Positions 1 to 64,000 of a DNA stretch of 64,000 nucleotides are shown in pieces. A program made the translations under genes and the position numbers. Origin of the DNA: Sphaerolaimus hirsutus (lineage: Eukaryota; Nematoda; Chromadorea; Monhysterida; Sphaerolaimidae); the NCBI GenBank assembly GCA_964036195.1, contig OZ038455.1:9689855-9753854 (forward strand), in the 5' to 3' direction. The first letter of the stretch is position 1. Every line of letters starts with the position of its first letter. The notes beneath the pieces are model-generated. The model did no database searches. It was not told the DNA's origin and saw only the letters and a list, made by a program, of their open reading frames with translations.

Positions 1-540
1 ATCACTGCAATACAACATGATCTCAGATGATCTTCCCACGTTTCTTGCACATTACCCTGATCGCATATTCATTTCACCTTAAGCAATAATGTGTATGAAA
101 GTGTTGAATACTATCAGCACATTGCCAACACTGGTGGCTTACACTAGCCAAAGATTCATAATCACAACTTAAAGCAGCATTGAGCTAGATCATGTGTACA
201 TCAGTACAAAATGACCGAAATTGTAACCCACACAGTTCCGTTCCACAGTGGGTGGAGCTATAGGGGGAAATTTTGCGTGAAAATGGAAAACACCTGATAT
301 CTTAACCTGTCAAAATCTTATGACCATAGCTTACCCCTAGCGTGAATGGTGAGCACTGTCCAGGGACTTTTCAGCCCGACCATGTATATTTTTAAATAAG
401 AGAAAATATTTATAAAAATTTTTTTATCTATTTATATTTTATCCTGGTTTTTTTTTCTGGAGAGATTTGATTCTACACACACATGTATTTTTTTAAAGAG
501 ATTTTCTGAGATTATATTTAATAATATTGTAGATTATATT
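1..540. other. AT-rich intergenic sequence
   Basis: I see no coding region, RNA gene or recognisable repeat here. The sequence is AT-rich with stop codons in all frames. Confidence 0.5.
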
Positions 541-970
541 TAATGATAATCACCAAAAGGATCTACGCGATGAAAATTGACAGCGGGTGGAAATCGCAGG
601 GCAGTGTTCTCATGCTCATGTCACCTTCATATTTTTCTGTCAGCTGTTCTACCGTTTTTACTTGAAATACACAAAGGGAGTTCATTTTTTCGCCAGTACA
701 TTTTGAGTGGGGGGGGGGTAATTCGAGGGGGGTTATTTTTTTGTCAGAATTTTTTGCGAAAAATAGTAAAGATAAGGCTTTTACATACCTAAAACTGTAA
801 TAAATGTGGCCAAACAGGTTATATTTATTTGTACATGTATACATACATACCTATGTACCTATGTAAATATCTACCATGCTGACATGATGCACAATATTGC
901 AGACGATTTCGATGGGGGTCTATTTTTTCCTTAGCTCGCTCGAGGGGGGGAATTCGAGGTAATACGGTAG
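541..970. repeat. degenerate TACCGTATTT-type MITE remnant
   Basis: The right end reads as an inverted copy of the TACCGTATTT family (aattcgaggtaatacggta at about 950-968). The interior has the family's G-runs and aattcgagggggg motifs. I could not find a matching left terminus, so this looks truncated or decayed. Short ORFs across it are low-complexity artefacts. Confidence 0.5.
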
Positions 971-1407
971 TTACTATTTGTGATAATTCCATAACTCCAT
1001 TAGAAATCCATTACATCTTTGCCATCAAATCAATCAACCGATCAACAATAAAATATTCAAAAATAGGTAGGTATGTGCTTTGTGTCAAATTCACACCTCA
1101 TGGTTCAATACATACCGTAAGATGGTGAACATAGTATTTTTGCATGTTAGGTTGGATACCTTTTTCCATTTACACAATGAAAGAAACGTTCGCGTGTTAG
1201 ATTGAATTTTATGGTAATTGCCGTTTTATAAAAACTTGTCATGTGCATTTGACGCATGGTAAAGGTGACATTGGTAGTTTAAAGGTGCGTTTCCAGCAAC
1301 TTCAATTTTAATACCTCAGAATACGTGGACATAAATTGTGCAAAACAACATTCATATTCTTTATAAATCATAGGAGGTATTAAAATTTGCATCATCTCGC
1401 CATTTCA

Positions 1408-1684
1408 GCCAGTTCCGCAAGTGGAGAAGTGATAATTTGGGAGAGAGAAGTAAAATGAGAAATGCGAAGTGAAATGGCAAAAGCGAAGTGAATTGAGAAG
1501 TAAAATAGCAAAACCGAAGGGAAATTACTTTTTCTTTTTATTTCTTTACTTCGCTTTTGCCAATTCACTTCACTTTTGCCATTTTACTCAGCTTTTGCCA
1601 ATTTACTTGCCAATTCACTTCACTTTTCCCATTTTACTCAGCTTTTGCCATTTTACTTCTCACTTCTCAACTTGCGTAACTGGC
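1408..1684. mobile_element. short inverted-repeat element with GTAAAATGGCAAAAG words
   Basis: The ends are imperfect inverted repeats: GCCAGTTCCGCAAGT on the left and ACTTGCGTAACTGGC on the right. The interior repeats a word like AAGTAAAATGGCAAAAGCG, forward in the left half and reverse-complemented in the right half, so the whole would fold back. It is non-coding. The superfamily is undetermined. Confidence 0.6.
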
Positions 1685-1871
1685 ACCTGACATAACAAAT
1701 TGATCATAATTCATGAATAAATTTTTTGTTTACTCTGAATTCCCATGATTTCCCGTGTGCAACGTGAAGGTCGCGTGCACCTTCTACACGCATCTAGGTA
1801 GGTATTTATATTTGAAGTGCTTTGATTCCGCGCAATGACATGTGATGCGGCAACAATGTGTTGGGTGTATC

Positions 1872-2008
1872 TAGTGATGGAATGGCGCCATGGCGCTGGC
1901 GCCATTCGAGAGGTGCCAAAAGGAGCCGTGCCATTGGCGCTTGACGCCTTTTTCCTGTGGCGCCCTTGGCGCCTGGAGCCCTTTTTCTCTGGCGTTTTTC
2001 CATCACTA
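1872..2008. mobile_element. hAT-like MITE, GCGCC word family
   Basis: The termini are TAGTGATGGAA on the left and its inverse TTCCATCACTA on the right, enclosing repeated GGCGCC words. The octamer GTTGGGTG directly follows the right end and also occurs 4 bp before the left end, which suggests an 8-bp target duplication with a small slip. Related GCGCC material occurs near 3.3-4.4 kb, 42.7 kb, 50.9 kb, 57.3 kb and 59.4 kb. Confidence 0.6.
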
Positions 2009-2216
2009 GTTGGGTGGTAGTTGACTTGTTGGATGAAAATATTTTTTTTAATACATTTTTATTGTTATTTCTGTCGATTGTTGTATTGATTATGGCAGTG
2101 TCTGTGGTTACAGTGCCACCGGAACAAGTTGAGCCAGTTCTTGTCAATCAGCTCACAACACCTACTCATCAGCTTTCCTCGCTAGGAGAGTATAGCGAGA
2201 TTAAAGCTACCCGATA

Positions 2217-3280
2217 ATTAGCCCATGGACAGTGAAGCCAAGTTACCTCGCTCTGAAGCCTAAGTATGACAACATTGAAGCCACATTGATCATTAAAAAG
2301 TGTGTCATTATTCAAATCATTGTGTGTACGTAATTATTAAACCGAATGTGTCGACTCGTAAACGTAGCAGCGTGAACATTTTTAACAGAATTAAAAACCG
2401 ATTGAAGTGAATAGAGCACATCGGATGTGTATTGGCGATTTCGATTCTGAAAGTCGTTAAGTGCCAAAACGATGATTGTTGATATTATAGGCAACACTGA
2501 ATGAAATTGGAGTATGTGTATGTGAAATTGCATGCTTGAGCACAAAATATTCCAAAATACCTGGTGCATAACTTCTGATAATTTTGGCTGAGGTTTAAAA
2601 AATACGGTTTCGATGTCGTTTTAAATGTCGTTCTTTAATCTTCGAAAAACGCCGGCTATTTTTGAGCAATTGTAAGTACGTTATAACAGCTATGTATTGA
2701 AACACTGCATCTGGGTAAAACCTTAGATTTTTTAAAGTAAAGACTTTGGTTTTTTAGACCCCCCTCAAAATTCAAACTCTAAACAAATAAACCCTCGGGG
2801 GGTATTTCCAGGAAATATGGCAAATATGTAAAAACTGGAATTACTTGACTATTTGCAAAATGCTCAAAGCCATAGGCATTTATTCATTTTTTGCAAACTC
2901 AAAACACACTACGTTTCTCTAGAAAACTTACCCTTGTTGGCTACTTCCTTACAAGGCTACTTCCTTCCTAACACGTTCCTTACTTAAGTCGATTAAAATC
3001 TAATTTTATTTCAATAACTCTGTTGAACTGTCAATCGTATGACTATGATTACCTATGAATTTGGTGAATGATTAGAAAAATTGTCATGGCAACCGTTGAT
3101 GTGTAGATACATTACGTAGACGAGTTGAACAAAAATTTACTGTCATGTCTTTGATTCATATCTATACTAAGAGTTTGAACAGTTGTCGATTCCATTCATT
3201 TACATACCATTATGCGTAGCTAAGTAGCTTAACACGCAAATTAATACTGATATATTTTATAAATAAATACATGTAACTAT
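2217..3280. other. intergenic, no recognisable gene
   Basis: AT-rich sequence with no supported gene or repeat boundary. A short stretch near 2760-2815 has the C-run and G-run style of the TACCGTATTT MITEs but no clear termini. Confidence 0.45.
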
Positions 3281-3286
3281 TTCATC

Positions 3287-4366
3287 TAGTGATGGAAAAG
3301 CGCCAAGCGCCAATAGCACCATAGCGCCATTCAGAAACGTGGCACCAGGCGCCTAGGGCGCCACGGAATTCGAAAGAGGGCGCCAAGGCAGCATACAGAA
3401 AATATGGCGCCGAGTTATCAAGGGACCACAGAAAAATTCGTGACTTCATTCATCCCATCCACTTTGGATGACAGTAGAACATATTCAACTGTTCGTTCAT
3501 TCTCTTAACAATCATGTTTTGCTCAACAATAACAATATAGGTAAGCAGCAAAAACGCTGAAAGAAGCACAGTCATATTTATACTGATGTGACTGAAACCT
3601 TTAAAAGAATGCTACCGTTTTTTATGAATACCATATTTCTTCTAATAAAATGGCTTAGGTATGTTTGATAGTAGAGCATCTCCAATAGAACGACAGGTGT
3701 AATAGTGGACATAAAAATAGAATGGTGCCCTTCTGTTGAGGGAATAGTCAAGTATTTTTAGTCATATAACTCACATACTCTGAACTTACCCAAAGTAAGA
3801 GCAGAGTAATATAATATTATGATGTAGAAATCAGCTTGTGTTTTTGTTCAGATAGAATATAGTAAATTTAACCATTGAGTGTGCAGTCAGTTGAATACAC
3901 CTGACATCAGTTCTAAAGATTCAAGCTGAAATCTCCATTCAAAAAAGAATTCACTACAAACAAACACATCAAATTATAAATATTCCAGTATGGTACTGGT
4001 ACGATCATCTAAATGTTTGTATTCAGACAGTCTCAGTGCACCAATCAAGCACCTTCAAATATCTATTAAATACATATGATTAATTGTTACAGCAACAATT
4101 TCCTAATTTCCAAAATTTGCCTGCGGAAAACGGAAACGGAAAACGGAAATTTGACACCCTAATTGTGGCACCCTTTTTGGGAGTGCGCACTAGGCGCCAA
4201 GGGTACCAACGTAAAATCGCGCCAAGTGCTAATGGAGTTATGTCGCCAGTAAAAAAATGGCCGCCAGGCGCCAATGGCGCCACAGAAAATGGGCGTCAAG
4301 CACCAATTGCGCCGTGGCGCGGCGGCGCCCTTTGGCGCTTCAAATGGCGCCGTTCCATCACTATTC
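3287..4366. mobile_element. GCGCC-family element interrupted by other repeats
   Basis: The left end (TAGTGATGGAAAAGCGCC at about 3287) and right end (GGCGCCGTTCCATCACTA ending at about 4366) are inverse copies of the terminus seen at 1872-2008. The space between contains unrelated AT-rich DNA and a partial GGAAAACGG-type element ending GACACCCTA at about 4160. I read this as an old element later invaded. Target duplication is not clear. Confidence 0.45.
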
Positions 4367-4563
4367 ATCACGAATGCAATGCATCAACATTTACCTTAGA
4401 CACCTAATCAGATTGATAGATGTGGCACGGAAAATGTGAATTGACAAATGCTGGCCAGAATGAGTCGTCACGTGTCGTCTGGACAAATCGCCGATGCTGC
4501 AGCTAGCCAATGCACTGGTCAGACAAATTCGCATCTGTGATATTATGCACGCTCTGTTATGTT

Positions 4564-5035
4564 ACCGTATTGCTTCCAATATTATGTATAGGTAATTACC
4601 TCCAATATAAGGTACCATCTACTTGAAGGTATAACTTTTGGCTTTTTGCGTCTGACGAAATAAATACAATGCATACCTCCAATTGAAGGTATGCCTCTAA
4701 TATAAGGCACAGCTGGCTGCGTGCCAAAACGCATAAAATCGTAACAACCATTGTCGAATATGGCGAAACACGATGAAAATTGTGCAGAAGGCAGAAGAAT
4801 GTGATCAATGCCTAATATAAGTTGACATAGCATTGTCTTAATCACATTTTTTTTACATTCCAGTTTGATAAAACGAATTGCGTTATTGTTCACTGTTGGT
4901 TAAATGATTGCAAAATCTGGCGAAAACAATTGAACTGAACGTACCCTCTAATACTTAAAGGGCACCCTTTAATTGAAAGTACAGTAAAAAGCTGACGAAA
5001 TCAATGCAATATATACCTTATATTGGAGGTTAATC
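4564..5035. mobile_element. inverted-repeat element with CTCCAATATAAGGTA words
   Basis: Near the left end ACCTCCAATATAAGGTACC is matched near the right end by an inverted copy, and similar words (AATTGAAGGTA, CTAATATAAG) recur between. The first bases TTACCGTATTGC resemble the TACCGTATTT group. No protein domain is visible. Confidence 0.5.
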
Positions 5036-5052
5036 AGAAATAATTTGCCCCA

Positions 5053-5330
5053 GGAAGCGGCGCCGAGCGCAAAAAAAGCGTGAAAAGTCGATCGAGTACA
5101 AGCAAATTGGATGAATCGCCGAACATTCCCGCGGGTGGAAATGGAACGCGCGCCGCAAACGCTCACGGCAAAAATGCGCATACGAATAAACTTTCGAAGA
5201 GGGCAGCGTCGTACAGCACGTCGACGTCGACCAAAGTGTCAGTTTGGCCCGTACAAACTGTGTTAACCTCAAGTTCGGCACTCTGTTGTAAATTTCTAAA
5301 CTTTGAGGGAAACGCAGTTTATTTATAACA
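5053..5330 (+). CDS. possible low-complexity exon, unrecognised protein
   Basis: A GC-richer island follows an acceptor-like site (TTTGCCCCAG ending at about 5053). Reading on from it gives an open frame to a TAA at 5326-5328. It encodes a Ser/Thr/Lys/Asn-rich peptide with no domain I recognise, including a run of alternating Ser-Thr near 5215. Base composition differs sharply from the AT-rich flanks, which is the main reason to suspect coding. No neighbouring exon was found, so it could also be an unannotated repeat. Confidence 0.3.
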
Positions 5331-5405
5331 TGTCTCTGTGAAGAGTCACGTATTTTAAGACGTAAAAAAGCGTTAAGTGTTTAAAACCACCACGATAGGG
5401 AGACC

Positions 5406-5759
5406 TACCGTATTTCCTCGAAATACCCCCCGGGGGCGATTGTTTCATAGTGGTCCCGAGAGGGGGGGGGGAGTATTATTTCGCCAGAAATTTTTTCAAA
5501 TCCTAGTCCAAAATCGTCGTTTGTGATGTACACTGGGGTAGAAAAATGCATCAATAACTAAAATGTATAGACTCCTGTAGACTAATAGTAGTAGGTAGAT
5601 GGTATAAACACTGTTCTAACGTGATTACGACATTGTTTTAACGTGTGTTCTGCACTACGCAGAACACAAACTGCAGTATTTGTCATGTACGTTCTCTTTA
5701 CACTCAATCTGGGGGGGGGGGTATTTCGAGGGGGGGGGGTATTTCGAGAAAATACGGTA
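5406..5759. mobile_element. TACCGTATTT-family MITE (TA target)
   Basis: It begins TACCGTATTTCCTCG and ends with the inverse CGAGAAAATACGGTA. The subterminal zones carry long C- or G-runs alternating with GAAATA or TATTTCG. The element is flanked by TA. It has the pogo/Tigger style of a TA-targeting element, but family assignment is inferred only from the termini. Confidence 0.75.
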
Positions 5760-6457
5760 TTCATATCGCCTCAAATACAGAGTTGATAGGTAATGGGTAT
5801 TTACGTTAAATAATTTATTTAAGTGCGTACTGAATAAATACTCATGGCTACAATACATAAGTACTGTTTCATTAGCACTGGGTACTTAGATTAGATTAGA
5901 TTTTAAAATGAGATAGAGGGCCATACCTCTTGCGAGGTTACGCCCCTCTCATTACGGTCAATGCCCCAACTGGTCTAACTGCTGTATGGCAGCTCTGCCA
6001 GCTCAGACACAGCCGGTATACATTTTAGTGTGTTTAAGTTTCTCAGTTCTCACGTCTATTTCGATCATCGATCTGTTATTTGGGTTAGACATTTTGAGAT
6101 CATTTTGTCCATCCCCATTCTATGTGAGTGACATGTATTTGATCCAAGTGGGTTTATATCCCACCCACATGGTATACTACATTTTGACCTTATGACACAT
6201 GAACGCTCATATGCATTTGACTTACACATGAACATGATATGATGTACATTTGCCACGATTTTGACGTACGATGATGAACATGTCGCACATATTTTGCGGT
6301 CCCGACCTTTGCGTGTTCGTAATGAGTTATAGCGCGCACCAAGCCAATTCAACTCATTATAGTGTATGCTTCCAATTGGTAATTGATCTATTTCACCATT
6401 TCTATTCAAAATTGCAGTTTCAGACTTAACTTTGTTGTGCAGTACTAGGCGTCTTTT

Positions 6458-8332
6458 TCATAGAATGTGCAGTTTTATGTCATTACTTCTCATAAGACTT
6501 GTGTCAAGGCACAGGTAAACAGCTTTTTTGCTGAGATATACTAGATTATTGGTATTGTTAGGTTTAAATTTTGTGTTGTTAGATAGTGTTTTATCCACGT
6601 CGGAGGCACGTACCAGCCACCTATTCCTATCAATATGCTGCTTATACATGTCATTTGTTATTATCAGTTGATGATATTTGTCTGAGGGCAGCATTCCATT
6701 GATATCAAGCAGTATAGATGCACTACTGCATGAAACAGGAAGACGAGCTATTCTTTTCATTGTTTTAGTGTATATTTTATCTATTTCTACTAAATGTCTT
6801 TTGTCTAATCCTGTTATTTCTACGCCGTACATACAACCTGGTTCGACATAAGATTTCCAGGTGATGTAGCCTACATTCAGAGGCGATATTGTATTGCGTG
6901 TCGCATTGAGAGCTAGTGCACTAAGCTGTTTCATTTTTACAACCACTTTGTCCTTATGTTGTCTAAAAGCATCAGGTCCGCTATTAATAGTTACACCAAG
7001 ATAGCGAATTAATGAAGTTTCTTTTATTCTTTCCAATACGGTTGAGCTTGGACCACCAACTTTGATGAACCAGTCACGTGGTGATGCATGTTGGCACCCC
7101 CATCGTAAAACCTCACTTTTGGGTGTGTTAATACTGACACTCCATTTCCACGCCCATGAGCTGAACACATTCATAAGATGTTCTAGCTCGCTGTCCTTTG
7201 ATGCCATTAGGACAATATTGTCTGCAAAGAAGAGTGCCGGGATTTTAGGCATGTTTAGTCTGCACTTCGCACCCATTTGTGTCTGAAGTAGTTCACTAGC
7301 CAGGTCATGTATATATATTGCATAAAGGGTTGGGCTTAAGGAGCATCCTTGTGCCACCCCTAGTGGGTATTGTAAGATATCACTTTCAAACCCTCCATAT
7401 GTCATGATTGCCACTGTCTTTTTATAGACGTTTGAAATTGCCGGTATTAACTTATTTGGTATCCCCATCTTTGCCATTTTTAACCACAATTTGTCTCTGT
7501 CGACTCTGTCAAATGCCTTCACTCCATCTACAAAGCACGTCGTGAAGCTGTTGCCATTTGCAACAGCAGAGTTGAAGCATGTTTTTAATATTTGCACATT
7601 GTCCAGTGTCCGCCTTCCAGGACGGAATCCACCTTGCATCTCTGTCAGAGCATTGCTGTCTTCCAGCCAGCGGATGAGGCGCCTGTTAAGAACTGACATA
7701 TAAACCTTTTTTATATTACACGACAGCCCCAGTGTCCTGTAATTTTGCAAATTGCCTTTGTCCCCCTTTTTGTGTAGTAGTATCAGTTTACATAGTGCAG
7801 CACTGGCAGGTATCTCCTTGCCTTCCAGCCAGTCATTATATATTTGCACCAGTACCATCTGGTGTTGTTCTTCTAATAACTTCAGGTGTTCATGGTATAC
7901 TCCAGTGGTCCCACATGATTTGTTGTTTTTAAGTGCTACTATTGCCTGTTCTACTTTTATAGCTGAGATTGACTTGTCAAGTTTGGCCGTGTCTTTAGGT
8001 TTACATTGCACCTTTTTTACATCACCCACATCCTGAATGACAGCCCCTGGGTTGTTGTCCATCACAACATCCCAGGCCTTTTTCATTTCCACTTTCATTC
8101 CTTTTACGTCAGTTATTTGAATTCCATTTTGATCATGGATTGTGTGGATAATATTTCTACCCTCATCTCTGATCATGTTCACCTTCTTGAAGATCTCTCC
8201 TATTGTGTCTTTTGCTCCATCCTTGGATATTAGTTTTTTGATATGTTTCTCCTTTTTCTGTCTATCAATATTGGACTTTAAAGCTTTTAGATGTTTCCTT
8301 TCCATTTTCAGATCGTGGTACAGATCACACAC
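6458..8332 (-). CDS. LINE reverse transcriptase domain
   Basis: This 624-codon frame encodes a non-LTR reverse transcriptase. Motifs in order are the fingers region with NYRTLGLS, then GFRPGRRTLDN, the first catalytic Asp block (FVDGVKAFDRV), GVAQGCSLSPTLY, and the second block near residue 369. That block reads FADN instead of the usual FADD/YADD. The second Asp of that motif binds catalytic metal, so Asn should abolish or severely reduce activity. A thumb and C-terminal region follow without a clear zinc-finger motif. The frame is continuous with the endonuclease across one TAA. The clade is undetermined. Confidence 0.85.
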   Translation of the reverse strand: MCDLYHDLKMERKHLKALKSNIDRQKKEKHIKKLISKDGAKDTIGEIFKKVNMIRDEGRNIIHTIHDQNGIQITDVKGMKVEMKKAWDVVMDNNPGAVIQDVGDVKKVQCKPKDTAKLDKSISAIKVEQAIVALKNNKSCGTTGVYHEHLKLLEEQHQMVLVQIYNDWLEGKEIPASAALCKLILLHKKGDKGNLQNYRTLGLSCNIKKVYMSVLNRRLIRWLEDSNALTEMQGGFRPGRRTLDNVQILKTCFNSAVANGNSFTTCFVDGVKAFDRVDRDKLWLKMAKMGIPNKLIPAISNVYKKTVAIMTYGGFESDILQYPLGVAQGCSLSPTLYAIYIHDLASELLQTQMGAKCRLNMPKIPALFFADNIVLMASKDSELEHLMNVFSSWAWKWSVSINTPKSEVLRWGCQHASPRDWFIKVGGPSSTVLERIKETSLIRYLGVTINSGPDAFRQHKDKVVVKMKQLSALALNATRNTISPLNVGYITWKSYVEPGCMYGVEITGLDKRHLVEIDKIYTKTMKRIARLPVSCSSASILLDINGMLPSDKYHQLIITNDMYKQHIDRNRWLVRASDVDKTLSNNTKFKPNNTNNLVYLSKKAVYLCLDTSLMRSNDIKLHIL

Positions 8333-8347
8333 CTCACCCTGTGATTG

Positions 8348-9514
8348 TTATGGTCCATAGATCGATTTAGATTGTGTATAAATACTCGGTATTGTAGCCT
8401 TTTCACATCTCTTTATTTTGCGCCGTGATTTGGCAATCTTCTTGGATTGTTTTTTTATGCGTGCTGGTACTTTTTCCATAACAGAATCTGTTCTGCACGA
8501 CTCTGATGATGATTTGATCGCATCTATAAGTGTTTGATAACACTTAACAGGCATAGTCTTCAACTTGTTTTGAAAAGTTATCTCCTCTCTAACTGTCTTT
8601 GGACGTTTCAGTTGTTTAGTCTCATCACATTGTGACACTGTGTGCTCTAGTTTCATGAATAGAGCATTGTGATCTGATTGTATGGAGCTTAAGTCCCCAC
8701 ATTCATCGATCACACCATGGGACATTGATATGACCCCGTCACTAAAGCATAAATCTATAATTGACTGGGCATTTTTTCTTTTGAATGTCCATAGTCCTTC
8801 CATGTAGCCATTGAGCAGCTGTCGACCTGTTCCACACATAAAATTGTGTGTCATTTTTCCATTCTCGTTAATCTCTGGATTGTTCTTTGATATACCCAAA
8901 TCATCATTACCTATGTGTCCATTGAAGTCACCAACTATTATTGTGCTTTCATTGTTTGCTCTCATACTGTCAATGCTTTTCCCCAGTTCAAGCAAAATGT
9001 TCTCATTAAGTGTTCTAACTTTACTAGATTTTATCACCTTACTATTGTTTTCCAGGTAAACCACTATTATATTCAAATTTTTGTGTTTAGTTTTACTATT
9101 TAAGGTAGAGATATCCAAACATGGGTGGTCAGTTATTTTAATGCTTAGGGTGTTTGACTCGAGTCCACTTGCAATTTTATTTTGTGAATATCTTAGCCCT
9201 TTTCGCACAAAGATATATATTCCTCCATTCATAGATGGCTGTTTGAATGAATGTATGGCTTTATAGCCAGGTACATATGCACTTTCAGCTGCGTTTTCAT
9301 ATTGTGTTTCTGTGAAACACAATAGTTCAGCACCTGTTTTTCTAAAAGTATCTATCAAGCATTTTGATTGATTTTTTAGATAGCGTGCATTTTGATACAG
9401 CACCGATATGGCTAACAATGTCGCCATTGTGTTTGTCGTTACAAGGTCAGATTTGCCGTTACATGCACTCACACAACCAATTTGCCAAAATAACATTATA
9501 AACGCCAGCCACAT
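8348..9514 (-). CDS. LINE apurinic-like endonuclease domain
   Basis: This 388-codon open frame encodes an exonuclease-endonuclease-phosphatase fold protein that would nick target DNA for target-primed reverse transcription. Visible family motifs, with rough residue positions, are a TET/E motif near 70, GDFNGH near 194 and a terminal SDHN near 281. The first ~25 residues are hydrophobic and may not be coding, so the true start is uncertain. The frame ends at a TAA (8350-8348), but the same frame continues six codons later into the reverse transcriptase, so this stop probably interrupts one ancestral ORF2. Confidence 0.85.
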   Translation of the reverse strand: MWLAFIMLFWQIGCVSACNGKSDLVTTNTMATLLAISVLYQNARYLKNQSKCLIDTFRKTGAELLCFTETQYENAAESAYVPGYKAIHSFKQPSMNGGIYIFVRKGLRYSQNKIASGLESNTLSIKITDHPCLDISTLNSKTKHKNLNIIVVYLENNSKVIKSSKVRTLNENILLELGKSIDSMRANNESTIIVGDFNGHIGNDDLGISKNNPEINENGKMTHNFMCGTGRQLLNGYMEGLWTFKRKNAQSIIDLCFSDGVISMSHGVIDECGDLSSIQSDHNALFMKLEHTVSQCDETKQLKRPKTVREEITFQNKLKTMPVKCYQTLIDAIKSSSESCRTDSVMEKVPARIKKQSKKIAKSRRKIKRCEKATIPSIYTQSKSIYGP

Positions 9515-10547
9515 GCGCCCAGCACCCTTTCAAGCCCGCGGTTTGGAGAGTGCGCACATAAATAAGTAAATGAAGATGTTCAGGCACATTAGAGCCAGCT
9601 CCAATGTAGTGGTTTTCACTATTTTAGGCAGTTCACAGGGATGCGATCTTTCTAGCGTAACGTTTTCTTGTTCATATTTAAGGTGTTTATCACTAATATC
9701 ACACATTGCGAAGGCACCACTCGATAAATGTGTAGGCTCAGTATGTGTATCGACATTACTGTTAACCCTGTCGCATGACACGTTTTTGGCCGTCTCATTT
9801 ATCAGAGTGATGTCGTGTAAATTTAACAAAAAATAGCTTTTGATAAAAATACACAAATGATATATAATATAGATAAAACAATTCAGAAACATGTGGAGCC
9901 ATACTTTGATCGGGCGGACGCGATAACCTGCCATCAAATCTGTGGCGGTATGATTGAGTTTGCGCCAGATTAAGAATTCAGTTGACAATAATTTGATAAT
10001 TAAGCAATATGAGTACTCACTTTTGATAAAAGAAATAGTCACGGCGCACCATACTCTCGCCAGGCAGACGCGTTAACCTGCCATCGAATCTGTGCAGCAT
10101 TGGCATTTATTTATTGTAACTATTATCCAATAAAAACAGTTTGCATCCTCATCAATATAGCCTATCTCATAAATCCCCGACTTAACCCCATTTTTCAATT
10201 TGTAAAGATAGTTTTTCGATCCTTCTTGCACATGTTTTAAAATAGATTTTAAAATGGGTATGAAGTTTGTCAAATTTGCAGTATTTTGATGAGTATTTAT
10301 CGAAGTAGGCGAAAAATAAAAAATGCATAAAATCACATATCGCACATGTCCCTGGCGCGCATTGTCCAAGTGTGTATTTCGTTTTTCTTCAGACCCTGCC
10401 TTGTCCATTATGTTAGCAAATTTGATTATAAAAAATGTAAAATGTGCCAGCCAATTGAACCTGTGCAGACAATTGTAATTATTACAAATTTTACATATCG
10501 ATATAGTTGAGTAGGTACTATCAATATCACATGAAATAATATCACCA
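9515..10547. other. LINE upstream region or intergenic; short direct repeat
   Basis: No supported gene. A segment of about 45 bp recurs with differences at about 9902-9948 and 10047-10094 (shared words include GACGCG, TAACCTGCCATC and AATCTGTG). It could be a repeated 5' untranslated unit of the LINE just downstream on the minus strand, or an unrelated tandem duplication. Confidence 0.4.
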
Positions 10548-10747
10548 NNNNNNNNNNNNNNNNNNNNNNNNNNNNNNNNNNNNNNNNNNNNNNNNNNNNN
10601 NNNNNNNNNNNNNNNNNNNNNNNNNNNNNNNNNNNNNNNNNNNNNNNNNNNNNNNNNNNNNNNNNNNNNNNNNNNNNNNNNNNNNNNNNNNNNNNNNNNN
10701 NNNNNNNNNNNNNNNNNNNNNNNNNNNNNNNNNNNNNNNNNNNNNNN
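10548..10747. other. assembly gap of 200 Ns
   Basis: A run of 200 N characters marks a scaffold gap of probably arbitrary size. It removes sequence immediately upstream of the RGS exon. Confidence 0.99.
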
Positions 10748-10995
10748 GCAGTCGGCTAGAAATCACTGAGCAAATCAAATTGGCAGAACACGGTTCCCCA
10801 CTACAACAAAATTCTCTGCACCCGCAATTATTCGAACCATGCGAAGATGCAGTTCACAGACTCTTGAAAATGGACCATTTTTTGCGATTTGTCAACTCGC
10901 CAGTTTTCGCTTCATTGAGAAGGAATAATGAGGAGACGCAGGGTCAGAGCGGCGTCAGAGACAAGGACAAACAAGTGAAGCTGCCCAGCATTTGA
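10748..10995 (+). CDS. C-terminal exon of an RGS-domain protein (partial)
   Basis: The frame is open from the gap edge to a TGA at 10993-10995. It encodes the last helices of a regulator-of-G-protein-signalling fold, a GTPase-accelerating domain acting on G-alpha subunits. The recognisable stretch has a Phe followed by a helix ending in LLKMD, then RFVNSPVF, which corresponds to the family's LMxxDxxxRFxxSxxF pattern. About 20 polar residues follow before the stop. The first 60-80 residues of the domain are missing and probably lie in the gap or in earlier exons. The subfamily cannot be settled. A MITE begins 32 bp after the stop, so the 3' UTR is either short or includes repeat DNA. Confidence 0.65.
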
Positions 10996-11027
10996 TTGTG
11001 TTTCTGTCACTGTGAATGCGTTTCATG

Positions 11028-11180
11028 TACCGTATTTCTGCGAAATACCCCCCCCCCCGACATGGCCCCCCTCAAAATTTCCAGTATGAAATGATAACAC
11101 CCCCACCCCCCCCTCGGAACACTGCCTCAAAATTTCCACTATGAAAAAATAAACCCCTGGTATTCCGAGGGAATACGGTA
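11028..11180. mobile_element. TACCGTATTT-family MITE
   Basis: The termini are TACCGTATTTCTGCG and the inverse CGAGGGAATACGGTA. C-runs fill the subterminal zones. It lies just downstream of the RGS stop codon. Confidence 0.75.
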
Positions 11181-11445
11181 TTCCCATTGTATGCGGTCTA
11201 GATTACCTACTGTTATTTCCGCATTGGTTTGGAGATTAAGAATTTCAAGAGTCTGCCAAATTTTTCAGGATGAAAACTGTGAGCATGTAAATCGTAATGG
11301 GATCAAAAATCTAAATTCTCGTGCAAGTGGCCATCTTAATGAATTTACAATACCAAAACTCTTCGAACAAATCCCATCGGGAATTGTCTTTCATTATATT
11401 TCAATGGTTAACTGCATTCACTTTCTAAATAAATAGTATTTCTAG

Positions 11446-12277
11446 CAGAGTTGTTAGAAAATTACTGAACTTTTTTTAAAGTATATGTAAACGTAAAGTT
11501 GTTTTTTTTACTCATCCCAAAGTATTGAAACGTAAAATACTTTTTTTTTACTCGTACGTAAGCGTAAATGCGATTACAAATTTTTTTCCCCAGTAAAATG
11601 CAAAAGTGAGCACTTTTCTTTACAGAATATGTAGAACTGGGTAGGTTTTCGAAATATTTACCCCCCCCCCTCAAAATGGCCACTACGAATTACCTCATTG
11701 ACCCCCCATCGAACCCCCCCCCCCCACCCAAATTGAGTGTAACGAGAACGTAAATATCAAAACGTTCAGTTTGTTTTGTGAAATGCAGGACACACGTAAA
11801 AACCAATGACTGGGTCACGCTAGAACAGGGTTTATGTCATCTCTATTTAGGTACATACTACGGTATATAAGTCTGTAGACTCTTATATGTATATGGTGCT
11901 TATTGTTGCATTTCTCTACCTCGGCGTATGTTACAATGATCAGTACTGAGAGTACGAAAAAATTATGGCGAAGTAAAAACCCCCCTCGAAATACCCGTTA
12001 TTGTTACACCGCCTTCAAAATTTGCACTATGAGAGAATCACCCCCCAGCCCGGTGGGGGGTTTCGAGGAAATAGAGTAGGTACATTGGAGTGTAGTCACC
12101 TTATAAATATGTCTCACATTGCATTCTCAGAAATACATTTTCTTTACGCGTATGCTTCAAAAACGTACGCGTACATGTGAGTACGTTACTTTTTCTAAAA
12201 GTATATGTAAACGTATTTACCACGTACTCGCATATGCGTATTTTTCGAGTAAACGTACGTACCTTTTAACAACTCTG
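11446..12277. mobile_element. hAT-like element, CAGAGTTGTTA ends, GTAC/AGTAAA words
   Basis: The 8-bp direct repeat ATTTCTAG flanks the element exactly (11438-11445 and 12278-12285). The ends are inverse copies (CAGAGTTGTTA, TAACAACTCTG). The interior repeats words such as AAAGTATATGTAAACGTA in both orientations. C-run blocks at about 11660-12075 look like a decayed TACCGTATTT-type insertion inside it. Non-coding. Confidence 0.85.
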
Positions 12278-12562
12278 ATTTCTAGTTGATTATCTTCTGT
12301 TCGGATTTTCACTAAATAACACAATGAGTGCCTAGGTAATTGCAGTAAAAACACTTCAAACACACTTTATTTCAAAAATGTTCATGAAGGATTGTCTCAT
12401 CGGCATAATCACTCAATGAATGCTAACAATACACTAATTCTGCATTTGATGGGTGGTTCAGCTGCCTGTTGTTATTTTTCCAATTTGAGAGATTAGAGTT
12501 CCATGAATAAACTGCGCGCGTTCACAAGGCTGCAGGTGTATAAAAATGTTTTAAATAAGTTC

Positions 12563-12772
12563 CATTTACCATATTTCATGTGATAGAAGAATGCAGTTCT
12601 ATTTTTTTCGTCAACTTTTTACCTTCCATTCTATTAAAGGTGAGGTTCTATTGGAGGCTGCCGTTCCATTGTATTCTATTGGAGGCTGCAAAAACGGGCG
12701 AAAACCTGGCGTTCTATTAGTGGTTCCCTCCTATTGGAGGTGCGCCATTCTATGAGAAGAACTACGGTACTT
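12563..12772. mobile_element. diverged TACC-type inverted-repeat element
   Basis: It begins TTACCATATTTCATG and ends AGAACTACGGTA, an imperfect inverse. Words such as TCTATTGGAGG recur inside. It lies downstream of the receptor's stop codon. Boundaries are approximate. Confidence 0.45.
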
Positions 12773-12851
12773 GTATGGGGTTAAACCCAATCGCACAATA
12801 TCTCTAAATAAATCAACCCGCAAACCATCGCTCGTCAATTGCCCCGTGAAC

Positions 12852-13028
12852 TCAGATCTCAGTGTGACTGAGGGGCTTGTGCACGCCGGACGCGACCAGC
12901 GGCTGCGTCGTGTCGGACAGACTGGGCGCCTGCACGATGATGCCCAGCGAGAGCATGTTCAGCACGCAGAAGATCAGCAGGAAGATGCGGTCGATCACTT
13001 GCGACACGAAGCGCCACTCGTCGGAGAG
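12852..13028 (-). CDS. nAChR exon 12: M4 and C-terminus
   Basis: Begins [16 protein letters not shown], followed by the M4 helix and an extracellular tail of about 28 residues ending in TGA (12854-12852). The exon is clearly GC-richer than its surroundings. The acceptor is CTCGCAG. Confidence 0.92.
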   Translation of the reverse strand, partial: LSDEWRFVSQVIDRIFLLIFCVLNMLSLGIIVQAPSLSDTTQPLVASGVHKPLSHTEI

Positions 13029-16000
13029 CTGCGAGGTTGGATACAACAAAGGCAGTGAGGGATGAGTCTATTTATCTACCGTATTTCCTCGAAATACCCC
13101 CCTAGAAATACCCCCCGTCTCGAAATACCCCCCTCAAAATGGCCACTATGGATTTATTAGCCCCCCTCGAAATACCCCCCCCCCAATTGAGTGTACAGAG
13201 AACATACATGACAAAACTGCGGTTTTTGATTCGGGCAAGGCAAAATAAAGGTTAAAACAATGAATTGTTACGTTAGAACAGTGTTACATGCTTATATAAG
13301 TCAATAGACTCATATATAGCGGTTATTGTTGCATTTTTCTACTGGAATTTCAATAAAATTTCTGGCGAAATAATAAGCCCCCCCCCCCTCGTTTAACCCC
13401 CCCTCAAAATTCTCACTCTGAAACAATTACCCCCGGGGGGGTATTTCGAGGAAATACGGTATCTGGTTTTTGCTTAAATGCTTATGCAAAGGCGCCAGAA
13501 AGAACTGGCGTGAACTACACCAGTTGACAATATCGACGTTGATCAAGTTGATCAGATCAAACTCGACGAAAATTGAACTACCTACTTCTGAAAATAATGC
13601 CACTCCAGCAACAAACTTCGTGTTGCCCGAATTAACTGCGATAATTTTTAAGTGCAATCATCCCAGCCTCAAATAGGGCGTCAACTTTCCATTTTCCGTT
13701 TCGTATTCCGCCGGCAAAGTTTTTTCCATTTCCGTTTTATGGCTGCAAATTTTCGTCAATTTCCGTTTTTCTGGCGAATTTTTCAGTTTTTGAACCATTT
13801 TCAATTTTCCAGGTCAATTTTCTGTTTTCCAGCTCGATTTGCTGTTGTTTTTGCCTCATTTTCCCTCTTTCAAGCTCAACTTTCTGTTTTCCGTTTCAGC
13901 CAAACTGGTTTCAATTATGTGAATTTTTACTGTTTCCAGTAAAAATTTCTGCAAATTTCTTCTGTTTCCATCAATTTCACCAAATTTTTCTGGTACCGGA
14001 AAAATTTCAACACTTTTTTCCTTTTCCATTTCATTTTTCATTTTCCATTTTCCAGCAAGTGCAAAAAAATTTCCGTAGTGTTTACTTTTTCCGTAAAAAC
14101 TTTTTGTTGACAAGCTAGTCTCAAATGATAAAACATGTCTTCACAATTCACATAACAAACCGCAACAGCCACCATATAACTCCCACCCGCAGCAATGAAA
14201 ATGACTCACATGTTGTTCATACTCAATCCTTCTGAAATGATCGGCGATCATCTGAATTTTGTCAACGGTCGATCTTATAACAGCTTTGTGATATTTGAGC
14301 CCCAAGTCTGCCATGATTTCATGCTCCCTTTCGGTGAGATTATCCATGTTGAAATTGGTAATTTCAAGCGGCGCTGCAAAGTTTGGTGAAGTAATTAGGT
14401 ATATAAAAGCCAACATTTCACAGTTGTTAAAAGTACCAAACTTTTTTCAACGTGTGCCTGAGCGTAAAGTAATTTTTCTTTACTCACCTCACCTCCAAGT
14501 ACAGAAATTGTAAAGTAAATAAAATTGTTTTACTTTTACTTGTCAGTAAATGAGAGTAAATTTTTTCTCCAGTAAGCGTAAATATGAGTATTTTTTCTCT
14601 GGAAAGTGTTAAAGTGAGTAAAATTACTTTTTGTTTCTGGAAAATGTAGAAGGGAGCAGTATGGATATTTACTCTGGACCAGGGTTGGCAAAATCTCAGA
14701 AAAAAATAAAAATAAAATAAAAATAAAATGGAAAATTAAAGAATAAAATAAAATAAAATAAAATGGAAAATTAATAAAATAAAAATACAATTTTACTAAA
14801 ATTCAAATTTTTGTAAAATTTTAATAAAATTGTACAATAATTAGAATTTTTGTAAAATTTTAGTAAAATTTTACAAATACTCGAGTGTCTGTTAAATTCT
14901 ATAGAAAGTTTTCTATCATGTTGCTTAAGTTCCGAGCTGCCAATTTGCAGAACTAGTGCCTTGTTGTATCTTTCATTGTTGTGATTGAAACATATCATTG
15001 CTCAAAATTGCAAATTTTCACATTTTTAAAAATATTTTCACCTTAAAGATCACTAATTTATATGATTTGTTTCCCATTTTCTTTGTTCCATACCTTGAAA
15101 AAGCCTATATATTGAACCACGCAAGCCCACCCCCCCACCCAAAAAACAACAACCACATTTTAGGTATCTTCCCTTGGTAGGAGCAATTAGATGCATATGA
15201 AGGGTGTGCTTCTAAAAGTACCGATCTACAAATTTTTCAAATTTGAGTTAGGACCATTTTTGGGGTCCCCATAAAAATGCGCTTCAAAAATATATATAAT
15301 ATGTGGGGGGTGCGAAATTCAATTTTGAGATATGGGGGGTCGAAAAAAGCAAAAAAATCGCAAAATACAGTTTTTGAAATTTTAAAAGTACCGATCTACA
15401 AGCTTTTTCAGCTTTTGTGTCTATAAAAGTACCGATCTACACACTTTTTTCAAAATTGTTCTTTTAAATGTACTGATCTGCACATTATTTTTTGTGCTTC
15501 TAAAAGTACCGATGTCAGATCGGTGTCCAGTTGCGCAAAAACTCATTTTGTGCTTTTTTATTATGGGTAAAAGTACCGATCTACAGCTGTCTGATTTTGT
15601 GCTTTAAAAAATACCGATCTACACGCTATTACCAATTTGTTCCTTTAAAATGTACTGTACTGCAAAAATACAATTCCCTTAATTTTATTTAGCTAGTGTT
15701 ATGTGTATAATCAATGATTATACCCATGCATGTGGATACCCAACAATATGGCCGAAATACCCTTACCCAAAATTCCCATACCCAATACCCATGTAAGGGT
15801 ATTGCATGCTCCAAACTTTCAATCGCGATTATCTCAAAATCGATTTTTTGTAGATCGGTACTTTTAGAAGCACACCCTTCATATATCCAGGACCTCCAGA
15901 GGGTCTAAATACAAAATGCCGACCTCACAACTCGTGTCAAAAGTTTACATAAATTTTTTTTGGTATTCATCTGCATGCTTCCAGCATGCACATTGTTTTA

Positions 16001-19000
16001 TGTCCTTGCTTCCAAGATTTCCGATTTTTTGTAAAATTTTTGTAAAATATTTGTAAAATGGTTTCATTTTATTTTATTAATGACATTTCAGAATAAAATA
16101 AAATAAAATAAACTGAAACATGAATAATATAAAAATAAAATACAATTTTAATAAAAATAAAATACAATTTTAGTAAAAAGAATTTTACTAAAACCAACCA
16201 TGCTCTGGACAACGAAAAGGTGTTTTCTTTCTAAATTTTAAGAATTTTTTTATGAAAAAAAATTATTCATGATCATGGTTGAAATATACCTACCTAATGG
16301 AAAATACACTTTCTGTACTCCGAAAAATTTCTCTATTGTACTCGACTACACTCAAAATGTAACGTAAACACGGGTACTGATACTTTTTTCAAAGTATGCA
16401 TATGGATATTTACTCAGTACTCAAGTATGCATACTTTTTGAGTAAAAGTAAATACACATTAACAACAGTGCAACATTTGTTATTCTATTAAAATCTGTAG
16501 CTCACGCTGATTCATCACATCGACGCCGCTGTCGTGCAGCCTGTTATTTTGTAAATTAACCAGAGCCGCTTCGCATGACTTCAGTATGTGGTCCACACTT
16601 TCTGAAATAAAATAAATACAACGTGTGAAATCAATTCCAAGCCTAGGCTTATTTTAAGGTGGAGTTACAGCATGACGACAAATGAAAGGTGAAACGTAAA
16701 ATAAATCCACCAAAAAATTGTCATTTACATGTTTTCAAGCTTTTTTGACGCATCGTCAACGTAGAATTGATTTTACGGCCGACCATTTTTCATCATACGT
16801 TTTTGAGTGAAATTTGAGAAAAACATTTCGCGCATCATAAATTTTCGAGAAAAATTGAACTTTAAACATAAATTTTCAATAAAAAGCTTGAAAACATGGA
16901 AACAATAATTTGATTTTTGTTGTACCTTTCATTTCACTTGTCCTCATGCCATAACTCCACCTCAAAACCTACCATCACTCCTCAGCAAAGGAACATTTGA
17001 CTCCTTTTCGCCAGGAATAAAGGCGCTTTTCCTGACGCCCACAAAATATCCTTCCCCCTGCGATTGTCCTCGTATCGGAATTTTGTCGTATGTAGAAGAA
17101 TAGAATGAATAGGGACCGGACGCGGTCATTTGAGTGAGAAACATTTCTGCGCGCTTGTCGTGATCGTCTCGGATCGTTATTCTGGGCGGCTCCATGTGCA
17201 AAAGTCTGAGGCGAGATGGATTGTGAATGAGTACCTAGTGTAATTCTAAAGGTCGATAAGTCCACAAAATGCGATTTTGAGTAAATCGCATTTTAAGTTT
17301 CATGTTCAATTCACGGCCCGTTTTATGTGTCTACCGTCAAGTTCCAAATGTTGATAATAAAGAGTCAAAATTTCAGCCCCCGCTCTCAACATATAAAACG
17401 GGAAAAATTGGATGTCCAAAAAATCTAGAATGGGGATCCAGAATCCAAAATCCAGGGTGTAGAATATGTTTTAGGGGGGAAATCTTCGACTTCTAGCCAA
17501 AATCCGTGGACCAGTCGACTTCTTGCCACATTTTTTTGCATTTTTTTCCCGAAAAGTGTCAAATTTGACACTATGAGAATGGGGCACGTGTCAAAAAATT
17601 ATGGAAAATAATAAAAAAATAGTGCGGGAGTAGCCCCAGATAACGTTTCCAGGGCCACCTCAAAATTCGGTCATTTAGAATTGGAAGCCTCAAATGTTTA
17701 CTAGAATGCAAAGGCATTTTTATACTGGTGCAGGCTGCCGAATGGCACCAGCGCTGGTGCTGATGCGGTACCCTTAAAATTTTCAGGATTGTCCACAGGA
17801 TTTTTGCTGAATCACTCACTTTGGCAGGCACTTCAAGAACATGGCCCTCATCCAGTTTGACATTTTGTGCGTTCTGCCCGTTCTGAAGTGGAAATTCACT
17901 GAGATGACAGACACAAAAATGCTGATAGTCAGCAGGCAAATGGTTGTCAGTAGGTATTTGCCAAACATTGGTATCACCAAACTCGTGGGCGGCATAATTT
18001 CAATAAGAATCTGCGCATATTTTAAAAACGATTATCAGATAAAATATTTTTTTAATAAAATAAATAAAATATTAAAACAAATAAAATAAACATTAAAACA
18101 AACATTTTTTTTCAAAAAGTGCTCGATCCACTCACTAACCAGGAAAAACACGGTGACACAGACCAATATAGAAATTGCGAACGTGATTTTCTTGTCGCTC
18201 AAATAAAACACGAAGCTGGTCAAAAACGATATCAAAAAGCATGGTATAATTAGATTGCACGTGAAAAATAGTGTCTTTCTTCGCAAGCGCAATCTAAAAG
18301 TGACATCCACATATTTGTCTGGGCCACAACAGGAGTCGTAGACAACTTCGTGGCGCCATGCGGTGATGTTCAAAAGGTCCCACTCGGCACTTCTGCAATT
18401 GGTTTTGTATTTAGTTTACGACTACTTTACTTTTATTTCTTCGTATCAGGTAGAACACTTTTCTATCTTGTGTCGGTTTCCTTACCTGCACTTTTATTGG
18501 AGGGCGCCACTTTACACCTTTGTACAGAGGCTTTTTCCATTTACCGTAACTTGAAAGGTACAGGGTATAACTCGAGAAAAACAGGCATAAATGCTAGACC
18601 ATTGGTCGCTGACCGTACCCTTTACATTGAAATCTACCATATTCCATCTGAATTCAAAAACAAAAACTACGCCACGTTCAGCACGGAATCTAGCACGTCC
18701 TATTAATAATCTTAGAAGAAAACCGTGGCAAAACAAATCTAAGTTATCTAAAAAATAAATATCTCACTGATAGTAATATCTAAGATCCATTCCCTTCATC
18801 ATGAACTCATCCGGTCTGGCATCTTCAACCAGGGGGTCAATTTCAATTGTTACGGATTCTCTAGGCGATAAAATGAGATCCACGTATGTCCCCGTGTACG
18901 ACCAAGTTCCAAATTTCATGCTGCAGTTTTGAAAATCATACGGGAACCAGGTGACATCGATCTGAAATCGATGCAAACTATTTGAATATCGACTACATTA

Positions 19001-22000
19001 TGGCGCTGTTTCTTGTTCAAAATGTTCACCTCACAAAACGATTTGTAAATCGCCGGGGGCTTCCAGGACACATTTCCATCGTGGCTGATCGTTATGTCGT
19101 TCTGGATGGTTATGTCAGGGTCGCCAGCAGCGCTGGGAAATTAAAGCACTTGTCATTTTAAGCCAGTTCACATCATAATTCACAGTTGAGTTGACACAAC
19201 AAATGGGAGTCAACTCACTTGTTATATAGAACGATGTCAGGTGTCCAAATCTCATCGGATGGAATGTGTACCCATTTTATTCCATCGTATTGGTCTGGAT
19301 TCCAGGTTAACCTCGGCTCAACCCACTTCTGATAAGAGGTGCGATACACAAGATAAATAGAACAGCGCCATTCCGTGAGTACCGTATATCCTCGAATAAG
19401 ACACCCTCGAATAACTCCCCCCCTTGGATAACTCCCCTCAAAAAAACTCCCCCCTCATGGGTGAAAAAGATGATACACAATTTACAAAAATGACAGATGG
19501 AAATACAAAAGAATGTTAATGCATGGCAGCGACAGCAGATTCATAACGTGTACAACTTTTTTTGTTGTTGTTGAACTGTTCAATACCTGGATTACATGAG
19601 TTGACGGAATGCAATCATACAATGAATCAAGTTTCCTGAGGAAAAAATAACTCCCTCCCTTGAATAACTCACCCCCTCAAAAACTCTGACGAAAAAATTA
19701 CTCGGATGGAGGATATACGGTATTCATGAACATAACAATTAAAGATGTGCAAGCTAACCATTTCCAGCCATAAATTAGTTGTGAACACCTGATTCTTTTC
19801 ATCCTGCGTTTAAAAATGTCAAGTTGAGTAAAGTCGGCAGACGTATCGCCCTACAAACATTTGCGTCAGTCTCTCCAGTGGAGAGTGCATGACGGCATTA
19901 GGTATTGTGAGTTGTGACGCAATATTTTAACGATTGGAATAGATCGGGTCACGTATGAAAACTTGGCGCTTATCCCAGTTACCAGTTGCGTATTATACAA
20001 ATGAGAGTGAAAACTGAAGGTTAGCTAAAAATCGTTAAAATTTGCTTGGCTTTGCCAATTTCCACCTTGATAAGCACTATTTTTGTTTATATACGTGGTT
20101 ATATAGCTATTGTGAGCCTATTTTATTCATATTAATAGCGGATTTCGAAATTTTGGCCGGCTGCCAAGTTCTCTTCTGTTGGAACGGAGCCAACGAATGA
20201 AAAATAAAAACAAAAACGGTAGCTTGAACGGTAAAACCGTAGTTTGAACGGCCAAATTCTTTACGAGCAACGTTGAAAATGTAGATAACTAGGGCGTGGC
20301 ACGCACGGACGCAGCGAAACGTCCATTTTTCTTTTAATATGAATTTCTTTTTCAATTTCTAGCGTCCGCTTGGGACACAAGTTTCGTTGTTCGCTCTATT
20401 CACGAGCGAATTCTAACTCTCCGATTTTGTAGGGTGAAATGTCCGCCGACTTTAACACGTGACAAGCGACGTAAACAGTTGGCAAAAAAGCATTCGGGTG
20501 CCAAACACGCACCTTGCAAAGTGTAAAGTTTTTACGTCAATTATCATGCAAAACGTCAAAAGTACAGCAATAGATAATTTCGTTTTTAGTCATTTTAAAT
20601 GACATTTTGTCATGAATTTTCACCGGCTACTTTTTACTCAACCAAATTCCACTATGGCAAACTGCCAAGTTTTACCGATCTCACACCTACTCGTTGGATG
20701 AGCGACAAAGTAAGGCAACGGAAAAGCGACTACCGATTGAATTCGCAACGCACAATGGTGAATTCACCGAAGTGAATATCACAGGTGTACGCTACGTCAA
20801 TTAAGTTAGCTTTTTAGCGAATGGCGTCTTTATCAACGCACCAGCGATTAGTTGAATGTCTAATTTACACCAAGGGGTCCGAAGTTTTTAGAAGAGATTT
20901 TATTTTTAGGCGATTTTTAGACTCAGAATTCACACATTTAGATAGAACACAGGGAACACACTGAGAGCGAGTTTCTAACCAGCGGCACAAAACCTTCGAA
21001 AAAACTCCAAGAAAATGAAACCGAAGCAATTTCGACTGAATCGACCCCTACTCTAAATTACGGTACGCTTTTATACGCAACAACATAAGCCAAGTCCAGA
21101 CAACACTTCCACATACCACGAGAAGCATGCTTACAAACGACTTTACAGACACACGGAATTTTAAAACGGGCATACCTAAAATTATTCACGGCGTCAGTTT
21201 ACAGGATACGTCGATCAACTACACAAAAACACAAAGAATTCACGCGCCAAAAATCGGGATGGGAACAAGAGCGAGTACAAAAATAGAAAATGAGAAAATG
21301 AACGAATGCGACAAGAATAAAAAGAACAGGAAAAACACACACGAGATACTGTAAAAACTTGTTTTAGCGCGAAAAAAATGGCGGGCGATTCAAATTTTAC
21401 TCAGCGAACTCTACCGAAATCCCAAAACCACCTCCACGAACGGGGAAACACACAGCAATTAGCGAAACAAATAAACACGCGAACAGTAATCCCATCAGCA
21501 AAAAGAGCGTATAATAAACGAAAATGACGTTGATATCCAAAGCGTAAGAAGCACACGTATTATTAATGCACAACGAAAAAATGTCGTAAGCGGGATAATC
21601 CATGATAAGATTAGGATACCGGTAAGGCGAATGGAATTAACTTTCACACTGACTGTCAAGGAAAAAATGAATTACGGTACCTTTTTAAAGACTCTTAGCG
21701 GAAATTCTATCAGAGTGATAAAATAAATACGCACTCAAATCAGATCACCTTTACACTTATCAAAATATTCGGGGAAAAAACAGGAAAAACAAGCGGCTTA
21801 TTATTTCATCTCTTTGTATAATAAAGATCAACCACGAAATTTGCATAAATTCCTAAATATCCAAATGTCAAGTTATCAGTTTTCTAGGGGAAAGGAAAAT
21901 ACAAAAAAAATTCAATCTAGGATTAGGTAGATAAAAAAAATAGCGAAGTTGCAAACGTAAAATCAAATAAAAATTAACATACTCGAGTTTTACCTATTCC

Positions 22001-25000
22001 CTACCAAACCTAAAGTTAAAATGAATATGAAGTCGGTATAACGCTTAACAGAAATACGAACGCAAATGATTGGCAACTTGAAAGTTTATAAATTTCAATC
22101 TTTGTAGCTTAAATACATGTTTAGATTGCATGACTTTTTGAAGTTTAAAACTAAAAAAACAAACTCAAGTGAATCCACTGCCACATGCCGAAACGCAACA
22201 GCCATTAACTACCGAAGGCACTTATCACGAAAATGACCACTCCCGCTGCTACACCACTCACTCTGCTACCAGAATGTTAATTTGTCAGCCACGGCTTTCT
22301 GATCCCATACGCACTGTGCAAAAACCACACCCCGAAAATACCGAACTGCTCAACTCACTCAAAAATAGGTACACTTGTCACTGTATGGGTGCTTGTTTCG
22401 ATGAGATCGGCGGACTGGGCTGTTCTCACAACAAGCCAAGGGAGTAGGCATTTAGACATGCGATCATGCCTGTCGAGTTAGACTCGATTCTTTTAATTAC
22501 CTCTCATTTTCAACACCAATCATCATCGCACCTCTATAATCAGTGTACCTTTGTAAAATCGCTTGTAAATTAACTTTTGTTTCCCAATCCGGAAATGCAG
22601 CAATGCACAGTACATACTAGATCAATAGCCACGGCCTGCAATTCAAAAGAATGCAGCGAAAGTTAGTCAAAACTCAACCTATGTGCCCTCAGCTATCACT
22701 GACCATTCACGCACTACGACACGTAACCGCAGCGTCACTCTTTTTACTTAGAGAAAATAACTGAAACTTTGTTATGCAATCCAAACCGCTAGTAGAAATA
22801 GAAAAAATACTTTAAAATTAAACTGTCACAATTAAAATTGTTGCCAACTCACTTGTCTCACTTTCAAAAAAAAAAGAACTACCTAATTAAAAAAATATTC
22901 TAAACAAATAAAAACAACTATTTACATCACAGCGTCAACTTTGTGTCAGATCCTCAATACCTCCAATCCTTCCCTTGGCCAAAAGAAGACACACATAACA
23001 CAATGGGGCACCGGAAAAACGGAAATGCACGTTGCCACGTTGCCGACGTAGCGCAGCGACGTAGCCGAAAACGTCAACGCCACATTGTTCGCCCACCGAA
23101 TCGCCCAAAACCAACGTCGAAGTAGAACTGAAATGTTTAAATTATTGTAAGCTCGGAAGTGTAAACAACCCTCTACATAAATTCATTAAGTGTACTACAT
23201 ATACATTTACGCTTAAAATTTTTGAAATTTTACAATTTTTGACACCCACTTTTGCTCACAAACTCCACCAGCCATACATTTTACCTCCCGGCTAAAATCG
23301 AAACGCAGCAAAACTATTAAAGAAACGAATTGAAATAAATTCCCGTTTTTTAAGAACTATTTTAAACCAATTTTAAATTTGTTGACAACCATTACGCATT
23401 CTTCCACACTTTGTTGAAAACACAAAGAAAAACTTTTGAACCGGTAAAACTCAATGAAAATTCAATTTTCAATTCAACAAAAGCTCAATTCTACTGGTAA
23501 AACGTTCGCTCTAACAAAAACGACTAAAAACAAAAACAACAAAAACAAAAAAAAAATTCCTGTACACCTAAATTACCATTACTCCGCTTCCATCTCCTCC
23601 TCTGGCTCCAAACCTGCCAAAGTTGGAGTCACTGGCAGGGGCGGACTCTGTTCCTCTTGCGGTGGCGGTGACGCGCCAACTACAACAACCCGAACAGGTT
23701 GCTGCAGCTGCGGTGCGGCCACTTCCTCAGGCTGCTCCTGCTCCTGCTCATCTTCCTGCATGGGCTCAGCAGATTCATTGGCCTCCTCCTGGATGGCGTC
23801 CATTTGTCTTAGCATCTGCCGGTCTGGGCTCATGGACTGTTGCTGTCGCTCAGCGTCCAACTCGGTGTTCAACTCGCCCGCCATTTGAATCAACTCATCC
23901 AATTTTTCTCCAATAATTGCATTGTTGGCCTCTTCAGTATCTGGCTCTGGTTCTTGCTCTTGCCGTTGACCTTCCATTGCCGGTTCCTGCTGTTGAGCAC
24001 CTTGTTCACTTTGCTCCTGTTCCACCTCCATCACTTCCTCCTCCTGGTGCGTTTTCTGTTTGTGTGCCGGTACGGGCGGCGCGTGTTCAGACTCCGAGGC
24101 CGAATCGGTCTCACTCGATCCCGATTTTGACGAACCCGACGAAGAACTAGAGGAAGAGGAAGAACTCGACGAGGGAGAGCGACGACGACCGCGATACCGA
24201 CGCCGAGACCGAGAACAACTCGCTTTTTCATCCGCGCGCGGCTGAACTTTCTCTGACTCCTCCTCCTGCTCTTCCGGCGGCAACATTTGCACGTCTGGGG
24301 AATCGGGAGCGGGAACGACGTCAGCGTCTGGCTGAGGGGACGCTCGCTGTTCGCTCACATCCACCTCCTGAACTTCTTCCGGCGACGGCGGAACCTCATT
24401 TTCTTCTTCTTCTTGCACGGGCGGAGCGGGTTCTTGCAGATCGACCGGGGCACTTCTCCAGTGGCCCAGAAACCTAGCCAACGGGTCACTTTCCCACAAA
24501 TGTCGCTCGTGGTACGCAAAAACGCGTCCCTTTCCTAATTCCACCGCCACAAAGCGCCAGAAAAATTCAGAATGCAGCACAGTAGCGGCGTTCATGATCA
24601 CGACTCTGGCCGTTTTGGCGCGAGACGTGGCCACGTTGCACCGCTCCGGCATCGCCAAAAAGCCAATTCTGTCCATCACATCGCGCTCGCGCTGCGACGG
24701 GTGTCCAGTAGCGTCCACGCGCGGCGCGCTACCCCTCACACATGACACAATCACCACGTGCGCTTCACGAGCTTGCGCTCGATCAGCAGTGATGACTTTT
24801 TTCCGCCAAAACGCTGGGGTCGCTAAATAGCCAGGGAACCCCTCACCCCCTAACAACTGCGCCCAGCTCAATCGCACCAATTCGTCAATCACTCTTCTCT
24901 CCTGCGCTGAATAGAAACACACAACCAGCAGCGAATCGGCGCTTTCTAAATCACTCCACGGAACGACATTCTCGCCCTCGCTGTTCAGCGCCAAAATGAC

Positions 25001-28000
25001 AAATTGCTGCACAGCGCGCACCACAATGTCTACCTCCGTCAAATTTTTAACAGACACGCCCTCGCTCGTTTCGAAACCCATGTGCACGATCACAGAAGAC
25101 AAAGGCACCTGATCTGCACCGCAAGCCATGAGCGGCAAAGTATCTCGCCACTGACTGTAATCGTGAAACGCGCGCAATTGGCCATCGTACGCAGCGACAG
25201 AATTCGCTTGAATCAGCGCGTCGTGGCCGCGGAAAACAGTCTCGAGCTTCAGAATTGGGCACAGCACACCTTCCACCAACCTGTTGATCAACGATGGATC
25301 AGGTTTCAGGATTGGGGCAATCCATGAATGCGGCCTGACCATTCGGGTCAACTGCTTGCTATCGCCAAACAAAAGCACCAAGCCATTGTGGGGGAGTCGA
25401 GCGTTTGAAACAGCGCCAAAAATGGCAGTTTCATCCGCCAGAGACGCCTCGTCCACAAATACCGCGGCATATTTCAAAACTTGCAGTCGCTTATCGCGCG
25501 ATGAATCCAAGGTCACATGGACTTGGCCTGGCTGCAGCACATTCAACACCACCTTATGCAACCTAGTAGCCACCCTAACGAGGCGTCGCATTTCGCGCTT
25601 GTAAATTTTGCCCCACACCTGGTTGTCATCGACAAAGCCAGCTGCGGCCCCCCACGCCTGCACGCCCTCCTCTTGACCATCGTCCAGTGGCACCAAATCA
25701 TCCTCGTCGTCTTCGTCGATGGACAAACGAACCAAAGGCAACTGCGACCGAATGGCTTCGAAAATGTCGGCGGGGTGCTGATTGTTCGCGATGATCTCGT
25801 TCAAAGTGTCACAAATATGGCGTTGAGCGGTAAAGCGTTCATAAGCAGTTAGCCAGTGGTCATTCAATCGGATCACATGCATGGGCATGTTTTGCGCGAT
25901 CAAATTCAGCAGCGGCAATTGCTGGAGCGTCATATCGACGTAGCGATCGTCAACTTCCAACAATGGACTCAGCACGCGAATCGCGAAAGCAGCGCGCACC
26001 TGACAGAAACGCGCATAGCCAGGTGTTTCGAAATTCGGTTTGTTATCCATCGCAGTCCACGTCTCCCTACTGCGCAGCAAAACTTCCACAACCCTTTCCA
26101 AAGTAGGCAGACCGATGTCCGCCAAACTTTGCAACGATCGTCTAGCAGACTCATCAGCGGCCGAATTCACACTGCAAGTAATCATTGTGGAGTGGTAAAG
26201 CGCATTTTTGTTTGCATCAGAGGGCAATTCCCTCTTCAGCGGGTTCGGCGGGTCATTTTTCTCAGTAAATTTGAACGCAACCGCGTACGCACACTGACTT
26301 TGCACAGTCGTTTTACCGGAACCGAACAGTGAATCACACATCAACAATAGCGGCGCAGTTTTTCGCACAGACTTGATAACTGACGCAATCACACGCCCCT
26401 GCCCCTCCTGCGGCCGAAAATCACCCTGATGCGCTTGCAATAAATCTTCGCATGTGCCTCTGCGCACCTCTGCATACAACCCGTCAGACTCAATTTTTTC
26501 GAGCGTGCGCTGCCAATCAGTCTCAACTTGGTTCAACTGCTTGTGCAGCACTACCGCCATTTTGACCTGGTCTTCCACAGCGAGCATTCCGGTGTTGCTC
26601 TCGGTTGGCCGGTAACCACTAGGCCCCATTATGCACAACCGCTCCAAAATTTCCATGCGGCCATTGTAGCTAGGCGACAAAGCGGAACCGCGCACCATGT
26701 AATCGCAATTAGGCAGCAAATGCGGCGACAGCGCCTGCGGCACCAACACATCCGGTTTGGCGACCAGCTGCACCGCCTCGGCAGTGATGTCGGCGCTGAC
26801 CGTGCGTAAATTTATTTGCGGGCGGCCAGTCAGAGCACGCTCTTCCCCCCGGGGATCAGCTTCGACGATTTGTAGCGACGACATGGGCGAAGTAAAATTC
26901 AACATGTAGCCCTGCGCCTTATTCCTGTGCCACTCGGCCGTGTCGCGCATCGCAGCAGCTGGATTCAAATGCACGCGCTCCCACCTAATTATCGCAATTA
27001 ATCCCCGCGGCCCATTTTGCCAAGTCACCTGCGCGCGCACCGCTTTCGCCCTAGTCGCAGTGTATCGCAAATGCGCTTCGTGACACACGTTAGCAGCGGC
27101 CAAAAAGATGGAACGGAGCTGCAGCTGAGAAGTGAGACAATTTCTATTCATTTCGCCCTTCCACTCCATACCAGCCTCAATTTGCCGCGCCGAAAAAATA
27201 CGCACGCCATACGCATGACCCCAATAAAAGTTGTTAACCTTGCCGGCGTCATCGAAAGCGTGATACTCTACATGCGCCACACCTAATTGTCCGGCGTGCG
27301 GGTGTATGTCACTTTCCATGACATTTTCGCTGTGCGCAAAAATCAACTTTTCAGGGCCCGGATCCCGCTCGTCGGCGCCTTTGAAGGGGGGTGCACTGAT
27401 GTACCGCGAAGGGGTGAACGCTGCCCTCAAACGCAAATATCTCCACTTGGCCGGATAAGGATGATATCCTTCGCGATTTTCCTGTCCTCTCTGTGAAACT
27501 TCCGACGCTGGCTCATCGACGGAGAGGTCAACCTGTCCTTGCGAAACAATGACAACAGGGCGGCCCAAAAACAATGGCATTTGAGCGTCATTTTTCATAA
27601 TTGTGACGCCTCGCAATTCCCAATATTTCGGATTGGCGCTAACCCTACTGATACCCGTCGCGACAAAATGCATGCCGTGGCGGACAAGCGGCAAAAACAT
27701 GTCGTAAGCTTCGTTAGTCTCGCGATATTCCCTCAAAATTTTCTGCACCGACCGCTCACGAGCGCGCTCCGCTTTGTTGACCGAATAGGTGAAAAAGGGA
27801 TAAGCCGTTTCCGCTTCCGACCACTCCGGATAACTTTCCAAAAGCGCCTGCGCATCGCCGTCGAAACGAATGTGGCATTGATAACTGGTAGGACGCTGCT
27901 CGTTACCGACGTGAACTCGATCCACTATTCCCGACAACTTTTGGTTGATGACAAATTCAGGACAAGTCGATCGGGCGTTTCGAGGAGGATTGTAGGGCAG

Positions 28001-31000
28001 CGGCGGAATAGTGTCACCGCCCTGTTTTCCATGAGAAGTCCACGACTTGAGCGGCGCCTTGGCTATGCGCCCGCCACGGTACGAACTGGAACTCGCTCCA
28101 TACCCACCCATAGGTACGCCACCCGAACTAGTCATATTTCACACTTCAAAGTAGAGCACCGGAAAACACAACTTATTGCTACTTAAAATGCGCCACCCAG
28201 AATGTCGGCACCGAAATGCACGAAGGTCTGAGCGACACCCTAATCGAAAAGTTGCGAATTATTTTCAACGCACTACGTTGAACGTATTGCGCCAAAAATA
28301 ATTTTTATTTTGTTGCGAAATGGGCGAAAATGAGAATGAAATTAAAGAACAAATTTAGAACGAAATAAATGCGATGGTATGAACAACTAACGAATTAAAC
28401 TTGCGGCGATAATTAGAAACGAACAATTAATAACACTGATAAAATTTTCGCGCTTTACCTTTTACATAAAGAACAACTTTTTACCTCAAAATTACCTTGC
28501 GCACAATCAAAAATACCAAATTTGCAACCCCGAACTCACCACGAATTGACGGTCAGAATTAAACGCGAATAATCCAAAAATAAATTTTAATTGAATTTTC
28601 GAACGGAATAATTAACTTGAAACACTTTAGGTTGAAGAGCGGAAAATCTCAGGGTTTTTAACCGAAAATCTGCGAATAAGTGGGATTAACTGGCTCATTT
28701 GTCAGTTTAACGCGATCAGCATGAACGGTATAAGTTTTCTTAGACAACCTATTAAACACGGTCACAATGGGATGCACATAATCTAAACATTCATACGGGC
28801 CAATATAATGATGCGTGAATTTCTTAACGCGACCTAACTTTCGAAGAATTCGGGGCGAATAAACACGAACTGATTGACCGGGCTTCAAATTCAAGCGGCG
28901 CGCACTGCGATTTGCATAAAAACACTCTTTTTCTTGCGCGCGCTGTAAAGCCGAATGCGCGGCCGTGCGGACGTCCGAAAGTCGCGCGTCTAAATTTGAC
29001 ACAAAGGGACTGTACGCCATCGGCTTATCGGTCTTATCGGTGCCATTTCCCGTCGGCTTGATCATACGCTCCCAAAGTGACGGAGAATTTGATCCAAATA
29101 GCAACGCATATGGTGTCACTTTCATAGAGGGGTGCATAGACGTATTATACGCATAGACAGCGGCGCCTAAGTGTTTGTCCCAATCCGAATGCGAGCCATT
29201 CACATAATGTGAAATTATTTCCATTAAGACGCCATTCCTACGCTCAACCAAACCATTCCCCTTTGGCGTATAATTGAAACACTTATGCTGCACTGTATTT
29301 AGATAACGCAGCAATTCCGCAAAAATGCCGCCAATGAAGCTTGGTGCATTGTCGGATAAGATTACAGCGGGCACACCAAAAATCGGTAACACATGTTGCA
29401 AAAACGCAATAGCCACAGTATCTTGCTTCAAATTAGGAACAGGCACTGCTAAACCAAAACGCGTACATTGATCCACAAATACCAATACATGCACATTCCT
29501 TTTTTCGGTAATTGGCAATGGCCCTACTGCATCAATCGCAATAAAATCACCAGGAAACTTAGCGATTTTCCGGCTCTGAATTTGAGTTTTCATTGAGCGG
29601 CGCAATCCTTTCTTCGCGTTGCACGAAGGGCAAGTAGAAACCCATCTAGCGCATTCTGGACGCATATTTGTAAACCAAGCAAATTCGCGCAATCTTTCAA
29701 ACGTTTTCATCACACCTAAATGTCCAGCAGTGGGATGATTATGAGCCAATTCTAACACAGTGACAACTAGTGACTGGGGAATGCACGCAGGGTCGTATTT
29801 CCTTTCACCCACTAATATTGACGGGTCTGCATCACGCCTGATCACATCAAATTGATCAATGAAAAACGGTGAGGCCCTACGCAAAGTAGATTCCTCGCAC
29901 ATGCGACGAATCGTAATTATATACGGTTCTTCTTTTTGCAAACGCGACAACTCTTCAATTGGAGTAATGGGAGGAGGTAAAGCATCGAGTTTTTCCGGTT
30001 TCTTAATTAATTGAACAGAACGGCGGCCACCAGCCATTAATTTAGGCGCATCGTCACTTTTGGGCGGCGATTTCAAAGCATTTTCAGAATTGGACTCCAC
30101 CTTCTTTTTACTTCGCACACGCATTGTCATTGGATGCGGCGCCCGCACAGTAGCAACGCTTGCCACTGGCAGTTCAGTAGCTACCGTAACTGACGGTTCC
30201 AAAGACTTCATTTTCGCATGTTTCAGCCAATTTTGAGCAGCAGCCAATCGCGCCATGGCCTTAGCTACCGCTTGACAAGCCAAATGTTCCTCAGATGTTA
30301 ACAACGCCATTTCCTCAGTCAAAATTCTCGCCAATTCATCAACAGGTATATCAAATGCATATTCTTCAAACGCTTCGTCCAAATTAACACGCTCATCAAA
30401 TTCAACGGGTGCATCACGCCGGCGCGACAAAGCATCAGCCAATTCGTTACTTTTCCCACGCAAATGCTTAAAAGTAACTTGATATGATTGAATAGCAAGC
30501 GCAAATCGGTGCAAACCCGTATGGGGATGGGTTTCCAAATTTGGATTTTTTACCCATGAAATACTTTTCGCATCAGTCCAAACTTCAAACGGCCGGCCCG
30601 CTAAATAACAATGCCAATTGCGTATGCTCTCAAAAATAGCACATGCTTCTTGCGTAATTGCAGGCCATCGGGATTGCGCTTCAGAAAGTTTTCGACTATA
30701 AAATGAACACGCATGCAAAGCGGCGGCAGGTTCAGCGCGTTGTACTAAAATGCCAGCTAATGCAACTTTAGAAGCATCGGTAATAATTATGAACGGTTTA
30801 CTGGGATCAGGATACTGTATACAGGGACTTTCAGCCACCATCACTTTCAACTTATTAAAAGCTTCCAAAGCGGCGGGGTTCGCATTTAAATCTACGGGAG
30901 TACTTCCGCTATACTTTTCAGTTCCTAATTCAGTTTTTGTTCGAGTTAAATTAGACAAAGGAGCGGCATATTCAGCACATTTATGAATTAATCTCCGGAA

Positions 31001-34000
31001 AAACCCAACAGCGCCTAGGAACGCTTTAACTTCACGCACACATACAGGTAGCGGCCAATCACTCAAATACTTTCGCTTGTCATCCGGTATACAAATCCCT
31101 TCACGCCCTACCATATAACCCAGGAATTTAACAGCAGTTGTGCGCGCGAAAAAACACTTTTTTGGGTGTATTTTAAAACTGCTACTTATCAAACGCGACA
31201 AAACCTGACTTATATCACTCAAATGATCTTCCCATGACCTACTGTAAATGAGCAAATCATCTATATATACCAACACATTTCGATGCAATAATCCAGCCAT
31301 TGTAACTTCAAAACAGCGCTGCGCTAAAGCCGGGGAACACTTTAATCCCATCGGCAAGCGTTTCATCTGAAATTGACCAAAACAATTACGAAACGACGTA
31401 ATATGTCTATCATCCGGATGCAGCGCAATGTTGTAAAACGCTTGATTGATATCGACACTGCTAAAAATATTTGCAACTGTGCAATGACTCTATTGTATCG
31501 TCTAATCTGGGCAGCGGAAATTGGGGAGCGTGAACTACTGCATTTAATCGTCGATAATCTATCACCATGCGCTTGGCACCATCCGGCTTAGTAACAACTA
31601 ATGTCGGCGCGCAGTACGGACTCGTACTGTGTTCAATGACGTCATGCTCAAGCAGGCAACTTAAATGCTTTTCTAAGTACTGCTGGTCATCCAAACTCAA
31701 CCTATACATTCGACACGCGACCGGAATTTTACTAGTCAACTGAAGTCGATAATCAACCAATTCACTGTATCCCAAATCATACTTATCCCTGGCGAAAGCA
31801 TCCTGATGAGTCAAAATTAACTCTTTTAATTGCTGGCGCTTAATTTCGTCCAATTCAACCGGTACTTCAAAATCCATTTCCCTCCCATCGGCACAAACCA
31901 CTTTCATAGTCGTATTCGCCGCTTTTGAAGGTACAGTGCCCTTCGTTGGTACTTTTTCCTCACTAGCTTCAAGTATAGTATCGGTAAAACTCATATCACG
32001 CTCGCGGCACTCTCGCACCCACTCAGCAGGCGGATCACCTCGACGCACTTGTAAAACACACTCCACTGGCTCTACGATGGCAATTTTCTGGCCCACCTGC
32101 AACTTTACTGGCACCTCAGTCACATTAACACACCTCACCGGAAATAATTCACTCGCGCTTTCATAAACAGCATTAGCTGCAAACACACCCGTTTTCACAT
32201 GAAATTCGTTCAAAGGCTCAATCGCAAACGTCAATTCATCAATTGGTTCAGATAATTTCGCACTAATTATCGTTTCATGCCGCGGCTTAATTTCAGTCGG
32301 TTCAGTCACAACTGCATAAATATGCCGTTCTTGCACTACAGGCGACGGGTTGTCAAAAGGCACAATCAACTTTTTACGCGCATCACCACTCTCAATTCGC
32401 AACTCACGCGCAGGCATATCAATAACCATATGCCTCAACACATCAGCGCCCAATAAAATATCGTCCGACAACCCGCTAATCACCTGAAACACAATAGAAA
32501 ATGCTTTCCCGGTAATCATCACTTGAAGTTCCAACTGACCCTCAATTTGCAATTTGCATTGAGACGCGCTTTGCAATCCCCCCACAGGCGTGACCTCATC
32601 AAACGCTATGCAATTATTTCGATGCCTAGCCAACACCAGCGGGCTGCACAATGACCTCATCGCACCTGTGTCCAACAGACACCTTTTGTATTCATTCCCC
32701 TCAATTTCTACCGTAATCGACGGACTATAGTAAATTGGCACGAGTTCTTTACGCTTAGCCGTAATACTTTTGATGTTCGCAATTTCTTCACTGGTCAGCG
32801 TGACTACATTCACCTTTTCCATGACGGCAGAACCTTTAGGAACGCGCAGCGGCGGCAAACGCTTAAATCTACTCACTGGCGTTTCTTCAATATCGGCGCC
32901 ATACCCTGAACTGTCAGCGCTAACTGGATTTAACTTTTGCGGCGGTGTCACGGGGGTCGCACCCCTTGCAGGATTGCGCCTATTTTCTATCGCTAACATG
33001 CGATTTAATTGAACCCGCAACACTCTCATTTTTATCCAATCACACACTGTGAACACTAAATACAACACCAGTTCACACAAAGCGGGCAGAATATATCTCA
33101 AAAACACGGAAGTGCACATTCCAGCGATAAATCCCTCAAGAAAATTTCGCACGGTCAAAATCCACTCATCTGACACTCCTTTTTTCTTAACAACGCCACC
33201 ACTTGGAACACCCAGGGCGTCAACACTTGCAAAAAACGTAAATAGACAGCACAGGAAAAACACACGGTTCAACACACTGGGCAACATACTCGGTTCCGAC
33301 CACGTTCGGTACAAAGTTGGCACGCTCGCTTCACAATAATCGGACAACACATACAATTCAGAATCAGATGACGTTCGCGACAAACTAATGTCCGGCGGTT
33401 CACACCTAAACGTATGCATGGTCAATTCTAACAGCGCTGCTAACTTAACATACGTCAACGTGTCCTCAGGGTCGTCATGCGGATGCTCATCAGCATGCTC
33501 ACAAAACCCGCTAATATTTAACCCCTGCAAACCCATGTGTTGCAATTGAGCCCACCACTTAGTTCGAAATATCATGCTATCTAACGAATGCGCATAAACC
33601 CAAGGCATAATCCAAGCCTCTCTTTCGAGCATGAATTGATGTTCTTGCGGCGTTATTTCAGGCGGATTGCATGGATCCTCTGCTTCCTCATCCGAACTTT
33701 CAAGACCTGGTAAAACCCTAATCATGCGCACATATTCCTTACTTTCTTGCACGCTGCGTGCATGATTCACTGAGTTCGCAGACACGCGCGTCGGATTTAA
33801 CGCAGTCAATTCAGTTGACGGAGGGGCCGCAATGGCCATTTGCGATGATTGAACTTGTTGCACTGGAGACCAACCAGTAGTTGACACTTGCGCGGGAGGG
33901 GGATAATACAGGTAAGGCGCCGCTTGCATGGAATATACAGGTTGCTGTGCAGAGCGCATCATGTTCGCTGGACCTCTAAAGTTATTCATTGGTCGCTGCG

Positions 34001-37000
34001 ACGGGCCGCGCCGAAAATTTCTAAAGCGCGCTCTTTCCTCTTCTGTCAATTTAGGACAATCAGAGCGAAAGTGATCATCTGCCCCACATTCATAACAGCC
34101 CTCATCAAATTTACGCGGCCTAAATTTGGAAACTGGTTTCGCAGCATTGTTACCTATCAATTGCTTTTCCAAGTCAACTAAACGCTTATCCTTATCCTCT
34201 AACTGCCTAGAAAGTTCTTCCAATTTCACTCGCTGTTCCTCAAACTTTGGATTTTCCGCCGCCGCCGGAATGGGCGGGGAATTTCCGAAAGCTCCCGCAC
34301 CCCCTAAAGCAAAAATTCGCTCGATTACCGAATTGGTGGCTTCTGAAACTAATTCAGCGTTGGATTTTGACTTTTTCTTACCACCCACTTTGTCCTTATC
34401 AATTTCCAGAAAACTTTCTTGCGTGCGCGCATTATTAACTACATCTTGAAACTTAGCCCCAGCAGTAATAGATACATTCCTACGAATATCAGGATACAAT
34501 CCACTAACAAATTTCGCCACTGCCATCTTTTCGCGTTCAAGTTTTGAAAGTTTCGGAAAAGCGTGTTTTATAATCTTCTCCAGCCGCACTGACCAATTTA
34601 ACACATCTTCATCTTCGCCCTGCTCACTACTAATTACTTCCCTTTGCGCATGATGCTCCGAAATGGGGTTAGTATAATAACGTTCCAAAGCATCCATGAA
34701 CTCCTCATAATCCAAATTGATCAATTCACTCTTATGCGACATGTAAATCGAACGCGCGCTGTCACGCAAATAAACCGGAAGCAGCGATTTTCGCTCATCC
34801 GTCGGAATTTGCAACGCCTCACAAACTGCGTCCCAATTTTTACGCCAATCAGCAAATTTATCATCAGCGCGCCCCTTAAATGGTATCACCTGTCCAGTAA
34901 GCGCGGTCATGGCAGCAGCATAACCCTCCCTACTAGTAGCAATCATACTCACAGCAGGTATAGGTGGTGTGGTAGCGGTAGAGCACCCTCCCGAATTAGA
35001 AACAGCGCTAATTATAGAATTAATCGCTTGCATGTCAGGCTTTTCTAAATGAATATACTCGGCAAATGCATTAATCGCGTCCACAATTTGACTCACATCA
35101 TTTCGCAAATTATAGCAGTCAACACCTAACTTTACTAATGACACTAATTTTTCGTCATTATCACTCATGTTCCCATTTTCCAAAGAACTCATGGGTCGCT
35201 GATTATACAAATAAGCGGCAATACTCACCGTTTGAGTCACAACCTGACTAAGGTTCCATTCTGACCCCTGAACCGAATTCCCCACTATTGACGAATTAAT
35301 TTGATTCAAAGTCAAATTTTTCGCTTGAATCAACAATTGCACCACATCGGGACCCGTGTTCACACCACTACCGCTCGCATGCGCCATACTCAAGGTAGAA
35401 TACCGGAAAAACACACACTCACTCGACGACTGGGTACTCGCGCTTCGGTACCCGGCACTCGCGCTTCGGTGCCCTAACTTACTTTGCCCTACGGTCGGGA
35501 ATGGCACCTCCGCACCCGCACTTGGCTTGCCTTGCTCAAAGGTCGGGAATGACTCCTCCGCACCTCTTTCAGGGACCGGTCCTTCCGCGTCCACCCAGCA
35601 GTTGACGTCAAAGTCGTTAGGTTCGTCACTCAACTCAGCGGTTCCCGGTTCAGAACAGTGCGCGTCCGTACTGAACTGAACCAATTTCGATTTTTTCTTA
35701 CTTTTCCGCTTTTCCCTTTTTTGCCCACTAATAATTTCGTCAGTTTCACGTCCCAAAACAAAAATATCCGTGCTTATCGGTTGCGTCGATCGGGTAGCCT
35801 TCCGTTCCTCCAGCCGGGCGGTGGTTCGTTTGTTCTCACCAGCGATTGTCAAACGGTGATCAGTCGCCTGAACTCACTGGGAATATTAAACAAACCACTC
35901 GCTGCTACCAGTTGTCATGAATTTTCACCGGCTACTTTTTACTCAACCAAATTCCACTATGGCAAACTGCCAAGTTTTACCGATCTCACACCTACTCGTT
36001 GGATGAGCGACAAAGTAAGGCAACGGAAAAGCGACTACCGATTGAATTCGCAACGCACAATGGTGAATTCACCGAAGTGAATATCACAGGTGTACGCTAC
36101 GTCAATTAAGTTAGCTTTTTAGCGAATGGCGTCTTTATCAACGCACCAGCGATTAGTTGAATGTCTAATTTACACCAAGGGGTCCGAAGTTTTTAGAAGA
36201 GATTTTATTTTTAGGCGATTTTTAGACTCAGAATTCACACATTTAGATAGAACACAGGGAACACACTGAGAGCGAGTTTCTAACCAGCGGCACAAAACCT
36301 TCGAAAAAACTCCAAGAAAATGAAACCGAAGCAATTTCGACTGAATCGACCCCTACTCTAAATTACGGTACGCTTTTATACGCAACAACATAAGCCAAGT
36401 CCAGACAACACTTCCACATACCACGAGAAGCATGCTTACAAACGACTTTACAGACACACGGAATTTTAAAACGGGCATACCTAAAATTATTCACGGCGTC
36501 AGTTTACAGGATACGTCGATCAACTACACAAAAACACAAAGAATTCACGCGCCAAAAATCGGGATGGGAACAAGAGCGAGTACAAAAATAGAAAATGAGA
36601 AAATGAACGAATGCGACAAGAATAAAAAGAACAGGAAAAACACACACGAGATACTGTAAAAACTTGTTTTAGCGCGAAAAAAATGGCGGGCGATTCAAAT
36701 TTTACTCAGCGAACTCTACCGAAATCCCAAAACCACCTCCACGAACGGGGAAACACACAGCAATTAGCGAAACAAATAAACACGCGAACAGTAATCCCAT
36801 CAGCAAAAAGAGCGTATAATAAACGAAAATGACGTTGATATCCAAAGCGTAAGAAGCACACGTATTATTAATGCACAACGAAAAAATGTCGTAAGCGGGA
36901 TAATCCATGATAAGATTAGGATACCGGTAAGGCGAATGGAATTAACTTTCACACTGACTGTCAAGGAAAAAATGAATTACGGTACCTTTTTAAAGACTCT

Positions 37001-38753
37001 TAGCGGAAATTCTATCAGAGTGATAAAATAAATACGCACTCAAATCAGATCACCTTTACACTTATCAAAATATTCGGGGAAAAAACAGGAAAAACAAGCG
37101 GCTTATTATTTCATCTCTTTGTATAATAAAGATCAACCACGAAATTTGCATAAATTCCTAAATATCCAAATGTCAAGTTATCAGTTTTCTAGGGGAAAGG
37201 AAAATACAAAAAAAATTCAATCTAGGATTAGGTAGATAAAAAAAATAGCGAAGTTGCAAACGTAAAATCAAATAAAAATTAACATACTCGAGTTTTACCT
37301 ATTCCCTACCAAACCTAAAGTTAAAATGAATATGAAGTCGGTATAACGCTTAACAGAAATACGAACGCAAATGATTGGCAACTTGAAAGTTTATAAATTT
37401 CAATCTTTGTAGCTTAAATACATGTTTAGATTGCATGACTTTTTGAAGTTTAAAACTAAAAAAACAAACTCAAGTGAATCCACTGCCACATGCCGAAACG
37501 CAACAGCCATTAACTACCGAAGGCACTTATCACGAAAATGACCACTCCCGCTGCTACACCACTCACTCTGCTACCAGAATGTTAATTTGTCAGCCACGGC
37601 TTTCTGATCCCATACGCACTGTGCAAAAACCACACCCCGAAAATACCGAACTGCTCAACTCACTCAAAAATAGGTACACTTGTCACTGTATGGGTGCTTG
37701 TTTCGATGAGATCGGCGGACTGGGCTGTTCTCACAACAAGCCAAGGGAGTAGGCATTTAGACATGCGATCATGCCTGTCGAGTTAGACTCGATTCTTTTA
37801 ATTACCTCTCATTTTCAACACCAATCATCATCGCACCTCTATAATCAGTGTACCTTTGTAAAATCGCTTGTAAATTAACTTTTGTTTCCCAATCCGGAAA
37901 TGCAGCAATGCACAGTACATACTAGATCAATAGCCACGGCCTGCAATTCAAAAGAATGCAGCGAAAGTTAGTCAAAACTCAACCTATGTGCCCTCAGCTA
38001 TCACTGACCATTCACGCACTACGACACGTAACCGCAGCGTCACTCTTTTTACTTAGAGAAAATAACTGAAACTTTGTTATGCAATCCAAACCGCTAGTAG
38101 AAATAGAAAAAATACTTTAAAATTAAACTGTCACAATTAAAATTGTTGCCAACTCACTTGTCTCACTTTCAAAAAAAAAAGAACTACCTAATTAAAAAAA
38201 TATTCTAAACAAATAAAAACAACTATTTACATCACAGCGTCAACTTTGTGTCAGATCCTCAATACCTCCAATCCTTCCCTTGGCCAAAAGAAGACACACA
38301 TAACACAATGGGGCACCGGAAAAACGGAAATGCACGTTGCCACGTTGCCGACGTAGCGCAGCGACGTAGCCGAAAACGTCAACGCCACATTGTTCGCCCA
38401 CCGAATCGCCCAAAACCAACGTCGAAGTAGAACTGAAATGTTTAAATTATTGTAAGCTCGGAAGTGTAAACAACCCTCTACATAAATTCATTAAGTGTAC
38501 TACATATACATTTACGCTTAAAATTTTTGAAATTTTACAATTTTTGACACCCACTTTTGCTCACAATTTGACACTTCACTTTATATGTAGGTACTTTACA
38601 GGGTGCGAAACTATCCCCACCCAGACCTACCACATCAATGATACGGATGAGCGAGGCTGCAAATTGTATTGTAACAATATCCGTGGAATTGCGCACTGGC
38701 CTGGGCATCTTATTGTAATCATACATGAGATCATCGTACAACTGCGCCTGCCA
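12852..38753 (-). CDS. nicotinic acetylcholine receptor alpha-type subunit, spliced gene
   Basis: A cation-channel-family Cys-loop subunit of the cell membrane. I traced eleven exons: 38753-38631, 19803-19759, 19328-19219, 19132-19030, 18961-18768, 18392-18140, 18010-17820, 17205-16973, 16601-16506, 14373-14210 and 13028-12852. They sum to 1689 nt and every splice phase agrees, giving 562 residues plus stop. The 45-bp and 110-bp exons are the classical sizes for this family. The Cys loop has exactly 13 residues between its cysteines, and the vicinal SCC in loop C marks an alpha-type subunit. Four membrane helices are present. Oddities: M2 position -1' is Lys rather than Glu, 9' is Val, and the M1-M2 linker is about three residues short. 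An 18-kb retrotransposon occupies intron 2. The signal-peptide exon is not settled. Confidence 0.9.
13077..13461. mobile_element. TACCGTATTT-family MITE in nAChR intron 11
   Basis: Begins TACCGTATTTCCTCG and ends CGAGGAAATACGGTA, with TA at both ends and C-run subterminal blocks. It starts 49 bp upstream of the exon 12 acceptor. Confidence 0.8.
13674..14117. mobile_element. hAT-like MITE, GGAAAACGG word family, nAChR intron 11
   Basis: Ends TAGGGCGTCAAC and GTTGACAAGCTA (imperfect inverse). Flanking octamers are GCCTCAAA and GTCTCAAA, 7 of 8 identical. The interior is mostly TTTTCCGTTT and its inverse. A better-preserved relative is at 60831-61302. Confidence 0.75.
14210..14373 (-). CDS. nAChR exon 11: MA amphipathic helix
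   Basis: Encodes the cytoplasmic amphipathic helix before M4 ([20 protein letters not shown]). The acceptor is TTTGCAG and the donor GTGAGT, phase 0. Confidence 0.88.
14680..16202. mobile_element. second-level hAT-like insertion (AATAAAATAAA words)
   Basis: The target duplication CTCTGGAC flanks it at 14672-14679 and 16203-16210. Ends are CAGGGTTGG and CCAACCATG. Subterminal parts are AATAAAAT repeats on the left and mirrored on the right. It contains a third element at about 15200-15879. Confidence 0.82.
15200..15879. mobile_element. third-level insertion with AAAAGTACCGATCTACA repeats
   Basis: The ends are inverse copies: AAGGGTGTGCTTCTAAAAGT and ACTTTTAGAAGCACACCCTT. The word AAAAGTACCGATCTACA recurs about eight times, mostly in the left half, with an inverse at the right end. 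No coding frame. Target duplication is only partial (CATAT). Confidence 0.7.
16506..16601 (-). CDS. nAChR exon 10: cytoplasmic loop
   Basis: Encodes [19 protein letters not shown] and a short tail. The acceptor is TATTTCAG and the donor GTGAGC. A nested hAT-like insertion ends about 36 bp downstream of its donor. Confidence 0.82.
16973..17205 (-). CDS. nAChR exon 9: proximal cytoplasmic loop
   Basis: Begins [18 protein letters not shown], directly after the LPK of exon 8, and runs through a hydrophilic, poorly conserved loop to LLRSD. The acceptor is GCCTCAG and the donor GTAGGT. Its phase agrees with both neighbours. Confidence 0.85.
17820..18010 (-). CDS. nAChR exon 8: M2 end and M3
   Basis: Continues [20 protein letters not shown], then M3 and [16 protein letters not shown], ending at the start of the cytoplasmic loop (FLKCLPK). 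The acceptor is TGCGCAG and the donor GTGAGT. Confidence 0.94.
18140..18392 (-). CDS. nAChR exon 7: loop C, M1 and M2
   Basis: Encodes loop C with vicinal cysteines ([12 protein letters not shown]), then M1 ([19 protein letters not shown]) and most of M2 ending CVTVFFL. The M2 entry reads [10 protein letters not shown] where the family has SGEKxTLxIS. The donor is GTTAGT. Confidence 0.94.
18768..18961 (-). CDS. nAChR exon 6: Cys loop and loop B/F region
   Basis: Opens with [13 protein letters not shown], closing the 13-residue Cys loop, then [10 protein letters not shown] (loop B Trp) and a stretch ending DLRYYYQ. The acceptor is ATTTCAG and the donor GTGAGA. Confidence 0.94.
19030..19132 (-). 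CDS. nAChR exon 5: up to first Cys of the Cys loop
   Basis: Encodes [17 protein letters not shown], the beta-strand region before the Cys loop, and contributes the loop's first cysteine. The acceptor is TCCCAG and the donor is the weaker GTGAAC. Confidence 0.92.
19219..19328 (-). CDS. nAChR exon 4 (110 bp): ligand-binding domain
   Basis: Encodes the [11 protein letters not shown] and [10 protein letters not shown] segments of the ligand-binding domain. The acceptor is TTATCAG and the donor GTGAGT. It ends in phase 2 and completes an Asn codon with exon 5. Confidence 0.93.
19380..19722. mobile_element. TACCGTATAT-variant MITE in nAChR intron 3
   Basis: Ends TACCGTATATCCTCGAATAA and inverse GGAGGATATACGGTA. 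AACTCCCCCC and GAATAACT blocks lie inside. It sits between exons 3 and 4. Confidence 0.75.
19759..19803 (-). CDS. nAChR exon 3 (45 bp)
   Basis: Fifteen codons, [15 protein letters not shown], matching the family's DEKNQxLTTNxWL segment exactly in length. It is flanked by acceptor CGCAG and donor GTTAGC. It is too short to stand out as an ORF and is found only by homology. The giant retrotransposon lies between this exon and exon 2. Confidence 0.93.
19804..20607. other. residual nAChR intron 2 sequence left of the LTR element
   Basis: No gene or clear repeat seen. With the 65 bp on the other side (38566-38630) this would form an intron of about 0.87 kb without the insertion. Confidence 0.7.
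20604..20607. repeat. target-site duplication ATTT, left copy
   Basis: Four bases ATTT directly outside the left LTR, matched by ATTT at 38566-38569 directly outside the right LTR. A length of 4-5 bp is typical of Ty3-type integrases. Short AT words match by chance more often, so it supports rather than proves the boundary. Confidence 0.75.
20608..23260 (-). repeat. 3' LTR (2,653 bp)
   Basis: Copy of the LTR at 35913-38565, offset by 15,305 bp. An AATAAA on the minus strand at about 20899-20904 would lie in the receptor gene's sense direction and may terminate host transcripts. Confidence 0.95.
23261..23578. other. region between helicase stop and 3' LTR
   Basis: Non-coding on the element's strand. 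Directly before the 3' LTR the minus strand reads GGCTGGTGGAGTT, the best but weak candidate for the polypurine tract that primes plus-strand synthesis. Confidence 0.5.
23579..28135 (-). CDS. UPF1-like superfamily 1 helicase carried by the LTR element
   Basis: A 1518-codon intact frame in the env position. Residues 1-590 have no fold I recognise. The helicase core runs from about 590 to 1200: Walker [10 protein letters not shown] near 601, Walker B VFVDEAS near 891, motif [12 protein letters not shown] near 919, and motifs V/VI near 1135-1170 ([15 protein letters not shown]), the pattern of UPF1/SMG2-type DNA or RNA helicases. The insert between motifs I and II is long. The tail has an arginine-serine segment, a polyserine run, then Glu/Gln-rich acidic sequence. 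No signal peptide or membrane helix, so it is not an envelope. Its GC content exceeds that of the pol region. Probable role: ATP-driven nucleic-acid unwinding that helps the element or counters host RNA decay (inference). Confidence 0.9.
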   Translation of the reverse strand: MTSSGGVPMGGYGASSSSYRGGRIAKAPLKSWTSHGKQGGDTIPPLPYNPPRNARSTCPEFVINQKLSGIVDRVHVGNEQRPTSYQCHIRFDGDAQALLESYPEWSEAETAYPFFTYSVNKAERARERSVQKILREYRETNEAYDMFLPLVRHGMHFVATGISRVSANPKYWELRGVTIMKNDAQMPLFLGRPVVIVSQGQVDLSVDEPASEVSQRGQENREGYHPYPAKWRYLRLRAAFTPSRYISAPPFKGADERDPGPEKLIFAHSENVMESDIHPHAGQLGVAHVEYHAFDDAGKVNNFYWGHAYGVRIFSARQIEAGMEWKGEMNRNCLTSQLQLRSIFLAAANVCHEAHLRYTATRAKAVRAQVTWQNGPRGLIAIIRWERVHLNPAAAMRDTAEWHRNKAQGYMLNFTSPMSSLQIVEADPRGEERALTGRPQINLRTVSADITAEAVQLVAKPDVLVPQALSPHLLPNCDYMVRGSALSPSYNGRMEILERLCIMGPSGYRPTESNTGMLAVEDQVKMAVVLHKQLNQVETDWQRTLEKIESDGLYAEVRRGTCEDLLQAHQGDFRPQEGQGRVIASVIKSVRKTAPLLLMCDSLFGSGKTTVQSQCAYAVAFKFTEKNDPPNPLKRELPSDANKNALYHSTMITCSVNSAADESARRSLQSLADIGLPTLERVVEVLLRSRETWTAMDNKPNFETPGYARFCQVRAAFAIRVLSPLLEVDDRYVDMTLQQLPLLNLIAQNMPMHVIRLNDHWLTAYERFTAQRHICDTLNEIIANNQHPADIFEAIRSQLPLVRLSIDEDDEDDLVPLDDGQEEGVQAWGAAAGFVDDNQVWGKIYKREMRRLVRVATRLHKVVLNVLQPGQVHVTLDSSRDKRLQVLKYAAVFVDEASLADETAIFGAVSNARLPHNGLVLLFGDSKQLTRMVRPHSWIAPILKPDPSLINRLVEGVLCPILKLETVFRGHDALIQANSVAAYDGQLRAFHDYSQWRDTLPLMACGADQVPLSSVIVHMGFETSEGVSVKNLTEVDIVVRAVQQFVILALNSEGENVVPWSDLESADSLLVVCFYSAQERRVIDELVRLSWAQLLGGEGFPGYLATPAFWRKKVITADRAQAREAHVVIVSCVRGSAPRVDATGHPSQRERDVMDRIGFLAMPERCNVATSRAKTARVVIMNAATVLHSEFFWRFVAVELGKGRVFAYHERHLWESDPLARFLGHWRSAPVDLQEPAPPVQEEEENEVPPSPEEVQEVDVSEQRASPQPDADVVPAPDSPDVQMLPPEEQEEESEKVQPRADEKASCSRSRRRYRGRRRSPSSSSSSSSSSSSGSSKSGSSETDSASESEHAPPVPAHKQKTHQEEEVMEVEQEQSEQGAQQQEPAMEGQRQEQEPEPDTEEANNAIIGEKLDELIQMAGELNTELDAERQQQSMSPDRQMLRQMDAIQEEANESAEPMQEDEQEQEQPEEVAAPQLQQPVRVVVVGASPPPQEEQSPPLPVTPTLAGLEPEEEMEAE
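28136..28657. other. spacer between pol and helicase ORF
   Basis: About 520 bp, AT-rich, without an open frame. It contains the leader motif at 28140-28172 and could carry a splice acceptor or internal promoter for the helicase message. No strong acceptor was identified. Confidence 0.6.
28140..28172 (-). promoter_or_regulatory. leader motif before helicase start codon
   Basis: On the plus strand ACACTTCAAAGTAGAGCACC followed by GGAAAACACAACTT, within 5-40 bp upstream of the helicase ATG (28135-28133). It aligns with the Gag-proximal motif over about 30 positions with few mismatches. Possible roles are a shared initiator, splice-related signal or translation element. None can be chosen from sequence. 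Confidence 0.5.
28658..31366 (-). CDS. Gag-Pol, part 2: RT, RNase H, integrase
   Basis: A 902-codon frame. The same frame is open upstream to about 31475, so the Met used here is not the real start. RT catalytic YIDD lies near residue 34. The RNase H has its Asp/Glu/Asp/Asp set (ITDASK, a Glu in [23 protein letters not shown]). A linker of about 150 residues follows. The integrase has an HHCC zinc site (HPTAGH and CPSC), then catalytic D, D and E ([23 protein letters not shown]). The end carries a GPY-type module (HHYIGPYE). All catalytic residues I can identify are present. It makes DNA from the element's RNA and inserts it in the genome. Confidence 0.95.
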   Translation of the reverse strand: MKRLPMGLKCSPALAQRCFEVTMAGLLHRNVLVYIDDLLIYSRSWEDHLSDISQVLSRLISSSFKIHPKKCFFARTTAVKFLGYMVGREGICIPDDKRKYLSDWPLPVCVREVKAFLGAVGFFRRLIHKCAEYAAPLSNLTRTKTELGTEKYSGSTPVDLNANPAALEAFNKLKVMVAESPCIQYPDPSKPFIIITDASKVALAGILVQRAEPAAALHACSFYSRKLSEAQSRWPAITQEACAIFESIRNWHCYLAGRPFEVWTDAKSISWVKNPNLETHPHTGLHRFALAIQSYQVTFKHLRGKSNELADALSRRRDAPVEFDERVNLDEAFEEYAFDIPVDELARILTEEMALLTSEEHLACQAVAKAMARLAAAQNWLKHAKMKSLEPSVTVATELPVASVATVRAPHPMTMRVRSKKKVESNSENALKSPPKSDDAPKLMAGGRRSVQLIKKPEKLDALPPPITPIEELSRLQKEEPYIITIRRMCEESTLRRASPFFIDQFDVIRRDADPSILVGERKYDPACIPQSLVVTVLELAHNHPTAGHLGVMKTFERLREFAWFTNMRPECARWVSTCPSCNAKKGLRRSMKTQIQSRKIAKFPGDFIAIDAVGPLPITEKRNVHVLVFVDQCTRFGLAVPVPNLKQDTVAIAFLQHVLPIFGVPAVILSDNAPSFIGGIFAELLRYLNTVQHKCFNYTPKGNGLVERRNGVLMEIISHYVNGSHSDWDKHLGAAVYAYNTSMHPSMKVTPYALLFGSNSPSLWERMIKPTGNGTDKTDKPMAYSPFVSNLDARLSDVRTAAHSALQRAQEKECFYANRSARRLNLKPGQSVRVYSPRILRKLGRVKKFTHHYIGPYECLDYVHPIVTVFNRLSKKTYTVHADRVKLTNEPVNPTYSQIFG
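31461..35852 (-). CDS. Gag-Pol, part 1: Gag, zinc knuckle, protease, start of RT
   Basis: A 1463-codon frame starting 60 bp inside the 5' LTR end. The first ~155 residues are lysine- and serine-rich; a second plausible start is Met at 35387. A retrotransposon capsid-like region (about residues 320-480) is followed by one CCHC knuckle ([14 protein letters not shown], near 583). Unusually, two or three hydrophobic helices lie near residues 859-940, before the protease (LLDTGA, near 1056). The RT fingers begin near 1370 (VIDYRRLN). The frame stops at 31463-31461 inside RT. The next RT residues continue in the +1 frame after a run of five T, so one extra T at 31467-31463 best explains the stop, as mutation, assembly error or, less likely, programmed shift. 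Confidence 0.92.
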   Translation of the reverse strand: MTIAGENKRTTARLEERKATRSTQPISTDIFVLGRETDEIISGQKREKRKSKKKSKLVQFSTDAHCSEPGTAELSDEPNDFDVNCWVDAEGPVPERGAEESFPTFEQGKPSAGAEVPFPTVGQSKLGHRSASAGYRSASTQSSSECVFFRYSTLSMAHASGSGVNTGPDVVQLLIQAKNLTLNQINSSIVGNSVQGSEWNLSQVVTQTVSIAAYLYNQRPMSSLENGNMSDNDEKLVSLVKLGVDCYNLRNDVSQIVDAINAFAEYIHLEKPDMQAINSIISAVSNSGGCSTATTPPIPAVSMIATSREGYAAAMTALTGQVIPFKGRADDKFADWRKNWDAVCEALQIPTDERKSLLPVYLRDSARSIYMSHKSELINLDYEEFMDALERYYTNPISEHHAQREVISSEQGEDEDVLNWSVRLEKIIKHAFPKLSKLEREKMAVAKFVSGLYPDIRRNVSITAGAKFQDVVNNARTQESFLEIDKDKVGGKKKSKSNAELVSEATNSVIERIFALGGAGAFGNSPPIPAAAENPKFEEQRVKLEELSRQLEDKDKRLVDLEKQLIGNNAAKPVSKFRPRKFDEGCYECGADDHFRSDCPKLTEEERARFRNFRRGPSQRPMNNFRGPANMMRSAQQPVYSMQAAPYLYYPPPAQVSTTGWSPVQQVQSSQMAIAAPPSTELTALNPTRVSANSVNHARSVQESKEYVRMIRVLPGLESSDEEAEDPCNPPEITPQEHQFMLEREAWIMPWVYAHSLDSMIFRTKWWAQLQHMGLQGLNISGFCEHADEHPHDDPEDTLTYVKLAALLELTMHTFRCEPPDISLSRTSSDSELYVLSDYCEASVPTLYRTWSEPSMLPSVLNRVFFLCCLFTFFASVDALGVPSGGVVKKKGVSDEWILTVRNFLEGFIAGMCTSVFLRYILPALCELVLYLVFTVCDWIKMRVLRVQLNRMLAIENRRNPARGATPVTPPQKLNPVSADSSGYGADIEETPVSRFKRLPPLRVPKGSAVMEKVNVVTLTSEEIANIKSITAKRKELVPIYYSPSITVEIEGNEYKRCLLDTGAMRSLCSPLVLARHRNNCIAFDEVTPVGGLQSASQCKLQIEGQLELQVMITGKAFSIVFQVISGLSDDILLGADVLRHMVIDMPARELRIESGDARKKLIVPFDNPSPVVQERHIYAVVTEPTEIKPRHETIISAKLSEPIDELTFAIEPLNEFHVKTGVFAANAVYESASELFPVRCVNVTEVPVKLQVGQKIAIVEPVECVLQVRRGDPPAEWVRECRERDMSFTDTILEASEEKVPTKGTVPSKAANTTMKVVCADGREMDFEVPVELDEIKRQQLKELILTHQDAFARDKYDLGYSELVDYRLQLTSKIPVACRMYRLSLDDQQYLEKHLSCLLEHDVIEHSTSPYCAPTLVVTKPDGAKRMVIDYRRLNAVVHAPQFPLPRLDDTIESLHSCKYF
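35388..35416 (-). promoter_or_regulatory. leader motif before an internal Gag ATG
   Basis: Read on the plus strand the stretch is ACTCAAGGTAGAATACCGG followed by AAAAACACACAC. A closely similar stretch precedes the helicase start codon (28140-28172). Here it lies inside the longer Gag frame, just before the ATG at 35387-35385 (protein MAHASGSG). The core CACCGGAAAAAC also occurs in each LTR (about 38314 and 23009). Confidence 0.5.
35895..35910 (-). promoter_or_regulatory. primer binding site of the LTR element
   Basis: Two bases after the 5' LTR the minus strand reads TGGTAGCAGCGAGTGG, which begins with the TGG complementary to a tRNA CCA end. The complement, ending GCTGCTACCA, resembles tRNA-Leu acceptor stems. 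The tRNA identity is a guess from memory and needs a comparison with the host tRNAs. Confidence 0.7.
35913..38565 (-). repeat. 5' LTR (2,653 bp)
   Basis: Same length as the other LTR, and identical in every segment I compared, including four conceptual short ORFs that match residue for residue. It begins TGTGAGCAAAAGTGGG and ends TTCATGACA on the minus strand. An AATAAA lies near its downstream end (about 36204-36209) and could serve as the polyadenylation signal. Transcription start not determined. Confidence 0.95.
36702..36908 (-). CDS. small membrane-protein ORF inside the LTR (68 codons)
   Basis: Sense-oriented frame in the 5' LTR, repeated at 21397-21603 in the 3' LTR. It has one long hydrophobic stretch ([20 protein letters not shown]) after a short Cys-containing start, and ends SVEFAE. 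No homology known to me. It may be chance, but an LTR of 2.65 kb leaves room for genes, as in some retroviruses. Confidence 0.25.
   Translation of the reverse strand: MDYPAYDIFSLCINNTCASYALDINVIFVYYTLFLLMGLLFACLFVSLIAVCFPVRGGGFGISVEFAE
38566..38569. repeat. target-site duplication ATTT, right copy
   Basis: Partner of 20604-20607, immediately next to the CA end of the LTR. Confidence 0.75.
38631..38753 (-). CDS. nAChR exon 2: N-terminal helix and loop
   Basis: Encodes the extracellular start of the mature subunit, including [16 protein letters not shown] and ending IIDV. The donor is GTG/GTAGGT. The acceptor is ambiguous between three in-phase AGs (exon start 38753, 38747 or 38741). All require a phase-0 upstream exon. 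It is only 65 bp from the right end of the LTR element. Confidence 0.85.
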
Positions 38754-38844
38754 CTTATAACCAGGAACGAAATTTAATTGGCCCCGCGCATTTGTCGGGC
38801 AACCCGAATCATCGTATCGGGTCCGGTACTCCGGTACAACTCCC

Positions 38845-38900
38845 ACACCATGTAAAATGTCATGCAATGTAAAGTGTCAAAAGTCATGCAGTGTTAAATG
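38845..38900. repeat. half of a TGTAAAATGTCATGCAA hairpin element
   Basis: Contains CTCCCACACCATGTAAAATG and AAAGTGTCAAAAGTCATGCA, one arm of the hairpin family complete at 41166-41311. The other arm is missing. Confidence 0.6.
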
Positions 38901-39033
38901 CACTGTATTTTTTTGTATTTTGTACTGGTCGTTCGACATGAAATTTTACATAACTTTTGCCACGATGAAATGGGTAACCGAAAAAGCCCGGAGGGCAAGC
39001 TAAATTTCAGACCAGGAATGGTTGGAAATTGCT

Positions 39034-39145
39034 GAATTTCGGCTCTATCTTCATAGTTTCTTCTGCCACAGACGCAGGCGATCGTTAGCACGACCGTGCT
39101 TAATTGAATTATGAAATACCGTCCCTGATTAGTGAAAGCCATCAT
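39034..39145 (-). CDS. candidate signal-peptide exon of the nAChR gene
   Basis: Starts MMAFTNQGRYFIIQLSTVVL and continues through a small-residue stretch to Cys/Gly, which looks like a signal peptide, about 0.3 kb upstream of exon 2. However, I find no good phase-0 donor to match exon 2, so the true first exon may be elsewhere. Confidence 0.3.
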
Positions 39146-39408
39146 CCAAAAATGACTTTTTTTACAGCCGGGTGTTAATCGGCATTAATCTCTAAGCAAC
39201 ATTTAAATTTGTAGAAGGCCGCTTTTCTATGCTCAAAAGGGCATGTGTCGGGCCACATTAAATGCCGTGGGTCCTGCATAAAATAGATAGCGCTTGTATA
39301 AATAAATTCCTGGTATTTTATGCTCAGAGCTGGCACTGGAAGACACATAAACCGGGACGATAAATGGCTCAATGATTTTTTTACAGACCTTCAGACTTCA
39401 AACGTATT

Positions 39409-39730
39409 TACCGTGTTTGCTTGAATAGTTCCCCCTTGAATAATTCCCCCCTCGAATAATCCCCCCTGTAAGACGAGTGAGGAAATAATAACTTCCCCCT
39501 CGAATAATCCCCCCTCAAAGATATTTTATCAATTATGTAGTTACAATTACAAATTTTAACAAAAATGACACGTTTTTGTGTTAAAAATGCACATTTCGTG
39601 AAATGACTTGATAGAAAGATGCACGAACATTTTGACGAATGAATAATTCCCCCCTCAAATAGTTCCGCCCCTCAAAAAAAGTCTGGTGGAATAATAATCC
39701 CCCAGGGGGCTTATTCAAGCAAATACGGTA
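39409..39730. mobile_element. TACCGTGTTTGCTTGAATA-variant MITE
   Basis: Left TACCGTGTTTGCTTGAATA and right inverse TATTCAAGCAAATACGGTA. AATAATTCCCCCC blocks fill the interior. Confidence 0.78.
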
Positions 39731-39871
39731 TTTTGCATGAGCTGTCAAGGAAGACTTGATGTATTTAGCCAGTTTTCTTTTACAGTGAGCACGATCATTG
39801 CCAGGTCTGTTTCACACACTATATTTAATTCTGTTAATGATAAAAAATGCTGAAATGTTGAAAAATGCACA

Positions 39872-40047
39872 TACCGTATTACCTCGAAATACCCCCATGG
39901 GGGTTTATTATTTCCAGCAAATTTTGAGGGGGGTTAATTCGAGGGGGGCTTTATTCAAGGGGGGTCTATTATTTCGCCAGAAATTCGGGGTTAATTCGAG
40001 GGGGGGGGGGTTAATTCAAGGGGGGGTTAATTCGAGGTAATACGGTA
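39872..40047. mobile_element. TACCGTATTACCTCG MITE
   Basis: Left TACCGTATTACCTCG and right CGAGGTAATACGGTA. The interior is G-run rich (ggggttaattcgagg). Confidence 0.78.
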
Positions 40048-40167
40048 GGTAATAACATAATGTCGCAGCACACACTATTTTAGTAATGAAACTTAAAAAA
40101 ATTGAGCGAACTCATAAATCACCCCTGACTGAACACATTAAAGTTTACTGGGAGTAGGTTTTCGACA

Positions 40168-40965
40168 TACCGTATTTCCTCCAAATACCCCCCTCAAAAT
40201 GGACACTATGAACTTATAACCCCCCCCCCCCCTCGAAATACCCCCCCCTCAATTTAGTGTATAGAGAACGTAAATGACAAAGGCTGCGGTTTGTCATCCG
40301 GGCAATGCAGAACACACGTTAAAAACGATGACTCTGTTATTATATGTGAGAACAGTGTTTATACGCCTACACACTTACCGTATTTCTCCGTGTAAAGGAC
40401 CCCCCCGTGCACAACACCCGGGGTGTTATACAGCTGCATAGCACCCCGGGGTGCTATGCTAGGTTTCAAAAAATCACTGATTTGAATTGCTTAAATATCG
40501 CTTGAATGGCGCGCGCCACTCATTGTACTTCCGCGGCGCGCATTTTTCCATTGGATTGCTGCACGCTGGGAACCGAAAAAGCCTAAATATGTTGTGACGT
40601 GTATCATAAATTTAAAACGAAAGCACACTTTTTTAGTTTAGTCCAGTTTCCATGTATAACACCCTCCGACCTAACACCCGGGTGTTATACAAGTTTAAAA
40701 AAAAGGTTGCTGGAAAGGGTCTGTATTTTGTATAGCACCCGGGTGCTTTACACGGAGAAATACGGTATACAAGTCTTTAGAGTCTTATAAATGACGATTT
40801 TTGTTGCATTTTTCGACGTCTGCGTACGTTTCAGACGACACTTTAGTACTGGGATTTCAAAAAATTTCTGGCGAAATAATACCCCCCCCCTCGTTTAACC
40901 CCCCCCCCTCAAAATTCTCACTCTGAAAAAATAAACCCCCTGGGTGTATTTCGAGGAATACGGTA
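40168..40965. mobile_element. TACCGTATTT MITE interrupted by a second one
   Basis: Left TACCGTATTTCCTCC and right TTTCGAGGAATACGGTA. Its interior matches the element at 13077-13461 on both sides of a nested insertion (40376-40767). Confidence 0.78.
40376..40767. mobile_element. nested TACCGTATTTCTCCGTGTA element
   Basis: Left TACCGTATTTCTCCGTGTA and right inverse TACACGGAGAAATACGGTA, with ACACCCGGGTGTTATAC-type words inside. It is inserted inside the MITE at 40168-40965. Confidence 0.78.
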
Positions 40966-41165
40966 CATAGTTGACCAACACCTACCTCCAGCAAACTCAA
41001 ATGTCATTCGATTCAAAGTTGACTCATGACTTATCCAAACTTTCAGTTTACTGGAGCTAAACTAGCGTGCGCAGCGCCAATGAGTTCAACTAACACTAAA
41101 CTTTAACACCAACAAAATACCTGATCTCGTAACCCAGTCCGAACCTAAACGCAGCCAGGTGCCAG

Positions 41166-41311
41166 TTCCAGACCCTGTAAAATGTCATGCAAAGTGTCAA
41201 AAGTCATGAAAAATGCCCTGCAAAATGGCAAATCGGTTGCCATTTTGCAGGGCATTTTCCATGACTTTTGACACTTTGCGTGACATTTAACATTTTGCAG
41301 GGTCTGGGAGT
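41166..41311. repeat. near-perfect hairpin element (about 65-bp arms)
   Basis: The left arm CCAGACCCTGTAAAATGTCA... and the right arm ...CATTTTGCAGGGTCTGG are inverse over about 65 bp with a very short loop around ATCGG. Partial or full relatives occur at 38845, 42958, 43636 and 51425. Non-coding. Confidence 0.8.
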
Positions 41312-41506
41312 GCCCCCAGAATGATACGTAAAAGCCGGAAGTGCACACGCAATAAAAGAGCATCCTCCAAATTCACGCATGGCTGCATTATTGCATTATT
41401 CTGCGGCTCGGCCGGGAATCGAGCACGTGCTTATTTCAGGCGGCCGCGAAATAAAGGACTGAGAAATATGCTAGCGTACGGAAAGCAGCGAGCTTATTGT
41501 GAGCAA

Positions 41507-42020
41507 CAGAGTTGCTAAAAGTATCGAAATTCTTATCGCAGTATAAGAGAAAAAACATTAAGTATTTTTTACACACCCACAGAGTACATAAATCGTAAAG
41601 TGAGTTGTTTACTTTTACTCATGAGTAAATGTGAGTAAAATACTTTTTTCACAAGACAACGTAAAAGTAGGCGATTGAGTGAGTGAAATGTTCTCCATTT
41701 TTCACCAAAATCACTAATTTTCATATTTTTTGCCCATTTGCACCTAAAAATCGCCCATTTTCGGATTTTTTGGCTATATATGATCTTGTATACACATTTT
41801 TGGCTATTTTACTCTTTAACTCTTATCGCTTTTCCATCGTATGAAAAACCTTTAGAAATGGCTATCAGAAATAGGTACGTTTGTACTCGAGTACTTTGAA
41901 AAAGTATACCTAAAATGGAGTACACGAACTTTTTTTTCAGAGAAAGCGTAAATGTACTTACCCCCTGTACTCGAGTATACGTATTGATCGAGTAAAAGTA
42001 AATACGTTTTGACAACTATG
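41507..42020. mobile_element. hAT-like element, CAGAGTTG ends
   Basis: Left CAGAGTTGCTAAAAGTA and right TTTTGACAACTATG, with AGTAAA and GTAC words inside as in 11446-12277. Flanking octamers no longer match well, so it is older. Confidence 0.65.
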
Positions 42021-43635
42021 CAAAACAATGCGGTAGACAAGAACTCCACGGAACGCAACGTATTCGACTGCTAAAAAATTCAGCCCACGTTCAGAGCGGA
42101 AGACAACCAAGTTAAGGAAACCGTTTCCGCGCGTGCGGAATCGAAAACGTTCGGACGCGGAACCAGAATTGTCAGTGTATCGCGCAACAAACCAACGTCA
42201 GAGTTACAAAAGGGTCTTGTAATCTGCAACTATTTTACCCGTGTAGACGTTTCAACATAGCAACATCATTCCGGCTATTTCACGGACCCAAAAATGTCAT
42301 TTTTCATGAGTTTCGCATGCAACACAACCTAAAGACAATACCAGCAAATTGATCATGCTTTTCGAGCCCCTAAAGAAAATTGAGGCATAAAAACACCCTC
42401 AGAGACCGGCTGTTTTTGATTTTCCCATTTGTTTCGGTTAGCACTGTACTGCAGAAACCATTTGTTTATAACTGTCCATTTCGCAATGCACATGCAGAAA
42501 AACCTTCAAGTGCCATGCGCAGGGCAGCGTGCACGCACACTTAGCGAATATTTTTACTTAGTGAATAAAAGCAACGTGCAGTGCACAAATTAACTGTGCA
42601 CAAGGGACGTTATTTCAATGTTTCGTTCGGATACTGTAGCCACATTTTAGCTAAAATACTCCAGTCAAGGCCAAGGCAAAGTAAAATGGCGCCAACGCCA
42701 GAGTTCATGGCGCTGCCGCCATTTCCCACCACTATTAGAAGCGCAATGGTAAATGGGGCGCCTTTGTGTTTGAGCCACTTCGATCCCCCGAATATGATTG
42801 CGTGCGGCGCCTGGTGCGAAATCCCCGGATTTCATTCTGACGCGCAATTCAATAGTAAGCCTTATGCGCGGCATGACCAAACAGAGGTTACGCGTCAGCA
42901 CACCACGCTTTTGCTGGTAAAATATGGCTTAGAATTTGAATATGGCTTAGAACTCAGTTGCCATCTTGCAGGGCATTTTTCATGACTTTTGAAACTTTGC
43001 ATGACATTTGACATTTTACAGGGTCTGGGACCTGACATACGCAAATGGCTATGTACCTAAATATTTTTTGCCAGTTAATCAAACTAGTTGCCAGTGGTGG
43101 AAAAGCACAGGGGCACCAGCACCGGTGGTGTTGCGGTGTCCTTGAAATTTCCAATGGTGCCCTGACAGTTCCAGTGCCATTGCAGTTTTTCGCTAGTGCA
43201 TTTAGGTGCTAGTAACAGAGACAAGGTAGAAGGCACTGGGAAAGGCACCACCCTTGCAGTGCCTTTCAACCCTTGCATTGGTGCCGTGCCCCAAAGCTTA
43301 CAGGTGCCATTTCTAAGGACTGGCAGAGGTGCCGGTGCAGTGCGGTGCCATATTCCCCGGAGCCTTTAAGATCACTACTCGCTGCCCCACTAGACCATAG
43401 CATGGCTTTTTGTCTTGTGCAAATGCGCAAACGATAGCAGTGAAGTAAGAAATTGAAATGTCATAAGCGCAGGGCTAATAGGAAATTTCCAGTGGTACGA
43501 CTGGCAAAGCAAAATTATTTATCACTCACTGGCTGTGCAGTGTTTTTATTGAAGAACCAAAGCACAATTAAATATAACAATAGTGACAGACAGTGATGGA
43601 AATGCTGAGACATAGGAACCCTCCCTAGGACATAG
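42021..43635. other. intergenic with fragments of GCGCC and hairpin repeats
   Basis: No gene supported. A plus-strand open frame of 134 codons (42581-42985) crosses a GCGCC fragment and a hairpin-family half (42958-43030), so I treat it as chance. Around 43090-43370 the words GGTGCC and GGCACC recur in both orientations, another decayed word-type element. Confidence 0.5.
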
Positions 43636-43805
43636 GCACTCCCAGACCCTTTCAAAAGCCCTGTAAAATTTGAAATGTCATGCAAAGTGTCAGAAGTCAT
43701 GGAAAATGCCTTGCAAAATGGCAACAGTGTTGCCATTTTGCAAGGCATGTTCCATAACTTTTGATACTTTGCATGACATTTGACATTTTACAGAGTCTGG
43801 GAGTA
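43636..43805. repeat. hairpin element, full-length relative
   Basis: Left CACTCCCAGACCCTTTC and right CAGAGTCTGGGAGT, with arms built of the TGTCATGCAAAGTGTCA words and a centre AACAGTGTTG. Same family as 41166-41311. Confidence 0.75.
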
Positions 43806-44387
43806 ACACCTCGACAAAGATTTCATACACCCGACGGATGAAATCGCGACATCACCCAACATAGTTGTTAAAATACCGGTATTTTTGGAAAGTGTAAGTG
43901 TAAATACACTTTCCAAATTTTGAGTATGGATACCGAAAGTGTAAGGTATTTTAAAAATACCTAGGAATGTGTAAAAAAAGTGTAAGTGTAAAATTTTTTT
44001 TTAGAAAGAGCTCTCACTGTTGAGCATTAGAATACACCACTGTTTTCACATTTAGATCAATATAATTGTCATTTTTATGCATCATTTCACATTTTACTGC
44101 CTTTTATGAAACATTTCAGACTGTAGCAAATATTGTAGTGGTATGAAGTTCACTAATAATGGCACTTTTTCAGTGTTGATATTTACTGATTAAGCAATGC
44201 GATACACACTGTTTAAATGCAAGAATGGACATGCAGCAAATGTCAATGCAAAAGCCAGTTGACTTCATGTCCAGCTGGTGAATTTCCATTGATCTTGTCC
44301 TTTTTACAAAAGTATGATGAAACTGTAGAAAACCATGAGTACTGATCAAAGGTTGGAGATCAAAGGCCAGTTTGTACATTTGACATA

Positions 44388-45725
44388 TCTCCACCTATAC
44401 AATTTCGAGAGAACTGCACGCTAAGGATGCTTCAATGCAAAAGATAGGAGGCACAATCACAGGCCTCATTGTGCCCGATTTGTGTGTGTTTTTGCACACA
44501 ATGCAGTCACTATTTATTAGTACAAATGCCCTTTACAAACACGATCCACAATCTTGACAAACAGGGTTAGTAGATGGCAAAGTTGCTTCCCAAGAATGCA
44601 ATTGCACATGTATAGTGGGTTGACTTGAGTTTTTAGGGGCTGAGTTTACAATTCAGGGTTGAGTTGATGGGTGTTGATAAATTAGGGTTGAGTTGACAGA
44701 AGTTTAAAGATAAGGGGCTGTTGACACAAGTTACAAAATTAGAGGCTAAGTTTATGGGAGTTGAGTTGATGGGTGTTTGCCAAATTAGGGGCTGAGTTTA
44801 TGGGAGTTAACAATAACATTACCATAATCCTTAAGTGAGGCCCCCGGGGCTAAAAAATATAAATTGTGATATAATGCATTTGTGGGTTACTGATTACAAT
44901 GATTTGAAATATGCACTCCATTCTGACAGTACATTACGATAACCCTGAAATTGAACACAAAATGGGGCCAAAATTTTCAAATTGTGAAATGATTCTCCAC
45001 CTATACAATTTCAAGAGAACTGCACGCTAAGGATGCTTCAATGCAAAAGATAGGAGGCACAATCACAGGCCTCATTGTGCCCGATTCGTGTGTGTTTTTG
45101 CACACAATGCAGTCACTATTTCTCCACCTATACAATTTCGAGAGAACTGCACGCTAAGGATGCTTCAATGCAAAAGATAGGAGGCACAATCACAGGCCTC
45201 ATTGTGCCCGATTTGTGTGTGTTTTTGCACACAATGCAGTCACTATTTATTAGTACAAATGCCCTTTACAAACACTGTCCACAATCTTGACAAACAGGGT
45301 TAGTAGATGGCAAAGTTGCTTCCCAAGAATGCAATTGCACATGTATAGTGGGTTGACTTGAGTTTTTAGGGGCTGAGTTTACAATTCAGGGTTGAGTTGA
45401 TGGGTGTTGATAAATTAGGGTTGAGTTGACAGAAGTTTAAAGATAAGGGGCTGTTGACACAAGTTTAAAAATTAGAGGCTGAGTTTATGGGAGTTGAGTT
45501 GATGGGTGTTTGCCAAATTAGGGGCTGAGTTTATGGGAGTTAACAATAACATTACCATAATCCTTAAGTGAGGCCCCCGGGGCTAAAAAATATAAATTGT
45601 GATATAATGCATTTGTGGGTTACTGATTACAATGATTTGAAATATGCACTCCATTCTGACAGTACATTACGATAACCCTGAAATTGAACCCAAAATGGGG
45701 CCAAAATTTTCAAATTGTGAAATGA
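44388..45725. repeat. 605-bp segmental duplication with a third partial copy
   Basis: The block beginning TCTCCACCTATACAATTTC at about 44388 recurs at about 45120 with very few differences over roughly 605 bp. A 128-bp start of it also occurs at about 44993-45120. Confidence 0.85.
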
Positions 45726-47800
45726 TGCATTGTGGGTTTCTAATTGCACTGATTTGATATATAATGCACTCCATTTTGACACTACATTACCATAACCCTG
45801 AAAATGAACCACTGGGGCCAAAAACATTCAATTTGTGAAATGATGCATTTTTGGGTTTCTGGTTGCACTGATTTCAAATTTAGGTTTCTGATTGCACTGA
45901 TTTGATATATGCACTCCATTGACACTACATTACCATAACCCGAAAAATGAACCCATGGGGCCAAATACTTTCAATTTGAGAAATGATGCATTTTCAGGTT
46001 TCTGATTGCACTCATTTGAAATATGCACTTCATTTTGACACTACATTACCATAACCCTGAAAATGAACCACTGGGGCCAAAAAATTTCAATTTGTGAAAT
46101 GATGCATTTTTGGGTTTCTGATTGCACTGATTTCAAATTTGGGTTTCTGATTGCACTGATTTGATATATGCACTCCATTTTGACACTACATTACCATAAC
46201 CCTCAAAATGGACCCATGGGGTTAAATACTTTCAATTTGAGAAATGATGCATTTTCGGGTTTCTGATTGCACTCATCTGAAATATGCACTTCATTTTGAC
46301 ACTACATTACCATAACCCTAAAATGAACCCCCTGGGCCAAAAACTTTCAAATCATAAAATGATGGATTTGTGAGTTTCTGAGTGTAGTGATTTCAAATAT
46401 GCCCAGGGCTTAAAAAATTAGAAATTGTGAAATGATTCAATGTGGGTTTCTAATTGCACTGATTTGAAATATGCACTCCGTTTTGACACTACATAACCCT
46501 GAAAACTACATAACCATAACCCTGAAAATGAACCTCTGGAGCCAAAAACTTTCAATTTGTGAAATCATTCATTTTTGGGTTTCTGATTGCACTGATTTCA
46601 AATTTGGGTCTATGATTGCACCAATTTGATATATGCACTCCATTTTGACACTACATTACCATAACCCTAAAAATGAACCCATGGGGCCAAATACTTTCAA
46701 TTTGAGAAATGATGCATTTTCGGGTTTCTGATAGCACTCATTTGAAATATGCACTTCATTTTGACACTACATTACCATAACCCTAAAAATGAACCCCCTG
46801 GGCCAAAAACTTTCAAACCATAAAATGATGGATTTGTGGGTTTCAGAGTGTAGCTATTTCAAATATGCCCAGGGCTTAAAAAATTAGAAATTGTGAAATG
46901 ATTCGATGTGGGTTTCTAATTGCACTGATTTGAAATATGCAATCCATTTTGACACTACATAACCCTGAAAACTACATAACCATAACCATGAAAATGAACC
47001 TCTGGAGCCAAAAACTTTCAATTTGTGAAATCATTCATTTTCAGGTTTCTGATTGCACTCATTTGAAATATGCACTTCATTTTGACACTACATTACCATA
47101 ACCATAAAAATGAACCCCCTAAGCCAAAAACTTTCAAATCATAAAATGATGCATTTGTGGGTTTCTGATTGTAGCGATTTCAAATATGCACTCCATTTTG
47201 ACACTACATTACTAAAACTCTGAAATTGAACCCCTAGACCCAAAAATTTCTAATTGTGAAATGATGCATTTTGCAGGTTTCTTATTGCACTGATTTGAAA
47301 TGACTCAATTTCAACTCTACATTACTGTAAGCCTTAAATTGAACCCATGGGGCTAATAAATTAGAAATTGTGAAATGATGCATTTGTGGCTTTTTGATTG
47401 CCTTGATTTGAAATATGCACTTCATTTTGACACTACATTACCATAACCCTGAAAATGAACCCCCAGGGCCAAAAATTTTCAAATCATAAAATGATGTGTT
47501 TGTGGGTTTCTGATTGTAGCGATTTCAAATATGCACTCCATTTTGACACCACATTACTAAAACCCTGATAATGAACCCCCGGGCACAAAAACTTTCAATT
47601 TGTGAAATGATGCGTTTGTGGGTTTTTTATTGCAGTGATTTGAGATGTGCACTCCATTTCTACTCTACATTACCATAACCTTTTAAGTCTAACCCTTGGG
47701 GCTAAAAAATTGAAAATTGTGAATTGATGCATTTGTGGATTGATGATAGTGATTTTTTGAAATATTCATACCATTTTCACACTACATTACCATAAACCTG
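45650..47800. repeat. diverged satellite array, unit about 120-150 bp
   Basis: The unit contains TGCACTCCATTTTGACACTA, ACATTACCATAACCCTGAAA and TTTCTGATTGCACTGATTTG, repeated roughly 14 times with indels. No coding sense. Confidence 0.85.
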
Positions 47801-47804
47801 AAAA

Positions 47805-48205
47805 TGAGTTTACGGGAGTTTCCAAATTAGGGGCTGAGTTTATGGGAGTTTCCAAATTAGGGGCTGATTTTAAGGGAGTTTCCAAATTAGGGGCTGAGTT
47901 TATGGGAGTTTCAAAATTAGGGGCTGAGTTTATTGGAGTATCCAAATTAGGGCTGAGTTTACAGCAGTTTCCAAATTATGGGTTGAGTTTACAGGAGTTT
48001 CCAAAATTGGGGGCTGAGTTTATGGGAGTTTTCAAATTAGAGGCTGAGTTTATGGGAGCTTACAAATAAGTGGCTGAGTTTATGGGAGTTTGCAAGTTAG
48101 GGGCTGAGTTTACAAGAGTTTGCAAGTTAGGGGCTGAGTTTATAGGAGTTTCCAAATTAGGGGCTGAGTTTACAGGAGTTTCCAAACTAGGGGCTGTGTT
48201 TACAG
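47805..48205. repeat. 30-bp minisatellite GAGTTTATGGGAGTTTCCAA
   Basis: About 13 tandem copies of a unit of about 30 bp (GAGTTTATGGGAGTTTCCAA then ATTAGGGGCT). Because the unit is a multiple of three, long repetitive frames appear on both strands; they are not evidence of a gene. Scattered earlier copies lie at 44640-44810 and 45360-45540. Confidence 0.88.
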
Positions 48206-48745
48206 GATTTAGAGGGGGTCCCCATGGGGTGCCATTTTTGGGGGGTCTCCAGGGGGTGCCATTTTCTGGAGGTACATATGGGGGTGCCATTTCAAGGGGG
48301 TCCACATAGGGTGCCATTTTTTGGGTGGTCCCCAGGGGTGCCATTTTTTGGTGGTCCTCAGGGGGGTGCTATATTTTTTTTTGCAGGGGGGTCCTAAGGG
48401 GGTGCCATTTTGGGGTGGTCCCCAGGGGGTGCCATTTTTGGAGAGTCCCCAGGGGGAGCCAACTTTGGGTGGGTCCCCAGGGGGTGCCATTTTTGTGGGG
48501 GTTCCTAGGGGGTGCCATGTTTGGGGGGTCCCCAGGGGGTGCTATTTTGGGGGGTCCCAAGGGGGTGCCATTTTTGGGGGGTCCCTAAGGGGTGCCATTT
48601 TTCAGTGGTCCTCAGGGGGTGCCGTATTTGTGGGGCCCTAGGGGGTCTCATTTTTGGGTGGTTCCCAGGGGGTGCCACTTTTGGGGGGTTCCCCGGGGGG
48701 TGCCATTTGGAGGAGGGTCCCCATTGGGGTGTCAGTTTTTGCAAG
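48206..48745. repeat. G-rich minisatellite, unit about 29 bp
   Basis: About 18 copies of a unit like GGGGGTGCCATTTTTGGGGG followed by GTCCCCAGG. Repeated G-tracts of four or more give G-quadruplex potential on the plus strand. Open frames across it are repeat artefacts. Confidence 0.88.
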
Positions 48746-48766
48746 CCTCTGAGTAGTGGGTACCTT

Positions 48767-49240
48767 TAGCAGGATTCTCTCCAACCTTCAGTTGGGTTTT
48801 GTGGTTCTCTACAATTAATACCACAAGGATTTACAAACACAAAAAGAACAGCAAAGCACAAATGTAACCAATTGAAGATTACAACAAAGTTTGACACCTT
48901 GCAAAAACCACACTATCATATCACAAAACCTATACCACACAGAATGCACACTGCACACCATCATACCAAATCGCAAACTGTCCACATTTTACTACCGAGT
49001 TTCATGCCCAACCATTTTACAGTTAACAGTTTTACATTTTACCAACCAAGTTTACAAAAATCCATTCCAAAACATTGCATCTTTGGTATTGGTCTTGTTA
49101 TTGTTGGTACATTACATGCTGCATTTCAAAACACATGCCTAGCATGTGGGCAAACTTAACTAAAGTATCATATTTTCTCCAATGGTATCAATTGTAGAGA
49201 ACCACAAAACCCGACCGAAGGTCGGAGAGAATCCTGCTAG
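48767..49240. mobile_element. terminal-inverted-repeat element inside the composite
   Basis: Left TAGCAGGATTCTCTCCAACC and right inverse, with inverted match continuing over about 48 bp (TTTTGTGGTTCTCTACAATT on the left). The interior is AT-rich without a long frame. Confidence 0.75.
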
Positions 49241-49491
49241 TTTTCTACATTCATGCATAACTGCATGTGTGCACTGTGCAGTTATTTTTTGTACATGACC
49301 CTATTTTATGCTTTCTCAAAAACAGGGCCATCTGAAAGAAAAAAATACACTTTCTGTACCTGGGTATTTTGCTCAGGAAAGTGTAAAAAAGTGTATGGGT
49401 ATTTTATGAAAGTGTAAGTGTAAATATAAATACCCACTTACCCGGGTTTTTCGGGTAAGTGTAAATACACTTTCGCAACTCTGTCACCCAA

Positions 49492-50060
49492 CATCATTTC
49501 TTGGCAGCGGCCCAATTCTCTCCGTCTTGAATCTTTCGGGTGGTTTCATCCATGCTATAGATTTTGTCGGATTTTTAAATGCACTCTGCCTTACGGGGAA
49601 AATGCTGGCCTCTAGGTTTTCCCTTCCGAGCCGGCATCACGCGACAATAGTAATCGGACAAAGTATAAATAGGGAAAGATTTGGACAGATGATAGGAAAT
49701 TGAGGTGGTACAGCGGGCAAATACAGATAGTAAGGAAATACCGTGTTGTATTAAATACAAGAGCCAATAAGGTATAGCAAACATGGCTTGGGTCTTAAGC
49801 ATGCAGTGAACCTCACATACCCAGCATGTCAGCCCAAACCCACAAAAATGGATAGAACTCGGATATAAGGCTTAACGGGAGAGCTTACATAGCGCACAGA
49901 ATAGGATAAAAAAGCGAACTAGGTACTCATATTAAGACTTTGAGTGGCGCATGCGCACAGGCAGCTGGCTAAATGCCACAATCCACCGGACGAATTGCGC
50001 ACATTAAAAAGCCCGCGTGCGAGAGGCAAGGCACGCAATTTCACGTGCGCTCCGAGACTG
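49492..50060. other. intergenic, nothing recognised
   Basis: No gene or repeat terminus identified. Confidence 0.45.
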
Positions 50061-50068
50061 CACAGCTT

Positions 50069-50571
50069 CACAGTTGTTAATGCGTATTTACTTTTACTCA
50101 AAAAGTATGCATACTCGAGTACCGAGTAAATACGCGTACGGATAATTTGAAAAGTATCTGTACGCGCCCGTACGCTTACTTTTTGAGAGTACTCTAGGAC
50201 GGTGGAGTAATTTTTGCGAGTACAAAAAGAGTATTTTTGCTATTCGGGACCCTGCTTTTCATAAAGAATACTTATTGATAGAAAGAAAATACCTTTTGTT
50301 GTACATAGTAAACATTCATAAAGCTCCCTTCTACATTTTCCAGAAAGAAAATGAAATATTACTCACTTTTATGCTTTCCTGAGAGAAAAATAAATACTCA
50401 AATCTACGATTTCTGGGAAAAAGGTATTTACTTTACTCTGATTTACCCACGAGTAAATATAAAACAATCTTACTTTACGCTTTCTGTACTCTGTATGGGG
50501 GGGGGATGAGTAAAAACAAAATAGTTTATGCATACGCATACTTGCAAGGTTTGGTAAGTTTAACAACTCTG
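50069..50571. mobile_element. hAT-like element, CACAGTTGTTA/CAACTCTG ends
   Basis: Flanking octamers CACAGCTT and CACAGGTT differ at one position. AGTAAA and GTACGC words fill it in both orientations. Same family as 11446-12277. Confidence 0.78.
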
Positions 50572-51727
50572 CACAGGTTAGGCTGCACTCAACGATGTCA
50601 AAAACACAGAAAGTCATTGAATGTCTGTGTTTTTGTTTTACACAGGAACACGGAAACTAGGGCTGTATCCATGGGGACCCGCCTTCCGGGTGAGACATGA
50701 AAAACGCAGTGAAATAGGGCTTTCAGTATCAATTTTTGGTCTTTGTAAAACGCATATCCCACTACCCAAGCGGTATTTTCAGTAAATCAGTCGCTTTAGT
50801 CCCAACTCCATGTGAAATGGACTCAATTTTGTGCCTGCAGCACTATATGTATGTGTTTTTACATACATATACAGCGGTTCTAAGCGCCAGCGCCAATGAC
50901 GCCATGGCGTGACGCCTATGTATGGCTTTGGCGCCAAAACGCCATTCCACCTCTGTGTAGGGAAAATTTTAGGGGCCCCACCCGTTCGCCGGCCTCCGTA
51001 AACAAGCAGCCCCCGCACAAAAATCCTGGATACGTCCCTGACGGAAACTGAAAGTTTAAAAAAAAACTTAACACTCGAATGAGTTTTATTGGAGAACACG
51101 GAATCACGGAAAAGTTTTTTTGTGTTCATTGGATTCAAGCAATACTATACTGTGTTTAACTGAACAAAATAAAGTACCAACCTACCTATATTAGTCTGTA
51201 GACTCATTTATCAAATATGGGCAAACCGCAAAGTGCTTAGACACGACAACATACGATACCCACGCACATTTACATCAATGTATTTTTACTCGCGGTTCAC
51301 TACAAAAGACGCGCAAAAACTTATAACGCAATGTGCCAGGTGCCCCCGAAAACCAGTGTAAACTTGAACTTTTAAATTTTAAGGAATATTCAATGATGGC
51401 AGCAAAAATCCGACACATGGTACCACTCCCTGACCCTGTAAAATGGCATGACATTTTTCATTTTACAGGACATTTCACAGGGTTTGGGAGGGCCAATGGT
51501 TTCGTCACAATTCAGGTTTGTCCCTTGAATGGATTTCTGGCTAGGTTGCAAAATTCAGGTCGCACATATGCGAACTAATTTGCGTACCCAAGCATTTTGC
51601 GCAGTGTCTACAACGCAAAACTGGTGCTTAAACAAAAGTCCATAAACACAATGGGCAAGAATAGCAATGAAAATAGGGCACCCGAACAATTATTCACATA
51701 TTTCAAACTTCCTGACATAGGTGAGCA
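50572..51727. other. intergenic with GCGCC and hairpin fragments
   Basis: GCGCC words at about 50885-50945 and an end reading GGATACGTCCCTG at about 51040 match the element at 57184-58030, here truncated. A hairpin-family half lies at about 51425-51490. No gene. Confidence 0.5.
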
Positions 51728-51818
51728 TAGGGATGGCACGTTTGTTTAAACCGTTTAAAAAACAACGTTGTTTTTAAAAAACCCAGGGTCGTTAAAAAAC
51801 AGTTTTGTGCCATCCCTA
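51728..51818. mobile_element. 91-bp hAT-like MITE
   Basis: Exact octamer GGTGAGCA flanks it (51720-51727, 51819-51826). Ends are TAGGGATGGCAC and GTGCCATCCCTA. The interior is AAACCGTTTAAAAAACAACG and its inverse. The smallest intact element of the set. Confidence 0.88.
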
Positions 51819-52026
51819 GGTGAGCAATAGTTGAATAATGAGAACTACCAACTTTTCAATTGTATTGTCTATATCATGTGCTAATGTGCATTAAGACAAA
51901 AACCCAAATACGGAATCGGGATCATGTGCGCATTTTTTAAACAGAGTACAAAGTCCGGTCACGTAAAATCAAAAAAGTGAACGACACCCGAGATACCATC
52001 CTAAGAGCACTTGAGATACATTTTCC

Positions 52027-60525
<8,499 letters not shown>

Positions 60526-60830
60526 CTGTGCATGGAGAATAGTATAGAGTGAAGCGTAATGTGAATCGCACAAGTTATCTATTTATGTTGCACTCAACAT
60601 AAATAAAACCTAATTTCGATGTGCAATGGGCTCAGATGTGTGATAGGTAGAATAAGATGTGTACCCGGTCTAGATGTGTGATGGGTTTAGATGTATACTA
60701 GGCTTCAGTCGTTTTTGCAAAATGGGGTCGTTGAAAAAGTGTTTTTTATCAGTAGTCTGTAGTAAAATTTGTTGGAGATGCAGTCATAGCTGAAATCGGG
60801 GGTAGTAAATTTAGGGTGGGGGGTCGGCCC

Positions 60831-61302
60831 TAGGGTGTCAACAAAAAGTTTTTGGCGGAAAACAGAAACGGAAAAAATTTTGAACTTGCCGGAAAACGGA
60901 AACGGAAAATTTTTTTGCACTTGCCGGAAAACGGACAAATGAAAGGCCGGAAAACGGAAACGGAAAAATTTGCTGCAATTATGCCGGAAACGGAAAAAAC
61001 TTGCTGAAATTTTGCCGGAAATGGAAAAAAAATTGCAGAAATTTATCCGGAAAAAAAATTTTGCTGAAATCTTGCTAGAAATATACAAAATTCACATAAT
61101 TATGAACCTTCATGCATGTTTACCAGTTTGGCAACAGAAAATTGAGCTGGAAAATGAAAACAGTTAGAAAAACAGACAATTGAGCTGGAAAACGGAAAAT
61201 GGGCCGGAAAAACGGAAACGGAAAAAAAATTTAGCAGCCCGAAAACGGAAAAAAAATTTGCCTGCGGAAAGCGGAAACGGAAAACGGAAAGTAGACACCC
61301 TA
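60831..61302. mobile_element. hAT-like MITE, GGAAAACGG word family
   Basis: Exact octamer GTCGGCCC at 60823-60830 and 61303-61310. Ends TAGGGTGTCAAC and a near-inverse GTAGACACCCTA. GGAAAACGGAAACGG arrays at both ends. Upstream of HELLS-like exon a in its intron. Confidence 0.88.
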
Positions 61303-61741
61303 GTCGGCCCCCGAGCACGTGCTTGTAACTTCGGAACCGCTCAGCGAAAATTGTTGATATTTGGGTATAGTATGGTTTCAGGTCGGGGCTAACATGAAAC
61401 TCGACAGCATCCTCGAATAGTCCCGCAGTCTCGAGATAAGGGGGGTCTATAAAAAGGTGGTCATCAGGGGTCTGGTAGGGGGGGGGGGTTACCGCCCCCC
61501 CACCAAACGCTCCAGCTATCGATCCATCCTGGAAGCTGCTCCGCTATCTATCGATCCCGAGGCGAAATTTTTGGCTACTATTCCCTGAACCCCCCCCCCC
61601 CCCAAAAAAAAAAATCGCCAGCTATCCATCTATCCTGGAGCGATTTTTGAGAAATTTACCCTAATTTTCGCTCAAAATCGCTACTTTTCATACCTAATTA
61701 TATATTTTCACCGTCAAAATCATCAATGTGTATGTCTTATC

Positions 61742-62427
61742 TAGGGTTGGAAAAACAACGTTTTTTTTAACTCGATGTTTTTAAAAAAAACAACGTTTTT
61801 TTATATAAAAAAACGTTTTTTTTTTGTAAAAGCTGCCAGATATGACCTAGTGTCAACATATATAGGTATATCAGACACTGGCAATACTCTGTGATGTTAA
61901 ATATGACCATATAATGGCTGTGGAGCCATGGGATAGCATTATAAGTGGTGATTTGTGTCAAAAATATCCATTTTTCGTCGACATATCGTTTGTATATCGC
62001 CTTATAGTCGAATGTTCGTGACTTCAGGTAAAGTTTGGCACGGAATGGTGATCAAACAAGGTTATAAAAGGAGGTTGTTACTTTGGGAGTGAAGTTACAC
62101 ACTGTGGAGGTACATGGAAGCACATTACCTCAATATTATATATTACAGCAACATATGTCGGCTTATTCACCCATGGTAGCACATAGAAATGGATGTTTTG
62201 ATACTAAAAATGCAACAAAACCAATGAAAACAACCACCAATGTCAATTTGTGTGTGAAATTGCGCGCTTGCGCCCAAAAATTTTGCAAAATACCTAGTGC
62301 TTAGTACTAAAAATTTCGGCCGATGTTTTTTTAAAAAAAAAAACATTTCGGACGTCATGTTTTAAAAAAAAAAAAAACGTTTTAAAAAAAAAAAAAAACG
62401 TTTAAACAAAAACATCGGCCAACCCTA
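61742..62427. mobile_element. hAT-like MITE, AAAACGTTTTT words
   Basis: Exact octamer GTCTTATC at 61734-61741 and 62428-62435. Ends TAGGGTTGG and CCAACCCTA. AAAAAAACGTTTTT runs near both ends, ordinary DNA in the middle. Confidence 0.88.
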
Positions 62428-62822
62428 GTCTTATCGCACATTTTCAGCTATTTTTGGCTATTTATGTGCTTATGTACCTAATTGTACTTACTCTTAACCT
62501 ATTTTTAACTATGTTTCACCTATTTTGAGCGATTTTTCCCCCTTTTTAGCCTCTAAACCTCGAAATAGCCTATATATTGAACCCCCCCAAACCCCCCCAA
62601 TTTTTTTTCCAGCTATCTATCCCTCCGGAGGAGCGATTTACTATCTATCTGAACCCCCACGGGGGTCTAAATCTACAAGACCCCTGGTGGTCATTTTACA
62701 TCTCCGATCTGGCATATTGAGTTTAAAGCTCAATAACTCAGCTATTTCTGGGCCGATTTGGATCGTTTAAAACTTATAATGATCGGGACAACCTGCAGAT
62801 TCAATTTTTGTAGTCATATTAG

Positions 62823-63383
62823 TAGGGTTCAAACGGGATCCCGATCCCGGATCCCGTGAAATTCCGGGATTTACCAGTCCCGATCCCGATCCCGAAACCC
62901 CAATCCCGATCCCGATCCCGAAATCTCAAAAATACCAATCCCGATCCCGATCCCGAAAGTTTTCAAATCCCGATCCCGACCCTGAGAAACTCCCAAGTCC
63001 GGGATCCCGATCCCGGAAAAATTAGTGGAAATTATAAAAAGTGAAATAATGACGTTTTTGCATGCAAAAAAGTGGGTGCAAACCCCCAGCGTCAATTTTA
63101 TGCTACTTTTCTGGCATCCAACAGTGTTTTAAGACCTTTATGAACAACTGTGAATGCCAGAAAAATGGCCAAAATCTCTATCCCTAGAACCCTATCCCGA
63201 TCCCGGAAAAATGCCTATCCCAATCCCGATCCCGATCCCGTGACCCCAATCCCGGCCAATCCCGATCCCGAAATCTCAAAAAACCAATCCCGATCCCGAT
63301 TCCGAAACCCCAATCCCGATCCCGAAATCTCAAAAAGTGAATCCCGATCCCGATCCCGAAAAGTCAATCCCGTTTGAACCCTA
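62823..63383. mobile_element. hAT-like MITE, CCCGAT word family
   Basis: Flanking octamers CATATTAG and CGTATTAG (7 of 8). Ends TAGGGTTCAAACGGGATC and GGGTTCAAACGGG inverse. Dense ATCCCGATCCCG arrays. Relative of 53281-54664. Confidence 0.85.
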
Positions 63384-63470
63384 CGTATTAGTGATGTCTA
63401 AATCCCGTATTCCGATTTGACCCGGTTTTTCAACACAAAAAAAATTTTTCTGACCATGTTATCATATACT

Positions 63471-64000
63471 TCAGACAACGAGAATTCATATAAAACAAAA
63501 ATGAGTTCAATATCTTTTTCCAATCAAAAGTTATAGCGCTTCAAACTCCCCCCCCCCAGCCACATAAAAAACTGCATGAAGCATGATGCATGCATCTTCA
63601 GAACTCTATATCTCGACCATTTCTCAACCAATTTTCACCAACGAACCTTTCAAATGATCAGAATAACTTGAAGATTCCATTTTTATTCGCAGACTATCTG
63701 TATATTAAATTAGATTTCTGATACAGTAAAATAATGCGAACTAGTGAGTTAAATTATCGTAATGAAAATGCATACAGTTTAACTGAGAATAAAAACGATA
63801 TCTCCATGTTATTTTGATCATTTCAAGTGTTCGTTGGTGAAAATCAGCTGAGAAATGGTCGAGATACTTTTGAAGTTGCATGCATCGTTCTTGATGCGGT
63901 TATTTATGTGGATGGGAGGGGAAAGTTTGAAGTGCTATAACTTTTGATTGGAAAGAGATATTGAACTCATTTTTGTTTTATATAAATCCTCGTTGTCTGA
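63471..64000. repeat. long inverted repeat running off the right edge
   Basis: The arm at about 63471-63660 (AGACAACGAGAATTCATATA ... TTTCAAATGATCA) is matched in inverse at about 63815-64000 (TGATCATTTCAAGTGTTCG ... ATCCTCGTTGTCT), some 190 bp per arm with scattered mismatches. The outer terminus is probably just beyond the arms shown. No target duplication can be checked. Confidence 0.7.

What the first reader, a model, noticed from the sequence alone, without database searches (positions are those of the whole stretch)
20608..38565. An 18-kb Ty3/gypsy-like retrotransposon with a UPF1-like helicase in place of env
Seen: intact-looking LTRs, primer site, full Pol with DDE integrase and GPY motif, then a separate 1518-codon frame with a complete SF1 motif set (Walker A near residue 601, DEAS near 891, GDSKQL near 919, NVATSRAK near 1162). 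Known: a third ORF in Ty3 elements is normally an envelope; an SF1 helicase is not part of the standard Metaviridae gene set I know. Inference: a lineage has captured or evolved its own helicase, perhaps for RNP remodelling, reverse transcription through structure, or escape from nonsense-mediated decay, which long multi-ORF transcripts would trigger.
Basis: partly seen in the sequence, partly recalled or inferred. Interest (0 to 1): 0.92.

Follow-up and report, generated by a model that had tools for sequence, protein, structure and literature searches.

The report
Gypsy retrotransposon carrying a UPF1-like helicase
A recently inserted 18-kb Ty3/gypsy-type jumping gene carries, where an envelope gene would often sit, a large intact gene for a UPF1-like helicase motor; this is an unusual gene capture, but only one copy could be seen and the host is unknown.

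Summary
One minus-strand LTR retrotransposon: 2653-bp identical LTRs (20608-23260, 35913-38565), AAAT target duplication, tRNA-type primer site, Gag with a zinc knuckle, PR-RT-RH-IN in Ty3/gypsy order. After pol comes a separate 1518-codon frame (23579-28135) with ordered SF1 motifs I-VI, matching Pfam AAA_12 (4e-19) and, weakly, the IGHMBP2 family (7e-9). It is a divergent UPF1-like SF1B helicase, not a UPF1 orthologue: motif V is altered and no zinc CH signature is present. It has no Viral_helicase1 match, unlike the helicases reported in insect LINEs. GC3 0.587 against 0.424 in gag-pol suggests a separate origin. RT is broken once by a frame change, so "full Pol" is only partly right. Identical LTRs and the enclosing duplication indicate that the helicase moved with the element. 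Not shown: other copies, host, expression, function; the host genome search did not complete and no structure was obtained. I favour an element-encoded RNP-remodelling helicase; evasion of RNA decay or silencing, or a one-off passenger, remain open. Verdict: new variant of ORF capture by Ty3/gypsy elements.

The parts
35913..38565 (-). 5' LTR, 2653 bp, TG..CA
   Evidence: 100% identical to the 3' LTR
20608..23260 (-). 3' LTR, 2653 bp
38566..38569 (.). target-site duplication AAAT (5' side)
   Evidence: read from printed ends
20604..20607 (.). target-site duplication AAAT (3' side)
   Evidence: read from printed ends
35893..35910 (-). primer-binding site TGGTAGCAGCG..., two bases after the LTR; its first 9 nt match the complement of the initiator tRNA-Met 3' end as recalled
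   Evidence: tRNA identity from recall only
31461..35387 (-). Gag-PR-RT(start) frame from its first ATG (residue 156 of the 1463-aa TTG-started frame 31461-35852)
   Evidence: PNMA-like capsid 3.4e-5, just below Pfam's cut-off
34056..34097 (-). CCHC zinc knuckle of Gag
   Evidence: pattern; Pfam zf-CCHC 0.0028, below cut-off
32664..32672 (-). protease DTG
   Evidence: pattern; Pfam gag-asp_proteas 0.045, below cut-off
28658..31489 (-). RT-RNase H-integrase frame, stop to stop (first ATG at 31366, 902 aa); YIDD, HHCC, D612 D672 E708, GPY in P0002 numbering
31440..31489 (-). stretch in which the RT reading frame is interrupted (change of frame beside a T-run)
   Evidence: three-frame reading; sequence
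28136..28657 (-). 522-nt gap between pol stop and helicase ATG; several stops in each frame
   Evidence: no splice acceptor above shuffles
23579..28135 (-). helicase ORF, 1518 codons (P0001)
   Evidence: AAA_12 4.2e-19, TIGR00376 7.3e-9, below that model's cut-off
26309..26332 (-). helicase motif I / Walker A SLFGSGKT (602)
25445..25462 (-). motif II VFVDEA (892)
25349..25366 (-). motif III GDSKQL (924)
25229..25246 (-). motif IV region LETVFR (964)
24764..24784 (-). motif V DRAQARE (1118), altered from QGxE
24617..24637 (-). motif VI NVATSRA (1167)
23582..24505 (-). helicase C-terminal tail (1211-1518), E/S/P/Q-rich with a basic-Ser stretch

Best explanation
A divergent Ty3/gypsy element acquired an intronless UPF1/IGHMBP2-like SF1B helicase gene downstream of pol, and it now travels as the element's third ORF. 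Shown: the gene lies inside one LTR-, PBS- and TSD-bounded unit, in the element's sense orientation, with an open frame and ordered motor motifs. Inferred: it is made from its own message or by internal initiation, binds element RNA through its charged, low-complexity parts, and uses ATP to strip proteins and structure from the unusually long genomic RNA in the Gag particle or nuclear RNP, helping packaging and reverse transcription (a job for which host helicases are otherwise recruited). An inhibitory effect on RNA decay or silencing may come along with it.
For: Identical 2653-bp LTRs and the AAAT duplication enclose everything, so the unit with the helicase most simply arose by one retrotransposition. 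The LTR pair is the only repeat of 60 bp or more in 18000-41000, so no second nested element with long terminal repeats shows (shorter duplications were not tested). Open 1518-codon frame. AAA_12 4.2e-19; IGHMBP2 family 7.3e-9. With the core alone 15 solved sequences came up to E 10: ten are NAM7, UPF1 or SMUBP-2 (best 5.5e-4), five are designed Pizza proteins, taken as chance. Residues of motifs I, II, III, IV and VI that carry ATPase function are kept (roles from general knowledge). Separate origin: GC3 0.587 against 0.424, 0 of 5000 block permutations as large; codon-use correlation with gag-pro 0.53 and RT-IN 0.40, against 0.86 between those two. [quoted passage not shown]
Against: One copy only; no relative with the same neighbours was seen, so selection for keeping the gene is not shown. 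In a protein database that includes animals only 3 of 3979 candidates reached E 1. Motif V has lost its usual glycine. No splice donor or acceptor stands out from shuffled sequence, so expression is unexplained. Pol is broken in this copy. Function was not testable.
Confidence: 0.42

Rival explanations
1. Counter-defence: the helicase protects element RNA. With pol ending about 5.4 kb before the 3' LTR, the genomic message has a very long 3' part that should attract nonsense-mediated decay; a UPF1-like protein without the CH domain could act as a decoy, or unwind double-stranded RNA before Dicer.
For: Gene order and distances; UPF1-type core without CxxC or CxxH. Insect transposon SF1 helicases of viral type weakly suppress silencing in plants (passages of PMC6338049 and PMC5563155).
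Against: The motor motifs are largely intact, which a pure decoy would not need. Those published helicases are of another family. Nothing here tests decay or silencing.
Confidence: 0.25
2. Passenger: one element copy picked up a host mRNA by template switching; the gene has no function for the element and is not found in other copies.
For: Different GC3 and codon use; intronless; only one copy seen; no relative found with it.
Against: The frame is open over 1518 codons with the motor motifs, sits in the usual third-ORF place between pol and the 3' LTR, and the nearest helicase found is only 28% identical over residues 880-1200, so no recent donor gene is visible in that database. The host genome could not be searched for a donor.
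Confidence: 0.25
3. Host gene or second transposon inserted into the element after it landed, or an assembly join.
For: Composition differs from gag-pol.
Against: No repeat of 60 bp or more around the helicase; no run of N inside the element (one search lists only 10548-10747); same strand as gag-pol; identical LTRs leave little time for a later insertion.
Confidence: 0.06

Closest known systems
Ty3/gypsy (Metaviridae) LTR retrotransposons
   Same: Gag with CCHC, PR-RT-RH-IN order, DDE/GPY integrase, LTRs, tRNA-type primer site, 4-bp duplication; Ty3 Gag-Pol is the best solved match
   Different: RT-RNase H sits on the second-longest end branch of a 121-row tree (2.45 changes per column); 2.65-kb LTRs; helicase third ORF; best protein match 37% over 35% of the query
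Bdelloid rotifer LTR elements with enzymatic ORF3 (Vesta, Juno; PMC5408684, abstract and passages)
   Same: an enzyme gene in place of env downstream of pol
   Different: there GDSL esterase or DEDDy exonuclease; here a helicase
Insect LINEs (TRAS, Jockey) and some LTR proteins with viral SF1 helicase (PMC4686597, PMC5563155, PMC6338049, passages)
   Same: a retroelement that has acquired an SF1 helicase; one passage reports such helicases fused to LTR-element proteins in Diptera and Hymenoptera, another viral helicase sequences close to plant LTR elements
   Different: those are described as of RNA-virus origin; here a separate ORF matching AAA_12 and, weakly, IGHMBP2 models, with no Viral_helicase1 hit
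UPF1/NAM7 and IGHMBP2/SMUBP-2 helicases
   Same: SF1B core motifs; best solved matches
   Different: match is weak (best 5.5e-4), no CH domain signature, long inserts, N- and C-terminal parts without a Pfam match above cut-off
Burro giant gypsy elements of planarians (PMC6431247, 12 of 20 matching places read)
   Same: gypsy element with many captured domains, one relative with homology to an AAA ATPase (midasin); membrane segments between Gag and PR recall their env placement
   Different: no SF1 helicase in Burro in the passages shown

Membership tests
Metaviridae / Ty3-gypsy | PR-RT-RH-IN order in pol | tested here: met
   (PR by its DTG pattern; Pfam match for PR below cut-off)
Metaviridae / Ty3-gypsy | RT-RH closest to Ty3 among solved relatives | tested here: met
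   7q5b Ty3 Gag-Pol 3e-43 and 4ol8 RT/RNase H (Ty3 by recall) 6.5e-30; next are foamy virus integrase entries from 3.6e-19
Metaviridae / Ty3-gypsy | LTRs, primer site, short target duplication | tested here: met
Metaviridae / Ty3-gypsy | unbroken pol reading in this copy (not needed for membership) | tested here: not met
   change of frame in RT
Errantivirus-type (env-bearing) | env gene downstream of pol | tested here: not met
   the third ORF has no hydrophobic segment above threshold and no env family at E up to 0.1; a diverged env elsewhere cannot be excluded
UPF1-like SF1B helicases | ordered SF1 motifs I-VI with UPF1-type core | tested here: met
   motif V altered
UPF1-like SF1B helicases | fold: two RecA domains plus 1B/1C and stalk | not testable with these tools
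UPF1 orthologue | N-terminal CH (Cys-His zinc) domain | tested here: not met
   no CxxC, CxxH or HxxC in 1518 aa
Viral SF1 helicase capture (TRAS type) | match to Viral_helicase1 (PF01443) | tested here: not met
   absent at E up to 0.1
Lineage with fixed helicase ORF | helicase present in several copies or relatives | not testable with these tools
   The genome search did not complete; the collections that give neighbouring DNA and were searched hold prokaryotes and viral contigs

The most novel reading that the evidence does not exclude
A deep Ty3/gypsy lineage has made a cellular-type UPF1-like RNA helicase its standard third gene, bringing its own RNP remodeller (and decay or silencing shield) instead of borrowing the host's.
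Probability: 0.4. Interest if true: 0.75.

Novelty: new variant of a known kind. Interest (0 to 1): 0.6.

Why it matters
Retroelements normally depend on host helicases such as UPF1 or MOV10-type proteins (recalled). An element that carries its own would let one ask directly which step needs the motor: packaging, reverse transcription of very long RNA, or escape from RNA surveillance. It would also add an RNA-surveillance-type motor to the enzymes that take the env place in LTR elements. Ten paper searches in an open-licence library showed no UPF1-type ORF3 in a Ty3/gypsy element among the titles and abstract starts listed; several lists were capped (for example 15 of 177 papers, 12 of 96), and subscription journals, preprints and repeat databases were not covered.

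Tried and rejected
Homologues: the helicase over residues 1-1230 found nothing among 8000 scored candidates; residues 880-1200 gave 3 of 3979 at E up to 1 (P0124 8.9e-17, P0125 4.6e-3, P0126 0.46), with no organism named, so their neighbourhood is unknown. The search for related loci: no relative of the helicase in genome contigs or viral contigs (and 49 by alignment), none of pol. Phages: 1 of 50,697 records, E 6e-10, 25.7% identity over half the core, an unannotated record; taken as a distant SF1 helicase, not followed up. PHROGs: none. Host identity: 10 flanking frames gave no Pfam match (227 frames of 70 codons or more lie in the whole window, so this is a small part); no tRNA or Rfam hit in the window. 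MAFFT alignments A1 and A2 misplace Walker A; a local-pair alignment of cut cores puts Walker A and motifs II-VI in register. The profile of A1 against solved chains is dominated by P0124-P0126 and was not used as evidence for the window's protein. PMC5031192 (passages) was read for UPF1 and retroelements and not used. Phylogeny against UPF1, SMBP2, MOV10 and senataxin: not done, for want of full sequences.

Full report
What is there. The window holds one complete-looking LTR retrotransposon on the minus strand. A self-comparison gives a single 2655-bp, 100% pair; reading the printed ends trims this to 2653-bp LTRs, 20608-23260 and 35913-38565, each starting TG and ending CA, with AAAT directly outside both. 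The primer site TGGTAGCAGCG starts two bases after the 5' LTR. The purine tract before the 3' LTR is weak to the eye (GGTGGAG).

Gag-Pol. The first frame (1463 aa from a TTG; first ATG at residue 156, i.e. 35387) has a PNMA-like capsid match just below Pfam's cut-off (3.4e-5), one CCHC knuckle and a DTG protease motif (both with Pfam matches below cut-off), and the start of RT (the RT start also matches the RT entry 4ol8, Ty3 by recall, at 3.8e-8). The second frame holds the rest of RT (YIDD), RNase H, the HHCC domain, a D-D-E triad and GPY. The best solved match is Ty3 Gag-Pol, 3e-43. Between them the RT reading changes frame once beside a T-run. This may be a real mutation or a sequencing error; it was not resolved and not mended. 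In the protein search 213 of 8000 scored candidates passed E 0.001 and 120 were listed; the best was 37% identical over 35% of the query, named Araneus ventricosus. In a quick tree of 121 RT-RH rows the window is the second-longest end branch, and its joining to P0013 (support 84) is flagged as two long branches meeting, so its subclade is unsettled.

The third ORF. After 522 bases without a long frame comes an open frame of 1518 codons ending 318 bases before the 3' LTR. Pfam sees AAA_12 (4.2e-19) and only a sub-threshold SR-25 match on the tail; NCBIfam sees the IGHMBP2 family at 7.3e-9, 34.6 bits against a cut-off of 348.9; the core alone picks NAM7 (5.5e-4), UPF1 and SMUBP-2, besides five designed Pizza proteins taken as chance. 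SF1 motifs occur in order at 602, 892, 924, 964, 1118 and 1167; motifs I, II, III and VI in order appear in 0 of 5000 shuffles. They align with those of P0124, P0125 and P0126, unlabelled relatives from the protein database, at 24-28% identity. Two departures: DRAQARE where those relatives have QGKE or QGRE, and S as the first residue of Walker A (shared with P0124). UPF1's CH domain signature is missing. So the motor is of the UPF1/IGHMBP2 kind but is not UPF1. The absence of a Viral_helicase1 match separates it from the helicases of RNA-virus origin that Lazareva, Morozov and colleagues reported in insect LINEs and some LTR-element proteins (passages read: PMC4686597, PMC5563155, PMC6338049). 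A single unannotated phage-labelled record encodes a distant relative of the core (E 6e-10); I take it as a sign of how widespread such motors are, but did not follow it.

Is it part of the element? It lies between pol and the 3' LTR in sense, no repeat of 60 bp or more flanks it, no gap lies in the element, and the LTRs are identical. Since both LTRs are copied from one RNA, the simplest history is that the helicase was inside the RNA that made this insertion. Its composition differs from gag-pol: GC3 0.587 against 0.424 with 0 of 5000 block permutations as extreme, and codon-use correlations of 0.53 and 0.40 against 0.86 within gag-pol. That fits acquisition from elsewhere, or separate translation demands; it does not date the event.

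How it may work. I favour an RNP-remodelling role (about 0.42): the core is a translocating ATPase by its motifs, and the tail is charged and of low complexity (E, S, P, Q rich, with a basic-serine stretch), as in many RNA-binding proteins. Escape from RNA decay or silencing is the main functional rival (0.25), and a passenger gene the main non-functional one (0.25). The route of expression is unknown: splice sites did not stand out from shuffles, and the gap holds several stops in each frame.

What is known nearby. Rotifer LTR elements carry esterase or exonuclease ORF3s (PMC5408684, abstract and passages), planarian Burro elements many captured domains (PMC6431247, passages), insect LINEs viral helicases. 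Capture of enzymes in the env place is thus a known kind; a UPF1-type helicase there was not in what my ten searches listed, several of them capped lists.

Limits. One copy, host unnamed, no genome search, no structure. The collections that give neighbouring DNA and were searched hold prokaryotes and viral contigs, so their silence says little about other animals. The protein database does hold animal proteins (named hits), so the mere 3 helicase hits there count mildly against a widespread, well-sampled lineage, within the limits of a word-based search.

Noticed in passing
33075-33287 (minus): Two hydrophobic segments (residues 856-875 and 908-926; the first looks like a signal peptide to the eye) sit in frame between the Gag knuckle and the protease; this recalls the env-like region placed there in planarian Burro elements. 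The same threshold also flags a stretch inside the integrase (650-671), so it is not specific for membrane segments.
   Followed up: partly
22236-22269 and 37541-37574: Inside each LTR lie two tandem 17-bp units resembling the primer site (CTGGTAGCAGAGTGAGTGG...), as if the LTR once grew by taking in an old primer site.
   Followed up: partly
6458-9514 (minus): Non-LTR (LINE) remains: RT (RVT_1 1.3e-27) and endonuclease (2.6e-8) in neighbouring frames.
   Followed up: no
44385-48069: Large tandem repeat array of related units, seen in the printed part.
   Followed up: no
41176-43804: Short inverted and direct repeat family, about 88-95% alike, perhaps a foldback or MITE cluster.
   Followed up: no
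P0124 (protein database): A 2294-aa protein model holding two full helicase cores and part of a third in tandem; source organism not given.
   Followed up: no
10548-10747: 200-bp run of N, probably a scaffold gap.
   Followed up: no
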